From Paludibacter sp. (GTDB taxonomy: Bacteria; Bacteroidota; Bacteroidia; Bacteroidales; Paludibacteraceae), in the NCBI GenBank assembly GCA_029973975.1, contig JARKQF010000260.1:1-50139 (forward strand): a stretch of 50,139 bases of DNA, given 5' to 3'. The notes beneath the pieces were generated by a model. It made no database searches. It was given only the letters and a program-made list of their open reading frames with translations, and was not told the origin of the DNA. Within the stretch, counting starts at the first letter, position 1, and the number at the start of each line of letters is the position of its first letter. The position numbers were made by a program, and so were the translations under genes. Of this stretch, positions 1 through 50,139 are shown piece by piece.

Positions 1-275
1 GTTTGAGCTGCTGTTAAATCCCAATTCAGTTTAACCGCATAACGTCCGAAACGCACCGGATCTCCCTTTTCAGCATCCATCAGTTCAACACTTACTTTTT
101 CACCTCTGTTGATGGTGTTTTTAGTCCAACCGCTGACATCACCGTTTTCAAAGTCCATGATTAACAACGCATTCGGATCAACTCCGGGACCGCTTGCCGG
201 TTGCGCGTTGAGGGTTATTACTCCTGAAACACAGAGCAATAACATAAGTAATAAAATCAATCTTTGTGTTTTCAT
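1..275 (-). CDS. Secreted protein with jelly-roll-like N-terminus (partial, C-terminus outside window)
   Basis: Only the first 91 codons lie in the window; the frame is open to base 1. The start at 275 gives MKTQRLILLLMLLLCVSGV, a clear signal peptide ending near LNAQ. The mature start holds a 'LIMDFENGDVSGWTK ... RFGRYAVKLNWDL' pattern. This resembles the first strands of jelly-roll carbohydrate-binding modules; a similar 'DDFE ... FGSAAYRI' pattern is in the C-terminal part of the amidase at 44768. The gene begins 17 bases after the stop of the GHL10 gene at 293, so it is probably the fourth gene of the same minus-strand operon. The catalytic part, if any, is unseen, so no function is assigned. 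A secreted glycan-binding or glycan-cleaving protein is the best guess. Confidence 0.75.
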   Translation of the reverse strand, partial: MKTQRLILLLMLLLCVSGVITLNAQPASGPGVDPNALLIMDFENGDVSGWTKNTINRGEKVSVELMDAEKGDPVRFGRYAVKLNWDLTAAQ

Positions 276-292
276 GTTTGTATTAAATATAT

Positions 293-2005
293 TTATAGGA
301 TAATTTTCTTTATTTCAGATTTCACGCGAACCAAATAAACCCCTCTGGGTAAATCTACAATCAATTTATCCTGAACCATTCCCTGATAAACCACGATTCC
401 ACCTGCTGAATAAATTACTACATTTTCCGGCTGATAAACAGTTAAGTTTAACTTACCACCCTCGGCATAAGCATGAAACGTGCTTTTTACAGATGCAACA
501 TCCGCGGAAATGATATCGTACTCATACACCGGAGTCGACATCGTTTCAAACCTGTTGACATAAGCAACTGCAAAACCATGTGAACTCAGTAAATTATTAT
601 AATTGCTCAAATCGAAGGTGTTGTTTTTCGTCCAGTGTCTGGTGAGCATATAGTCAAAACCAGTTATTGAACCAGGGGTAAATTCACGGGGTACAGCAAA
701 AATAACGAAACTTCCATCAGTCTGAGAAGCACTCCACGAAAGGATATTTCCATTTCGCTGCACATTGGCAACAGGTAAAGCCTGGTTTGTTTTCCAACTG
801 ATAACAGGAGGCAATATTTTGGTTTGAAAGAAATTTGTTTTCAGATATGGGCCATAATTCTCTGCCACAAAATAAGAAGTATTATAAAAAACAGAACCCG
901 GAGAGGTGGTGTTAACAGCCCTGTTTTTATCAATCTGCAAACCTATTTCCGACTGATCCCATCCCCTGTAAAGTGCCTGACTCGAATAAAAATGCCGGCC
1001 GTATTTATTGGCAATACTCTGCCACCAGGGCGCCAACACATTGTAATCCTGACCTGACGATCCGGTCGGATAAGTTGCCCAATAAAGCTGAGGAGAAATA
1101 TAGTCGATCGTACCCTGACTTAACCAGGCCAGGCCATCGCAATAAATAGAATTGTAATTATCGGCACCGGTGATGCCCGTAGGCAATGTAACTCCGTACT
1201 TATTAGCTGCAGTCTTACTTATGCTCCAGATACCACGTGGAGAAATGCCAAAACGAATGCCCGGATTAACCCGCTGAATGGTATCATACACTTCCTTCAC
1301 GGTTTTATTTACATTATCCCGGCGCCAGTCTCCAATAGTCAAACCCTGCGGATTATAATTCTGATAAGTAGCAGCATCCTGTTCGCCGGCAGTGATAGCT
1401 GAAATGTAAAAATAATCATCCCACACGATGCCATCGATATCAGGATAATTAACAATAACTTCTTTGGTCACCTGTGCGATATGCGTACGAACTGCGGGAA
1501 TACCCGGATTCAGGATCTCTTCATTTGTATCAAAGCTCAGCAACCATTCAGGATGTTGCACCTGCATATAATCGCTTGAAGCATGGCTGGTAGATGAATT
1601 GGTGTACCGGTAAGGATTCATCCAACCATGCAGTTCCATGCCACGTTTATGCGCCTCTTCAATAGCAAAAGCCAGCGGATCATAGCCCGGATTTCTTCCA
1701 CGTGTACCAGTCAGATACGACGACCAGGTAGTAAGTTGTGTCGGATAAAGCGCATCGGCCATCGGACGAATCTGCAAAAATACCGCGTTCATATTGGCCG
1801 CCTGCATTTTATCCAGTATACTGATTAATTCGGCTTTTTGTGCATTGATTTGGGTTTGACTTCCCGTTGTGGTGATTTTGGTTTTAGGCCAATCGATGTT
1901 GGATACTGTAGCTACCCAGTTTGCCCGAAATTCACGTTGCGGTTCGGTAGCAGTCGAAAACAGAAATGTAACTAAAAGCGTGAGAAGAAGCATTGATTTT
2001 GACAT
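293..2005 (-). CDS. Secreted GHL10 family (DUF187, DigH/YddW-like) glycosidase with T9SS-like tail
   Basis: The 570-residue product has a signal peptide (about 1-19) followed by a GHL10/DUF187 TIM-barrel catalytic domain. Visible family signatures are REFRANWVATV (24-34), FLQIRPMADALYP (76-88), ELHGWMNPYR (124-133), LNPGIP (165-170) and the acidic DGIVWDDYFY (191-200), which carries the likely catalytic Asp residues. The E. coli relative DigH (YddW) cleaves peptidoglycan glycan strands stripped of stem peptides; assigning that substrate here is by family and by the amidases nearby. The last 40 residues (VVIYSAGGIVVYQG ... GVYLVRVKSEIKKIIL) look like a T9SS C-terminal sorting domain, so surface display or release is expected. 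It sits downstream of the propeller gene at 2128 and shares its fold with the enzyme at 30738. M5 is an equally possible start. Confidence 0.88.
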   Translation of the reverse strand: MSKSMLLLTLLVTFLFSTATEPQREFRANWVATVSNIDWPKTKITTTGSQTQINAQKAELISILDKMQAANMNAVFLQIRPMADALYPTQLTTWSSYLTGTRGRNPGYDPLAFAIEEAHKRGMELHGWMNPYRYTNSSTSHASSDYMQVQHPEWLLSFDTNEEILNPGIPAVRTHIAQVTKEVIVNYPDIDGIVWDDYFYISAITAGEQDAATYQNYNPQGLTIGDWRRDNVNKTVKEVYDTIQRVNPGIRFGISPRGIWSISKTAANKYGVTLPTGITGADNYNSIYCDGLAWLSQGTIDYISPQLYWATYPTGSSGQDYNVLAPWWQSIANKYGRHFYSSQALYRGWDQSEIGLQIDKNRAVNTTSPGSVFYNTSYFVAENYGPYLKTNFFQTKILPPVISWKTNQALPVANVQRNGNILSWSASQTDGSFVIFAVPREFTPGSITGFDYMLTRHWTKNNTFDLSNYNNLLSSHGFAVAYVNRFETMSTPVYEYDIISADVASVKSTFHAYAEGGKLNLTVYQPENVVIYSAGGIVVYQGMVQDKLIVDLPRGVYLVRVKSEIKKIIL

Positions 2006-2035
2006 GAGGGATGTGGAATAAATAGTGTGGAAAGA

Positions 2036-2088
2036 ATGACTGTATGAAATTTATTCTTGTTTCCAATGAATTATTTTCATACAGTCAT
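2036..2088. other. Long intergenic hairpin
   Basis: The arms at 2036-2056 and 2068-2088 (ATGACTGTATGAAA... and its complement) pair over 21 bases with two mismatches around an 11-base loop. It lies in the 122-base gap between the propeller gene (2128) and the GHL10 gene (2005), both on the minus strand. No U-run follows on the minus strand, so it is a poor intrinsic terminator. RNA stabilisation, processing or differential expression within the operon is possible. Confidence 0.6.
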
Positions 2089-2127
2089 ATTAATTAATCA
2101 GAGATATTGTATGATAAAAGACAAATC

Positions 2128-3894
2128 TTACTTCACAAATTTAACAGATTCTCCATTAACCCGAAGAACATAAATACCATTCATCAAATCATGCGAATAG
2201 CTGTCTGAAGATACGGCCTTATCGATTAAAACGCCATTCAGATTATACAACTCAATGGTTGCCTGCCCGTTAAATCTAGCTTCAATTCCATTCGAAGTAC
2301 GAACAATTTGAACATCAACCTTTTTGCCATTCATTCCTGTAGAAGGTATCGGCGTTCCAAATCCGGCAATTTCATCTGTCATGGATGGATAAATTGCCCA
2401 TCTGTTACTTCCGCGATTCTCCCAATTCTCAGGTGAACCCATATCCGTTGTATAATATTTATACCCTGAATTTGAATATATTACGTCATCAATTCCATCA
2501 CCTATGGTAACCGTAAAATCAGTTGTTCCATTTTTTGCTAATGCAGTTGCAGTAGCCCATCCATCCCAACCACCTTTAACATACAAATCAGATGGAATAC
2601 CACCGGTGGTTATATCCGCTGTCAGAACAAATTTAGAAACAGCCTTCCAGTTTGCAACCACATCGCTGGCATTGTAAGAGCGATTGATTCCATCAGCAGG
2701 TTTCACCGGTGTACCATCAGCAGCATTATACTCAGTAGAACCAAGACCAGCAGACTCTTGATAATCCCAGTTTCCTTTTCCGTTCAAGTATTTGTATTCA
2801 ATACCATCCTCACAGGCGAAAGTACCTGTAAATTCATTTGGATTTGCAGTAGTTGTAAGTTCATAAGGATCTGCATTATCCCAACTTTTGAATGTAAAGG
2901 AACCTGCAACATAGACTTTTTCAGTTCCCTGAGGTACGGTAACTGTGAATGTTTTGGCAGGAACTTCCATTTCATAAACAGCTAAACCGTTGTTTGGCGC
3001 CCATATGAATATTGTTGCTTTATTTCCCGAAACAACAGCATGTACAGAAATATGCAAGGTCGTGTTTGCATTTGCACCAATCTGGGTAGTTTCACCAATT
3101 AGTACAGGCGTAGCCGGATTTTGTATATCATATACTTTTACTACCCCATATTGTGTTGAACCTAATGCAACATAAGGTCTGCCTAAAACTTTAAAATATG
3201 CACCACCACCTACTCCAAAGGTTGCACTACCTATACTAGTAGAGGTACTATTAGCTGGCGTTTCTAAATCTAATTCGACTATCTTTGGTATAGCACTTGC
3301 CCCGGTAACAAGCATATGAGTTTCATCAATCCAATTGATATCAGCACCAGTGTAAAAATTTCCTCTTTTCCCACTAATTACAACTGGAGCTGCAGCATTA
3401 ACAAATGCTCCAGATTGAATTTTCCATATCAAGATATTGTCAGCAGTATTAATTGAAGCTCCAGCTAAATACCCTTGAGTTGCAAAGTCACCATAAGCAG
3501 AAACAAAATCAAGTCTACCTGTTCCGGATAAAGCCGTATTTGCATAAGTTTTTGTTTCTCCTACAATTAGGGTTCCCTGAATGTTATTCGTCATACCATA
3601 AGCTCCGGAAGTAACATACAAATTACCAGCACTATTTGCAGTAACACTAAAACCTGTAAAATTAGCATCAGCTATTGCTGTTCCTTCAGAACCATCAACA
3701 GCACTAATAACTTGTACTTTTTTATTCCCTTTATCAATCACATAAAGATTTCCATCATAATAAGTTGCACTTCTTGAGTTAGTTCCTGTATTCCACGTGT
3801 AAGTCGTTTTGGAATACTTTGGAGTCAATGTAACTCCCGCGTATAAACCATTGAAGCAAAATGCCACAAGTAAAAAAGTAATTAATTTTTTCAT
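2128..3894 (-). CDS. Secreted beta-propeller protein with two CBM-like modules and T9SS-like tail
   Basis: The product has 588 residues and a signal peptide MKKLITFLLVAFCFNGLYA. Residues about 25-310 form a propeller-like region (repeated 'GNLYV', 'VQVISAVDG', 'VKVYDIQNP'), resembling the DUF4623-type region of the protein at 33427. Residues about 315-385 (VTVPQGTEKVYVAGSFTFKS ... EYKYLNGKGNWDYQE) and 420-510 (DLYVKGGWDGW ... YKYYT) resemble starch-binding/CBM20-CBM48-type beta-sandwiches. The tail IELYNLNGVLIDKA ... GIYVLRVNGESVKFVK resembles a T9SS sorting domain and is close to that of the neighbour at 4017. No catalytic motif is visible. A surface glycan-binding role is inferred. It lies between hairpin-containing gaps of 122 bases on each side. 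Confidence 0.75.
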   Translation of the reverse strand: MKKLITFLLVAFCFNGLYAGVTLTPKYSKTTYTWNTGTNSRSATYYDGNLYVIDKGNKKVQVISAVDGSEGTAIADANFTGFSVTANSAGNLYVTSGAYGMTNNIQGTLIVGETKTYANTALSGTGRLDFVSAYGDFATQGYLAGASINTADNILIWKIQSGAFVNAAAPVVISGKRGNFYTGADINWIDETHMLVTGASAIPKIVELDLETPANSTSTSIGSATFGVGGGAYFKVLGRPYVALGSTQYGVVKVYDIQNPATPVLIGETTQIGANANTTLHISVHAVVSGNKATIFIWAPNNGLAVYEMEVPAKTFTVTVPQGTEKVYVAGSFTFKSWDNADPYELTTTANPNEFTGTFACEDGIEYKYLNGKGNWDYQESAGLGSTEYNAADGTPVKPADGINRSYNASDVVANWKAVSKFVLTADITTGGIPSDLYVKGGWDGWATATALAKNGTTDFTVTIGDGIDDVIYSNSGYKYYTTDMGSPENWENRGSNRWAIYPSMTDEIAGFGTPIPSTGMNGKKVDVQIVRTSNGIEARFNGQATIELYNLNGVLIDKAVSSDSYSHDLMNGIYVLRVNGESVKFVK

Positions 3895-3942
3895 AACACG
3901 ATAAATTTAAAGATTAATATAACAATGACTTAAGATTGAATT

Positions 3943-3985
3943 TATCGGTGTCCACTTAAAGTAAGTTATTAAGCGGCCACCGATA
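3943..3985. other. Intergenic hairpin
   Basis: Arms 3943-3959 (TATCGGTGTCCACTTAA) and 3969-3985 pair over 17 bases with two mismatched or wobble pairs and a 9-base loop. It lies in the 122-base gap between the genes at 4017 and 3894. No U-run follows on the minus strand, so a processing or stability element is as likely as a terminator. Confidence 0.6.
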
Positions 3986-4016
3986 TAAATAAGTTCAGAC
4001 CCAAATGGAATCAGTA

Positions 4017-5801
4017 TTATCTTACAAATTTATGTGCCTGTCCGTTTACACGAATGATAAACATACCCTTACCCAATTCGCGACTATAAACACCATCCGT
4101 ACGGGTTTTGTCAATCAGGGTACCATTGATTGTGTAGAGTTCGATGTTGGAGGGTTCATCCAGTTCCACTTCAATACCGTAGTAAGTCTGCTTTAAACGG
4201 AATGATTCAATTTTTTCTCCAACTGAACTGATAATAAATGGCAATGTTGATTCATGCGCTCCGGCATAAGTAAATGAGGTATTACGTACCTTTCCGAAAA
4301 TATCGGTTGCCACAGCTGCCAAGGAGGGAACCTTCAGGTTTACGTCCTGAACTGAAGCTCCGGCTATACTTAAATCACCGGCAGCAGCATCAGCAAAGTT
4401 AACACTAACAAATTTAGAATCAGCATCCTTACCGCTTCCCGTCTGATAAGCCCCCAAGGTTTGATAAGATCCATTTATATAAGCATTTGTGTTAGCTGCA
4501 TTAAAATAGAAAATATTGTTATCAGAAACACCTCCATTTGTTCCTCTGATAAAGAAATTAGGAACATCTGTTTCATTACTGATAAAAATATTATTACTTA
4601 TTTCGGGAGTTCCGGCAGCAATATTTATAGCACAATAAGACGGATCAGCAGAGGTTGGACTAACCGGGTTAGAAACCGGCTTATACGTTAAAGATTTCAT
4701 ATAAAATGTGTTGTGTCTGATAAAAGTTGTAGAACCACATCTAATTGCCTGTAAAGTACAGTAATTATTTGTTGCTGCAGAACCATAACTTTTATCTATT
4801 CCCGAAAAGAAATTATTATCAACATACCACGTTCCACCTCCACTTGCAATTACAGCTTTCATTCCATAATCTCCGGTGGAGGAATTATATGTCTTTAATT
4901 CAACAAATTTATTTGAACTTATATTTATGTCACCTGCGAGTCCGGAATTACCCATAATGGCTGAGCTTAAAGTACTGTTATTAGTCTGAACAACATGAAA
5001 TTCGTTTCCACTAATTTCAATTCCATTTACATAATTTAAAAACACACCTCTTGTACGTGCATTGATAACATTATTCTTTATAACAACACCTGAAGCAGCT
5101 ACACCCGGAGCAGCATTGGCAAAAGTTCCAATACCTTGCGATGCACTATTTCTCACACATGTAATATGATTGTTTTCAATAAGCACATCAGATGGCATCT
5201 TGTTAGTACCGTATGCTGTATTACACCTCAAATAGACACCATAATTACTTGAACCAGACGAAGCACCTTCATGATAAATAATGGTATTTTTAATCTGAAT
5301 ATTAGAGCAATCATTAATAAGCAGAATCGGGCCATTTCCTCCATGATGGGTGGCAGAAGTTGCAATTTTTAATCTTCTTGTATTTCCCCCTTCAGCAAAA
5401 CCATCAATAACAATGTTTTTTGCCTGCGCAAGATCAGCCCATGCAATGCTGTTTTTTATCCCAATACACAATGCTCCTGAAGGACCAGCATTATCGGTTG
5501 CCTGACTAAATGTAATTGTTCTGTCAACATCAGAATCAGGGCGAATTGAAATTGTATAATTTGAAGAATTAATTAACCCGACATTAGTAGACTGGTTTAT
5601 ATCACCATTGATATACAACGTAATATCACCTGCAATACCATTGGTATTGATGGCCTCAAAAGCATCAGTAAGAGAAGTATAAAATACACTTGAATTTCCA
5701 GGATCATTTGGCACATAATAATTTCCGGCAGGAAGAGGCGTTTGGGCAAAAGCAACATTCAACCCCAAAATTAAAACTGATAACAATGTAATTTTTTTCA
5801 T
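4017..5801 (-). CDS. Secreted right-handed beta-helix protein with T9SS-like tail
   Basis: The 594-residue product has a signal peptide MKKITLLSVLILGLNVAFA. Residues about 100-450 contain many Asn-rich turns typical of right-handed parallel beta-helices (IQIKNTIIYHEG, VLIENNHITCV, VVIKNNVINA, IEISGNEFHVV, INISSNKFVEL, WYVDNNFFSGI, PEISNNIFISN). Such helices occur in pectate-lyase-like enzymes, glycan-binding proteins and adhesins. I see no assured lyase or hydrolase active site. The last 45 residues (IELYTINGTLIDKTRT ... GMFIIRVNGQAHKFVR) match the tail of the neighbour at 2128 and look like a T9SS signal. It is the first gene of the minus-strand block A and lies behind a good promoter candidate. 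Function unknown; surface polysaccharide binding or cleavage is a guess. Confidence 0.75.
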   Translation of the reverse strand: MKKITLLSVLILGLNVAFAQTPLPAGNYYVPNDPGNSSVFYTSLTDAFEAINTNGIAGDITLYINGDINQSTNVGLINSSNYTISIRPDSDVDRTITFSQATDNAGPSGALCIGIKNSIAWADLAQAKNIVIDGFAEGGNTRRLKIATSATHHGGNGPILLINDCSNIQIKNTIIYHEGASSGSSNYGVYLRCNTAYGTNKMPSDVLIENNHITCVRNSASQGIGTFANAAPGVAASGVVIKNNVINARTRGVFLNYVNGIEISGNEFHVVQTNNSTLSSAIMGNSGLAGDINISSNKFVELKTYNSSTGDYGMKAVIASGGGTWYVDNNFFSGIDKSYGSAATNNYCTLQAIRCGSTTFIRHNTFYMKSLTYKPVSNPVSPTSADPSYCAINIAAGTPEISNNIFISNETDVPNFFIRGTNGGVSDNNIFYFNAANTNAYINGSYQTLGAYQTGSGKDADSKFVSVNFADAAAGDLSIAGASVQDVNLKVPSLAAVATDIFGKVRNTSFTYAGAHESTLPFIISSVGEKIESFRLKQTYYGIEVELDEPSNIELYTINGTLIDKTRTDGVYSRELGKGMFIIRVNGQAHKFVR

Positions 5802-5887
5802 AACATAACTTGTTTAAAAGTTTAATAATTAGATAATTTAAGATACAATTCGGAAAGATTGAGTAAAGCCTTCCATATAACTGCTGT

Positions 5888-5917
5888 CAAAAATATCGAA
5901 TTATATTCAACATACAA
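5888..5917 (-). promoter_or_regulatory. Candidate Bacteroidetes promoter for block A
   Basis: On the minus strand TTG (5917-5915), a 19-base spacer, then TATTTTTG (5895-5888) match the -33 TTTG / -7 TAnnTTTG arrangement of Bacteroidetes housekeeping promoters. Transcription would start near 5881, leaving about 80 bases of leader before the start codon at 5801. Confidence 0.5.
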
Positions 5918-6154
5918 CCTATGAAAAAACAGACATTTTTTACAAGTTTGATGCTTTTTTCCCATAATACTAAGGGATACAACACTTTAACAAAAACATT
6001 TTGTTAATTTTTGAACACATATTTTTTGTTATTTTATATTTTATATTTTTTATTTAACTTTAAAGTATAGTCACACAACAGACCTCAAATTCATAAACTA
6101 AAGACAGATAGACAAATAAAAAATCATTCTATTTTTTTTTAAACGTAAAATTTA

Positions 6155-6187
6155 TTGTTATTTCATAAAATATATTGCTTACATTTG
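6155..6187 (+). promoter_or_regulatory. Candidate Bacteroidetes promoter for block B
   Basis: TACATTTG (6180-6187) fits the -7 TAnnTTTG motif; TTG at 6155-6157 could be the -33 element, with a slightly long 22-base spacer. The predicted transcription start is near 6194, 50 bases before the GTG start of the SGNH gene. Confidence 0.4.
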
Positions 6188-6243
6188 CATTGAAAATTTA
6201 AATTAATCACATTTTATCTCATTATACAAACAACCAACACACC

Positions 6244-6912
6244 GTGAAAACAATCATAATGACACTAAGCTGGATTTGCCTGACAGCATTTGCACAGGAA
6301 ATTAAAACTGAGAAAACTTACGAAACGGAAACTTACAAAAACAGAATAAAAACATTCCGCGAAGAAGGATTAGAAAAACACGGCATTATATTTCTTGGCA
6401 ACAGCCTCACGCAGGGTGGCGACTGGGACACCTGGTTTCCGGCACACAAACCCGCAAACCGTGGAATTTCAGGAGATAACACGGAAGGTGTATTAGCCAG
6501 ACTGGATGAAATAACCAACGCAAAACCAGTCAAACTTTTTCTGATGATTGGCATCAACGACATTTCACAGAATTACAATAATGATTATCTTTGCAAAAAT
6601 TTTGAAAAAATTATCCGGAAAATATTAACCGAATCGCCCAAAACCAGCATTTACATCCAGAGCATTCTGCCTGTAAACAATGATTTCGGACGTTACAAAA
6701 AACTGATTAACAAGGAAAAACAAATCGAGAACCTGAACATCAGACTAAAAAAGCTTTGTAAAAAAGAAAATATCAGATATGTAAATCTTTATCCTCTGTT
6801 TTTACAAAACAAACGCAAACTGAACCCTGCCTACACGACCGATGGATTACATCTCAACGAAAAAGGATATCAGGTATGGATCGGCGGAATCAGGAGCTTG
6901 ATAGAGGAATAA
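6244..6912 (+). CDS. Secreted SGNH/GDSL-family hydrolase (esterase)
   Basis: The 222-residue product starts at a GTG and has a short signal peptide (KTIIMTLSWICLTAFA). All SGNH blocks are visible: GNSLTQ (52-57, nucleophile Ser54), NRGISGD (72-78, oxyanion Gly), GIND (103-106, Asn105) and DGLH (200-203, Asp200/His203). The size fits the PAF-acetylhydrolase/sialate-O-acetylesterase-like branch. These enzymes hydrolyse carboxyl esters such as O-acetyl groups on sugars. With peptidoglycan enzymes all around, removal of O-acetyl groups from MurNAc is an attractive but unproven role. It is the first gene of block B and ends 29 bases before the kinase start. ATG at 6259 is an alternative start but would shorten the signal peptide. 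Confidence 0.85.
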   Translation: MKTIIMTLSWICLTAFAQEIKTEKTYETETYKNRIKTFREEGLEKHGIIFLGNSLTQGGDWDTWFPAHKPANRGISGDNTEGVLARLDEITNAKPVKLFLMIGINDISQNYNNDYLCKNFEKIIRKILTESPKTSIYIQSILPVNNDFGRYKKLINKEKQIENLNIRLKKLCKKENIRYVNLYPLFLQNKRKLNPAYTTDGLHLNEKGYQVWIGGIRSLIEE

Positions 6913-6941
6913 AGACATACAACAGCATAAAAGACAAAACA

Positions 6942-7784
6942 ATGAGACTAATAGCAGAAAGCGGATCAACCAAAGCCGAATGGTGCCTGCTCGAAGGAAA
7001 CCACGTAGTTGAACACGCATTTACGGAAGGTATTAATCCTTTTTTTCAAACAAGAAGGGAAATCAGCCGTTGTGTCAGACTACAACTGCCTGAAAAATTC
7101 TTTACCCGGAAACTGGATGAAATTTTCTTCTATGGCGCCGGCTGCACTTCGGAGGAAAAGAAAAACATCGTTAAAGCATCACTGACTTCTCAGTTCAGAG
7201 TAAAAACAAAGGTTTACAGCGATTTGCTGGCAGCCGGGAGATCTCTTTTCGGCAAAGAAAAAGGTATTGCCTGCATATTGGGAACAGGCTCAAATACCGG
7301 CTTGTACGACGGAAATGAAATTATCCAAAATGTAAAATCATTGGGATATGTGCTGGGCGACGAAGGCAGTAGCTCGGTGCTGGGAAAAATGTTTCTGAGT
7401 GATTTGCTTAAAAATCTGGCGCCAACCGACCTGACTAATAAGTTTTATGACTTGTACCACCTTACATCCGACGATGTACTGGACATGATCTACAACCAAC
7501 CATTCCCAAACAGAACGCTGTCGAAGTTTTCCGGCTTCCTGCTTGATTTCAAAAACGAAGAATACGTTTACGATCTGATCTCCAAAAATTTCAGAAGATT
7601 TTTCAGAAGAAACATCCTGCAATACGACTATCAGAAATACCCTATCGGTTTTATCGGCACAGTAGCCGACAACTATCAGGATATCTTACTGGATGTTGCC
7701 AAAGAATTTGATGTAAAAATCGCCAAAATTACCGAATCGCCCATGAAAGGCCTGGTAGATTATTACTATCCGAAACTCCTGTAA
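6942..7784 (+). CDS. BadF/BadG-family amino-sugar kinase (GlcNAc or MurNAc kinase type), copy 1
   Basis: The 280-residue protein belongs to the ASKHA fold BadF/BadG/NAGK family. Visible motifs are phosphate-1 ESGSTKAEW (6-14), the likely base Asp94 in YSD, phosphate-2 ILGTGSN (112-118), GDEGS (139-143) and the adenosine-loop segment GFIGTVADN near the C-terminus. Eukaryotic NAGK and Clostridium MurK, which phosphorylate GlcNAc and MurNAc/GlcNAc, are in this family; the exact sugar cannot be read from sequence. The frame is open upstream from 6876, but that would overlap the SGNH gene; ATG 6942 starts right before the phosphate-1 motif, as in the paralogue at 12836. The paralogue has DGGST where this one has ESGST. 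It is followed by a strong terminator. Confidence 0.87.
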   Translation: MRLIAESGSTKAEWCLLEGNHVVEHAFTEGINPFFQTRREISRCVRLQLPEKFFTRKLDEIFFYGAGCTSEEKKNIVKASLTSQFRVKTKVYSDLLAAGRSLFGKEKGIACILGTGSNTGLYDGNEIIQNVKSLGYVLGDEGSSSVLGKMFLSDLLKNLAPTDLTNKFYDLYHLTSDDVLDMIYNQPFPNRTLSKFSGFLLDFKNEEYVYDLISKNFRRFFRRNILQYDYQKYPIGFIGTVADNYQDILLDVAKEFDVKIAKITESPMKGLVDYYYPKLL

Positions 7785-7809
7785 CCGAATACACATGCAG
7801 CTTATTGAG

Positions 7810-7835
7810 CCCCGGACATCCATCCGGGGTTTTTT
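7810..7835 (+). terminator. Intrinsic terminator after the kinase gene
   Basis: CCCCGGA (7810-7816), a 6-base loop, TCCGGGG (7823-7829) and six T residues. It begins 25 bases after the kinase stop. A long upstream frame of the next gene would run through this hairpin, which argues against that start. Confidence 0.88.
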
Positions 7836-7878
7836 ATTTTATGTTTTATATACATTTATTAATTTATTTTATGCGTTG

Positions 7879-7914
7879 TTTGCATTAATAAATAATTTTA
7901 TATGTCTATTTTTG
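7879..7914 (+). promoter_or_regulatory. Weak promoter candidate for the TolB-like/amidase pair
   Basis: TATTTTTG (7907-7914) matches the -7 motif, with TTTG at 7879-7882 upstream. The 24-base spacer is longer than usual. A new promoter is expected here because a terminator lies just upstream. Confidence 0.3.
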
Positions 7915-7974
7915 GGTTCTGAATTTATCATTTTCTACAATCAACTTTATCTTTATTCTAACACAAATCATGGT

Positions 7975-8898
7975 ATGAACAAAATCATTTTTTCTTTATT
8001 AATGTTGGTTGCATTCTGCAATCTGACTTATTCCCAGGGAATTAAAGTCACAAGCAACCAGGCAATTCCGTTGCCTCCTTCTGAAACTGGTTATAGCCCT
8101 GTGCTGAGTCCGACAGGTGATTACATCCTGATTACAGCTAATGATCTGAAAGGCCTGAGAAAATACGACCTGGCTACCGGAAAACTAAGTACCCTTACTA
8201 CCGACAAAGGCGCCGGATTCAATGTACAGATTTCTGATGACGGGAAATTAGTTGCCTACAGAAGTCAGCAATACAAGAACAAGTTACGTTACATCAGTCT
8301 GAAAGCATTGGACGTTTCCACCGGCAAACAAAATGAAGTGGTAAAAGAAAGCCGGAATCTGGAACAATTTATGATTAAGGACGGTACGGTTATCGCGGTA
8401 GATAACGGCACCCTCAAAACAAAAAGAATTTCCGGGAAAGCACTCAAATCGATACCTGCAATCAGCAGTATAAGCAAAGGAAAGTTATATCTGACCCGGA
8501 ATAAGCAAACATCTCTCGTTTCAAAAGCCGGTGATAATTACAATTATCTGTGGACATCCATCTCTCCTGACGGGAAAAAACTGCTTTATTATGTTATAGA
8601 GAAAGGAAAATCCTACGTAAGTAATTTAGACGGTTCGAATCCAATTTCGCTGGGTGTTCTGCGCGCACCTAAATGGATGGGAAACAACTGGGTCATCGGC
8701 ATGGAAGATTATGACAACGGAACCGTTATTACTTCCTCAAGAATCATTGCTGTAGCGGCAAACGGAACCAATCGCACGGCACTGACCGACAACACTGTAA
8801 TTGCCACTAACCCATCAGGCACATCTGATGCGACCAAAATTGTGTACAACACTGCCGACGGAAAAATTCACCTTATGAACATTGAAATCACAAAGTAA
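7975..8898 (+). CDS. Secreted TolB-like/WD40-type beta-propeller protein, copy 1
   Basis: The 307-residue product starts with signal peptide MNKIIFSLLMLVAFCNLTYS. Repeats of the TolB/PD40 type follow: YSPVLSPTGDYILITAND, NVQISDDGKLVAYRS, WTSISPDGKKLLYYV and a final 'TNPSGTSDATKIVYNTADGKIHLMNI'. There is no lipobox and no catalytic motif. The start at 7975 was chosen because the longer frame (from 7795) crosses the terminator and would put about 60 hydrophobic residues before the signal peptide. The amidase begins 4 bases after its stop, so translation is probably coupled. A homologous gene at 43755 also lies directly upstream of an amidase, implying a partner or regulatory role for these propellers toward the amidases. 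Function otherwise unknown. Confidence 0.8.
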   Translation: MNKIIFSLLMLVAFCNLTYSQGIKVTSNQAIPLPPSETGYSPVLSPTGDYILITANDLKGLRKYDLATGKLSTLTTDKGAGFNVQISDDGKLVAYRSQQYKNKLRYISLKALDVSTGKQNEVVKESRNLEQFMIKDGTVIAVDNGTLKTKRISGKALKSIPAISSISKGKLYLTRNKQTSLVSKAGDNYNYLWTSISPDGKKLLYYVIEKGKSYVSNLDGSNPISLGVLRAPKWMGNNWVIGMEDYDNGTVITSSRIIAVAANGTNRTALTDNTVIATNPSGTSDATKIVYNTADGKIHLMNIEITK

Positions 8899-8902
8899 AA
8901 CC

Positions 8903-11900
8903 ATGAAAAGAATCATATACCAGACAGGTTTTATCCTGTTAATATCAATACTGTCAATTACCAATATATTGGCAGAAAACGTACTGAATCAGGCTCGGAT
9001 TTACATCAACCCGGGACATGGAGGCTGGGGAGCAAACGACCGCCCGCTGGCAACAATCAATTATGCCATAATGGACACACTGGGATTTTTTGAAACAAAA
9101 TCCAACCTCATGAAAGGATTGGCATTACGTGACGAATTAGTCAAAGCCGGTGCAGGTTACGTGCGCATGTCACGCACCCGAAACGGTATTGCTCCGGCGT
9201 CGCAAACTACGCTGAACAATTATGAAGTTTATGAAGGAGATGGTCAGATTGTGACACTCTCGGTAGTTTGCGCTGACGTGGAAACCAATAACATGGATTA
9301 TTTCTTATCCATCCATAGCAACGCGGCAACTGAAGGAACAACGACCAACTATCCCTTATTGCTTTTTCGCGGAACCGATGCCGCTTCGGGCAACGGACTG
9401 ACTTATGCCCGGGACATGGCAAGAGATGCATGGAAATATATTGCCAAAAATGGAATTTCTTATTATTCAGCCTATACCGATGCAACTTCGAACAACACCC
9501 GCGGCGATATATCATTTTACGGTTCAAGTTCTACCGTCGGGGGCTATACCGGCTATCTGGGCGTTTTGAAACATGGTTGTGACGGTTTCCTCAGCGAAGG
9601 AAGCTTCCATACCTATCATCCTGAACGGCACCGCTTGCTGAGCAGAGACTATTGTGCTCAGGAAGCCACACGTTATTCGCGCGCAATCCGCTCCTGGTTC
9701 GGAGATAATACCGAAACCAAGGGCTCCATCATGGGAACGGTGAAAGATAAATATCAGGCGCTTACACACAATTTATACGTTTACAAAATCGGCTCTTTTG
9801 ATCAGTATAAACCTCTGAATGAAGTTGATGTGGTTTTACAGGATGCCAACGGAAATACGATCTCAACTTATAAAACCGACAAAGAACACAATGGCGTGTA
9901 CGTATTCAACAATCTGAATCCGGGAACTTACCAGCTGGTTTACGACATCGCGGGATATTGGAAAGAAACGGAAGAAATTGAAGTCGTAGCAAATGAGACT
10001 TCTTTCATCAATAAATTATTGAGTGACCTGTCTCAACCCGACCCGAATATCGAAGAAGAAGAGACTGTTGTGGAAGTGGCTGATTTCCCCCACCCTGTTC
10101 AGGATGGAGACATCGCAGCTGCCAATAGCTATAATTTTGCAAAAACCGTTGAATTCAGTATTGACACATTGCAAAACCTGACCGTTCGGCGGGCCATCTT
10201 AAGAGACGGAAAATATTTTGTTTTAGCAGTTGATGCTACAAAAAGTCCTTACTTACTGGTAATAAATCCAGAAACCGGTGAGCTAATCAAAAGAATGAGT
10301 ACTGAAGGAATTTCAACGCAGGGTTATAACGGCAAATCCCATTTATATGTCCTCTCAGACATTGCCTTCACACAAGACGGTGTATTGCTGGGTGTAAATT
10401 CCACCGTAGTAGGGAAAGAAAATAACTCATTTCAAACCGGCGATTTCTTCGTATACAAGTGGCAGGCTACCACTGAAACAGCGTTAGAAGATGTAAACCC
10501 GCAGATATTTCTACAACTACCCACAAACAATAGCGCCAGTCTTGCAGCTGCCGGCAACAACAACTCCAACTTAGTAGCAAACAGTTTCACTGTTTCCGGA
10601 ACGCTGAACAAACTGAGAATCTATTTCGATTCACACCCAAGCGACAACTGGGGACCGACCGACTGGGCTGTTCGCTATGTTTGCTGGAACGTGGAAAACG
10701 GAACTGTTACAGGAACTCAGTACAACAATTCTGGATTAACCATTAATGCCGGAGGTTTAGGTGAAGACGCCCAAATATCGCTGTCGCCTCTTGCTCCTGA
10801 CCGGTTTATTGTAGACGGAAATAAGATTAGTCCGTTTGAACTGGAAATGAACTGGATGACAAATGACAAAATACAAACGGGTTCATTCCCATCCAACATA
10901 CCGGTTTTGTCGAAAGGCGCCAACTATTTCAGATATGCAAACAGGATTTTCATGAGTGCTCCGGTATCCGAAAAACAGGCTGATAATACTTATAATTATT
11001 CAATTCAACTGTTCGATATCACCAACGGATTGAGTGATGCAGTGAAAATCGGCGAATCGACTGTCGACATCAACAATGAAACAAGTTTGAAAAACATGAC
11101 CGGCTATGGAGTGGTTGATAACGCTGACATTGACTTATATTTATTAGCAGGAGGCAAATCGGTTAAATACAGCACAAAAAATCTGGCTCAGCAAGTTTCG
11201 CCTGCCCGTATTTTTGCATACGAACTGAAATCAGCATACAGCAATGCTGACAATGGATACAAGATAGACTTCAAACTGAATGAAGATGCAAGCAACGTTG
11301 ACTTACTCCTTACTAATCCGGCTACCGGCGAAGAGGTGAAAGTCATTCCGTTAGGAACAAAAAATAAAGGCGCCAATCAAATCATCCTGAAGAATGAAGA
11401 TATTCCGGCTATAGATGAATTTAACTGGCAACTGAGAGCCACAGCACCTAATGTCACCCGTTTCACTAAAATATCAGACGAGAATCCCGTGTATAAATAC
11501 TTTGCACCTAAAGGTATTGCCATCGACAAATCACCGGAAAGTCCATACTTCGGTCGTATATATGTGACCAATACAGCAGCCGGAGAATCGGCGGGCAGGA
11601 ATACCACAACCGGTATTTATGTCACAGCTCCGGATGCATCAGACGTAACCGGACAAGGAAATTCGGCCTATGCGGGGGGTATAACCTGGACTGGTGTAAA
11701 CGGTGAAGGTCCGCGCAAAGTTGCAGTTACAAACGACGGGCGCGTATTTCTGGCAGATGCCAGCACAACCAAAGCCGGTATTTATTACATGAATCCTGAG
11801 ACATTCAATGTAACGTCGATTTTCCCGAATGCAACGGTAACCAATGGATCTGTTAAAATCAACACCACCTACGTGTGCGGACAAATTGTAGCCATAGGAG

Positions 11901-12784
11901 CACGAGGATCTGGAGCTTCAACTCAACTATATGCAGTCGACAAAACAGCATCAGGTTCCAGTTGGAAGAAAAATGTAAACACCTACAACATTGGATTGAA
12001 CAACACATGGTCGGCCGCACCAAGTTCTTCCGCAGCAGCAGGAAGCTATATCGGCAACGACAACAGCAGCATTGTACCGGTTTCAACCGGTTACTGGGGC
12101 GGACAATACCGCGGCGCAGGCAGCAACACCGTAGCCAATCCGTGCATGTTCTATTTCAGCGACAGTTTTAAAGAAACCGTTTTCAACACAGCCGAATTCA
12201 AAGACAAGAACGGAGTTACCGTTCCACTCCCGTTATCATCACAAAACGGAGGACTGGCCGTGGACGAAGCCAAAGGCTTAATTGCACTCAGCTACAACGG
12301 AGGGGTATATGTATTTGGATACAAACTGAACAAAGAAGGTGTACCGGTTGTGACTCCAAAATTCCAGCATGCACTGGATATAGCTTCTGTTACTTATGAT
12401 GACTTTGCATTTGATTATGCAGGTAATCTGTACGCGGTTTCCAATTCAGGAAAACGCATCAGTGTGTGGGCTATGCCGACCGACAATAACAGCAGCACCA
12501 TACCGGCACCTAAAACACTAACCATCAAACAAAATGGTCAGTCATCACTACAAGAAACCCGGATTAAAGCAGTTGTATACCCCAACCCTGCGGATGGAAT
12601 CATTACCATAGAATCGGCAGATTTGATCCGGAGCGTGCAGGTTTATGATTTAAGCGGCAGTTTGATTATCAGCAGGTACAACCTTGAAAATAACAAAGAA
12701 ACAATCGACGTTTCTAATCTGCAATCAGGAGTTTATCTGTTAAGAATCAATGGAACTTCAACAATTAAAGTTACGCGTAAATAG
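8903..12784 (+). CDS. Giant secreted N-acetylmuramoyl-L-alanine amidase (Amidase_3) with propellers and T9SS sorting domain
   Basis: The 1293-residue protein has a signal peptide (about 1-25) then an Amidase_3 domain (about 30-260) with the zinc ligands His39 (NPGHGG), Glu64 (FFETKSN) and His138 (SIHSNA) and catalytic Glu232 (LSEGSFH). It would cut the MurNAc-L-Ala amide bond of peptidoglycan. A carboxypeptidase-regulatory-like beta-sandwich (about 275-365) and two large propeller-like regions (about 400-760 and 850-1170; for example GRIYVTN, RKVAVTNDGRVFLAD) follow. The end, VVYPNPADGIITIES ... GVYLLRINGTSTIKVTRK, is a typical T9SS type A sorting domain. Typical Amidase_3 proteins are 200-450 residues, so the extra 900 residues are remarkable. 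ATG 8903 gives a clean signal peptide; an in-frame TTG at 8882 lies inside the preceding gene. Confidence 0.92.
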   Translation: MKRIIYQTGFILLISILSITNILAENVLNQARIYINPGHGGWGANDRPLATINYAIMDTLGFFETKSNLMKGLALRDELVKAGAGYVRMSRTRNGIAPASQTTLNNYEVYEGDGQIVTLSVVCADVETNNMDYFLSIHSNAATEGTTTNYPLLLFRGTDAASGNGLTYARDMARDAWKYIAKNGISYYSAYTDATSNNTRGDISFYGSSSTVGGYTGYLGVLKHGCDGFLSEGSFHTYHPERHRLLSRDYCAQEATRYSRAIRSWFGDNTETKGSIMGTVKDKYQALTHNLYVYKIGSFDQYKPLNEVDVVLQDANGNTISTYKTDKEHNGVYVFNNLNPGTYQLVYDIAGYWKETEEIEVVANETSFINKLLSDLSQPDPNIEEEETVVEVADFPHPVQDGDIAAANSYNFAKTVEFSIDTLQNLTVRRAILRDGKYFVLAVDATKSPYLLVINPETGELIKRMSTEGISTQGYNGKSHLYVLSDIAFTQDGVLLGVNSTVVGKENNSFQTGDFFVYKWQATTETALEDVNPQIFLQLPTNNSASLAAAGNNNSNLVANSFTVSGTLNKLRIYFDSHPSDNWGPTDWAVRYVCWNVENGTVTGTQYNNSGLTINAGGLGEDAQISLSPLAPDRFIVDGNKISPFELEMNWMTNDKIQTGSFPSNIPVLSKGANYFRYANRIFMSAPVSEKQADNTYNYSIQLFDITNGLSDAVKIGESTVDINNETSLKNMTGYGVVDNADIDLYLLAGGKSVKYSTKNLAQQVSPARIFAYELKSAYSNADNGYKIDFKLNEDASNVDLLLTNPATGEEVKVIPLGTKNKGANQIILKNEDIPAIDEFNWQLRATAPNVTRFTKISDENPVYKYFAPKGIAIDKSPESPYFGRIYVTNTAAGESAGRNTTTGIYVTAPDASDVTGQGNSAYAGGITWTGVNGEGPRKVAVTNDGRVFLADASTTKAGIYYMNPETFNVTSIFPNATVTNGSVKINTTYVCGQIVAIGARGSGASTQLYAVDKTASGSSWKKNVNTYNIGLNNTWSAAPSSSAAAGSYIGNDNSSIVPVSTGYWGGQYRGAGSNTVANPCMFYFSDSFKETVFNTAEFKDKNGVTVPLPLSSQNGGLAVDEAKGLIALSYNGGVYVFGYKLNKEGVPVVTPKFQHALDIASVTYDDFAFDYAGNLYAVSNSGKRISVWAMPTDNNSSTIPAPKTLTIKQNGQSSLQETRIKAVVYPNPADGIITIESADLIRSVQVYDLSGSLIISRYNLENNKETIDVSNLQSGVYLLRINGTSTIKVTRK

Positions 12785-12803
12785 TTAGGTTAGTTTGAAA
12801 TCG

Positions 12804-12837
12804 AAAAGGGGGAAACCAATTGGCTTCCCCCTTTTTT
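12804..12837. terminator. Bidirectional intrinsic terminator
   Basis: AAAAGGGGGAAACC pairs with GGCTTCCCCCTTTT through the CCAATTGG centre, with A-tract and T-tract at the ends. It lies between the convergent amidase (stop 12784) and kinase (stop 12836-12838) genes and overlaps the last bases of the kinase gene. It can serve both strands. Confidence 0.88.
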
Positions 12838-13672
12838 ATGCTGAATAAAATTTGATCAGTCCATCCATCGGCGATTGAACAATCTCGCCGACTTCTATAT
12901 GCAAGCGAGATGCAACTTCCAGCAAAACATCCTGAAAGTGATACGCCACCGAGCCTGCAAAAGAAACTTTATAGTTTTTGTAATCATATTGCATGACATT
13001 TTTCCTGAAAAAATCTTCGAAAGCGTTGTTTACTAAATTATGGACAGCCTCATCCTGTATATTCTCTTTGATGAAAGGACATACGCTCGCCAGGAATCGA
13101 TTTGGCATAGGCTGCTTATATACTTTATCCATTATCTGAGGAGCTGTCAGATTGATGTATTTCAGAAACGCTTCTTTTATTTCCGGTTTAAACTGATTTT
13201 TCAGACAGGCGCCAATAAAGAGTCGCCCCAGCACAGCTCCACTACCCTCGTCCCCCAGGATAAAACCAAGTGGAGAAACGTTCTCTACTATTTTTTTTCC
13301 ATCGTAGAAACAAGAATTTGAGCCGGTACCCAATATACATACAATTCCGGGCTTATCTCCGCACAATCCGACAGCTGTTCCAAACAAGTCACTTTCGACC
13401 TCAATCAGATTAACGTCAATATTTTCTGCTATGGCAGCTCTGACAATCTCATTTTTTTCCGGGAAGGCACAGCCTGCACCATAAAAATAAACCGCCTCAA
13501 TTTTGTTTTCTTTCAACTCAGGAATCAAAGCATGATTGATTTCACTGCTTATGTCCTCCGTTGTACGGAAGAACGGATTTGCCCCCTTTGTAAAGACTCT
13601 CTTTTTTAACACCCCATGGTCAACCAAACACCAATCGACTTTAGTTGAACCTCCATCTGCTAATAATATCAT
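12836..13672 (-). CDS. BadF/BadG-family amino-sugar kinase, copy 2 (last gene of the NamZ-AmpG operon)
   Basis: This 278-residue paralogue of the kinase at 6942 shows phosphate-1 DGGSTKVDW (6-14), the likely base Asp95 in ESD, phosphate-2 ILGTGSN (113-119), GDEGS (140-144) and the C-terminal SFAGSVAYHF adenosine loop. Both kinases share ANPFF/INPFF, YGAGC and SPMxGL segments. It probably phosphorylates GlcNAc or MurNAc delivered by the AmpG-like transporter encoded upstream. Its ATG overlaps the stop of the NagX-like gene by four bases (ATGA), so the two are translationally coupled. It ends in a shared bidirectional terminator. GlcNAc versus MurNAc or glucosamine specificity cannot be decided here. 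Confidence 0.88.
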   Translation of the reverse strand: MILLADGGSTKVDWCLVDHGVLKKRVFTKGANPFFRTTEDISSEINHALIPELKENKIEAVYFYGAGCAFPEKNEIVRAAIAENIDVNLIEVESDLFGTAVGLCGDKPGIVCILGTGSNSCFYDGKKIVENVSPLGFILGDEGSGAVLGRLFIGACLKNQFKPEIKEAFLKYINLTAPQIMDKVYKQPMPNRFLASVCPFIKENIQDEAVHNLVNNAFEDFFRKNVMQYDYKNYKVSFAGSVAYHFQDVLLEVASRLHIEVGEIVQSPMDGLIKFYSA

Positions 13673-14835
13673 ATCTTAATATATATTTGTTTTTTATACA
13701 AAAAATGCCCTAATATCCAATTGATTATCACAAATAAAACTGCAAAAATAAGGGATCCGAAATAATCACCCAAATAAGGCTGCAATCCGGCCATGTAAAT
13801 AAAGTTTTTAAGTGAAACCACTTCACCTGCGTATGTAACAAAAGTATTTCCTATTACAATCGACAAGACCGCGGCTGCTACATAAATAAACAAAGGATTA
13901 ACGCCAAATGATTCAAAAAAACGACTCCAGCGCTTATGTCCTTTAATATCGATAATCCAAATCAGCAAAGCGAGTAAAGTAGCCGCTAATCCACAGGTAA
14001 CCAAAACAAAAGTGGGCGACCATATCTTTTTATTAATCGGACAACCATAACTCAGTAAAAATCCGGTAAAAGTAAGTATGGCGCCCATGATAAACAGTTG
14101 CTGAATTCGCTCATAATTGTCTTTTGTTTGCATCAGCATCTTTCCGGCATAGAAACCAATCAACACATGAGCAATAGAAGGAATAGTACTCAACAATCCT
14201 TCGGGATCGATAGACAATCCACTATCTTTATACATGTGATTTACACCCAACACAGCCCTGTCGACAACCGAAATAATATTTTGCTCGCTAAAATCGAAGC
14301 CATTACCTGTCAAAAGCAGGATAAAATAACCTACAAGCGAGAAAACAATGATGTGAGGTATATACTTATGTTTTACCAGGATAGCAATAATTGCTGTGGC
14401 GCCATAACTCAGCGCCAGTCGTTGCAATACGCCGAGTATACGCAAATTTTCAAAATTAGTAATGGCGCGCAAAAAACGTTCAAAGAAACCAAGCTCTTCA
14501 CTTTCCAGCGCACGGAAAGTCCGGAAGGAAAGCGACAGCCAGGCAATGCCCATTCCTATCAGGAATATAATGACTGTCCGTTTTAATATTTTAAACAGTG
14601 TTGGTTTACTCCATTCAAAATTGAATTTCCTGAGTGAAATAAACGTTGATATTCCCATAATGAACATAAAAAACGGGAAAACCAGGTCGGTAGGTGTTAA
14701 ACCGTGCCATGCTGCATGCCCCAGCGGAGCGTACTTATACGACCATGAACCGGGATTGTTCACCATGATCATGCCCGCGATAGTGATACCGCGGAGAACA
14801 TCGAGGGAAAGAAGTCTATTGTTGGCTTGCGACAT
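13669..14835 (-). CDS. nagX: NagX-like transmembrane amino-sugar N-acetyltransferase (DUF5009/HGSNAT family)
   Basis: The 388-residue protein has about ten predicted membrane helices. The N-terminus RLLSLDVLRGITIAGMIMVNNPGSW is the hallmark of the DUF5009/DUF1624 acyltransferase families; GHAAWHGLTPTDLVFPFFMFIMG follows and carries candidate catalytic His40/His44. The lysosomal homologue HGSNAT passes an acetyl group from cytosolic acetyl-CoA to glucosamine ends on the other side of the membrane, and bacterial NagX genes occur in amino-sugar loci. Here it could re-acetylate glucosamine made in the periplasm, for example by the GH9-deacetylase fusion at 41207. ATG 14835 is preferred: the longer frame to 14880 begins inside a palindromic repeat. 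Its stop overlaps the kinase start (ATGA). Confidence 0.82.
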   Translation of the reverse strand: MSQANNRLLSLDVLRGITIAGMIMVNNPGSWSYKYAPLGHAAWHGLTPTDLVFPFFMFIMGISTFISLRKFNFEWSKPTLFKILKRTVIIFLIGMGIAWLSLSFRTFRALESEELGFFERFLRAITNFENLRILGVLQRLALSYGATAIIAILVKHKYIPHIIVFSLVGYFILLLTGNGFDFSEQNIISVVDRAVLGVNHMYKDSGLSIDPEGLLSTIPSIAHVLIGFYAGKMLMQTKDNYERIQQLFIMGAILTFTGFLLSYGCPINKKIWSPTFVLVTCGLAATLLALLIWIIDIKGHKRWSRFFESFGVNPLFIYVAAAVLSIVIGNTFVTYAGEVVSLKNFIYMAGLQPYLGDYFGSLIFAVLFVIINWILGHFLYKKQIYIKI

Positions 14836-14863
14836 GATCTTATTTTGATTGATTGTTTTGATT

Positions 14864-14893
14864 GTAGAGATACAGGGCATGCCCTGTATCTAC
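14864..14893. repeat. REP-like palindrome, GTAGAGA family
   Basis: Imperfect palindrome: GTAGAGATACAGGGCA then TGCCCTGTATCTAC, with two unpaired bases on one side. It sits in the 64-base gap between NamZ and NagX. It is related to the elements at 19011 and 44721. Confidence 0.85.
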
Positions 14894-14899
14894 GATTTG

Positions 14900-16141
14900 T
14901 CATTTTTTATACAAATAATACTTTTTCGATATTTTCCTGAACTGAGCAACCTCTTTATACCAAAAATCTTTGATATCATCGAAACGATTGGTTTTGGTAA
15001 ATGTCTGGCGGACAAAATCACTGCCACTGACTTTATCGAACATATTAAATCGCTGAGGATTAGCATAATCAAACACCGCGCGGTCAGGATATAATGCTGC
15101 GATTTCCTGCATTACATAAAACTGAACCTCGGAAAGCCGTGCAGCAGCATAATCCATCATGTGCACCTGAATGCCGTTCAGTCGTTTTCCCTGTCCGGTT
15201 GCATAAAATGGTTTGAAATAAATGGGTCGGAAATACAATCCCGGCAAATTCAGTTTATTCATATTCTCCGCCAGTTTTTCCGCATCAATCCATTCAGCAG
15301 CAAACAATTCAAAAGGAAGCGGATAGCCTACCCCTATCGACATATAACCCAATTCACCCAGAATTCCGCTCACCGGATAAAAGAGTGCTGTAATCGGGTG
15401 CGGAATATGCGGGGAAGACGAAATCCATTGCAATCCTGTTTCCTCGTAAATCATCTTTCTTTTCCATCCTTTCATCGGAACAACCTTCAGCTTACACGAT
15501 TTTTTCAGCATATTTTCACCGTTCAACAACAAGGCCAGTTCACCACAAGTCAGTCCATATACGTAAGGTATCTTGAACTGACTGACAAAAGAGATAAACT
15601 GATCATCCACCAAACCACCTTCTACTTTCAGTCCGCCCAACGGATTAGGTCTGTCGAGCACCACAAACTCAACATCATTTTCAGCTGCCGCCTCCATGGC
15701 CAGTCCCATTGTACTGATATAAGTAAAAGAACGACAACCAATATCCTGAATATCATAAACGAGTACATCCACATTTTTCAGCATGGCAGGTTCAGGCTTG
15801 CGGGTTCTTCCGTGCAAAGAATAAACCGGCAGCCCCGTTTTTGCATCTTTTTCATCGTCCACATGGTCACCGGCATGGGCGTCTCCTCTGACTCCGTGTT
15901 CAGGAGCATACAGTGCCACCAAATTCACATTGGACGCTTCAAATAAAATATCAATAGTCGATTTCATTTGATTATCAACGCCCGTCGGATTGGTAATAAG
16001 TCCCACCCGTTTTCCCTCCAGCATCTTGAAGTTCTGTTGTTTCAGCACTTCGATACCGGTTTTTATTTTAATCGATTGTCCGCTCAAATTGAGGGTCAAC
16101 AAACTAATAAACAATATGACTGATAATTTGAATGATTTCAT
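14900..16141 (-). CDS. namZ: NamZ-like exo-beta-N-acetylmuramidase (DUF1343, GH171)
   Basis: The 413-residue protein has a signal peptide (about 1-22) and a full-length DUF1343 domain. Diagnostic segments are GKRVGLITNPTGV (43-55), ALYAPEHGVRGDAHAG (76-91, with conserved Glu81-His82), YDIQDIGCRSFTY (129-141) and VLDRPNPLGG (161-170). Characterised NamZ enzymes (Bacillus subtilis; relatives in Tannerella) remove MurNAc from the non-reducing end of peptidoglycan chains. A periplasmic site of action is likely, as no sorting tail is seen. Its gene is 57 bases downstream of the AmpG-like gene. The release of MurNAc next to a transporter, an acetyltransferase and a kinase gives the best evidence that this operon recycles or consumes peptidoglycan sugars. 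Confidence 0.93.
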   Translation of the reverse strand: MKSFKLSVILFISLLTLNLSGQSIKIKTGIEVLKQQNFKMLEGKRVGLITNPTGVDNQMKSTIDILFEASNVNLVALYAPEHGVRGDAHAGDHVDDEKDAKTGLPVYSLHGRTRKPEPAMLKNVDVLVYDIQDIGCRSFTYISTMGLAMEAAAENDVEFVVLDRPNPLGGLKVEGGLVDDQFISFVSQFKIPYVYGLTCGELALLLNGENMLKKSCKLKVVPMKGWKRKMIYEETGLQWISSSPHIPHPITALFYPVSGILGELGYMSIGVGYPLPFELFAAEWIDAEKLAENMNKLNLPGLYFRPIYFKPFYATGQGKRLNGIQVHMMDYAAARLSEVQFYVMQEIAALYPDRAVFDYANPQRFNMFDKVSGSDFVRQTFTKTNRFDDIKDFWYKEVAQFRKISKKYYLYKK

Positions 16142-16198
16142 ACGTTTAAATTTTAGTTTACAGTCTACAGTCGCCAGACATCAGCCTTCCGCTATTCG

Positions 16199-18073
16199 TT
16201 ACTCGCTTTCCGTATTCAATTCTTTCTTCGCCTTTCCATATTCCGGGTCAATTTTCAGCATCATCACAGCAATAACCGGAACGATACAACAAATCATAAC
16301 CCAGATAAAGAAATGATTGTAACCCAACAATTCCTGCAGCCAACCGGCAAACATACCCGGAAGCATCATGCCCAGCGCCATAAATCCTGTACAAATAGCA
16401 TAGTGCGCTGTTTTCAGTTCTCCCTCGGAGAAATAAATCAGATAAAGCATATAAGCCGTAAATCCGAATCCATATCCAAACTGCTCAATAAAAATGCAGA
16501 TATTGATGATAAGCAGACTTTCTGTTTGAGAAAAACTTAGATACACGAATGTTGCAATTGTCAGCAACATACTAAGCGTCATGGGCCACAGCCATTTTTT
16601 CAAACCACCTTTTGCAGCCACCAGTCCACCGATGATGCCGCCTAACGTAAGCGCGATGATACCTATGGTTCCATACACCAGTCCCACTTCTCCGGTTGTG
16701 AGACCCAAACCACCAGCTTCCCGCGAATCGAGCAGAAACGGACTGATTAACTTCAGCGCCTGAGCTTCTGAAAAACGGAAAGTCAGCATAAAGAAAATAG
16801 CCTTCCCTACTCCGGGTTTTCTAAAAAACGAAACAAAAGTCTGTGCAAAATCCTTCAGTATCGTCCCCGCCGTAACGTGAACAGCAGTACTATCTGAATC
16901 CGGCTTCGGCAGGAAAATCCTGTGATAGAAGCTGAAGAGTATAAACAAGCCGGCCAACAAGAAGAATGTCACCGACCAGGCTAAGGCGATATTACCCGAC
17001 AAACCTTTAAACTCAGAAGAAGTTGCAGTAGTCAGTTTCGGATCAAGCTGAAAAACGAGATACGCCGGTTTACTCCAGTTCGTTTCGTCGAACACCAGAC
17101 GTTCTCCTCTGATGAGCGAAATACTCTTATCGCCATTGCTCAGACTGGTATTCAAAATGATTTGTTCCCCCGGCTCCGGAGATTTTGACAACCAAACCGA
17201 TGCAACACCCACATTACCGGCAAGAGCCAATTCCTCGACTTCTTCCCTTTTTTCTCCAAAAGTATTTTTAATCCAGTTACCTAAAGGCTGTGAAACATAA
17301 CTTGTCCACCAGCTTTCTTTTTTCCCCGTTTGCTGATTCGCCGCAGTCTGTTCGATTTCAACAAAACCATTTTGACGGTTTAGTTCATCAAGAGCAGATA
17401 GAAATGTCTGCAGACTGTCTTTATCCAATCCCGACACACCAATCCGAACAGTTTGATTGCCAGTTACAAAATGCAAATCCCCTTCCAAGGGTTGCACATC
17501 CTTTGCCGGTTCAATATGCATTGATGTCTGAGTATAATCCGGCATTGCATCTACTTTGAATTTCAGCGGCTCCATTCCCGTTGCGGTCTCCAGAAAACCG
17601 GCCAGAATAATAAGAACTCCCTGTCCCATGATGGTTGCGATGCGATAGAATGTGCTGCGAATTCCGACGAATTTAGCCTGATTATTGGAATCGAGGGCCA
17701 GCATGTAAAATCCATCGGCAGCAATATCGTGGGTAGCTGAACTAAAAGCCAGCAACCAGAAAAACGCAAGCGTAGCCTGGAAGAAGAATGGCACGGGAAT
17801 CATAAAAGCAATTCCGGCAAATCCGGCACCAATAAACAGCTGCATGGTAACAATCCACCAGCGTTTTGTTTTCAGCAAATCCACAAACGGACTCCAAAGA
17901 GGCTTAATAACCCAGGGCAAATAGAGCCAGCTTGTATAAAGTGCGATATCTGTATTTGAAATACCCATGCGTTTGTACATGATAACCGAGATGGTCATTA
18001 CGGCCACGTAGGGAAGGCCTTGTGCTAAATACAAGGACGGGATCCAACTCCAGGGTGATGTTTTCTTTTGCAT
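16199..18073 (-). CDS. ampG: AmpG-like muropeptide/amino-sugar MFS transporter with large periplasmic insertion
   Basis: The 624-residue protein is an MFS permease. The start SLYLAQGLPYVAVMTISVIMYKRMGISNTDIALYTSW and SSATHDIAADGFYML (111-125) are typical of AmpG, which imports GlcNAc-anhydroMurNAc and muropeptides in proteobacteria. E. coli AmpG has 491 residues. The surplus here is one soluble stretch, about residues 163-360, between the fifth and sixth helices, a position predicted to face the periplasm. It contains a segment VRIGVSGLDKDSLQTFLSALDELN and no recognised motif. The ATG overlaps the DUF4922 stop by one base (TAATG), indicating coupling. It probably carries MurNAc, GlcNAc or short muro-oligosaccharides released by NamZ; the exact cargo is not readable. 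Confidence 0.88.
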   Translation of the reverse strand: MQKKTSPWSWIPSLYLAQGLPYVAVMTISVIMYKRMGISNTDIALYTSWLYLPWVIKPLWSPFVDLLKTKRWWIVTMQLFIGAGFAGIAFMIPVPFFFQATLAFFWLLAFSSATHDIAADGFYMLALDSNNQAKFVGIRSTFYRIATIMGQGVLIILAGFLETATGMEPLKFKVDAMPDYTQTSMHIEPAKDVQPLEGDLHFVTGNQTVRIGVSGLDKDSLQTFLSALDELNRQNGFVEIEQTAANQQTGKKESWWTSYVSQPLGNWIKNTFGEKREEVEELALAGNVGVASVWLSKSPEPGEQIILNTSLSNGDKSISLIRGERLVFDETNWSKPAYLVFQLDPKLTTATSSEFKGLSGNIALAWSVTFFLLAGLFILFSFYHRIFLPKPDSDSTAVHVTAGTILKDFAQTFVSFFRKPGVGKAIFFMLTFRFSEAQALKLISPFLLDSREAGGLGLTTGEVGLVYGTIGIIALTLGGIIGGLVAAKGGLKKWLWPMTLSMLLTIATFVYLSFSQTESLLIINICIFIEQFGYGFGFTAYMLYLIYFSEGELKTAHYAICTGFMALGMMLPGMFAGWLQELLGYNHFFIWVMICCIVPVIAVMMLKIDPEYGKAKKELNTESE

Positions 18074-18987
18074 TATATTTTTTTCAAAATTTCATTTAGT
18101 TTTTCCTTACTGATACAAATTTCACTGAAAACTGTTTTAATATCCTCTGCCCTTATTTTATCAAAATCCTTTTCCTGCGGCAAAACGCAAACACCGCTTA
18201 AATCGACGGAAGCCGGACTAATCAGGATATTATCATCCCCTTCAGCAAAAAAACAAGCCGGACGATGCACTTCCCTCGGGAAAACACAAACAATCCATTT
18301 ATCCTGTTCAAACCAGGTTACGATATTCAGCATCGGTTCTTTTTCACCGTCTTTTATTTCGAGAGCACCGTAAATGCTTTTAAACAGTTTTTCAATTTCA
18401 TTCCTGTTTGCCGATTCGATCACAATCACACTCCGATGATAATCCGGCAAGGTAAAACACAATAATTCATCCGTTGAGACAACCAAATCTCTTTTTTTGG
18501 CTGACAGCACTTCTTTCTCCAGAGGCAGAAAACCTTTATTTCCCGCCTGAAAATGAATGTGATCCGGTGCGGATGCCCCACATTTTGGTCCGTTGTAGAA
18601 TACAACAAAATCATCCAGGGTTTTAGCCAGTTCGAGCATATCCCCAAACCTTCCGAGAATCAGTTGGTCAACATGATCCATATCAGGAATGGTCAGGTGT
18701 ACCGGGAATATCGGAAACGGATTCACAAGAATCTGGTAATTGCGGCCAAAAGGAATACCCCGCTGTTCCGGTGGCAGATTGGCCGGACAAAGGAAGCATT
18801 TTCTTTCCTGAATCGATTTGGTATCGACTTTTGCCGCACTGGAACGCATGCGTTCAGGGTTAAACTGGACACTTACAACAGCGCCACCCAGATCAAAATC
18901 CTTAACCTTAACCCTGTTCAACGCCTCATAATTCTGATTTGCGAGAGGCCATTCAGCCAGTTGTTCCTGAAAAAATGTTTTTATCAT
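18073..18987 (-). CDS. DUF4922 family, HIT-superfamily (GalT/Ap4A phosphorylase-like) putative nucleotidyltransferase
   Basis: The 304-residue cytoplasmic protein carries CFLCPANLPPEQRG (64-77), a CxxC pair followed by the family signature, and PDHIHFQAGN (141-150). The latter gives HxHxQ (His143, His145, Gln147), the active-site pattern of the GalT/Ap4A-phosphorylase/GDP-galactose phosphorylase branch of the HIT superfamily, where the second His forms a covalent nucleotidyl intermediate. Thus a nucleotidyl transfer to or from a sugar phosphate is expected; the true substrate is unknown. The gene lies between a GT2 gene and AmpG, so a role in activating recovered amino sugars is inferred. ATG 18987 is chosen because the longer frame to 19053 reads through the palindrome at 19011. 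Confidence 0.8.
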   Translation of the reverse strand: MIKTFFQEQLAEWPLANQNYEALNRVKVKDFDLGGAVVSVQFNPERMRSSAAKVDTKSIQERKCFLCPANLPPEQRGIPFGRNYQILVNPFPIFPVHLTIPDMDHVDQLILGRFGDMLELAKTLDDFVVFYNGPKCGASAPDHIHFQAGNKGFLPLEKEVLSAKKRDLVVSTDELLCFTLPDYHRSVIVIESANRNEIEKLFKSIYGALEIKDGEKEPMLNIVTWFEQDKWIVCVFPREVHRPACFFAEGDDNILISPASVDLSGVCVLPQEKDFDKIRAEDIKTVFSEICISKEKLNEILKKI

Positions 18988-19010
18988 ATTAATATTGTCA
19001 ACATTCTGCT

Positions 19011-19038
19011 GTAGAGACGCACGGCCGTGCGTTTCTAC
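19011..19038. repeat. REP-like palindrome, GTAGAGA family
   Basis: A 28-base palindrome, GTAGAGACGCACGG followed by its near-perfect complement (one G/T mismatch). It lies in the 72-base gap between the GT2 and DUF4922 genes. The core differs from the elements at 14864 and 44721, but the outer GTAGAGAC/TCTAC arms are shared. Confidence 0.9.
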
Positions 19039-19059
19039 ATTATCTCTCATCATTCTACA

Positions 19060-20517
19060 TTATTTTTTTTCATTCAACGCAATGCGCGCCTGCAATTCCC
19101 ACGTTCTGATACGATCTTTGTAGGTATTATGCCCGTTCATCTTCACAATATCCAGTGCAGCATCCGAATTATCTTCCCAGCGGCGACAGAGATACAGCAC
19201 ATCATAAATCCGGCCGATCTGATATTCGCGGGAGAAAGCCAGTCCAAGCGCATAATCCTCACCATAACTGGTATTCGGCACTCTGATTTCGCGCAACATC
19301 GGCGTGAAGAAGGCTCGTGGAGCCCCCAGTCCATTGATACGCAAGGCATTGTTTCTTCCGTTATCAGGCGTCCATTCCTTGTGATCGATGATTCCCGGAG
19401 GAATGGGTTGTTTATTGAAATCAGTCAGCATATACGTACCCACCACCATCACACAGTTTTGCTCGTAGAATGCATTCACAATTTTCTGCAGTGTATTTTC
19501 GTCTGAATACACATCGTCACTATCAAGCTGAACCGCAAATTTTCCGCAGGCCTGATGAGCAACTCCCACATTCCAGCAACCTCCGATACCCAAATCCTTT
19601 TGTTCCGGAATAACATGTATTAAACGATTATCCGAAGCATATTGCCGAATCAGTTCTGTAGTTCCATCCGTAGAATAATTGTCCACGATAATCAGGTTAA
19701 ATTTAAAATCAGTTTTCTGACTCAACACTGACTGAATAGCATCCGCAATCGTTCTCACACGGTTACGAACCGGAATAATCACCGACGCTTCAAAATCAAA
19801 AGTCTGCACATTGAAATCCACCTTTTTAAATTCCGGCTTCAGATAACCGCCAATTCTTTTCAGATGTTCTGTACAAGCCTGCTCCATTTCGATTTGCACT
19901 GCCCTGTTCTTAGGATCCACATAATCGAACTGTTTCTCACCGCTTTTACGATTATCATTTTCAACTTCAGTGTACAGATACTCGTTGATGTGCACCAGAT
20001 CGGCAAACTGAGAAACACGCAGACGTAAATCATAAAGTCCGGCATGTTCGTAATGGGTTGTTATTTCTGAAACCGCTTTTTTCAGCACAGCCGTTCTGAA
20101 TAACAATACAGAGCCAAAATCAAAATCATCCCGCAAACTTCCTTTCTGGTATGTAATTACCGGTTTATTGGTACGTACTCCGTCTTTAAGCTGATAATGA
20201 TCGCTATACACCATACCTGCACCAGCATTTTCAGCAATCTGCACCATACGTTCCAGAGCAAAATAGCCCATATTCAATTCATCCGTCTTGGTATAAATCA
20301 AGGTATAGTCAGCATCCGAATGTTCTGCTACAGCTTTTACCAGATCAGTTGAACGAAAAGAATCCACTTCGATACAGGTACTTCCAGCAATTTTATTATC
20401 CGTTTTACCTTTATTCAGCAAAAACACATGTGTTACGAGACTCGAATTTCTCAACGAAGCAATTGTTTTTTCAACTTGTTCGATTTCCTGATAAGGAATA
20501 AAGCAATTGATTTTCAT
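19060..20517 (-). CDS. Tandem GT-A glycosyltransferase (GT2 family)
   Basis: The 485-residue protein seems to hold two GT-A domains. The C-terminal one (about 244-485) has SVIIPVRNRVRTIADAIQSVL, VDNYSTDGT and the nucleotide-sugar metal site QLDSDDVY (330-337), with a downstream GEDYALGLAFS acidic motif. The N-terminal half (about 1-225) has a similar layout (YTLIYTKTDELNMGYFALERM, MVYSDHYQL) without a clear DxD and may be degenerate. No membrane helix or signal peptide is seen, so it acts in the cytoplasm. Why a biosynthetic enzyme lies in a degradative operon is unclear; it might use a nucleotide sugar made by the DUF4922 protein encoded next. It lies 29 bases after the phosphoesterase stop. 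Confidence 0.82.
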   Translation of the reverse strand: MKINCFIPYQEIEQVEKTIASLRNSSLVTHVFLLNKGKTDNKIAGSTCIEVDSFRSTDLVKAVAEHSDADYTLIYTKTDELNMGYFALERMVQIAENAGAGMVYSDHYQLKDGVRTNKPVITYQKGSLRDDFDFGSVLLFRTAVLKKAVSEITTHYEHAGLYDLRLRVSQFADLVHINEYLYTEVENDNRKSGEKQFDYVDPKNRAVQIEMEQACTEHLKRIGGYLKPEFKKVDFNVQTFDFEASVIIPVRNRVRTIADAIQSVLSQKTDFKFNLIIVDNYSTDGTTELIRQYASDNRLIHVIPEQKDLGIGGCWNVGVAHQACGKFAVQLDSDDVYSDENTLQKIVNAFYEQNCVMVVGTYMLTDFNKQPIPPGIIDHKEWTPDNGRNNALRINGLGAPRAFFTPMLREIRVPNTSYGEDYALGLAFSREYQIGRIYDVLYLCRRWEDNSDAALDIVKMNGHNTYKDRIRTWELQARIALNEKK

Positions 20518-20546
20518 ATAATTGATTTTAATAATTTCATTATTTG

Positions 20547-22451
20547 CTATTCGGGCGCGAGCGTTACGCCCCTACTTTTTCCGCTTTCCGTTTTCAACAC
20601 TCCCACAATTCCTTCCGCACTTGTAAACACACATTTTCCGTCACCAATGGGTAACACTGTATTTATCAGAGAATTTCCGACCTTATGTTTCCACAATACA
20701 TTTCCCGTAAATGAATCAAGTGCAAAGATAAGTCCGTTTTTAGTGCTTCCGTACACAATATTATCTTTTTCCACCAGCATACTCGGCGCATGGTCATAAC
20801 CATATCCTGCATCGACCGACCAAATCTTTTTAGGAGAGGCCAAAGTCGCATCGTAACACACGACACTATCCTGCATTGTTTTACTAAAAATTCTTTTTTT
20901 ATCGGCCGATAAACCAATGGTTTCCCTCACCATGGATTCTTTGGTACGCCAGACAACTGATCCGTTTTTAACATCTAAAGCAGTCAGCACCCGATCAGGT
21001 GCCGAGAAAAACACCTTACCGCATGCACCCACCGGCCATACAGCAGCCGGAGAAAAATGCATCCGCGTATTTCCATTGTTCCATTTCCAGGCAAGTTTTC
21101 CACTTTTTTTGCCGAGTGCATACAAATAGCTATCCCATGCACCAAAAATCACTTTATTATCATATAACAAAGGACGCGTCTCCACGTAACCTTCAACATC
21201 TTTGTATTGCCAGATTATCTTACCTTTATTGACATCTATACAACGAAATATTTTGTCACTGCTACCTACATAAGCCCGGTTAAGCTCAATAGAAACTGCC
21301 CCTATAACAGCCGCGCCGGTTTTTACATTCCACTTCAAGACTCCGGTATGCGCATCGACACCATATATATAGTAGTCCGTTGATCCGAACACAACTACCT
21401 TATCGGTAACAGCCGGAGTACCCAGGATACGGCTTTTCGCATTAAATTTCCACAACAATTCGCCATTCGACAGGTTATAGCAGGAAAGCCCTCCAAGATC
21501 ATCTCCCACATATACCTTATTATTATAAACAACAGGAGAGGCGTATATAGCTGCATCGCTTTTTACCATCCACAGAGCAGAAACCGTCGGAAACTGCTTA
21601 TTTACTGAAAAATCCGGTCTAAAAAATCCGGTATTCTCGGCAGCATAATAAGAACAGTTCAAGGAATAGCCACCCCACTTCCGGGAGGTTTTACCGATGA
21701 TTCGCTCACTAACCAGGATAGAATCCTGTGTAACTTTATAAATTGAAAAACCGCCCGCATCATGTTTACCTCTGAGATTCGACCGGTTGATAAATGCCGG
21801 AATACCATCATAATCTGTCATCTTATTCTGATGATAATGTCCACCAAGCACCGCTTTTACATTATATTTACGTAGCAGGTCAGTCACTTCGTACCAGTTA
21901 TCCACATCACCATGCAGTAAAGGGTAATGTGTAATAATGATAATGCGTTTACCTTTATCTGTAGAATTTAATTCCTTTTCCAGCCAAAGAATATCCTGCG
22001 TACCCACGTGTCCGTCCATCATACGGATAATCGGCCCGCTATTGAAGCCCAGAAACACAAAGTCACCGTGGTCGAACCGAAAACGGTCGCATCCGAATAT
22101 CCGGCTGAAATCCATTACGCCCGATTCACTCCATTTGGTTTCATGATTTCCCGGGACAGCAAAATATGGCACATGCAATCCATCCAACAACTCTTTTGCT
22201 TTTGTGAGCGATTTCATATCACCACCTTCCGTTAAATCACCCGAAACAAAAACAAATTGCACTTCAGGCGTGTTATTTATAGCGGAAACGGTTCTCCTTA
22301 AATCATCGACACTGGTTTCTGTTTGACTGATGTGTATATCTGTAATCAGTGCAAACTCAAACGGATAGTTCGTTTGAGCAGACATATTCCATTGTATTAC
22401 AAATAAAACAACAGCAGAAACAACAGTTCTTAACTTTTTAGAGGTATTCAA
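20547..22451 (-). CDS. Secreted calcineurin-like metallophosphoesterase fused to a PQQ-type beta-propeller
   Basis: The 634-residue protein has a signal peptide (about 1-25), then a calcineurin-like phosphoesterase domain with all metal motifs: DIH (38-40), GDLTEGGD (71-78), GNHE (101-104), THYPLLH (174-180) and GGHYHQ (203-208). From about 300 onward there are seven or eight PQQ/quinoprotein-like blades (VYVGDDLGGLSCYNLSNGELLWKF, VVFGSTDYYIYGVDAHTGVLKW and others). The enzyme should hydrolyse a phosphomono- or diester in the periplasm; the substrate is unknown. It is the first gene of the seven-gene operon and is divergent from susC. The final residues (SGKSRGVTLAPE) are encoded by a palindromic repeat, so the natural C-terminus has been changed slightly by repeat insertion. 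Confidence 0.88.
   Translation of the reverse strand: MNTSKKLRTVVSAVVLFVIQWNMSAQTNYPFEFALITDIHISQTETSVDDLRRTVSAINNTPEVQFVFVSGDLTEGGDMKSLTKAKELLDGLHVPYFAVPGNHETKWSESGVMDFSRIFGCDRFRFDHGDFVFLGFNSGPIIRMMDGHVGTQDILWLEKELNSTDKGKRIIIITHYPLLHGDVDNWYEVTDLLRKYNVKAVLGGHYHQNKMTDYDGIPAFINRSNLRGKHDAGGFSIYKVTQDSILVSERIIGKTSRKWGGYSLNCSYYAAENTGFFRPDFSVNKQFPTVSALWMVKSDAAIYASPVVYNNKVYVGDDLGGLSCYNLSNGELLWKFNAKSRILGTPAVTDKVVVFGSTDYYIYGVDAHTGVLKWNVKTGAAVIGAVSIELNRAYVGSSDKIFRCIDVNKGKIIWQYKDVEGYVETRPLLYDNKVIFGAWDSYLYALGKKSGKLAWKWNNGNTRMHFSPAAVWPVGACGKVFFSAPDRVLTALDVKNGSVVWRTKESMVRETIGLSADKKRIFSKTMQDSVVCYDATLASPKKIWSVDAGYGYDHAPSMLVEKDNIVYGSTKNGLIFALDSFTGNVLWKHKVGNSLINTVLPIGDGKCVFTSAEGIVGVLKTESGKSRGVTLAPE
20553..20575. 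repeat. GTAGGGGCG-type palindromic repeat overlapping a gene end
   Basis: On the minus strand it reads GTAGGGGCGTAACGCTCGCGCC. GGGCG/CGCCC arms flank a GC-rich loop. It supplies the last codons of the phosphoesterase gene. It resembles the short palindromes common in Bacteroidetes and the GTAGAGA elements here. Confidence 0.6.
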
Positions 22452-22850
22452 TGTAGTGTTTTCTATTTGAATTGATATTATATTGTCGCACGAAAGTAAA
22501 ATTTCTTTTTCTAATTCACATCACAACACCGCATTTCATTAAGATTCATTATATATTATACACGTATTTTAATTTCAAAAATAACACTTTAAAACTGTAT
22601 ATCAATACCATAACAACAAAAAAGCAAACTTTTCGCCTCCCTAAATATTTAATTATTGTAACTAATTATTTATTTTTGCTAATACTTGTGCATATTGGTT
22701 AATTTATCAAAAAAATACATCATAAAATAGAAGGAAAATTTTTTTTAACCGAAATGATTTCTAACTTGCGCAAGATTTCGAAACAAACAATTTGAACATA
22801 ATCATCAACAAAATTAAGCACTATTATCCCCTTAAATCCATTTAAGCAGT
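22452..22850. promoter_or_regulatory. Divergent control region between the NamZ-AmpG operon and susC
   Basis: These 399 AT-rich bases hold no gene that I can support. Both large operons must be started from here. On the plus strand TATTTTTG (22671-22678) fits the -7 motif, but no clear -33 element lies at the expected distance. It is the natural site for an operator recognised by a regulator, none of which is encoded in the window. Confidence 0.5.
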
Positions 22851-25800
22851 ATGAGAAAGTATTTCTATCTACTCATTTTACTTGTATTTACACCACTATG
22901 TGTTTTTGCACAAAAATCGATTTCCGGAGTAGTTGTCGACGAAAGTCAGGAGCCGTTGATTGGGGTTTCTGTTGTCATTAAGGGTACAACTACCGGGACA
23001 ATTACCGATTTGGACGGAAAATACAATTTGTCGAACGTACCTAATACGGCTACCATTGTATTCAGTTATGTCGGCATGCAGACTCAGGAACAAAAAATGA
23101 CTCCAACCACATCTGTTCTCAATATTACCATGCGCTCCGATGCTTTGGTTATTGACGAAGTAGTTGTTACGGCAATGGGTATTCAACAAGAAAAGAAAAG
23201 AATGAACTTTGCTGTTCAGAGTGTAAGCTCCGAGACACTGACCGAAAATAAGTCACCCAATTTTGTAAACGCCCTGCAGGGTAAAATTGCAGGGTTAAGC
23301 GTAACTAATTCAAGTGGATCTCCCAACTCAGGCACTCAGGTTATCATCCGGGGTGTTTCTTCTGTTAATAACAGTCAGAGTAACGAACCTCTTTTCATTC
23401 TCGATGGTATGCCGGTATCTGGTAAAGGAAGTGCTGCTGCTGACATCAACCCTAACGATATAGAAAACGTTACAGTATTAAAAGGTGCCGCCGCAGCCGC
23501 ATTGTACGGTCAGGACGCTGCCAACGGCGTTATTATGATTACAACTAAGAAAGGACAAGTTGGAAAAGTCAATGCTACAGTTAACACCAGTTGGCAATAT
23601 GATACCCCTACACGTGTGCAACAACTACAAACAAGTTACGCTCCCGGAGCCCAGGGATTCTATAAAGATAAAACAATGGGAGGATGGGGACCCTTATTAA
23701 ATGAAGAAGATCGGGTTTATGATAACGTAGGAGCTTTTCTGAAAAATGGTTTTTATCAAAAATATGATATAAGTCTGACTGGAGGTAGTGAAAAATTTCA
23801 GGCTTATGCTTCTGCTAACTATTCAAAAAACGATGGTATTGTTCCAAATGACTATCTGAATAAAATGGGCATCCTGTTAAAAGGAACATACCAACCTATT
23901 AAATCACTAATTTTTACAGTTTCTGCAAATATACTTGAAAACACTTCACGTTCATTCAGTTCTACTGGCATGAGTTCAGTTTATAACTGGTCAATCAATG
24001 ATAATATCAGGCATTATGAGGAGGCTACTGGTTTCCCGAGACATTTGTATTATAACGACGACAACAAATACAACTCTCCGATTAGTCCGCTTTACTCGCG
24101 TTACAATGACTACGGTAAATCTGTTGGTATGCGCAACATATTAAATGGATCAATTAACTGGAAACCGGTCAGAAATTTAGAAATAACGGGACGGCTCAGC
24201 TATGATACTAGATCTTCAAAGAGTGATAGTTACAATGTGCCACGTTGGGACGATGCCGTCAAATTACCCAACTTTATGGCGCCATTCTCTTTTTCCCCAT
24301 TCTCTTTTACGTCAAAAATTGGTTTCGCACCCAACACTCCTGAATGGCAGAAAGAGTATGATTATGAGTATGCTCAATGGTTAGCTAAATACAATGAAGC
24401 ACTGGCAGCCTATATCAAGGCCAGTAAAGAACTTGCTGCATTTGACTTTCCAGCGCCCTTTACCTTAAACGAAGGATCAGCCAATTACGAAACAAAATTA
24501 GCCGAATATAATACCGCTTATGCTGAAAGTATGAGCAAATACAATAAGTATTATATGGAGGTTCCCTATCTGAACAGAAAAGATCTGGAAGATGTTGACA
24601 AAGATTTACTTGGTTTATACAAAGCATCATCCAGCCGTAGCCAACTGTTTACTGCCTCAGCTTTAGCCACCTACAAATGGGAATTACCGAGGGACTTCAA
24701 TCTGGACTTTTTGATCGGAGGTGAAGTCAAAATGGAAGAAGGTTTTTCAATGGAAAACAGTGGCAGAGATTTTATCATTCCTGGGACTTACAGTTTAAGT
24801 AACACCAATAGCAGCTATGTTTACCTTTCTGATAGAACAGTTGAACATAGAGAAAAACGTATGTTTGGTTATTTCGGTGAAATTCGCGGCGATTATAAGG
24901 GACTTGCTTCACTTAGTGTGACGAGTCGCTGGGACTGGTCATCAACTATCATTAAAAACCCGTTTTATTATCCTTCCATTACCGGAGGGTTACTTTTCTC
25001 GGAGTTATTCAATCTGAGCAATGATATTTTCAACTACGGGAAATTACGTGGAAATTATGCTGTAGTAGGAAAAGATGCCGGCGTTTATCTTTATGACCGA
25101 CGCTACAAACAATTCGCTACATATCCTGATAATGGTTACGGCATTGACCCAACTTTATCATCAGCCGATAGAAACCTGACACCGGAAATGTCTTATTCAT
25201 GGGAAATCGGAGCTGACTTACGCTTCTTCGATAGTAAAACAAGACTTGATTTAGCGTACTATTCGGTAAAAGCCGATAACCAGATTGTTACCGTTCGTGT
25301 ATCACCTTCTTCCGGTTATATTTTGCAAACCAGAAATGAAGGAGCCATCCGAAACCACGGTATAGAATTAACACTGGACCAGGACATTATTAAAATGCGT
25401 GATTTCTCATGGACAGCAATGTTCAACCTAGGCATAAACCGCGGCACAGTAGTTAGTTTACCTGAAGATGTGGCTGAAATTACGGGAGCGCAGTATGGCG
25501 ACATTTACACCTCTGCCTATCTGGGAGGCTCAACAACAGGGTTATCAGGGAAAGACTATTTACGTACTGCTGACGGAAAAATCATTGTCGGATCTGATGG
25601 ATATCCTAAAATAGATCCGAATAAAAACAAATACATCGGAAACCGTGAACCTCTTTTCCAATCAGGGATTACCAACACAATCAAGTACAAGGACATGACT
25701 TTATCCTTCCTTTTCGAAGGTCGTTTGGGAGGTGATGTGGTAAATGTAACTGGCCGTGGACTGATTTCGAATGGTCAGAGCAAAATGCTGGAAACATACA

Positions 25801-26186
25801 GAGGAAGACAGATCGTGGTAGATGGAGTTGTTGAACAAGAAGATGGCTCCTATGAACCAAACACAACACCCATCACACTTGATTATCAAACCATCACCAA
25901 TTACTTCTATGCTGTAAGTTCGAATTTCGTAGAAGACGGCTCTTACATTCGGTTGAGCTATGTGACATTGAACTATGACTTATCAAAACTGATAAAAGGA
26001 ACTCCTTTGACTGGTTTACGCTGCTCATTAACCGGGAACAATTTATTCCTGTTGACCAGATACACAGGAGCAGATCCCAGCTTGAACGCGAATACCAGCG
26101 CGGGTGGTACAGGCTCTGCCGGTATCGATAATTATGCTGTGCCTAATACAACCAGTTTTAACTTTGGCATTACAGCTACATTCTAA
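22851..26186 (+). CDS. susC: SusC/RagA-family TonB-dependent outer-membrane transporter
   Basis: The 1111-residue protein has a signal peptide (1-20), a carboxypeptidase-regulatory-like domain (about 21-100; ISGVVVDESQEPLIGVSVVIKGTTTGTITD), the SusC-type TonB box region with EVVVTAMGIQQEKK, a plug (about 115-230; QGKIAGLSVTNSSG, PLFILDGMPV, NDIENVTVLKGAAAAALYG) and a beta-barrel ending in an aromatic residue (FGITATF). It should import oligosaccharides or glycopeptides together with the SusD protein encoded 43 bases downstream. The gene context predicts peptidoglycan fragments as ligands. There is no N-terminal STN signalling domain, so it is not expected to signal to an anti-sigma factor. 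Confidence 0.95.
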   Translation: MRKYFYLLILLVFTPLCVFAQKSISGVVVDESQEPLIGVSVVIKGTTTGTITDLDGKYNLSNVPNTATIVFSYVGMQTQEQKMTPTTSVLNITMRSDALVIDEVVVTAMGIQQEKKRMNFAVQSVSSETLTENKSPNFVNALQGKIAGLSVTNSSGSPNSGTQVIIRGVSSVNNSQSNEPLFILDGMPVSGKGSAAADINPNDIENVTVLKGAAAAALYGQDAANGVIMITTKKGQVGKVNATVNTSWQYDTPTRVQQLQTSYAPGAQGFYKDKTMGGWGPLLNEEDRVYDNVGAFLKNGFYQKYDISLTGGSEKFQAYASANYSKNDGIVPNDYLNKMGILLKGTYQPIKSLIFTVSANILENTSRSFSSTGMSSVYNWSINDNIRHYEEATGFPRHLYYNDDNKYNSPISPLYSRYNDYGKSVGMRNILNGSINWKPVRNLEITGRLSYDTRSSKSDSYNVPRWDDAVKLPNFMAPFSFSPFSFTSKIGFAPNTPEWQKEYDYEYAQWLAKYNEALAAYIKASKELAAFDFPAPFTLNEGSANYETKLAEYNTAYAESMSKYNKYYMEVPYLNRKDLEDVDKDLLGLYKASSSRSQLFTASALATYKWELPRDFNLDFLIGGEVKMEEGFSMENSGRDFIIPGTYSLSNTNSSYVYLSDRTVEHREKRMFGYFGEIRGDYKGLASLSVTSRWDWSSTIIKNPFYYPSITGGLLFSELFNLSNDIFNYGKLRGNYAVVGKDAGVYLYDRRYKQFATYPDNGYGIDPTLSSADRNLTPEMSYSWEIGADLRFFDSKTRLDLAYYSVKADNQIVTVRVSPSSGYILQTRNEGAIRNHGIELTLDQDIIKMRDFSWTAMFNLGINRGTVVSLPEDVAEITGAQYGDIYTSAYLGGSTTGLSGKDYLRTADGKIIVGSDGYPKIDPNKNKYIGNREPLFQSGITNTIKYKDMTLSFLFEGRLGGDVVNVTGRGLISNGQSKMLETYRGRQIVVDGVVEQEDGSYEPNTTPITLDYQTITNYFYAVSSNFVEDGSYIRLSYVTLNYDLSKLIKGTPLTGLRCSLTGNNLFLLTRYTGADPSLNANTSAGGTGSAGIDNYAVPNTTSFNFGITATF

Positions 26187-26229
26187 ATGGATTAGTAATA
26201 AATAAAAAACAATTGTTAATCAATAAAAT

Positions 26230-28005
26230 ATGAATATCCGATATACAACATTAATTCCGGTCCTGTTATTATTCTTATTTACCGGCTGCGAGGACTTTCT
26301 GGATGTAAATACCAGTAAAGACAGTCCGACTACTATAACCGTTGACCAGGCGCTTCCGACTGCTTGTTTTTATGCTGCCCAGAGCATTTACGACCATGCA
26401 GAATACAGCGTATACCTGTCACAAGCATTAACTACTCCTTCGAAAAGCCAGACCGGTACTTATGCTTACAGTCAGGGATGGGAATTTCTATCTATGAACC
26501 GTCACCCGCAATGGCGCAGGCATTTCTACGACTTAGGTGCCAATATCAACGAAATGATTCGTGCGGCTGAAAAAATTAATTCCAGAAACTTTATTTTAAT
26601 CGGTCGTACCATCATGTTACAATCGACGATGCTGACAACCGATGCTTTCGGAGATATACCCCGCTCAAATGCCTATACATCCACTTCTCCAACTTATGAT
26701 ACTCAGGAACAGGTCTATCAATGGATGTTTCAGGAAGCAGACGAATTGGTAGCATTATATGAAAACGATGCATGGATTAACAATCCGGACAACATTCCCA
26801 TTACTGAAAAGATGGACAGGATTTACAAAGGAGATATGAAGAAATGGGGACTTTATGCAAAAGCTTTACGTGCGCGTTTGTGGTTGCGCAAACTACCTAA
26901 TTGGGAAAACACACCTGCCGTTTGCAACCGAATCGTTGAAATGGCGGATGAAGTTTTAAATGATCCGGCATGGGAGGAACCACGTTACAATTACCCCGGA
27001 GGAACCAACGAGCAGAATTGTCCATGGGGAACATCGGCACCCATCATCAACGCATGGGAAAGTCGCGGCAACAGGTTGGCAACTTCTACACCTACCAAAT
27101 TCTTTGCATACGGAATTTTAGGCGCTTACCCCAACCGGCTGACAACCAGGCTATCGGCACTCGATCCACGAACAGAAAAACTGATGACTCCCAGAGGAAC
27201 CGGAGCCAGCGGAAGTGATGCCATCAGATGGATGGAAAGCAATATCGGCATGGATGTATCAATGAAGGTAACTTTCTATCCGGATCTCTATGCAACAACA
27301 TCTGGAACAAACCCATATACTAAAAATGACGGCTACATAGCATTGATTACCGATGAAGAACTGATGTTTATCAAAGCCGAGGCACAATACTGGAGTGGTG
27401 ATAAACCAGCTGCATACAACACTACTAAAGATGCTGTTCTGAAAAACTTTGAACGGTTGAATATAAAAGAACCTGTTGCATCTGTAGATGGAAATAATGC
27501 CGTAAAACGTTATAAGCTGTTCTTTGATGTACGTTTACCTGGAGCTTCTACTTTCACCATCGCAGATCTGATGCAACAAAAATTTGTTGCCATGTATCTG
27601 CAACCTGAACAATGGAATGATATGCGTCGTTACAATTACAGCAGCAAAACCAATGGGATTAAATACGATGATGTGGCTGTATATACTATTACCACATGCC
27701 ATAAAGGGACAGGAACATCCTTTAATGTGGCTGATTTTAACACAGAATATTCTCTACGCCGCCCCTACAACCTTTACGAACCCTACTGGATGCAGGATGA
27801 TGCCTTTGGAACGAATGCTGAACTTTCACCAAACGCATGGATTAACCGGTTGAATTACGATCCGGAAACCGAAGACAAATACAACCGCAAAGAACTGGAG
27901 CGCCTGGGAGCTTATAAAAACCACGAGTGGTTGAAAAAAAGGATGATCTGGGCATACAACAAAAGCGGGAAAGCAACTGCCAGTGACCCGACAGAGTGGA
28001 AGTAG
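26230..28005 (+). CDS. susD: SusD/RagB-like outer-membrane lipoprotein (SusD-like_2 type)
   Basis: The 591-residue protein starts with a lipoprotein signal (LLLFLFTGCEDFLDVN, lipid on Cys20). The CEDFLDVN start, the TPR-like helical body and the FFDVRLPGASTF ... MQQKFVAMYLQPEQWNDMRRYNYSS region are typical of SusD-like proteins of the SusD-like_2 group. It should cap the SusC barrel and capture the ligand at the cell surface. It lies 43 bases after susC and 49 bases before the next lipoprotein gene, as in a polysaccharide utilisation operon. Confidence 0.95.
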   Translation: MNIRYTTLIPVLLLFLFTGCEDFLDVNTSKDSPTTITVDQALPTACFYAAQSIYDHAEYSVYLSQALTTPSKSQTGTYAYSQGWEFLSMNRHPQWRRHFYDLGANINEMIRAAEKINSRNFILIGRTIMLQSTMLTTDAFGDIPRSNAYTSTSPTYDTQEQVYQWMFQEADELVALYENDAWINNPDNIPITEKMDRIYKGDMKKWGLYAKALRARLWLRKLPNWENTPAVCNRIVEMADEVLNDPAWEEPRYNYPGGTNEQNCPWGTSAPIINAWESRGNRLATSTPTKFFAYGILGAYPNRLTTRLSALDPRTEKLMTPRGTGASGSDAIRWMESNIGMDVSMKVTFYPDLYATTSGTNPYTKNDGYIALITDEELMFIKAEAQYWSGDKPAAYNTTKDAVLKNFERLNIKEPVASVDGNNAVKRYKLFFDVRLPGASTFTIADLMQQKFVAMYLQPEQWNDMRRYNYSSKTNGIKYDDVAVYTITTCHKGTGTSFNVADFNTEYSLRRPYNLYEPYWMQDDAFGTNAELSPNAWINRLNYDPETEDKYNRKELERLGAYKNHEWLKKRMIWAYNKSGKATASDPTEWK

Positions 28006-28054
28006 AAACACAAACAAAACAATAACAAAATCATTAATACAGATACAAAACACA

Positions 28055-28936
28055 ATGAATATGAAACCTCAATATCCTCTGTACAAAAGCGTCATTTTAA
28101 GGAAAGCTTGGAAGAGTCTCTTATACAGTTTGATGTTTATAACACTCTTTTCTTGCGAAAAAAATGATTTCTTTGATGAAAACACAATCACAGGAAATGT
28201 TGGTCCACAGGCATACTGGGAAGTGGGTAGTTCTACAGCAAGTGCCGGAAGCAATGTTCCATTTGTAGTGCAATATTACTCAACAGTTGCCGAAATTGAT
28301 CATTCTGAAGTATGGTATAACCTCACTGAGATTCAGGAAAAGAGTGTTTCCTGTACATGGGTAACCACTTTTACCTATTCATATAATTCCATTAAATCGG
28401 AAGAAAAGCGTATTGCTCAGAAAATAAAAGAATACCCTCATGCTCTTGCGGTTTGGTCTGACTCTTTACATGCATACTCATTCTCTGCTGATTTTCCGGT
28501 GAGTGGCACTTTAAAACCATTTTCCTGGGTAAAACCGGATGTATTCGACTCAACCAGAATGATTACTTATTTCGGACCGGATTTCATGCAACATTTTAAA
28601 GACAGTTTGTATAATCTCCTGAAATTTGCCGATTTCAAAAACATGATATTGGGATTAAGTTTGATGGACAATTTTACACAGTATACCGACTCTACTTTTG
28701 ATATTAACTCTAATGGCTATGTGTATCATTTTCCAAAAGATACAAACGGAAACACCCCTGTTCCCGATGCAATCAGAGACCTCTATGATCAAATATCATT
28801 TAAACAGTTAGTTTCAGGAGCTTCCGGATATAACGTTGAGTTTAAAAGGAATTATTTTCTGGAAGCCCGGTTACGTGTCTATGACAAAAACAACATTTAC
28901 GGAACAACTGTATCAAAAAGGATAGACATCAATTGA
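28055..28936 (+). CDS. Putative surface lipoprotein in SusE/SusF position
   Basis: The 293-residue product has a lipoprotein signal (SLMFITLFSCEKNDFF). The mature part starts with an acidic stretch (EKNDFFDEN), which fits a lipoprotein export signal for surface display in Bacteroidetes. No known domain is recognised; the sequence is rich in aromatic residues (VWYNLTEI, TYSYNSI, FSWVKPDVFD), as in glycan- or peptide-binding proteins. Its location third after SusCD suggests a surface ligand-binding role. ATG 28055 was chosen over an upstream in-frame codon that would overlap susD; ATG 28061 is also possible. Confidence 0.75.
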   Translation: MNMKPQYPLYKSVILRKAWKSLLYSLMFITLFSCEKNDFFDENTITGNVGPQAYWEVGSSTASAGSNVPFVVQYYSTVAEIDHSEVWYNLTEIQEKSVSCTWVTTFTYSYNSIKSEEKRIAQKIKEYPHALAVWSDSLHAYSFSADFPVSGTLKPFSWVKPDVFDSTRMITYFGPDFMQHFKDSLYNLLKFADFKNMILGLSLMDNFTQYTDSTFDINSNGYVYHFPKDTNGNTPVPDAIRDLYDQISFKQLVSGASGYNVEFKRNYFLEARLRVYDKNNIYGTTVSKRIDIN

Positions 28937-29018
28937 TTTTCGATTTAATTATTTATAATTTTATTCAGCAGTATATAACAAGCAACCTTTCAGTATGAAT
29001 ATATTAACACTGGAGCAC

Positions 29019-30704
29019 ATGAAAACAATATCCCGCATAAAACAATATCTTTTTATAAGTTTTTTAGGAATCATGACTTTCGGATGTATTGACAATGATC
29101 CGGAAATTGAAGAATTACCGTCAGCAGCGGTGGCATTTACATACGAAGTAATTGATGATGTTTATCAGCTGGACTATTATGTCGGCGCAACCATACAATT
29201 CAAAAGCCTGTCTGCGCTGAAAGGCGAATGTGTATGGGATTTCGGAGACGGCAGCGAACCTGTTACCGGTGAGGTTGTAACACATAAGTTCGCAACGGAT
29301 GGGACATATCAGGTTAAACTGACTGTTGCGGGGTTAAAATTCAACAGACAACCTATCCTGATTAAAGACATTGTTCCCATTATGTCCATTGATTCCATTG
29401 ATGGAGGCATATGCGAAGTACTGTCAACTCCGGTCAGCATTTCGGTAGAATTACCAAATCCGGAAAATCTTACAGAAGAATATCTTTGGGTTTTTCCACA
29501 AGGGACTACAGATGAAAACGGTAATCCGGTCAGCACATCAACTTCACGCGATCCAGGTAAAGTAAAATTCAGTCATGTGGGCTCTCAAACCGTACGTTTA
29601 CAGGTAAAACTTGCCGGACGACAACTTGAAGAAGGCCGTGTAAACGTACAGGTCGCTTACAATCAAGATATGCCAACTTTATATTACGCCGTAAAAGGGG
29701 GTAACATTATGGCGCTCAAACTGGTCAGCAACAAACCGGTGGGCATGAATATCTATCCCTTCGACATGGGGATTTCATCCGGGAAACATCCGTTAAACAT
29801 CGTTTATAGTGAACCTTCATTATACATACTTGATTGCGGTCAGCAATTTACCTATGTTGATGATGCTGCAGGTATTTTGGGAGACGGACGGATCACTGTA
29901 ATGTCGAAGGACGGATCGAAGGTTGAGACTATGTTATCTAACGTAGGCGGAGCAGCATTCAACGATCCTTTTTATGGATATATTGAAGGTTCTAATTTGT
30001 ATTTTTCAAATAGAAATACCGGAATAAGTAAAATTGGTCTTAATGAACGCAACAAAGTTTTTTCTACTACAGAATTCCCCTGGTACGTACAAAATGCCAC
30101 ACTGGGATACTACAATAACGGCTGGAGTTACGGTTCGATGAATGCTTGTTTTACTAAAATAAACGGCACCTGGTACTGGTGTAAAACCTATAATGGAACA
30201 GGAATTTTCCGTTTCACAGACGGTGACATTCTACCAGCAGCAATTACAGGCGGACACCCAGCCCCTTCTGCAGGTGTTGCTTTATCGGGGATGAATCCAA
30301 AATCTTTAGTATGGGACAGCAAAAACCAATTTATTTACTTTACGGTTTATGATACCGGATACGAAGGGTTATATCGTTGTACACTGACTCAATTCAACGA
30401 CATTGGTGGTACCAAAAGTAATTTGACACAATACAAGTTGACAACAACAAACAATAAGAGTGTTACACCGATCACTGAAACAGGTAAGGGTGAAGGGTCA
30501 ACTGGTGAGTTTATTGGTATTTCTCAATTGGCAATAGATGAAGCCACCGGAGATGTTTACTTTGGTTTACGTTCTGCCAATCCCAGCGAAGTAAAATCGG
30601 GTCTGATGCGCTATAACAAAGCAACCAACAAAATCGAACATGTAATAGAAGGGGTTGAAATTTATGGTGTGGCTGTAAACAACACCAAGTCAAAATTGTT
30701 TTAA
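29019..30704 (+). CDS. Surface lipoprotein with PKD domain and beta-propeller
   Basis: The 561-residue product has a lipoprotein signal (FISFLGIMTFGCIDND). A PKD domain (about 45-115) is marked by CVWDFGDGSEPVTGEVVTHKF and a second Ig-like module (about 120-215) by YLWVFPQGT ... GSQTVRLQVKLAG. The remainder (about 220-560) repeats propeller strands such as PLNIVYSEPSLYILDCGQ and ISQLAIDEATGDVYFGL. No catalytic motif is seen. Fourth gene of the SusCD operon; a surface glycan-binding protein is likely. ATG 29019 is preceded by GGAG at a proper distance; ATG 28995 is an alternative. Confidence 0.8.
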   Translation: MKTISRIKQYLFISFLGIMTFGCIDNDPEIEELPSAAVAFTYEVIDDVYQLDYYVGATIQFKSLSALKGECVWDFGDGSEPVTGEVVTHKFATDGTYQVKLTVAGLKFNRQPILIKDIVPIMSIDSIDGGICEVLSTPVSISVELPNPENLTEEYLWVFPQGTTDENGNPVSTSTSRDPGKVKFSHVGSQTVRLQVKLAGRQLEEGRVNVQVAYNQDMPTLYYAVKGGNIMALKLVSNKPVGMNIYPFDMGISSGKHPLNIVYSEPSLYILDCGQQFTYVDDAAGILGDGRITVMSKDGSKVETMLSNVGGAAFNDPFYGYIEGSNLYFSNRNTGISKIGLNERNKVFSTTEFPWYVQNATLGYYNNGWSYGSMNACFTKINGTWYWCKTYNGTGIFRFTDGDILPAAITGGHPAPSAGVALSGMNPKSLVWDSKNQFIYFTVYDTGYEGLYRCTLTQFNDIGGTKSNLTQYKLTTTNNKSVTPITETGKGEGSTGEFIGISQLAIDEATGDVYFGLRSANPSEVKSGLMRYNKATNKIEHVIEGVEIYGVAVNNTKSKLF

Positions 30705-30737
30705 ATATAAATACAAATAAAATACATTGTAATCTTG

Positions 30738-33359
30738 ATGAAACGTCTGATTTCTTTTGCATTTCTGCTATTATTCACAGGTCTGTATCTTGTTGCCCAG
30801 AATCCTAAACGTGAAGTTCGTTCGGTGTGGCTTTCAACTGCCTGGAGACTCGACTGGCCATCAACCACAGTGCCTGCTGCAACCGGAACAAATGAATCAT
30901 CCCGGGAAACGGCTCGTAATGTCCAGAAATCAGGTTTAATATCTGTACTTGATAAACTACAGGCTGCGAATTTTAACACCGTATTTTTTCAGGTCAGACC
31001 CATGTCGGATGCATTTTACAATTCTCAATACGAACCCTGGAGTCAGTATCTGTCTGCTGTTCGTGGCGCCGATCCGGGTTGGGACCCACTGGCTTACATC
31101 ATTGAAGAAGCTCATGCGAGGGGCATCGAAGTTCATGCGTGGCTAAACCCTTATCGTTATTCTTCATCTTCAGAATCTCACGGTAATCTTCCTGAAGATT
31201 ACGCCAACACACATCCTGAATGGCTGATGGATTATGGTGGTTATACCAAGATATTGAACCCGGGTATACCGCAGGTACGGCAACGCATTTGCGATGTAGT
31301 GGCCGACATCATTAACAAATATGATGTGGACGGTATCGTTTTCGATGACTATTTCTACGCAAGCGGTACCACTGATGCCATGGATCAGGACCAATATCAG
31401 CTTTACAATCCAAACAATTTATCACGGGGTGACTGGCGACGCGAGAATGTAAACCAGATGGTTCGGGACGTACAGACACGCATCAACAGTATCAAGCCTT
31501 ATGTAACTTTTGGTATCAGTCCGGCCGGTGTAGCAGCCTCAGATATCAACGTAGCCAACAAATACGGTGTGGAAAAAGCACCTGTCGGCAGCGACTGGCA
31601 ATACAACAGCATTTACAGTGATCCGCTGGCCTGGTTAAAGGACGGTTCAATTGATTATATTTCACCGCAACTTTACTGGACAACCGGATCTACTAATGAT
31701 TATTCGAAACTCAGTCCATGGTGGGCAAAAATTTCAAATTTCTTCGGAAGACACTATTATTCAAGCAATTCGAGTCCTTTCTCCTCTAGTGAACTGATTA
31801 ATGAAATCAACATCAATCGGAATGCCGATTTAAATGGTACGACTGGTAGTGTGTATTTCCGCACCAACAATATCCCTTCAGCTACCTTTACAGCATTTAA
31901 GTCTGGTCCTTATCAATCTCAGGCTTTACGGGCTGCATACGGATGGAAAACTGCGCCTGTACACGGATTAGTGGAAAGTTTGTTCCTTGCCGGACAAAAC
32001 CTGAGTTGGAGCTATGCTGATGATTTAGTACGTTACAGTATTTACGCTATTCCAAGAGCGAATATTAACGATGCGGATGTTTTCACCAGTCCGAAATACC
32101 TGGCGGGAATCTCTTACACGAAGAGTTTCAAATTACCTACTACCGTAAATTCAGCTACACACATCATTGCTGTAGCTGTTTACGACCGTTTCGGCAATGA
32201 ATTTTCACCTCGCATACTCGGTGATATATCAACAACAGCACCTGCAGCTCAACTGACTTACCCAGCCCAAAGCGCTGCAAATGTTGTGTTACCAGCCTAC
32301 TTCACCTGGCTGCCGGTTGCTGGTGCCGCCTATTATGTTTGGGAATTAGCAGAAGATGCTGCATTTACAAAACCGGTTGTATCCAGAGAAGTAACAAGTC
32401 CCGCATTCTATTCCGGACTGCAAACCAACATCAAAGAAAATAAGACTTACTATTGGCGGGTAAAAGCAATCAAACCCAATGCTCCACTCAGTATATCTGA
32501 GGTTCGTAGTTTTGAAGGAACAAAATTCAAAATCACGTCACCGGCCGATGGAACTGAGCATGTTCCCATGGAACCGGAATTCAGTTGGACTGACATCGGA
32601 CAGGGAGCTACTTACACCCTTGAAATCTCAAACAAATCCGATTTCTCGACCCTGACATACACTGCGAACGTGCAGACTACAACAGCCAAACTTCCGGCAG
32701 GTTTATTGGCAACTTCAACGACCTATTATGCCAGGGTAAAAGCGGTTAAAGGTGAAATACAAGCCATCTCAGAACGTATTTATTTCGTTACCGAAGAAGT
32801 ACCGATCCCAGTGCCTGTACTAACTTCGCCTGCTGATGGTTCAACTGTTTACGGCACAGAAATAGAAATCACCTGGCAGCAACAGGATTCCAAAGGTTTC
32901 CGTGCAGAAATGTCGCAAAGTTCTTCTTTTCCTACACGCGGCACTACGCTCAAATCAGTTGATCCTTTCGTATATAACGTTGTTTACGACAACTTATCCG
33001 ACGGCATCTATTATCTCCGTGTCAGAGCTAAAAACAGTGATGGACTCACAGAACCATCGGCATACATTACAGTCAACCTGAAAAACACATCAGCCGTACA
33101 CAATCCCGGCAGTTCTGATTTCTGTTACCTTTATTATGATATAACCGGTAACAGCCATATCGTGATTGAAAATGCAGCAAGCACAAATGCTACCCTGGAG
33201 CTATACTCACTATCAGGATTATTGATTAATAAACAGATATTCAGTCTGACGGCAGGAAAAAACACACTGAGCCCGAATTATTCAGGATATGAAAAAGGCT
33301 TATATCTGATAAGAATAAAATCAGGGAATACAGAAAAAACACTTAAAATGAGACTTTAA
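30738..33359 (+). CDS. Secreted GHL10 (DUF187, DigH/YddW-like) glycosidase with FnIII-like repeats and T9SS-like tail
   Basis: The 873-residue protein has a signal peptide (1-20), then a GHL10 catalytic domain (about 24-400) with REVRSVWLSTAWRLDWP, FFQVRPMSDAFY, EVHAWLNPYR, LNPGIP and DGIVFDDYFY (198-207). It closely matches the enzyme at 293. Three FnIII-like modules (about 500-790; TYYWRVKAIK, TYYARVKAVK and YYLRVRAKN strands) follow and the end (LELYSLSGLLINK ... GLYLIRIKSGNTEKTLKMRL) is a T9SS-like sorting domain. Family knowledge suggests cleavage of glycan strands of peptidoglycan. The start is ATG 30738; an in-frame TTG directly before it is less likely. It lies 33 bases after the PKD lipoprotein gene. 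Confidence 0.9.
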   Translation: MKRLISFAFLLLFTGLYLVAQNPKREVRSVWLSTAWRLDWPSTTVPAATGTNESSRETARNVQKSGLISVLDKLQAANFNTVFFQVRPMSDAFYNSQYEPWSQYLSAVRGADPGWDPLAYIIEEAHARGIEVHAWLNPYRYSSSSESHGNLPEDYANTHPEWLMDYGGYTKILNPGIPQVRQRICDVVADIINKYDVDGIVFDDYFYASGTTDAMDQDQYQLYNPNNLSRGDWRRENVNQMVRDVQTRINSIKPYVTFGISPAGVAASDINVANKYGVEKAPVGSDWQYNSIYSDPLAWLKDGSIDYISPQLYWTTGSTNDYSKLSPWWAKISNFFGRHYYSSNSSPFSSSELINEININRNADLNGTTGSVYFRTNNIPSATFTAFKSGPYQSQALRAAYGWKTAPVHGLVESLFLAGQNLSWSYADDLVRYSIYAIPRANINDADVFTSPKYLAGISYTKSFKLPTTVNSATHIIAVAVYDRFGNEFSPRILGDISTTAPAAQLTYPAQSAANVVLPAYFTWLPVAGAAYYVWELAEDAAFTKPVVSREVTSPAFYSGLQTNIKENKTYYWRVKAIKPNAPLSISEVRSFEGTKFKITSPADGTEHVPMEPEFSWTDIGQGATYTLEISNKSDFSTLTYTANVQTTTAKLPAGLLATSTTYYARVKAVKGEIQAISERIYFVTEEVPIPVPVLTSPADGSTVYGTEIEITWQQQDSKGFRAEMSQSSSFPTRGTTLKSVDPFVYNVVYDNLSDGIYYLRVRAKNSDGLTEPSAYITVNLKNTSAVHNPGSSDFCYLYYDITGNSHIVIENAASTNATLELYSLSGLLINKQIFSLTAGKNTLSPNYSGYEKGLYLIRIKSGNTEKTLKMRL

Positions 33360-33426
33360 ATCAATTTAAAACAATATGAATTCAAACATATTCAATTTTC
33401 AATTATCAACTCAAAAATTTATGTTT

Positions 33427-35964
33427 ATGAAAAAGCTTACTTTATTAACTTTAGCCTGCAGCTTGACATTGCTGTCATTCGCAGCAGGCGGAAACATCAC
33501 CTATGTGCTGAATGGTGGTGTAACAAATGATTATGGCTGGAAGAATAAAACTGACATGTTAGTTTCATTTTCTGCTGACTACAACACTGTCAGTGGAAAA
33601 GCTACTAACTGGGGAGCAGCAACAACTGCTGGTCAGATTCAAGCGGCTACTTTCAATGTCATGTACGAAGTTTTTGCACATGAGACTGTTGGCCCGAAAT
33701 GGACATGGTTAAAAAACTATGTAATCAAAGTTGCAACTGACACAAAACATGCATCGCTCACCAGTTTACAAAGTGGTAATAACACCTACTGGAGAGGAGC
33801 CATAGATGGTTTTTTCACAAATAGTCAATTTGCCAAAGGAGCATGGAATGAATGTCCCGACTTTACAACAGCCGGACTCCCTGAATCATTTATACCAACA
33901 TGGGAACACGCTTTTGCTGGCCCTGCAACCTATGATGGCTTGACTGAAATAATTCTACCAAGCCCTTATAAAGTAGGGTTTACATTCGACGGATGGTATG
34001 ACAATGAATCATTTACTGGCAACAAAGTAACATCAATAGCTGTTGGTGCAGAGGGAGACAAAACACTTTATGCTAAATGGATTGAATACATTCCTACATG
34101 TCTGGAAATTAAATCAATGACAAATGGGACCTCAACAAAAGCAGGGGGAACGATAACTTATGTTAATGGTACAACTGTATATATTCAGGATGCATCTGCA
34201 GGATTATTGGTTGAATTTACTGAAGCACAAACTGTTGTTGCTGGTGATAAAATCAACATTCTGGGTACTGTAACTGACTTGGGAACTTACAAGAAAATTA
34301 CAAATGCTACATTAAGTTCTAAAGAAGCTGCTACAGTTCCCGCACATCAAACAATTGCCTTAACAACGTTAAAAGGTGATCCGGGCACTTATATGTTTGA
34401 ATATATTAATCTTGAAGGATTAAAAATTGTATCTTACGGAACTGGTTCAGTTGTGTTGGCTGATGATGCTGAAAACACTATCACCCTAATCGCTGATTTA
34501 AACCAGACATCGTTGCCTGTCAATACTAAAGTGAATGTCAAAGCTATTGTAACGTTCGACACAGAACTTAAGATTATCGCTGAAGCGAGTAAAGTTACAG
34601 CATCACCGGTACCAAGACCTGATGGACAAACCTATGCTGCTCTACAAGAAGGCAAATACACCCTTACCAGCAAATGGTTGGTTTCTAACGTACTTGACAA
34701 CTTATCTGCCAATCCTATTGGAACAAATGGTTTTGTTCGTGGTATGACAGCAAAAGACGGAAAAATGTATTTTATCGACAGGGAACACAAACAAATTACC
34801 GTTGTTGATGGCGAAACCGGGAATAAATTGGCTCCGATTACATTGGCATCTAACCTTTTCCAACATGTTGGAAAAGACAAAGATGGTAATGACAGTATTT
34901 ATCTTGCCGGAACACTTCAATATAACGACATCAAACAAGATAATGCAGGTAATATCCTGATAAGTAACTTAACCACTTCTATTGCTCAACCATTCCAAGT
35001 TTGGAAAATTGATTTAGCTACCGGTAACGGTACCTTAATCGTGGATGAAATTCTGAAAGACAACGTTGATTTTGCAAATGCAACTGTACGTTTCGACGCA
35101 TTTGGTGTGACAGGTGATATAAACTCAAATGCTATCATCATGGCTGCCAACGCATCCGCACTGGAAGCATATAAATGGGATATCACGAATGGTGTTGCCG
35201 GACCTGCCGAAGCTATTCTGATCGACAATAGCATTGATGGTACTTTCCTTAAAGGTTTAACTAATCCGGGTACTGCTCCGCAAATATTCCCGATGGATGA
35301 AAATTATTTCTATCTGGATGGAAATGCTACACTGCCAACATTAATTGACATGTCGGGTGAAATTGTGGATGGCTTCTATAATGTTCCGAAGGAAGTTGAA
35401 GACTGGTCGGTAAGTATAAGCAGCAAACAAGGTCACAACGGTTTAATTGAGTTTGAAATGGGAGGTGAGCATTTCTTCTTAATGGCATATATGAATACAG
35501 CAGGATCTCCTGCATCTTCTTTCCGTTTATTCAAATGGGCCAATGCCAATAAAGAATTCAAAGACATTCAATCTTTATGGATACTTCCTGCCAATGGTAT
35601 GGGTGCTGCATCCAATGCTTATCGTACAGCAGTTCCTTCTGTAGAAGTGGACGAAGTAAACAAGGTTGCTACTATTTATCTCTATACCGGTGAAAACGGT
35701 TATGGTGTTTATGAATTCAAAATCAATGAAGGTAGCGATGTTAAAAATGTGAACGACAACAGCATTGTTAAGATCAATGTAAATGAAAAAACATTGAATT
35801 TCGACAAACAAGTTGCCAATGTAACTGTGTATTCAATTGCAGGTCAATTGGAAGTAAAAGCTAAAAACGTAAATGCTGTAAATGTAGCTAACAAAGGTAT
35901 TTACCTTGTAAAAGCAACAACCCAGGAAGGTGAAACAGTGGTTCACAAAGTGATTGTAAAATAA
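33427..35964 (+). CDS. Secreted multidomain surface protein (InlB-type B repeat, OB-like module, propeller, T9SS-like tail)
   Basis: The 845-residue product has a signal peptide (MKKLTLLTLACSLTLLSFAA). A Listeria-Bacteroides repeat (about 180-225; GFTFDGWYDNESFTGNKV ... TLYAKW) is followed by an OB-fold-like DUF5689-type domain (about 230-390; VNGTTVYIQDASAGLLVEF, VVAGDKINILGTVTD). Residues about 410-770 form a DUF4623-like propeller similar to that at 2128. The tail VTVYSIAGQLEVKAKN ... GIYLVKATTQEGETVVHKVIVK resembles T9SS sorting domains. No active site is visible. Adhesion to or recognition of the insoluble substrate is inferred. A longer frame from 33376 would bury the signal peptide; ATG 33427 is preferred. 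A strong terminator follows. Confidence 0.8.
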   Translation: MKKLTLLTLACSLTLLSFAAGGNITYVLNGGVTNDYGWKNKTDMLVSFSADYNTVSGKATNWGAATTAGQIQAATFNVMYEVFAHETVGPKWTWLKNYVIKVATDTKHASLTSLQSGNNTYWRGAIDGFFTNSQFAKGAWNECPDFTTAGLPESFIPTWEHAFAGPATYDGLTEIILPSPYKVGFTFDGWYDNESFTGNKVTSIAVGAEGDKTLYAKWIEYIPTCLEIKSMTNGTSTKAGGTITYVNGTTVYIQDASAGLLVEFTEAQTVVAGDKINILGTVTDLGTYKKITNATLSSKEAATVPAHQTIALTTLKGDPGTYMFEYINLEGLKIVSYGTGSVVLADDAENTITLIADLNQTSLPVNTKVNVKAIVTFDTELKIIAEASKVTASPVPRPDGQTYAALQEGKYTLTSKWLVSNVLDNLSANPIGTNGFVRGMTAKDGKMYFIDREHKQITVVDGETGNKLAPITLASNLFQHVGKDKDGNDSIYLAGTLQYNDIKQDNAGNILISNLTTSIAQPFQVWKIDLATGNGTLIVDEILKDNVDFANATVRFDAFGVTGDINSNAIIMAANASALEAYKWDITNGVAGPAEAILIDNSIDGTFLKGLTNPGTAPQIFPMDENYFYLDGNATLPTLIDMSGEIVDGFYNVPKEVEDWSVSISSKQGHNGLIEFEMGGEHFFLMAYMNTAGSPASSFRLFKWANANKEFKDIQSLWILPANGMGAASNAYRTAVPSVEVDEVNKVATIYLYTGENGYGVYEFKINEGSDVKNVNDNSIVKINVNEKTLNFDKQVANVTVYSIAGQLEVKAKNVNAVNVANKGIYLVKATTQEGETVVHKVIVK

Positions 35965-35985
35965 CAACAAATCTTTGTCTCAAAT

Positions 35986-36018
35986 AAAAAGGTGGTGGCA
36001 TTTCCACCACCTTTTTTT
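35986..36018 (+). terminator. Intrinsic terminator after the surface propeller gene
   Basis: AAAAAGGTGGTGG, loop CATTT, CCACCACC, then seven T residues. It begins 21 bases after the stop at 35964. It divides block D into a SusCD part and a hydrolase part. Confidence 0.9.
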
Positions 36019-36057
36019 ATCTACTCCCTTTTAAGAAGAGGATTCCGAATATAAAAT

Positions 36058-36065
36058 TAATTTTG
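36058..36065 (+). promoter_or_regulatory. Candidate -7 promoter element for the phosphodiester glycosidase genes
   Basis: TAATTTTG fits TAnnTTTG and lies 40 bases after a strong terminator and 60 bases before the next start. No good -33 element is seen, so this is weak. Confidence 0.3.
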
Positions 36066-36126
36066 TCTTAACCAACCCGATTCCTACCCTTCCGGGTGAA
36101 AAGATACGGGTCTTATTATGTTCATT

Positions 36127-38577
36127 ATGAATAAACTTTATTCACTGACACTGCTTCTGATTACAGTCCTGTTTGTCAAGGCTCAGACCTTATCTGTTGA
36201 TGGAGTAAACTATACCGTTGATACGCTTGAAAATCACATGGTCGGTCCAGGCACACAATATGTTTCATTACGTCTCACAGCGCCAGCTAAACGATTGGAT
36301 GTATATTTCCTGAAAACAGATCTTAAAAACCCTCATGTTGAAATCCGGACCGCATTGGGACGGGACTCTATTTATGGCGGTGAACCAACTTCTGTGTTGG
36401 CAAAAAGAATTTCAACGGAAAAAAACTTTTATTTTGCAGGAACGAATGGTGACTTTTACGTTACATCAGGTTATGTCGGCTATCCGGTGAGTGGAAACAT
36501 GGCTGATGGTGAAATTGCCAGAATTCCCGGAAGTCGCAATGTATTCACAGTCGATGAACAGAAAATTCCGGACATAGGTATCATGTCTTATGACGGAAAT
36601 ATTAAATTTGGCACAGAAACCTGGCAAATCAATTCTGTGAATCACCTACGCGAGGAAAACAAACTGGTATTGTACAACCGACACAATGGGAAATACACCC
36701 GTACCAATGCCTATGGAACTGAAGTGCTGATTGAGCTGCTTGATGGTTACACCTGGGGAAGCAATAAAACACTCAAAGCAAAAGTATTGAAGGTTGAAAA
36801 AGGAGTGGGCAACATGGCAATTCCAAAAGGGAAAGCTATCCTTTCTGGCCATGGTACTGCCGCTGCCAGTCTTGATTTGTTATCTCTTAACGACGAAATT
36901 GACATCCGGCTTAATTTATCAGTCAATTCAAACAGCACATCGAACTTCCTGCAAATGACGGGAGGTGACAATTATAAAACCATGTTACTAAATGGCGTGG
37001 TTGAACAGACAAGTGTATGGAACGAACTCCATCCAAGAACAGGACTTGGCTTTAGTCAGACAAAAGATACTATCATTTTCTGTGTGGTTGATGGCAGAGG
37101 ATTATCCATAGGAGCAACCACCAAACAATTAGCGATATTGATGAAAAGTGCCGGTGCCTATACGGCTTTTAATATGGATGGGGGAGGTTCCAGCACCATG
37201 TACGTAGCTGAATACGGAAAAGCAGTCAATACTACCAGCGATGGGACTGAACGCTCTGTAGCCAACAGCGTTTATGTCGTATCAACTGCCCCAACCGACA
37301 ATCAGATTGCTATTTTAAAACCATATCAAGCCTCTGTTTTACTTCCACGATATGGTGAACACATACCGAAGTTCTACGGATATAACCAATATGGCGTTTT
37401 ATTAAACTCAGATGTGCAGGGAGTAACACTGTCCTGTCCTACCAGCTTGGGTAGAATTGAAGGAAACAAGTTTATTGCTACTGGAAATACCCCGGGAAAT
37501 ATTACGGCAACTTACAACAACAATGTTACGGTCAACATCCCGGTCAGTTTCCTACCTGTATCTAACCTGAAAATCCGCTTGGATTCAGTCATAACCGACA
37601 ACCGGAGCGATTATCCGATTGAAGTTGTCGCATCCACTTCTGGGGGAGATGCTTTAATCTCACCTGCTGCGTTAAACTGGACCGTTACAAATCCTGAAAT
37701 TTGTCGCATTGAAAATGGTTTGGTGAAAGCCCTGAAAAACGGTAAAACTATTGTAACCGGACAAATAGACGATGTAAATGATTCAATATTGATTGTTGTA
37801 GAAATTCCTTCTGATCAAAGTATCATCGGGGACAGTATGAAAATTAACGACTGGACACTGAATGCTTCTTCTTTTTTGAATGCCCAGTTGAATCAAGCCA
37901 ATTTACCTACCGGCTGGAATCACGGCGCTGCTGTTAATTTTGTGCATGCCGCAGGACGCTCTCCTTTCATCAAACTGACTAATCAACGTCCATTCTTCGG
38001 TTTGCCCGATACCATCAGATTTGTCATGAATATAGGTGACATGGCCATTTCCAGAGTTCTTTTTTATCTCAGAACAAATAACGATACAAAAACCATCTCA
38101 TACGAGATCAACAGTTTCGAAAAAAATAAGGATTTCAATCTGGATATTCCGTTAAACAAGATCTTTAACACTACCGACAGGGCTATTTATCCCGTATGGT
38201 TCGATAATGCGAACTTTTATCTGGATGCCTCGAATCAGGTCGAATCGAAGGCTTATACGCTTGCAATCAAAAATATATTGTTGGTATATAAAGATTTTGT
38301 GATTAGCGGTTTGAACCCTGTAAAAACTGACAAATTCAGCATTTTCCCAAATCCGGTCAACAATCAGATATTAAATTTACAACTGAAAGAACAAAAGTCG
38401 CAGGTATTAAAAACTGAAGTTTATAGTCTGTCCGGACAACTGTTGCTGAGCAATCATCACGGTGTTTATCAGGGCGGTGCGGTAACCATTCCTCTGAAAA
38501 ACCTGACACCCGGGCTATACCTGCTTAAAGTACATGAAAATGAACGGTTTAGTGTTGCAAAGTTTTCCATTGAATAA
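36127..38577 (+). CDS. Secreted NAGPA-type phosphodiester glycosidase with T9SS sorting domain, copy 1
   Basis: The 816-residue protein has a signal peptide (about 1-19) and a phosphodiester glycosidase (NAGPA) domain, about 65-390. Conserved segments include FAGTNGDFY (104-112), LHPRTGLGFS (301-310), AFNMDGGGSSTMY (347-359) and DGTERSVANSVYV (373-385). Human NAGPA removes GlcNAc from GlcNAc-alpha-1-phospho-6-mannose. The bacterial substrate is not known with certainty, but a sugar-1-phosphodiester is expected. An Ig-like region, a jelly-roll-like module (about 575-730) and a T9SS tail (SIFPNPVNNQILNLQ ... GLYLLKVHENERFSVAKFSIE) follow. The next gene encodes a tandem paralogue. ATG 36118 is an equally possible start. 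Confidence 0.9.
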   Translation: MNKLYSLTLLLITVLFVKAQTLSVDGVNYTVDTLENHMVGPGTQYVSLRLTAPAKRLDVYFLKTDLKNPHVEIRTALGRDSIYGGEPTSVLAKRISTEKNFYFAGTNGDFYVTSGYVGYPVSGNMADGEIARIPGSRNVFTVDEQKIPDIGIMSYDGNIKFGTETWQINSVNHLREENKLVLYNRHNGKYTRTNAYGTEVLIELLDGYTWGSNKTLKAKVLKVEKGVGNMAIPKGKAILSGHGTAAASLDLLSLNDEIDIRLNLSVNSNSTSNFLQMTGGDNYKTMLLNGVVEQTSVWNELHPRTGLGFSQTKDTIIFCVVDGRGLSIGATTKQLAILMKSAGAYTAFNMDGGGSSTMYVAEYGKAVNTTSDGTERSVANSVYVVSTAPTDNQIAILKPYQASVLLPRYGEHIPKFYGYNQYGVLLNSDVQGVTLSCPTSLGRIEGNKFIATGNTPGNITATYNNNVTVNIPVSFLPVSNLKIRLDSVITDNRSDYPIEVVASTSGGDALISPAALNWTVTNPEICRIENGLVKALKNGKTIVTGQIDDVNDSILIVVEIPSDQSIIGDSMKINDWTLNASSFLNAQLNQANLPTGWNHGAAVNFVHAAGRSPFIKLTNQRPFFGLPDTIRFVMNIGDMAISRVLFYLRTNNDTKTISYEINSFEKNKDFNLDIPLNKIFNTTDRAIYPVWFDNANFYLDASNQVESKAYTLAIKNILLVYKDFVISGLNPVKTDKFSIFPNPVNNQILNLQLKEQKSQVLKTEVYSLSGQLLLSNHHGVYQGGAVTIPLKNLTPGLYLLKVHENERFSVAKFSIE

Positions 38578-38586
38578 TTGTTGAAT

Positions 38587-38633
38587 GACAGAAATGTCCG
38601 GTATACAAACCGGATGTTTCTGTCTCGTTTTTT
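38587..38633 (+). terminator. Likely intrinsic terminator between the two phosphodiester glycosidase genes
   Basis: GACAGAAATGTCCGGT pairs with ACCGGATGTTTCTGTC (two internal mismatches), followed by TCG and six T residues. The next gene has a long frame that begins inside this hairpin, so its true start must be downstream. Confidence 0.75.
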
Positions 38634-38653
38634 ATACTTTAATTCCTGCAATC

Positions 38654-41152
38654 GTGAAAAAAACAACCCTCTTCATTGGGCTGATGTTGTTTCAGTCTGT
38701 TTTTGTAAGCACATCAGCCATCAACATCAACGGTGTTGAGAAAAAAATAGATACACTGGAACATCGTCAGGTTGGTCCGGGTGTTTTCTACACCCGCTTT
38801 CAGTTACCGGATTATCCTTTATCAGCCTATATCCTGCAGGTTGATCTCAACAATCCCCATAATTTTATTGAAACATTTCAAGCCGGCAATCAGGTAGGCA
38901 AAACGGAAGCCATGACTACGGCCTATAACCGTTTGAGCAGCACGACTCATTCGACCATCGCGGGGGTAAACGGGAACTTCTGGATTGTATCCGGACAAGG
39001 GCAACCAACCGAACTACTGGGCGTTCCACACAGCGGAAGCATGCTCGGAGGTGAAATGATAACAGACCCCAACAGCTGGAACCGGGGACATGGCAGCATT
39101 GGTTTTGCCATGATTGATGCCAATAAGAAAGTCTGGGTCGACGACATTGCTTTTACAGGCAAAGTAAATATCCCGGGCAAAGGCGGATATACCATTTCTC
39201 AAATCAACCGGATGCGGGGTGACAACCAGCTTGTTCTATTCAATAATTATCTGGGCGATGGTAAAACCACGCGAACAGACAACAACGGCATTGAGATCTT
39301 TATCAAACCTGCTGACAACGAACAATGGAAAACCAATGGGGATGTCACCTGCGTGGTAACGAGAATCATTGCCAATAAGGGAGGTAATTTACTCGAAAAA
39401 GGGGAATCGGTTTTATCCGGCAGCGGTACGGCTCAAACCTTTCTTTCCACGTTAAATCCGGGCGATACGGTTTTGGTCAACATGTCTATCAAAACACTGA
39501 CTGACAATCAAACCCCACAGGTAAAAGAAATGATTACCGGCAATGCGCTGGTGATGAAAAATGGTACGCTGACCAACCGGAATACCAATGAGGCATACAA
39601 CTCACAACTTTATCCACGCACGGGAGTCGGGGCTTCGCAGGATGGCAAAGTATTGTACCTGATTGTTATCGACAAAGGAAGTGGTTCCAACGGTGCAAAT
39701 ACCGAAACCATGTGCGGTATTTTGAAAGCTTTCGGCGCTTCCGACGTCACTTCTATGGATGGTGGTGGCTCCGCGCAAATGATGTTGGAGGGAATGATTG
39801 TAAATAAGCCATCAGATGGCAAAGAACGCCCTGTCGCCAATGGCTGGTTCGTGTATCACAATGCGCCCGAAGACAAGAACATCACACAAATCGCTTTCGA
39901 AGATCTGAGAACTGAAATGCCTGCACTGGCAAGCTATAAGCCGGTTATACTGGGTTACAATCAATATGGTGTGTTAATCGACAAAAACATCGAAGATTAC
40001 ACTTTGAGTTGTTCTGAAGGGCTGGGACAAATCACGCCTGATGGCGCTTTCATTGCCAATGGTAACGCTACAAGCGGTACTTTAACCGTAAGCTACAACC
40101 AGATATCCATCTCCAAAACCATCCGAATCATTTCCGGAGATATCTTATTCCGTCTGGATTCAATACTCATCGATGAACAACGGTCCTACCCTATTGAAGT
40201 TTTCAGTATTTCCACAAGCGGAAGCCTGACCATCCCTCCTGCCCTGTTAAACTGGAGCATCGCGGATGAATCTATTTGTAAAATCGATAATGGCATTCTG
40301 AAAGGATTGAAAAACGGTAAAACAAAAATTTACGGCGCCATCGGGAATATAAAAGATAGTCTGACTGTATACGTTGAAATACCCGAACAGGTAAAAATGA
40401 AATACGATGATTTCAGTCAGGCCGGTAGTCCTTGGAAATTAGCCGCATCTTCACAACTTTCGGCAACACTTTCTTCATCCGGTATACCGCTGGACTGGAG
40501 TAGCGGACTGGCCGTCGATTTCACATACAAATCAGGGCGTGCGCCTTTTATTAAACTGACGAACCAGAAACCTCTGTACGCTTTACCCGACAGTATCAGC
40601 ATCATGATCAAAACCGGCGATATACTCATCGACAGAATGCTTATCAGTCTGCGTGCCAACAACAGCAAGCAAGCTGTTTCGAAAGAATTCAAGGATTTTG
40701 TCAGTGGTGGTGGCGATACCGAGATCAAATATGCCATCAGCGATTTTTTTGACACTAACGACATAGCAGTATTTCCCGTCTGGCTCGACAATTTCAACTT
40801 CTACCTGCAGGCCATGACGGAAAATCAGGCCTATCAGCTTGGATTCAAAGAAATTAACCTGGCTTATAACGGAAGAGAGTTTTCGGGAATCCACATACCA
40901 TCGGACCAATCAGGTTTCAACATCTATCCGAATCCTGTGCAGGAAGAAATTCTTATCAAGACTGAAAACCAAACAGGTAAATTCGATATTGACTTATTTA
41001 ATTTATCCGGTCAGAAAGTCAGAACGCTACAAACAGAGATAATGACCGGAAATACAATTGCTATCCCGGTTCAAAAGTTGAAACCAGGTTATTATTTGTT
41101 GACAATAAAGCAAAATCAAAAAAAGAGTACATTCAAAATTATTAAGAATTAA
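38654..41152 (+). CDS. Secreted NAGPA-type phosphodiester glycosidase with T9SS sorting domain, copy 2
   Basis: The 832-residue product is a tandem paralogue of the preceding protein with the same order: signal peptide, NAGPA domain, Ig-like region, jelly-roll-like module, T9SS tail. Catalytic-domain landmarks are IAGVNGNFW, YPRTGVGAS, VTSMDGGGSAQMM and DGKERPVANGWFV. The tail is NIYPNPVQEEILIK ... GYYLLTIKQNQKKSTFKIIKN. A GTG at 38654 gives the clean signal peptide VKKTTLFIGLMLFQSVFVST; the longest frame, from ATG 38585, would start in the terminator. Sequence divergence between the two copies (Phe/Tyr versus Phe/Trp in the NGD/N motif) suggests different substrate preference. The GH9-deacetylase gene follows after 54 bases. 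Confidence 0.9.
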   Translation: MKKTTLFIGLMLFQSVFVSTSAININGVEKKIDTLEHRQVGPGVFYTRFQLPDYPLSAYILQVDLNNPHNFIETFQAGNQVGKTEAMTTAYNRLSSTTHSTIAGVNGNFWIVSGQGQPTELLGVPHSGSMLGGEMITDPNSWNRGHGSIGFAMIDANKKVWVDDIAFTGKVNIPGKGGYTISQINRMRGDNQLVLFNNYLGDGKTTRTDNNGIEIFIKPADNEQWKTNGDVTCVVTRIIANKGGNLLEKGESVLSGSGTAQTFLSTLNPGDTVLVNMSIKTLTDNQTPQVKEMITGNALVMKNGTLTNRNTNEAYNSQLYPRTGVGASQDGKVLYLIVIDKGSGSNGANTETMCGILKAFGASDVTSMDGGGSAQMMLEGMIVNKPSDGKERPVANGWFVYHNAPEDKNITQIAFEDLRTEMPALASYKPVILGYNQYGVLIDKNIEDYTLSCSEGLGQITPDGAFIANGNATSGTLTVSYNQISISKTIRIISGDILFRLDSILIDEQRSYPIEVFSISTSGSLTIPPALLNWSIADESICKIDNGILKGLKNGKTKIYGAIGNIKDSLTVYVEIPEQVKMKYDDFSQAGSPWKLAASSQLSATLSSSGIPLDWSSGLAVDFTYKSGRAPFIKLTNQKPLYALPDSISIMIKTGDILIDRMLISLRANNSKQAVSKEFKDFVSGGGDTEIKYAISDFFDTNDIAVFPVWLDNFNFYLQAMTENQAYQLGFKEINLAYNGREFSGIHIPSDQSGFNIYPNPVQEEILIKTENQTGKFDIDLFNLSGQKVRTLQTEIMTGNTIAIPVQKLKPGYYLLTIKQNQKKSTFKIIKN

Positions 41153-41206
41153 CACAGACAGGATTTACATCATTAACATGTAGATCCCGTAAATCATGCT
41201 TAATTA

Positions 41207-43696
41207 ATGGTGATAAAAAAAACATATTTGCTGATTATCGTTTTGCTCTGTCTATCGGTGAAACTATTCAGTGCAGAAGCATGGATACGCATTAACCAAC
41301 TGGGCTATCTGCCCCAATCGGTAAAACGCGCGGTATTTCTGGCTAAAGAACCTGCCGATGTCAGTTTTTTTGCATTGCACCACGCCCTGACGGACGAAAT
41401 TGTTTTTCAAAGCGAAAACCCGGCAGCAAAAGGTAAATTTCATACTTTTTGCTCCACTTATGTACTCGATTTTTCAGCATACGACAAACCCGGCGTATAT
41501 TATCTGAAAGCTGGCAATGCCATTTCACCTCCGGTTATTATCAATAGAAATGTGTACGACGGCACTGCCGACTATGCGCTCAATTACATGCGTCAGCAAC
41601 GGTGCGGATACAATCCTTCGCTCGACATGACCTGTCACCAGCACGATGGTTACGAAGTGTATGGAGACGACCCGCAAAAACACAAATTTGTGGATGTGCG
41701 GGGTGGCTGGCATGACGCTTCCGATTACCTGCAATATGGAACAACTTCTTCCAATGCTGTTTTTCAAATGCTTTTTGCATATCAGCAAAATCCGAATGCC
41801 TTCGACGATCAGTTTGAGGCAGACGGTAAAGCCGGTGCAAACGGAGTTCCTGACATACTCGATGAAGCCAAATGGGGACTCGACTGGCTGCTGAAAATGT
41901 ATCCAGAAAAAGAAATCTTGTATCATCAGATTGCCGACGATCGCGACCATGCTTCGTTCAGGTTGCCAGCTGAAGACAAAGTGGATTATGGCTGGGGACC
42001 CGGCACTGGCCGCCCCGTTTATCGTGCGACAGGCAAGCCGCAGGGTCTATTTCTGAATAAAAACCGTTCGACAGGCATAGCCTCCATAGCCGGAAAATAT
42101 GCGGCTGCTTTCGCTATGGGAAGTGATTTGCTGAAACCATATTACCCCGAATATGTTACCACATTACAGCAAAAGGCCGAAGATGTTTTTGCTTATGGCG
42201 TTGCCAATCCGGGGGTATGTCAGACAGCCCCGGGCAAGTCACCCTATTTTTATGAAGAGGACAATTGGACTGACGACATGCAACTCGCAGCTTCAGTGCT
42301 ATATCATACAACAAATAACAACCGCTATTTGCAGGAAGCGGCACGCTACGGACGCATGGAACCGGTTACACCCTGGATGTGCTCAGATACAGCCCGCCAT
42401 TACCAATGGTATCCTTTCGTGAATGCTGGCCACTACTTGTTAAGCACAGTCGGGCATCCCCAAATTAAAAAGGAGTTTACCGGAAATATGCTGCTTGGTC
42501 TGGAAAGTATGTACAGACGTGCCCAAAGCAATCCTTTCCTGGTCGGCGTACCTTTTATCTGGTGCTCCAACAACCTTGTGGTAGCCATGGCTACCCAATG
42601 CCGGTTATACCGTGAAACCACCGGTGATAATCGTTACCTCGAAATGGAAAGCGCCCTTGTCGACTGGCTGTTTGGCTGTAATCCATGGGGGACAAGCATG
42701 ATTGTCGGCCTACCGGCTAAAGGAGATTATCCGGCGGATCCTCACTCGGCGCTGTGGCATAACCATCGGATCCAAACCTGGGGAGGATTGGTCGATGGTC
42801 CGGTTTACGGTAGCATTTTTAATCGTTTGCTCGGAGTGCACCTGACGAAAGAAGATGTATATGCATCGTTTCAAACCGACTGGGCTGTTTACCACGACGA
42901 TTATGCCGATTATTCAACCAATGAACCGACGATGGACGGTACAGCCTCGCTGACTTACATTCTATCAGCCAGACAGAAAGAAGGTGCAAGTAGTCCTGAT
43001 AAACATACTTACGTACAGGGAGGAATCATCCGTACCAATCCTGAAAAGAAGAACATTTCGCTGATTTTTTCCGGACATGAATATGCTGATGGGTATGAAA
43101 CCATTCTTTCAACTCTGACGAAACAGAGGATATCCGCCTCGTTTTTCTTTACAGGCGATTTTTATCGGAATCCGGATCATAAGTCCTTGATTCAACAATT
43201 GAAAGAAAAAGGACATTACCTTGGCGCCCATTCCGATCAGCATCTGCTTTACTGTGCCTGGGAGAAACGCGACTCTCTGTTGGTTGACAAAGCTACCCTA
43301 TTGCAGGATTTGAAAGCGAATTATGCGGAAATGAGTAAATTCGGCATTATGCCTGCGGATGCGCCCTGCTATCTGCCTCCTTTCGAATGGTACAACGACA
43401 GCATCAGTTCCTGGTGCAAAGAGGCCGGCATTCAGATCGTTAATTTTACACCCGGCACTTATTCCAATGCCGATTACACCATTCCCGACATGAAGAACTA
43501 TCTTTCATCAAAAGATATTTATAAACGTATCCTGGCAAAAGAAAAGAAGGAAAATCTGAATGGTAATATCCTGTTGTTCCACATAGGAACATCAGCCCAA
43601 CGAAAAGACAAGTTTTATCCCCATCTCGATAAACTGATAAAAGAACTGAAAAAAAGAAACTATACATTCACAAACTTAAATGGATTAATAAATTAA
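41207..43696 (+). CDS. GH9 glycosidase fused to a polysaccharide deacetylase (NodB-like) domain
   Basis: The 829-residue protein has a signal peptide (1-23), a CelD-type Ig-like domain (about 26-112; IRINQLGYLPQSVKRAVF), a GH9 barrel (about 118-590) and a NodB-type deacetylase domain (about 615-829). GH9 landmarks are DVRGGWHDASDY (163-174; Asp170/Asp173), GLDWLLKMYP and YSTNEPTMDGTASLTY (569-584; acid Glu573). The deacetylase part has SFFFTGDFY and the metal motif GAHSDQH (673-679; His675, His679), but the usual TFDD motif is FSGHEYADG (621-629). GH9 includes cellulases and exo-beta-glucosaminidases; fusion to a deacetylase and the setting favour a GlcNAc-containing substrate: deacetylate, then release glucosamine. 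No T9SS tail is evident, so the periplasm is likely. Confidence 0.9.
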   Translation: MVIKKTYLLIIVLLCLSVKLFSAEAWIRINQLGYLPQSVKRAVFLAKEPADVSFFALHHALTDEIVFQSENPAAKGKFHTFCSTYVLDFSAYDKPGVYYLKAGNAISPPVIINRNVYDGTADYALNYMRQQRCGYNPSLDMTCHQHDGYEVYGDDPQKHKFVDVRGGWHDASDYLQYGTTSSNAVFQMLFAYQQNPNAFDDQFEADGKAGANGVPDILDEAKWGLDWLLKMYPEKEILYHQIADDRDHASFRLPAEDKVDYGWGPGTGRPVYRATGKPQGLFLNKNRSTGIASIAGKYAAAFAMGSDLLKPYYPEYVTTLQQKAEDVFAYGVANPGVCQTAPGKSPYFYEEDNWTDDMQLAASVLYHTTNNNRYLQEAARYGRMEPVTPWMCSDTARHYQWYPFVNAGHYLLSTVGHPQIKKEFTGNMLLGLESMYRRAQSNPFLVGVPFIWCSNNLVVAMATQCRLYRETTGDNRYLEMESALVDWLFGCNPWGTSMIVGLPAKGDYPADPHSALWHNHRIQTWGGLVDGPVYGSIFNRLLGVHLTKEDVYASFQTDWAVYHDDYADYSTNEPTMDGTASLTYILSARQKEGASSPDKHTYVQGGIIRTNPEKKNISLIFSGHEYADGYETILSTLTKQRISASFFFTGDFYRNPDHKSLIQQLKEKGHYLGAHSDQHLLYCAWEKRDSLLVDKATLLQDLKANYAEMSKFGIMPADAPCYLPPFEWYNDSISSWCKEAGIQIVNFTPGTYSNADYTIPDMKNYLSSKDIYKRILAKEKKENLNGNILLFHIGTSAQRKDKFYPHLDKLIKELKKRNYTFTNLNGLIN

Positions 43697-43754
43697 GAAT
43701 TATGTTACTCAGGTAACTAATGTGACAAAAATTAAACAATTAAATAATCATGTT

Positions 43755-44651
43755 ATGAAAAAACTATTAAGTATCGGAATCGTACTGTTGAGCATCGCAA
43801 CCTTGTCGGCTCAAACAATTACAGTAGAGAAATCGTATCGTCTCATGGATCAGCAGGGTTTTCATCCCCAGTTCAACACAACCGGAAGTATGCTGGCTTT
43901 CACAACCGAATCTTACACAGGCCTGGATGTTTATAACTTCTCCAACAATGCGGTTGTAAAGGTATCAGAAGATCCGGGTGCCGGTTTTCAGCCGGTATTC
44001 AGTAAAAGCAGTGACAAAGTTTTCTTCAAAAACATCCTGTATGAAAACAGACTGCGTAAAGAAGGCATTAAAAGCTATGAGTTTAATAACAATAAAAAAA
44101 CAACTATGTTGGAACCCCGCCGCGTTATCAAACAGCCACAGGCATTTGAGAATGGCATTCTGGTTTATGCTGATGCCAGATTGCTTAAAGCTACATTTGG
44201 CAAGACGAAAACTCCGGTAACCGATTATGTGTGGAGTGATGGCAACAACCTGAATATCTACCGCGACAACAAGATTCAAAGACTGAACCCGGTTGGTGAT
44301 GCCAACGGTTACATCTGGGCTTCTCTGTCTCCCAACGGAAAGATGATTCTATTCACGGCAGCCGGTACAGGAACTTTTGTGAGTGATCTGAACGGGAAAA
44401 TCATTGCGAGGCTGGGATATCTGAACGCACCGGTTTGGTATAACGACAATATGGTCGTTGGTATGCAGGATAAAGACAATGGTGAATATGTAACCGAATC
44501 GAAAATCCTGATGAAAAGCATCGATGGAAAAGTTGAAAAGGTACTGAGTACACCCAACCAGATTGCCATGTACCCGACAGCTGCTTCCGCTGCAAAAAAA
44601 GTAGCGTATAATACGGTGAAGGGAGAGATTTATGTTGTGGAACTGAAATAA
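43755..44651 (+). CDS. Secreted TolB-like beta-propeller protein, copy 2
   Basis: The 298-residue protein is a clear homologue of the one at 7975. It has signal peptide MKKLLSIGIVLLSIATLSA and propeller strands FHPQFNTTGSMLAFTTES, FQPVFSKSSDKVFFKN, WASLSPNGKMILFTAAG and YPTAASAAKKVAYNTVKGEIYVVEL. Shared features with copy 1 include GAPVWYNDNMVVGMQDKDNG/RAPKWMGNNWVIGMEDYDNG. It too is followed by an Amidase_3 gene (at 44768, after a 116-base gap filled by repeats). No catalytic motif is seen; its constant pairing suggests a chaperone, anchor or inhibitor function for the amidase. ATG 43755 gives the clean signal peptide; the frame is open from 43722. Confidence 0.8.
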   Translation: MKKLLSIGIVLLSIATLSAQTITVEKSYRLMDQQGFHPQFNTTGSMLAFTTESYTGLDVYNFSNNAVVKVSEDPGAGFQPVFSKSSDKVFFKNILYENRLRKEGIKSYEFNNNKKTTMLEPRRVIKQPQAFENGILVYADARLLKATFGKTKTPVTDYVWSDGNNLNIYRDNKIQRLNPVGDANGYIWASLSPNGKMILFTAAGTGTFVSDLNGKIIARLGYLNAPVWYNDNMVVGMQDKDNGEYVTESKILMKSIDGKVEKVLSTPNQIAMYPTAASAAKKVAYNTVKGEIYVVELK

Positions 44652-44662
44652 AAAGACAAGGC

Positions 44663-44714
44663 ATGCATGGATTATTTGGATATGCATGGATTATTTGGGC
44701 ATGCATGGATTATT
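44663..44714 (+). repeat. 19-bp tandem repeat, 2.7 copies
   Basis: Units at 44663-44681, 44682-44700 and 44701-44714 share ATGCATGGATTATTTGG; the third is cut short. They fill the gap between the TolB-like and amidase genes, immediately before a palindrome. Function unknown. Confidence 0.9.
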
Positions 44715-44720
44715 GAAACC

Positions 44721-44748
44721 GTAGAGACAGGGCATGCCCTGTCTCTAC
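44721..44748. repeat. REP-like palindrome, GTAGAGA family (perfect)
   Basis: A perfect 28-base palindrome, GTAGAGACAGGGCA and its complement. Apart from two bases it has the same core (CAGGGCATGCCCTG) as the element at 14864. It ends 19 bases before the amidase start, so it could form a hairpin near the translation start. Confidence 0.92.
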
Positions 44749-44767
44749 AAAAAACAAATAAAATAAA

Positions 44768-47197
44768 ATGAAAACAACCATTACAAAAATATTAACGTTA
44801 TCCATCTTCGTTTTGATAGCATTTTCCATGCCGGCGCAGGATCTGACCGGAATAAAAATACACATCAATCCGGGTCACGGGGGATGGGACGGTGACGACA
44901 GGGGAATACCAACCCCACTATATCCCAGCGTTGGACCTAATGTTGGTTTCTGGGAATCGCAAAGTAATCTCGATAAAGGCATGCAACTTAAAACCATGCT
45001 TGAGGCTCATGGGGCAACGGTTCAGATGTCACGCACACAGAACCGTACGCAAGACGACTTGCCCTTATCGACTATCGTGCAGATGGCAAACGAATTTCAG
45101 GCTGATTTTATGCTGTCAATTCACAGTAATGCAGGCAATGGTGTGGCAAACTATGTCCTGCAGCTTTTTGCAGGTAAAACAGACGGAGACACGCACAACT
45201 ATCCTACTCCCACACCGAGATCAAATGAAAGCAGAGACATTAGTACTGAAATTGCTAAAAATCAGTATAAAAACCAGTTGACTTACTGGACGGCCAATTA
45301 TAATGTATCCGGTGACAAAACTTTTGCCCGCTTGTTTATGGGTTGGTCGGATGGTTATGGTGTAATGCGCGGCTTAACAGTTCCCGGAACCATTTCCGAA
45401 GGTTCCATGCACGATTACATACCGGAGACTTACCGTCTGATGAATATGGAATACAAATGGCTTGAGTCCTGGAATTTCCTGAAAGCTTTCTGTACTTATT
45501 TTAAGAATGCTGAAATTCCGACTGGAAATATTGCCGGATATGTGAAAGACAGTCGAAATTTGATTCTCGACGGACCTTACAAGAAATACGGTAAGGATGT
45601 ATTGTTACCACTGGATAGCGCAAAACTGACGATTCTGGAAACAAATCAGACTTATATTGTCGACAAAAACAGAAACGGAGTTTACGTTTTTAAAGATTTA
45701 CAACCAGGTACATACACTGTGAAAGCAGAAGCAACAGGCTATTATTCACAAACGAAAGAAATAACCGTAGTAAAAAATGAAATCAACCATTTATTGTTTG
45801 AACTGAATAAAATACGCAACACGCCTCCTCAGGTAATAAGCTATACTCCAAATGTAGCATTAACTGATAGTGTAATCGCTTCTACTGACATCGTTTTAAA
45901 TTTCAATTGGGATATGGACGAAGCAAGCACTCGCGCAGCCTTCTCCATTACTCCTGCTACAGAAGGAACACTTACATTCGAAGATAGTCAGTATCGCCTG
46001 CGTTTTACTCCAACCATGCCGTTGGAAAAATCAACACTTTACACGGTTCGGCTCGATAAATCAGCCAAACATCCGGATAACCTGAGCATGGAAGAAGATT
46101 TCGTTTTTCAGTTTGTAACCCAAAGCAGAAACCGGCTGGGATTGATTGAGGGCTATCCGAAAGATGGAAGCAAAAGTGTATATGCAACCAAACCATTGTT
46201 TATGCTTATTTTCGATAGAACAGTGGACAACAACTCCGCCCGTAATAACATCAATGTACTGGACGGTAACGGAACTTCGCTGAGTAAGATTACCCGTTCA
46301 GTCGTATTCAACAAAGTCGGCGCTCCTTATGGTGACATGTATTTCGAACTGACAGAACCACTGATAGCTGGAAATGAGTACACCCTGAGAATTGGGGGTG
46401 AAGTTATGGACAACACCGGCGTGAAAGTGGTTGAGCCCATCGATATCCGCTTTACCGCATCTGCTGTGGCTGTTACGGACAAAACGATAGTCGATGATTT
46501 TGAAGTAGCAGGAGAGTATACGTATGAGTTAACACAGAGTGAAAATGATACGCTCTCAACCATTGCAAGGAGTACCACACAAAAGCTATTCGGAAGCGCT
46601 GCGTATCGAATCAGAACGACTTTCAAAGATGTGGTAGCTTCTTCTGTATATAAAATAGCCACGCCGACTGCTACTACAGAAACCGGCAAGGTATTCGGGT
46701 TGCATGTATATGGCGATATGTCGGGCAATGAGTTACAATTGCAATTCCGTTCGGTTACTGCTGAAAATGTGGTAGTGTATCTGAAACTCTGCGAACTGGA
46801 TTTCAAAGGATGGGAGTTTGTGGAAGCCGAACTGAACGAAACAGCTAACTTCCAGTTAACCGGAATACGTGTGGTGCGCAAAAACGGACTGCTATCGAAA
46901 TCGACTGATATACATATCGATAATTTGTTACAATATGCAGAACCTATTTCCGGATTGATTTCAAACAAACTGGATCCGGCAATCAGCGTTTATCCAAATC
47001 CGGCAACGGATATTATTCGGGTAAAAACCGATGAAAATGCATTACCTTTGTTACAACTTTATTCGCTGAATGGTGTTCTATTGAAAGTTGCCAATGACAA
47101 GCAAATATCAGTCAGTGAATTTGAAGCCGGCACATACCTCCTGAAAGTAAAAACGTCGAAAGGGATGTTTAGTAAGGTGGTGATGATATGTAAATAG
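44768..47197 (+). CDS. Secreted N-acetylmuramoyl-L-alanine amidase (Amidase_3), copy 2, with T9SS-like tail
   Basis: The 809-residue protein has a signal peptide (about 1-23), then an Amidase_3 domain (about 28-250) with zinc ligands His37 (NPGHGG), Glu63 (FWESQSN) and His119 (SIHSNA) and catalytic Glu211 (ISEGSMH). A carboxypeptidase-regulatory-like module (about 260-355) and Big_5-type Ig domains (about 360-570; PPQVISYTPN, TMPLEKSTLYTVRL, PLIAGNEYTLRIGGEVMDN) follow. Next comes a jelly-roll-like module (IVDDFEVAGEYTY ... IHIDNLLQY) and a T9SS type A tail (AISVYPNPATDIIRVKTDE ... GTYLLKVKTSKGMFSKVVMICK). It should remove stem peptides from peptidoglycan outside the cell, producing the denuded glycans that GHL10-type enzymes cleave. 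Confidence 0.92.
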   Translation: MKTTITKILTLSIFVLIAFSMPAQDLTGIKIHINPGHGGWDGDDRGIPTPLYPSVGPNVGFWESQSNLDKGMQLKTMLEAHGATVQMSRTQNRTQDDLPLSTIVQMANEFQADFMLSIHSNAGNGVANYVLQLFAGKTDGDTHNYPTPTPRSNESRDISTEIAKNQYKNQLTYWTANYNVSGDKTFARLFMGWSDGYGVMRGLTVPGTISEGSMHDYIPETYRLMNMEYKWLESWNFLKAFCTYFKNAEIPTGNIAGYVKDSRNLILDGPYKKYGKDVLLPLDSAKLTILETNQTYIVDKNRNGVYVFKDLQPGTYTVKAEATGYYSQTKEITVVKNEINHLLFELNKIRNTPPQVISYTPNVALTDSVIASTDIVLNFNWDMDEASTRAAFSITPATEGTLTFEDSQYRLRFTPTMPLEKSTLYTVRLDKSAKHPDNLSMEEDFVFQFVTQSRNRLGLIEGYPKDGSKSVYATKPLFMLIFDRTVDNNSARNNINVLDGNGTSLSKITRSVVFNKVGAPYGDMYFELTEPLIAGNEYTLRIGGEVMDNTGVKVVEPIDIRFTASAVAVTDKTIVDDFEVAGEYTYELTQSENDTLSTIARSTTQKLFGSAAYRIRTTFKDVVASSVYKIATPTATTETGKVFGLHVYGDMSGNELQLQFRSVTAENVVVYLKLCELDFKGWEFVEAELNETANFQLTGIRVVRKNGLLSKSTDIHIDNLLQYAEPISGLISNKLDPAISVYPNPATDIIRVKTDENALPLLQLYSLNGVLLKVANDKQISVSEFEAGTYLLKVKTSKGMFSKVVMICK

Positions 47198-47204
47198 AAA
47201 TAAT

Positions 47205-47326
47205 AACCATATAAGTCATATAAGGAACATAATAAGTTTTAGAAAAATTGAAGTTCATAAACTGAAAAACGCAATTCATAGTTTGAATCTTAAAACTTAT
47301 ATGTTCCTTATATGACTTATATGGTT
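47205..47326. repeat. Long inverted repeat (hairpin or MITE-like element)
   Basis: Arms 47205-47241 and 47291-47326 (AACCATATAAGTCATATAAG... and complement) match over about 36 bases with one bulged base, around a 49-base centre. It lies 7 bases after the amidase stop and 19 bases before the dehydrogenase start. It may terminate both reading directions or be a non-autonomous mobile repeat. No transposase is nearby. Confidence 0.85.
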
Positions 47327-47345
47327 TAAAAATCTAAATCGCACA

Positions 47346-50139
47346 ATGCTACAAACTTTTTTAAACGACATTTCACAACACATCCCATCAGCGCGCATCC
47401 ACACAGATGCAATGCGCCGTCTGGCCTGGGGTACGGATGCAGGTTTTTATCGCCTCATCCCGCAGGTAGTCATTCATTCCGAAAATGAGGCTGAAATAGT
47501 AGCCATTGTCAAAAATGCCCAAAAGTATCATGTTCCGCTGACTTTCAGGGCTGCGGGGACCAGCTTATCGGGACAGGCAATCAGCGATTCGGTACTCGTC
47601 ATCGCCGGGAAAGGATGGGAAAAATACACCATTGCTGAAAACGGAGAATCTATTCGCCTCCAACCGGGCATCATCGGACAGCGGGTGAATAACATACTGA
47701 AACCTTTCGGCAGAAAATTTCCGCCCGATCCGGCATCCATCAAATCAGCCATGGTCGGAGGCATTGTACAGAACAATGCTTCGGGGATGAGTTGCGGTAT
47801 TCACGAGAACAGTTACCGGATGATTCAATCTGCCCGCTTGATTCTGGCAGACGGGACTATCTTAGATACGGGTGATGAAGTCAGCAAAGCAAATTTCAGA
47901 AAAAGTCACCCGGAATTCATCCAACGTATCGTTGAATTACGAGACCGTGTACAAGCTGATAAAACCCTTTCGGAACGCATTCGTAGAAAGTATGCTATTA
48001 AGAATGTAACCGGACTGAACATCCTGCCTTTCATCGAATTCGACGATCCGTTCGACATCATCACGCACCTCATTACCGGCTCGGAAGGTACTCTGGCTTT
48101 TTTGGCAGAGGTGGATATGAAAACTGCCAAAGACCTGGAGCACAAAGCCAACGCTATGCTTTTCTTCGAAAACAACCGTACGGCCAGTGAACTAGTGGTG
48201 GCGCTAAAGCAATCGCCAGTGGCTGCGCTGGAGTTTTTCGACCGCAAAGCATTGAAATCCGTAGAAGACGACTCTCCTGCCCTACCCCTGAAATCGCTGC
48301 CGAAGAAAGGTTCTGCTTTGCTGATTAAAATTGAAGCGGATAATGAACATGAGTTGGCTGAGAAAACCGCACAAGTTAACGAGATTGTAGCCAAATTTAA
48401 GACCTTGTATCCCGTTCGGTTTACCACCGACGAAAAAGAATACAGCGCTTATTGGACCATGCGTTCGGGTATTTTCCCGACCGTGGGAGGTACACGTCCT
48501 ATCGGCACTACCTGCCTGATTGAAGACATTGCTTTCCCGATTGATGTCTTCGCGGATGCCATTGAGGATTTACGGGATATCCTGGATAAAAATGGTTACG
48601 AAGAAGCTGTTATCTACGGTCATGCCCTCGACGGGAACTATCATTTCATCCTGAATCAAGCCTTCGATACGCCGGAAGCCATTACGCAGTATGAAAACAT
48701 GATGAACAAAATCGTGGATTTGGTGGTAGACAAATATGAAGGTTCCCTGAAGGCCGAACACGGCACGGGTCGCAACATGGCGCCATTTGTGCGCCGCGAG
48801 TGGGGTGATACTGCTTTTGAACTCATGAAGGATGTAAAGCAATTGTTCGACCCCAACGGCATCCTAAATCCAGGTGTTATCTTCAACGAAGACCCGAATT
48901 GTCATTTGCAACACATTAAACCCCTGCCGGAAACGCATCCTATCATCGACAAATGTATTGAATGCGGTTTTTGCGAAGTTAACTGCCTGAGTTGGGGCTT
49001 CACCTTGTCATCCCGACAACGCATTGTTGTGCAACGCGAAATGACCCGCCTGCAACAGACAGGCGAAAATCCGGCCTTATTGAGAGAGCTGGAAGCGGCT
49101 TATGTCTTCGCCGGCGACGAAACCTGTGCCGGCGACGGACTCTGCGCCACTTCCTGTCCCGTTGGTATTAATGTCGGCGATTATATCCACGTGGTACGTG
49201 AACGCAAGAACGACCTGCACCCACGGAACAAGCGCATCGGCAACTGGACAGCCAACAACTTCAGTCTGCTGGGCGGTACGCTCAAAACAGCGCTGGGAGC
49301 TGCCAATGTCGCCAGAACTATTATCGGGAACAACAATGTAGACAAGCTCGGCAAAACCCTGCACCACGTCAGTGGAAACAACATTCCGCTGTGGACAGCC
49401 ACGCTGCCCAAACCTGCACCCAAAATTAAGTCGCTCATTCAGCCTAAGTCGGATTTGAAAGTAGTGTATTTCCCCAGTTGTCTGAACCAGATGATGGGCG
49501 CTTCGCACAACGATCCGGAGCAGATTCCGCTGACCCGTAAGATTCTATCCTTCCTGAACAAAGCCGGTTACGAAGTCATCTTCCCCGAAAAGATGAACAA
49601 GCTTTGCTGCGGCACCATCTGGGAAAGCAAAGGCATGCCCGATGTGGCCGATTATAAATCCGGAGAACTCGAAAAAGCCCTGTTGAAAGCCAGCGAAAAC
49701 GGCAAATACCCGGTACTGTGCGACCAGAGTCCATGTTTGCTGCGCATGCGGCACACCATCAAGAGCTTAAATATGTATGAGCCGGTTGAGTTCATCGACA
49801 AATTCCTGCTCGACAAACTCGAATTCGAGCAAACCGATGAGCCGATTACCATCCATTCGACCTGTTCCACCATCAAAATGGGACTGACGCCCTCGCTGAT
49901 TAAGATAGCCAAACTGTGCAGTCGCAATGTCTTCATTCCCGAAGAAGTCGGTTGTTGTGGTTTTGCCGGCGACAAAGGATTCTTCGTACCCGAACTGAAC
50001 AAATACGCCCTCCGCAAACTCCCGACACAAATCAAACAAGCCGGAGCTAAAGTCGGCTACAGCAACAGCCGCACCTGCGAAATCGGGCTGAACACGAATA
50101 CTGGGATACCGTATGTTTCGATTGTGTATTTGGTGGATA
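47346..50139 (+). CDS. FAD-binding and Fe-S dehydrogenase (D-lactate/glycolate oxidase type), C-terminal end missing
   Basis: The frame is open from ATG 47346 to the window end (931 codons), so only a few residues are probably missing. The N-terminal FAD_binding_4 domain shows PLTFRAAGTSLSGQAISDSV and PPDPASIKSAMVGGIVQNNASGM; an FAD-oxidase C-domain follows. The C-terminal part has [4Fe-4S] clusters CIECGFCEVNC and CAGDGLCATSCPVGI, then heterodisulfide-reductase-type CCG motifs (FPEKMNKLCCGTIW and PEEVGCCGFAGDKGF). This order is typical of Bacteroidetes D-lactate or 2-hydroxyacid dehydrogenases passing electrons to the respiratory chain. D-lactate is the side product when MurQ-type etherases act on MurNAc-6-phosphate, which would link it to the neighbouring locus, although it has its own transcription unit. 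Confidence 0.88.
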   Translation, partial: MLQTFLNDISQHIPSARIHTDAMRRLAWGTDAGFYRLIPQVVIHSENEAEIVAIVKNAQKYHVPLTFRAAGTSLSGQAISDSVLVIAGKGWEKYTIAENGESIRLQPGIIGQRVNNILKPFGRKFPPDPASIKSAMVGGIVQNNASGMSCGIHENSYRMIQSARLILADGTILDTGDEVSKANFRKSHPEFIQRIVELRDRVQADKTLSERIRRKYAIKNVTGLNILPFIEFDDPFDIITHLITGSEGTLAFLAEVDMKTAKDLEHKANAMLFFENNRTASELVVALKQSPVAALEFFDRKALKSVEDDSPALPLKSLPKKGSALLIKIEADNEHELAEKTAQVNEIVAKFKTLYPVRFTTDEKEYSAYWTMRSGIFPTVGGTRPIGTTCLIEDIAFPIDVFADAIEDLRDILDKNGYEEAVIYGHALDGNYHFILNQAFDTPEAITQYENMMNKIVDLVVDKYEGSLKAEHGTGRNMAPFVRREWGDTAFELMKDVKQLFDPNGILNPGVIFNEDPNCHLQHIKPLPETHPIIDKCIECGFCEVNCLSWGFTLSSRQRIVVQREMTRLQQTGENPALLRELEAAYVFAGDETCAGDGLCATSCPVGINVGDYIHVVRERKNDLHPRNKRIGNWTANNFSLLGGTLKTALGAANVARTIIGNNNVDKLGKTLHHVSGNNIPLWTATLPKPAPKIKSLIQPKSDLKVVYFPSCLNQMMGASHNDPEQIPLTRKILSFLNKAGYEVIFPEKMNKLCCGTIWESKGMPDVADYKSGELEKALLKASENGKYPVLCDQSPCLLRMRHTIKSLNMYEPVEFIDKFLLDKLEFEQTDEPITIHSTCSTIKMGLTPSLIKIAKLCSRNVFIPEEVGCCGFAGDKGFFVPELNKYALRKLPTQIKQAGAKVGYSNSRTCEIGLNTNTGIPYVSIVYLVD

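Follow-up and report, generated by a model that had tools for sequence, protein, structure and literature searches.

The locus raises the question of which glycan a PUL serves when its SusC/SusD pair lies beside wall amidases, GHL10 glycosidases and genes for MurNAc recycling, and whether that glycan belongs to the cell itself or to others. From gene content here and in relatives, we consider it highly probable that this is a peptidoglycan utilisation locus.

Organization of the locus

The window, by which we mean the whole 50,139-nt stretch of Paludibacter sp. contig analyzed (JARKQF010000260.1, assembly GCA_029973975.1), contains a SusCD operon (22851-47197) running divergently from a T. forsythia-type recycling operon (AmpG, NamZ, MurT, MurK). 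The former encodes two lipoproteins, a GHL10 enzyme, propellers, two NAGPA proteins, a GH9-deacetylase and an Amidase_3 protein:

22452..22850 (no strand) divergent region between recycling operon and PUL, 399 bp
22851..26186 (+) SusC-type TonB-dependent transporter; Plug, CarbopepD_reg_2
26230..28005 (+) predicted SusD-like binding lipoprotein; PF12771 E = 1e-20, lipobox
27983..28936 (+) LP3, candidate surface binding lipoprotein; no Pfam match, lipobox by eye, kept in the PUL
28995..30704 (+) PKD-domain lipoprotein, candidate surface glycan-binding protein; PF18911 E = 1e-10, lipobox, conserved
30735..33359 (+) GHL10b, Cwp19-like, T9SS tail; PF02638 E = 1.2e-67
33376..35964 (+) DUF4623-like beta-propeller, T9SS tail; TIGR04183 26.8 bits
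36118..38577 (+) NAGPA1, predicted phosphodiester glycosidase with extra C-terminal modules and T9SS tail; PF09992 E = 2e-26
38585..41152 (+) NAGPA2, tandem paralogue; PF09992 E = 4.5e-25
41207..43696 (+) GH9 fused to polysaccharide deacetylase; PF00759 E = 3e-72, PF01522 E = 4e-9
43722..44651 (+) PropB, TolB-like propeller by resemblance to PropA; no Pfam match, conserved
44768..47197 (+) AmiB, predicted secreted Amidase_3, T9SS-tailed and carrying Ig domains; PF01520 E = 7.6e-14, Por_Secre_tail E = 2e-9

The hallmarks of a PUL are present: SusC and SusD homologues are adjacent (22851-28005), and GHL10, GH9, NAGPA and amidase enzymes are linked to them co-directionally, with gaps of -23 to 153 bp between neighboring genes across the SusC-AmiB stretch. 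Scanning 22452..22850 with what we take to be the Bacteroidota promoter consensus gave a single match, at 22605 on the minus strand, and none facing susC. For the DUF4623-like propeller, the AlphaFold model has pLDDT 75 and its top PDB match is 4ftd (TM 0.30/0.55). Among the PUL stretches compared, the GH9-deacetylase fusion was seen only here and in the sister G061. The left part of the window carries further genes:

3..275 (-) N-terminal 91 residues of a calcineurin-like metallophosphoesterase with T9SS tail and purple-acid-phosphatase N domain
293..2005 (-) GHL10a, candidate peptidoglycan glycosidase or lytic transglycosylase; PF02638 E = 1e-62, weak T9SS tail
2128..3894 (-) surface protein with weak CBM-like match (AMPK1_CBM 24.7 bits, under cut-off) and weak T9SS tail
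4017..5801 (-) beta-helix-like protein (by eye), doubtful T9SS tail; no Pfam match
6244..6912 (+) GDSL/SGNH esterase; PF13472 E = 5e-27
7795..8898 (+) PropA, TolB-like propeller; PD40 match
8882..12784 (+) AmiA, predicted secreted Amidase_3, T9SS-tailed and with a large C-terminal region; Por_Secre_tail E = 1.3e-14

Residues 266-1019 of the metallophosphoesterase match the right end of another contig of the same genome, C318; both pieces were found by tblastn with a sister-genome protein (L169:12996-16094; 90% and 86% identity), on which Pfam was run. Homologues of the beta-helix-like protein come after AmiA in two other loci (L018, L172). The GDSL protein is perhaps a MurNAc O-acetylesterase, and in Bacteroides salyersiae a beta-lactamase-family/GDSL fusion comes after murQ. 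Every gene named by the first-pass annotation is present at or near the place given; that annotation was silent on the two NAGPA proteins, the GH9-deacetylase, the GDSL, DUF4922, GT2 and calcineurin-PQQ proteins, and the FAD/Fe-S dehydrogenase.

Predicted MurNAc recycling

The recycling operon, the second kinase and the dehydrogenase are as follows:

6876..7784 (+) MurNAc-kinase paralogue, K1058 type; 8oqk E = 4e-109, no Pfam match
12836..13672 (-) MurK, predicted MurNAc kinase; 8oqw E = 1.6e-99
13669..14880 (-) predicted MurT-type inner-membrane MurNAc transporter, NagX superfamily; no Pfam match
14900..16141 (-) predicted NamZ exo-beta-N-acetylmuramidase; PF07075 (NamZ_N) E = 2e-85, PF20732 (NamZ_C)
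16199..18073 (-) predicted AmpG muropeptide permease; TIGR00901 E = 9e-46
18073..19053 (-) DUF4922 protein; PF16269 E = 5e-65
19060..20517 (-) family-2 glycosyltransferase (GT2); PF00535 E = 2e-27
20547..22451 (-) calcineurin-like phosphoesterase with PQQ propeller; PF00149, PF13360
47346..50138 (+) FAD/Fe-S 2-hydroxyacid dehydrogenase, cut by the contig end; Pfam

Contiguous at 12836-18073, ampG, namZ, murT and murK stand in the same order as in the T. forsythia AmpG-NamZ(YbbC)-MurT-MurK-MurQ operon (Tanf_08345-08385), MurT and AmpG being recognized from below-cut-off matches together with position. AmpG scores 156 bits against a TIGR00901 cut-off of 350. The protein at 13669..14880, initially read as a NagX acetyltransferase, matches NCBIfam NagX with E = 6e-41 (140.7 bits) and does not reach the curated cut-off of 480; it occupies the operon slot of T. 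forsythia MurT and is better read as a MurNAc transporter. NamZ matches its solved homologue 4k05 with E = 3e-204 and, to judge from a signal-peptide-like N terminus, is probably periplasmic. The two BadF kinases noted earlier are both of the MurNAc-kinase type: MurK is closer to the T. forsythia chains 8oqw/8ow9, matched here to MurK, and carries the residues SPL, as reported for the lactyl pocket of MurK, while the paralogue is closer to 8oqk/8ow7, matched here to K1058.

The GT2 and DUF4922 genes, which recur in the recycling operon of relatives, occupy the place of two glycosyltransferase-annotated genes in T. forsythia. The T. forsythia operon further includes murQ, a LytB gene and one annotated as xanthan lyase, whereas here the calcineurin-PQQ gene leads, LytB is absent from the operon, and murQ is found not at the operon end but at C318:22251-23003, 5.2 kb in from the contig end that meets the left edge of the window. 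The FAD/Fe-S enzyme reaches no NCBIfam cut-off; its nearest solved relative is the lactate dehydrogenase LctD (E = 2e-24), followed by glycolate oxidase, and it adjoins NamZ in 7 of 11 annotated NamZ loci. It is probably a D-lactate dehydrogenase serving MurQ. T. forsythia is reported to lack MurA and MurB, whereas this genome has MurA above cut-off, as do four of five others tested, the fifth having two partial matches; MurNAc auxotrophy is thus not required to explain the locus.

Conservation among relatives

The SusD orthologue, our marker of the PUL, was found in 25 of 150 family genomes, and the order SusC-SusD-LP3-PKD-GHL10-propeller-NAGPA-PropB-Amidase_3 is kept. In 15 of the 21 assessable genomes with the marker, murQ lies co-directionally 29-514 bp upstream of susC, immediately preceded by a MurK homologue in 12 of those 15; in three of the 21 (G024, G072, G101), no recycling genes were found over the 7.9-14.7 kb that precede SusC. 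NamZ is present in 24/25 family genomes with SusD vs 37/125 others (p = 2.7e-10, co-occurrence p-values here ignoring shared ancestry); within the genus the counts are 5/5 vs 0/8, and in an order-wide sample 5/5 vs 24/290. In the B. salyersiae type strain and Barnesiella sp. An55, PUL and recycling operon lie close together on one contig. Evidence to the contrary comes from the 37 family genomes having NamZ without the PUL, and from genomes with an NAGPA1 match and no SusD (G127, G140) or SusD and no NAGPA1 match (G020, G089). Overall, the murQ-susC synteny and NamZ co-occurrence, comparative evidence that the first-pass annotation lacked, lend strong support to its central proposal of a PUL that scavenges peptidoglycan at the cell surface and is coupled to MurNAc recycling. 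Because MurK, MurQ and NamZ act on MurNAc, peptidoglycan appears the likeliest substrate.

Predicted wall hydrolases and their export

Of the two proposed Amidase_3 proteins, AmiB is clear and AmiA falls under the cut-off (E = 6.9e-5, 23.4 bits vs 27) but keeps the catalytic positions: H37, E63, H119 and E211 (AmiB numbering), which we take to be metal ligands and catalytic acid, are invariant in 18/18 aligned amidases, AmiA and AmiB included. E132, D199, D204, D205 and D296 are among the residues invariant across 15 GHL10s. GHL10b matches the Cwp19 structure 5oq2 with E = 6e-79 over ~360 residues, a closeness that partly reflects PDB coverage, Cwp19 being the sole PDB match. It was suggested earlier that DigH-type GHL10 enzymes cleave denuded strands; the restriction to such strands need not hold because Cwp19 is reported to be a lytic transglycosylase yielding peptide-bearing anhydromuropeptides.

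Nine T9SS-like tails had been proposed, and six exceed the TIGR04183 cut-off of 23 bits as type A C-terminal sorting domains (GHL10b 34.2 bits, NAGPA2 45 bits); those of GHL10a (20 bits, E = 4.9e-4), 2128..3894 (22.4 bits, E = 9.1e-5) and 4017..5801 (15.5 bits, E = 0.013) fall below it. A gene for the SprA/Sov secretion pore is encoded in 5/5 genomes tested. Together, the six tails and the pore make it probable that the hydrolases work extracellularly and against foreign wall.

The same genes might instead serve the cell's own wall, recovering its turnover fragments while the exported enzymes remodel its envelope. AmpG-NamZ-MurT-MurK-MurQ is a recycling/scavenging pathway in T. forsythia, and Cwp19 is a self-wall autolysin of C. 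difficile, so a GHL10 alone is no proof of foreign targets. However, a cell of this kind has its own peptidoglycan in the periplasm, yet six proteins carry T9SS tails above cut-off, among them four GHL10, NAGPA or amidase enzymes and the second amidase; the peptidoglycan of Gram-negatives contains no NAGPA substrate known to us; and the restriction of the SusD orthologue to a sixth of the family is unlike a housekeeping function. We regard self recycling as improbable.

A possible role for the NAGPA pair

The NAGPA proteins are perhaps the most interesting parts of the locus. They have the PF09992 domain, its fold and the DGGGS signature, and NAGPA1 resembles 3ohg (BACOVA_00430) and vertebrate NAGPA, the mannose-6-phosphate uncovering enzyme, in sequence and catalytic-domain fold; unlike these, the proteins here are bacterial, multi-module and T9SS-tailed, and sit in a wall-degrading operon. 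Their linkage chemistry fits the GlcNAc-1-P-6-MurNAc anchor of teichoic acids. We tentatively suggest, while thinking it somewhat less than an even chance, that at the surface they cleave the GlcNAc-alpha-1-phosphate-6-MurNAc anchor of teichoic acids or related polymers, so that the polymer is released while the strand retains MurNAc-6-phosphate. Such cleavage would open Gram-positive peptidoglycan to GHL10 and amidases, and the remaining phosphate may fall to the metallophosphoesterase encoded at the left edge, which is itself T9SS-tailed. An NAGPA would then be the first enzyme that we know of to cut this anchor.

The pair also raises the thought that the substrate of the PUL is some other glycan, phosphorylated or built on amino sugars, such as a capsule or secondary wall polymer, with the wall enzymes as accessories. 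NAGPA and GH9-deacetylase are nonclassical peptidoglycan enzymes, both families are found in other settings too, and a second PUL of this genome (C133) has two NAGPA proteins and an alkaline phosphatase with no wall gene among its annotated parts. The placing of MurQ and MurK just before SusC in relatives, together with the co-occurrence of NamZ, argues for MurNAc instead, and we give this reading very little credence. That the secreted amidases and glycosidases serve mainly to lyse live competitors, nutrition being secondary, would fit several T9SS-tailed wall hydrolases in one neighborhood but is most unlikely, as the operon-like spacing with SusCD, and with murQ in relatives, points to feeding.

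For a locus that feeds on peptidoglycan, the parts would work in series. Brought to the surface by T9SS, the amidases, GHL10 glycosidases and NAGPA enzymes would strip foreign sacculi and cut them into fragments, which SusD and the two lipoproteins would catch for import by SusC. Periplasmic NamZ would free MurNAc, and AmpG and MurT would move muropeptides and MurNAc, respectively, over the inner membrane. MurK would form MurNAc-6-P, MurQ would split this to GlcNAc-6-P and D-lactate, and the FAD/Fe-S enzyme probably oxidizes the latter, together allowing growth on wall.

Relation to known systems and significance

The AmpG-NamZ-MurT-MurK half is already known from T. forsythia, whose operon as described has no SusCD, surface amidase, GHL10 or NAGPA. 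The earlier remark was that a PUL for whole peptidoglycan is hardly described; the papers searched yielded none devoted to peptidoglycan in this way. Like other Sus-like Bacteroidota PULs, the locus has a SusC/SusD pair, surface lipoproteins and secreted enzymes, all co-directional; it differs in that its wall enzymes lie outside GH23/24/25/73 and that the Pfam scan of window proteins turned up no regulator domain. C. difficile Cwp19 shares the GHL10 domain but has cell-wall-binding repeats where GHL10b is T9SS-tailed. The closest parallels for the NAGPA proteins, as predictions, are Bacillota surface proteins joining NAGPA to a TelC-type lipocone, sometimes with NlpC/P60, and ShfP-type calcineurin-NAGPA fusions (PMC12419801, PMC11488536). 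There too NAGPA stands beside wall-directed domains, but the passages on them concern domain fusions in spore-forming and other bacteria, discussed for conflict or sporulation, with no PUL and without naming the wall-anchor bond.

The bacterial wall is an abundant and little-considered food in guts and sediments. Passages of a survey of 13,537 PULs (PMC6499787) report GH23, GH24, GH25 and GH73 as under-represented and suggest that they serve wall remodeling more than nutrition; because the present locus is built from other families, it may have been overlooked. With PUL and recycling operon both in the B. salyersiae type strain, it becomes directly testable whether gut Bacteroidota feed on their neighbors' walls. 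An NAGPA-type enzyme may strip the polymer coat off Gram-positive walls and, if so, would supply an enzyme for a linkage common to many of them, of value as a tool and in understanding how muropeptides are released to the host.

Gene Content of the Locus

All genes named in the first-pass annotation were located in the window by translation and domain scans. Its idea of a locus scavenging peptidoglycan at the cell surface is upheld, with stronger support than was claimed and with component identities corrected. The contig, C134, is covered whole and belongs to an assembly that totals 3.56 Mb over 358 pieces, with 85.7% completeness; the nearest genome found, a Paludibacter sp. MAG (G061, the sister genome), has 81-96% identity in the best segments across the proteins of the surface operon. 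The main features are the following.

293-2005, minus strand: GHL10a, a GHL10 glycosidase
7795-8898: PropA, a TolB-like propeller
8882-12784: AmiA, an Amidase_3 protein
12836-22451, minus strand: recycling operon (calcineurin-PQQ, GT2, DUF4922, AmpG, NamZ, MurT, MurK)
22851-47197, plus strand: SusCD surface operon (PUL)
36118-41152, within the PUL: NAGPA1 and NAGPA2
43722-44651, within the PUL: PropB, a TolB-like propeller
44768-47197, end of the PUL: AmiB, an Amidase_3 protein
47346-50138: FAD/Fe-S dehydrogenase, truncated at the contig end

Nine T9SS-like tails had been counted, and six of them lie over the TIGR04183 cut-off and three under it. AmiA, described as a second Amidase_3, does not reach the Pfam cut-off; it nevertheless retains four positions that are invariant across 18 aligned amidases and that we take to be the metal ligands and the catalytic acid. 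Beyond the earlier gene list, the window holds the two NAGPA phosphodiester glycosidases, a GH9-deacetylase, GDSL, DUF4922, GT2 and calcineurin-PQQ proteins, and the truncated dehydrogenase. Both TolB-like propeller genes stand immediately 5' of an Amidase_3 gene, an arrangement that many relatives share for PropB and AmiB; the propeller is possibly a partner of the amidase.

Conservation of the Surface Operon

In a survey of 150 family genomes, queried with four window proteins, SusD was found in 25 genomes, NAGPA1 in 25 and both in 23; 19 of these 23 carry them on a single contig, at most 12 kb apart. The surface operon is conserved as a unit, and the gene order in the fetched stretches is SusC-SusD-LP3-PKD-GHL10-propeller-NAGPA-PropB-Amidase_3. 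Annotation covered 23 of the SusD-positive genomes (all except the window's own and G089) and reached the enzyme side in 19, with the propeller present in 19, GHL10b and AmiB in 17 each, PropB in 16, and LP3 and PKD in 15 each, the gaps being partly contig ends; NAGPA1 is present in 19/19 by construction, as the enzyme-side stretches were picked from NAGPA matches. In one relative (G094), homologues of AmiA and GHL10a sit between PropB and AmiB.

A scan of named genomes gave at least 80 NAGPA loci, and 19 among those listed, some in genomes already in the family survey, carry matches to SusD, GHL10b, NAGPA1 and AmiB together; they include Bacteroides salyersiae, B. nordii and Barnesiella sp. 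An55. The other 61 listed loci lack one or more of the four within the stretch, often limited by a contig end, and NAGPA stands alone in many of the more distant ones.

Link to MurNAc Catabolism

Co-occurrence of namZ and SusCD had been suggested as a check, and NamZ is enriched with the PUL SusD in each of three samples. Across the family (cut-off E 1e-60), NamZ occurs in 24 of 25 SusD-positive vs 37 of 125 SusD-negative genomes (Fisher p 2.7e-10), and within the genus in 5/5 vs 0/8 (p 8e-4). An order-wide sample of 295 genomes (cut-off E 1e-100) gave 5/5 vs 24/290 (p 6.6e-6), two of the five positives being family members counted before. These p-values ignore shared descent, a concern lessened by the split within the genus and by the order sample's reach into three further families. 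The relation is one-way, as NamZ is common without the PUL.

Upstream of susC, 21 of the 25 SusD-positive genomes could be assessed, the stretches of G102, G006, G011 and G089 (where the SusD match begins at a contig end) being too short. In 15 of the 21, two of them partial at contig ends (G075, G132), murQ is co-directional with susC and precedes it by 29-514 bp, and 12 of the 15 have a MurK homologue ahead of murQ. Further upstream, mostly on the opposite strand, these 15 carry NagB-PIG-L (11), GT2 (10), DUF4922 (7), SpoIID (6) and AmpG (3), counted on stretches of which several stop early. G136 has murQ 7.1 kb upstream, beyond namZ and a MurT homologue; in G000 and G061 the upstream region holds the divergent AmpG-NamZ-MurT-MurK operon; and recycling genes were not found in the 7.9-14.7 kb upstream of susC in G024, G072 and G101. 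A scan of the divergent region with a promoter consensus picked up a single match, which faces the recycling operon, and nothing for susC.

The window's genome carries its murQ on contig C318. One end of C318, 5.2 kb away from murQ, holds the continuation of the protein interrupted at the window's left edge (residues 1-91 at window 3-275, residues 266-1019 on C318). Past that edge, the sister genome (L170:4194-10274) has a beta-lactamase-family protein, SpoIID, a GH20 hexosaminidase and MurQ, all matched on C318 except the GH20. On one contig of the B. salyersiae type strain, the PUL, a second MurNAc kinase, AmiA and a second NamZ are succeeded by GT2-DUF4922-SpoIID-AmpG-NamZ-dehydrogenase-MurT-MurK-MurQ, and Barnesiella sp. 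An55 has the PUL and AmpG-NamZ-dehydrogenase-MurT-MurQ within 40 kb of one contig; B. nordii has both halves on separate contigs. Many annotated relatives also have the DUF4922 and GT2 pair (18073-20517) in the recycling operon, although neither protein has an evident part in breaking down MurNAc.

Component Enzymes

The end gene reaches no NCBIfam cut-off; among solved structures it comes closest to LctD lactate dehydrogenase, a glycolate oxidase and mitochondrial D-lactate dehydrogenase. A homologue adjoins NamZ in 7 of 11 annotated NamZ loci of the first type, and in the window's genome and G061 the gene shares a locus with NamZ but lies at its far end; none was seen in the stretches examined of G033 and G093. 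As MurQ releases D-lactate as a by-product, the natural reading of the end gene is a putative D-lactate dehydrogenase.

GHL10b matches Cwp19, its sole PDB match, across ~360 residues. The Cwp19 report describes lytic transglycosylase activity, with products that include 1,6-anhydroMurNAc peptides and with reducing ends on peptide-free MurNAc (PMC6016235). GHL10b is a candidate lytic transglycosylase that, with Cwp19 as its sole PDB match, may instead hydrolyse; anhydromuropeptides of the Cwp19 type would suit AmpG. The window's kinases pair with Tannerella forsythia MurK and K1058, the PDB chains being assigned by residues 133-135 as given in PMC10465942. The protein called "NagX" earlier scores far under the NagX cut-off and occupies the operon position of MurT in T. 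forsythia (PMC5388701; PMC7670621).

Alternative Substrates

MurNAc auxotrophy in the style of T. forsythia is unsupported, MurA being present in the genome. Chitin or a plant glucan as the main substrate, prompted by the GH9 domain, is rejected: MurNAc genes accompany the PUL, and of the fetched PUL stretches only those of the window's genome and G061 contain the GH9-deacetylase.

Twenty further GH9-deacetylase loci were seen in stretches of 5.7-20 kb, and 13 of them have no NlpC/P60 or epimerase-type neighbors. The other seven, all in one genus, g33 (L027, L028, L030, L031, L032, L033 and L037, with L180 and L181 nearby in two of these genomes), combine the GH9-deacetylase with NlpC/P60, a mandelate-racemase/epimerase-type enzyme and an SSF transporter; NamZ2 and a beta-lactamase-family protein occur in 6/7, GH20 in 4/7 and GHL10 in 2/7, and some loci also match SusC or SusD. 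They may represent a different peptidoglycan-type locus, a peptide-catabolizing version of wall scavenging.

Discussion

The predicted peptidoglycan PUL stands, with corrected parts. The AmpG-NamZ-MurT-MurK type of recycling operon is already known in T. forsythia (PMC10465942; PMC5388701; PMC7670621). In a survey of 13,537 PULs, GH23, GH24, GH25 and GH73 are under-represented and several predicted PULs contain peptidoglycan enzymes (PMC6499787), and a review of gut peptidoglycan treats the action of gut enzymes on exogenous peptidoglycan as undecided (PMC11382707). In the open-access literature searched we found background papers but no direct precedent: we saw neither a PUL of this composition dedicated to peptidoglycan nor a wall linkage reported as a NAGPA target.

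The NAGPA domain is present in both NAGPA1 and NAGPA2, and the NAGPA1 model (pLDDT 88) matches 3ohg and vertebrate NAGPA catalytic domains. Vertebrate NAGPA takes GlcNAc off GlcNAc-alpha-1-P-6-mannose, a bond of the same type as the GlcNAc-1-phosphate-MurNAc wall anchor. According to the PplD paper, teichoic acids are attached to peptidoglycan MurNAc via GlcNAc-1-phosphate, a streptococcal polysaccharide is linked by a GlcN phosphodiester to MurNAc C6, as seen by NMR, and wall polysaccharides hide the peptidoglycan (PMC8807736). As supporting context, NAGPA has SpoIID on one side and AmpG on the other in two genomes that share a genus (L072, L200), a third genome (L123) has it immediately ahead of AmpG, and GHL10a is flanked by a T9SS-tailed metallophosphoesterase. 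In Bacillota proteins, domain surveys predict NAGPA adjoining wall-directed domains (PMC12419801; PMC11488536). Among 45 phage records with the domain, many of them near-identical SPbeta relatives, the names point to Bacillus, Staphylococcus or Kurthia in 30 cases and to Erwinia or Escherichia in 5, and in 10 they give just "Bacteriophage"; the lean to Gram-positive hosts is weak support for a teichoic-acid role.

NAGPA-like stretches also occur in 44 viral contigs (L125-L168). In the phage records, Escherichia phages have the matching protein annotated as tail fibre or spike, whereas most annotations in Bacillus phages read hypothetical or phosphodiester glycosidase; the listed Staphylococcus records are unannotated. 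A second SusCD locus of the window's genome (L002, C133:5000-23386) has a FecR-type regulator, two NAGPA, an alkaline phosphatase and a beta-helix protein, with no wall genes seen among the parts annotated; it is likely a PUL for another phosphodiester-linked glycan.

By analogy of bond type, NAGPA1 and NAGPA2 are candidates for cleaving the GlcNAc-1-phosphate-MurNAc anchor of wall polymers, a proposal that we hold tentatively and expect rather to fail than to hold, because the NAGPA-bearing PUL on C133 shows no wall genes among its annotated parts. Action of NAGPA on a wall linkage would, if true, be a real surprise.
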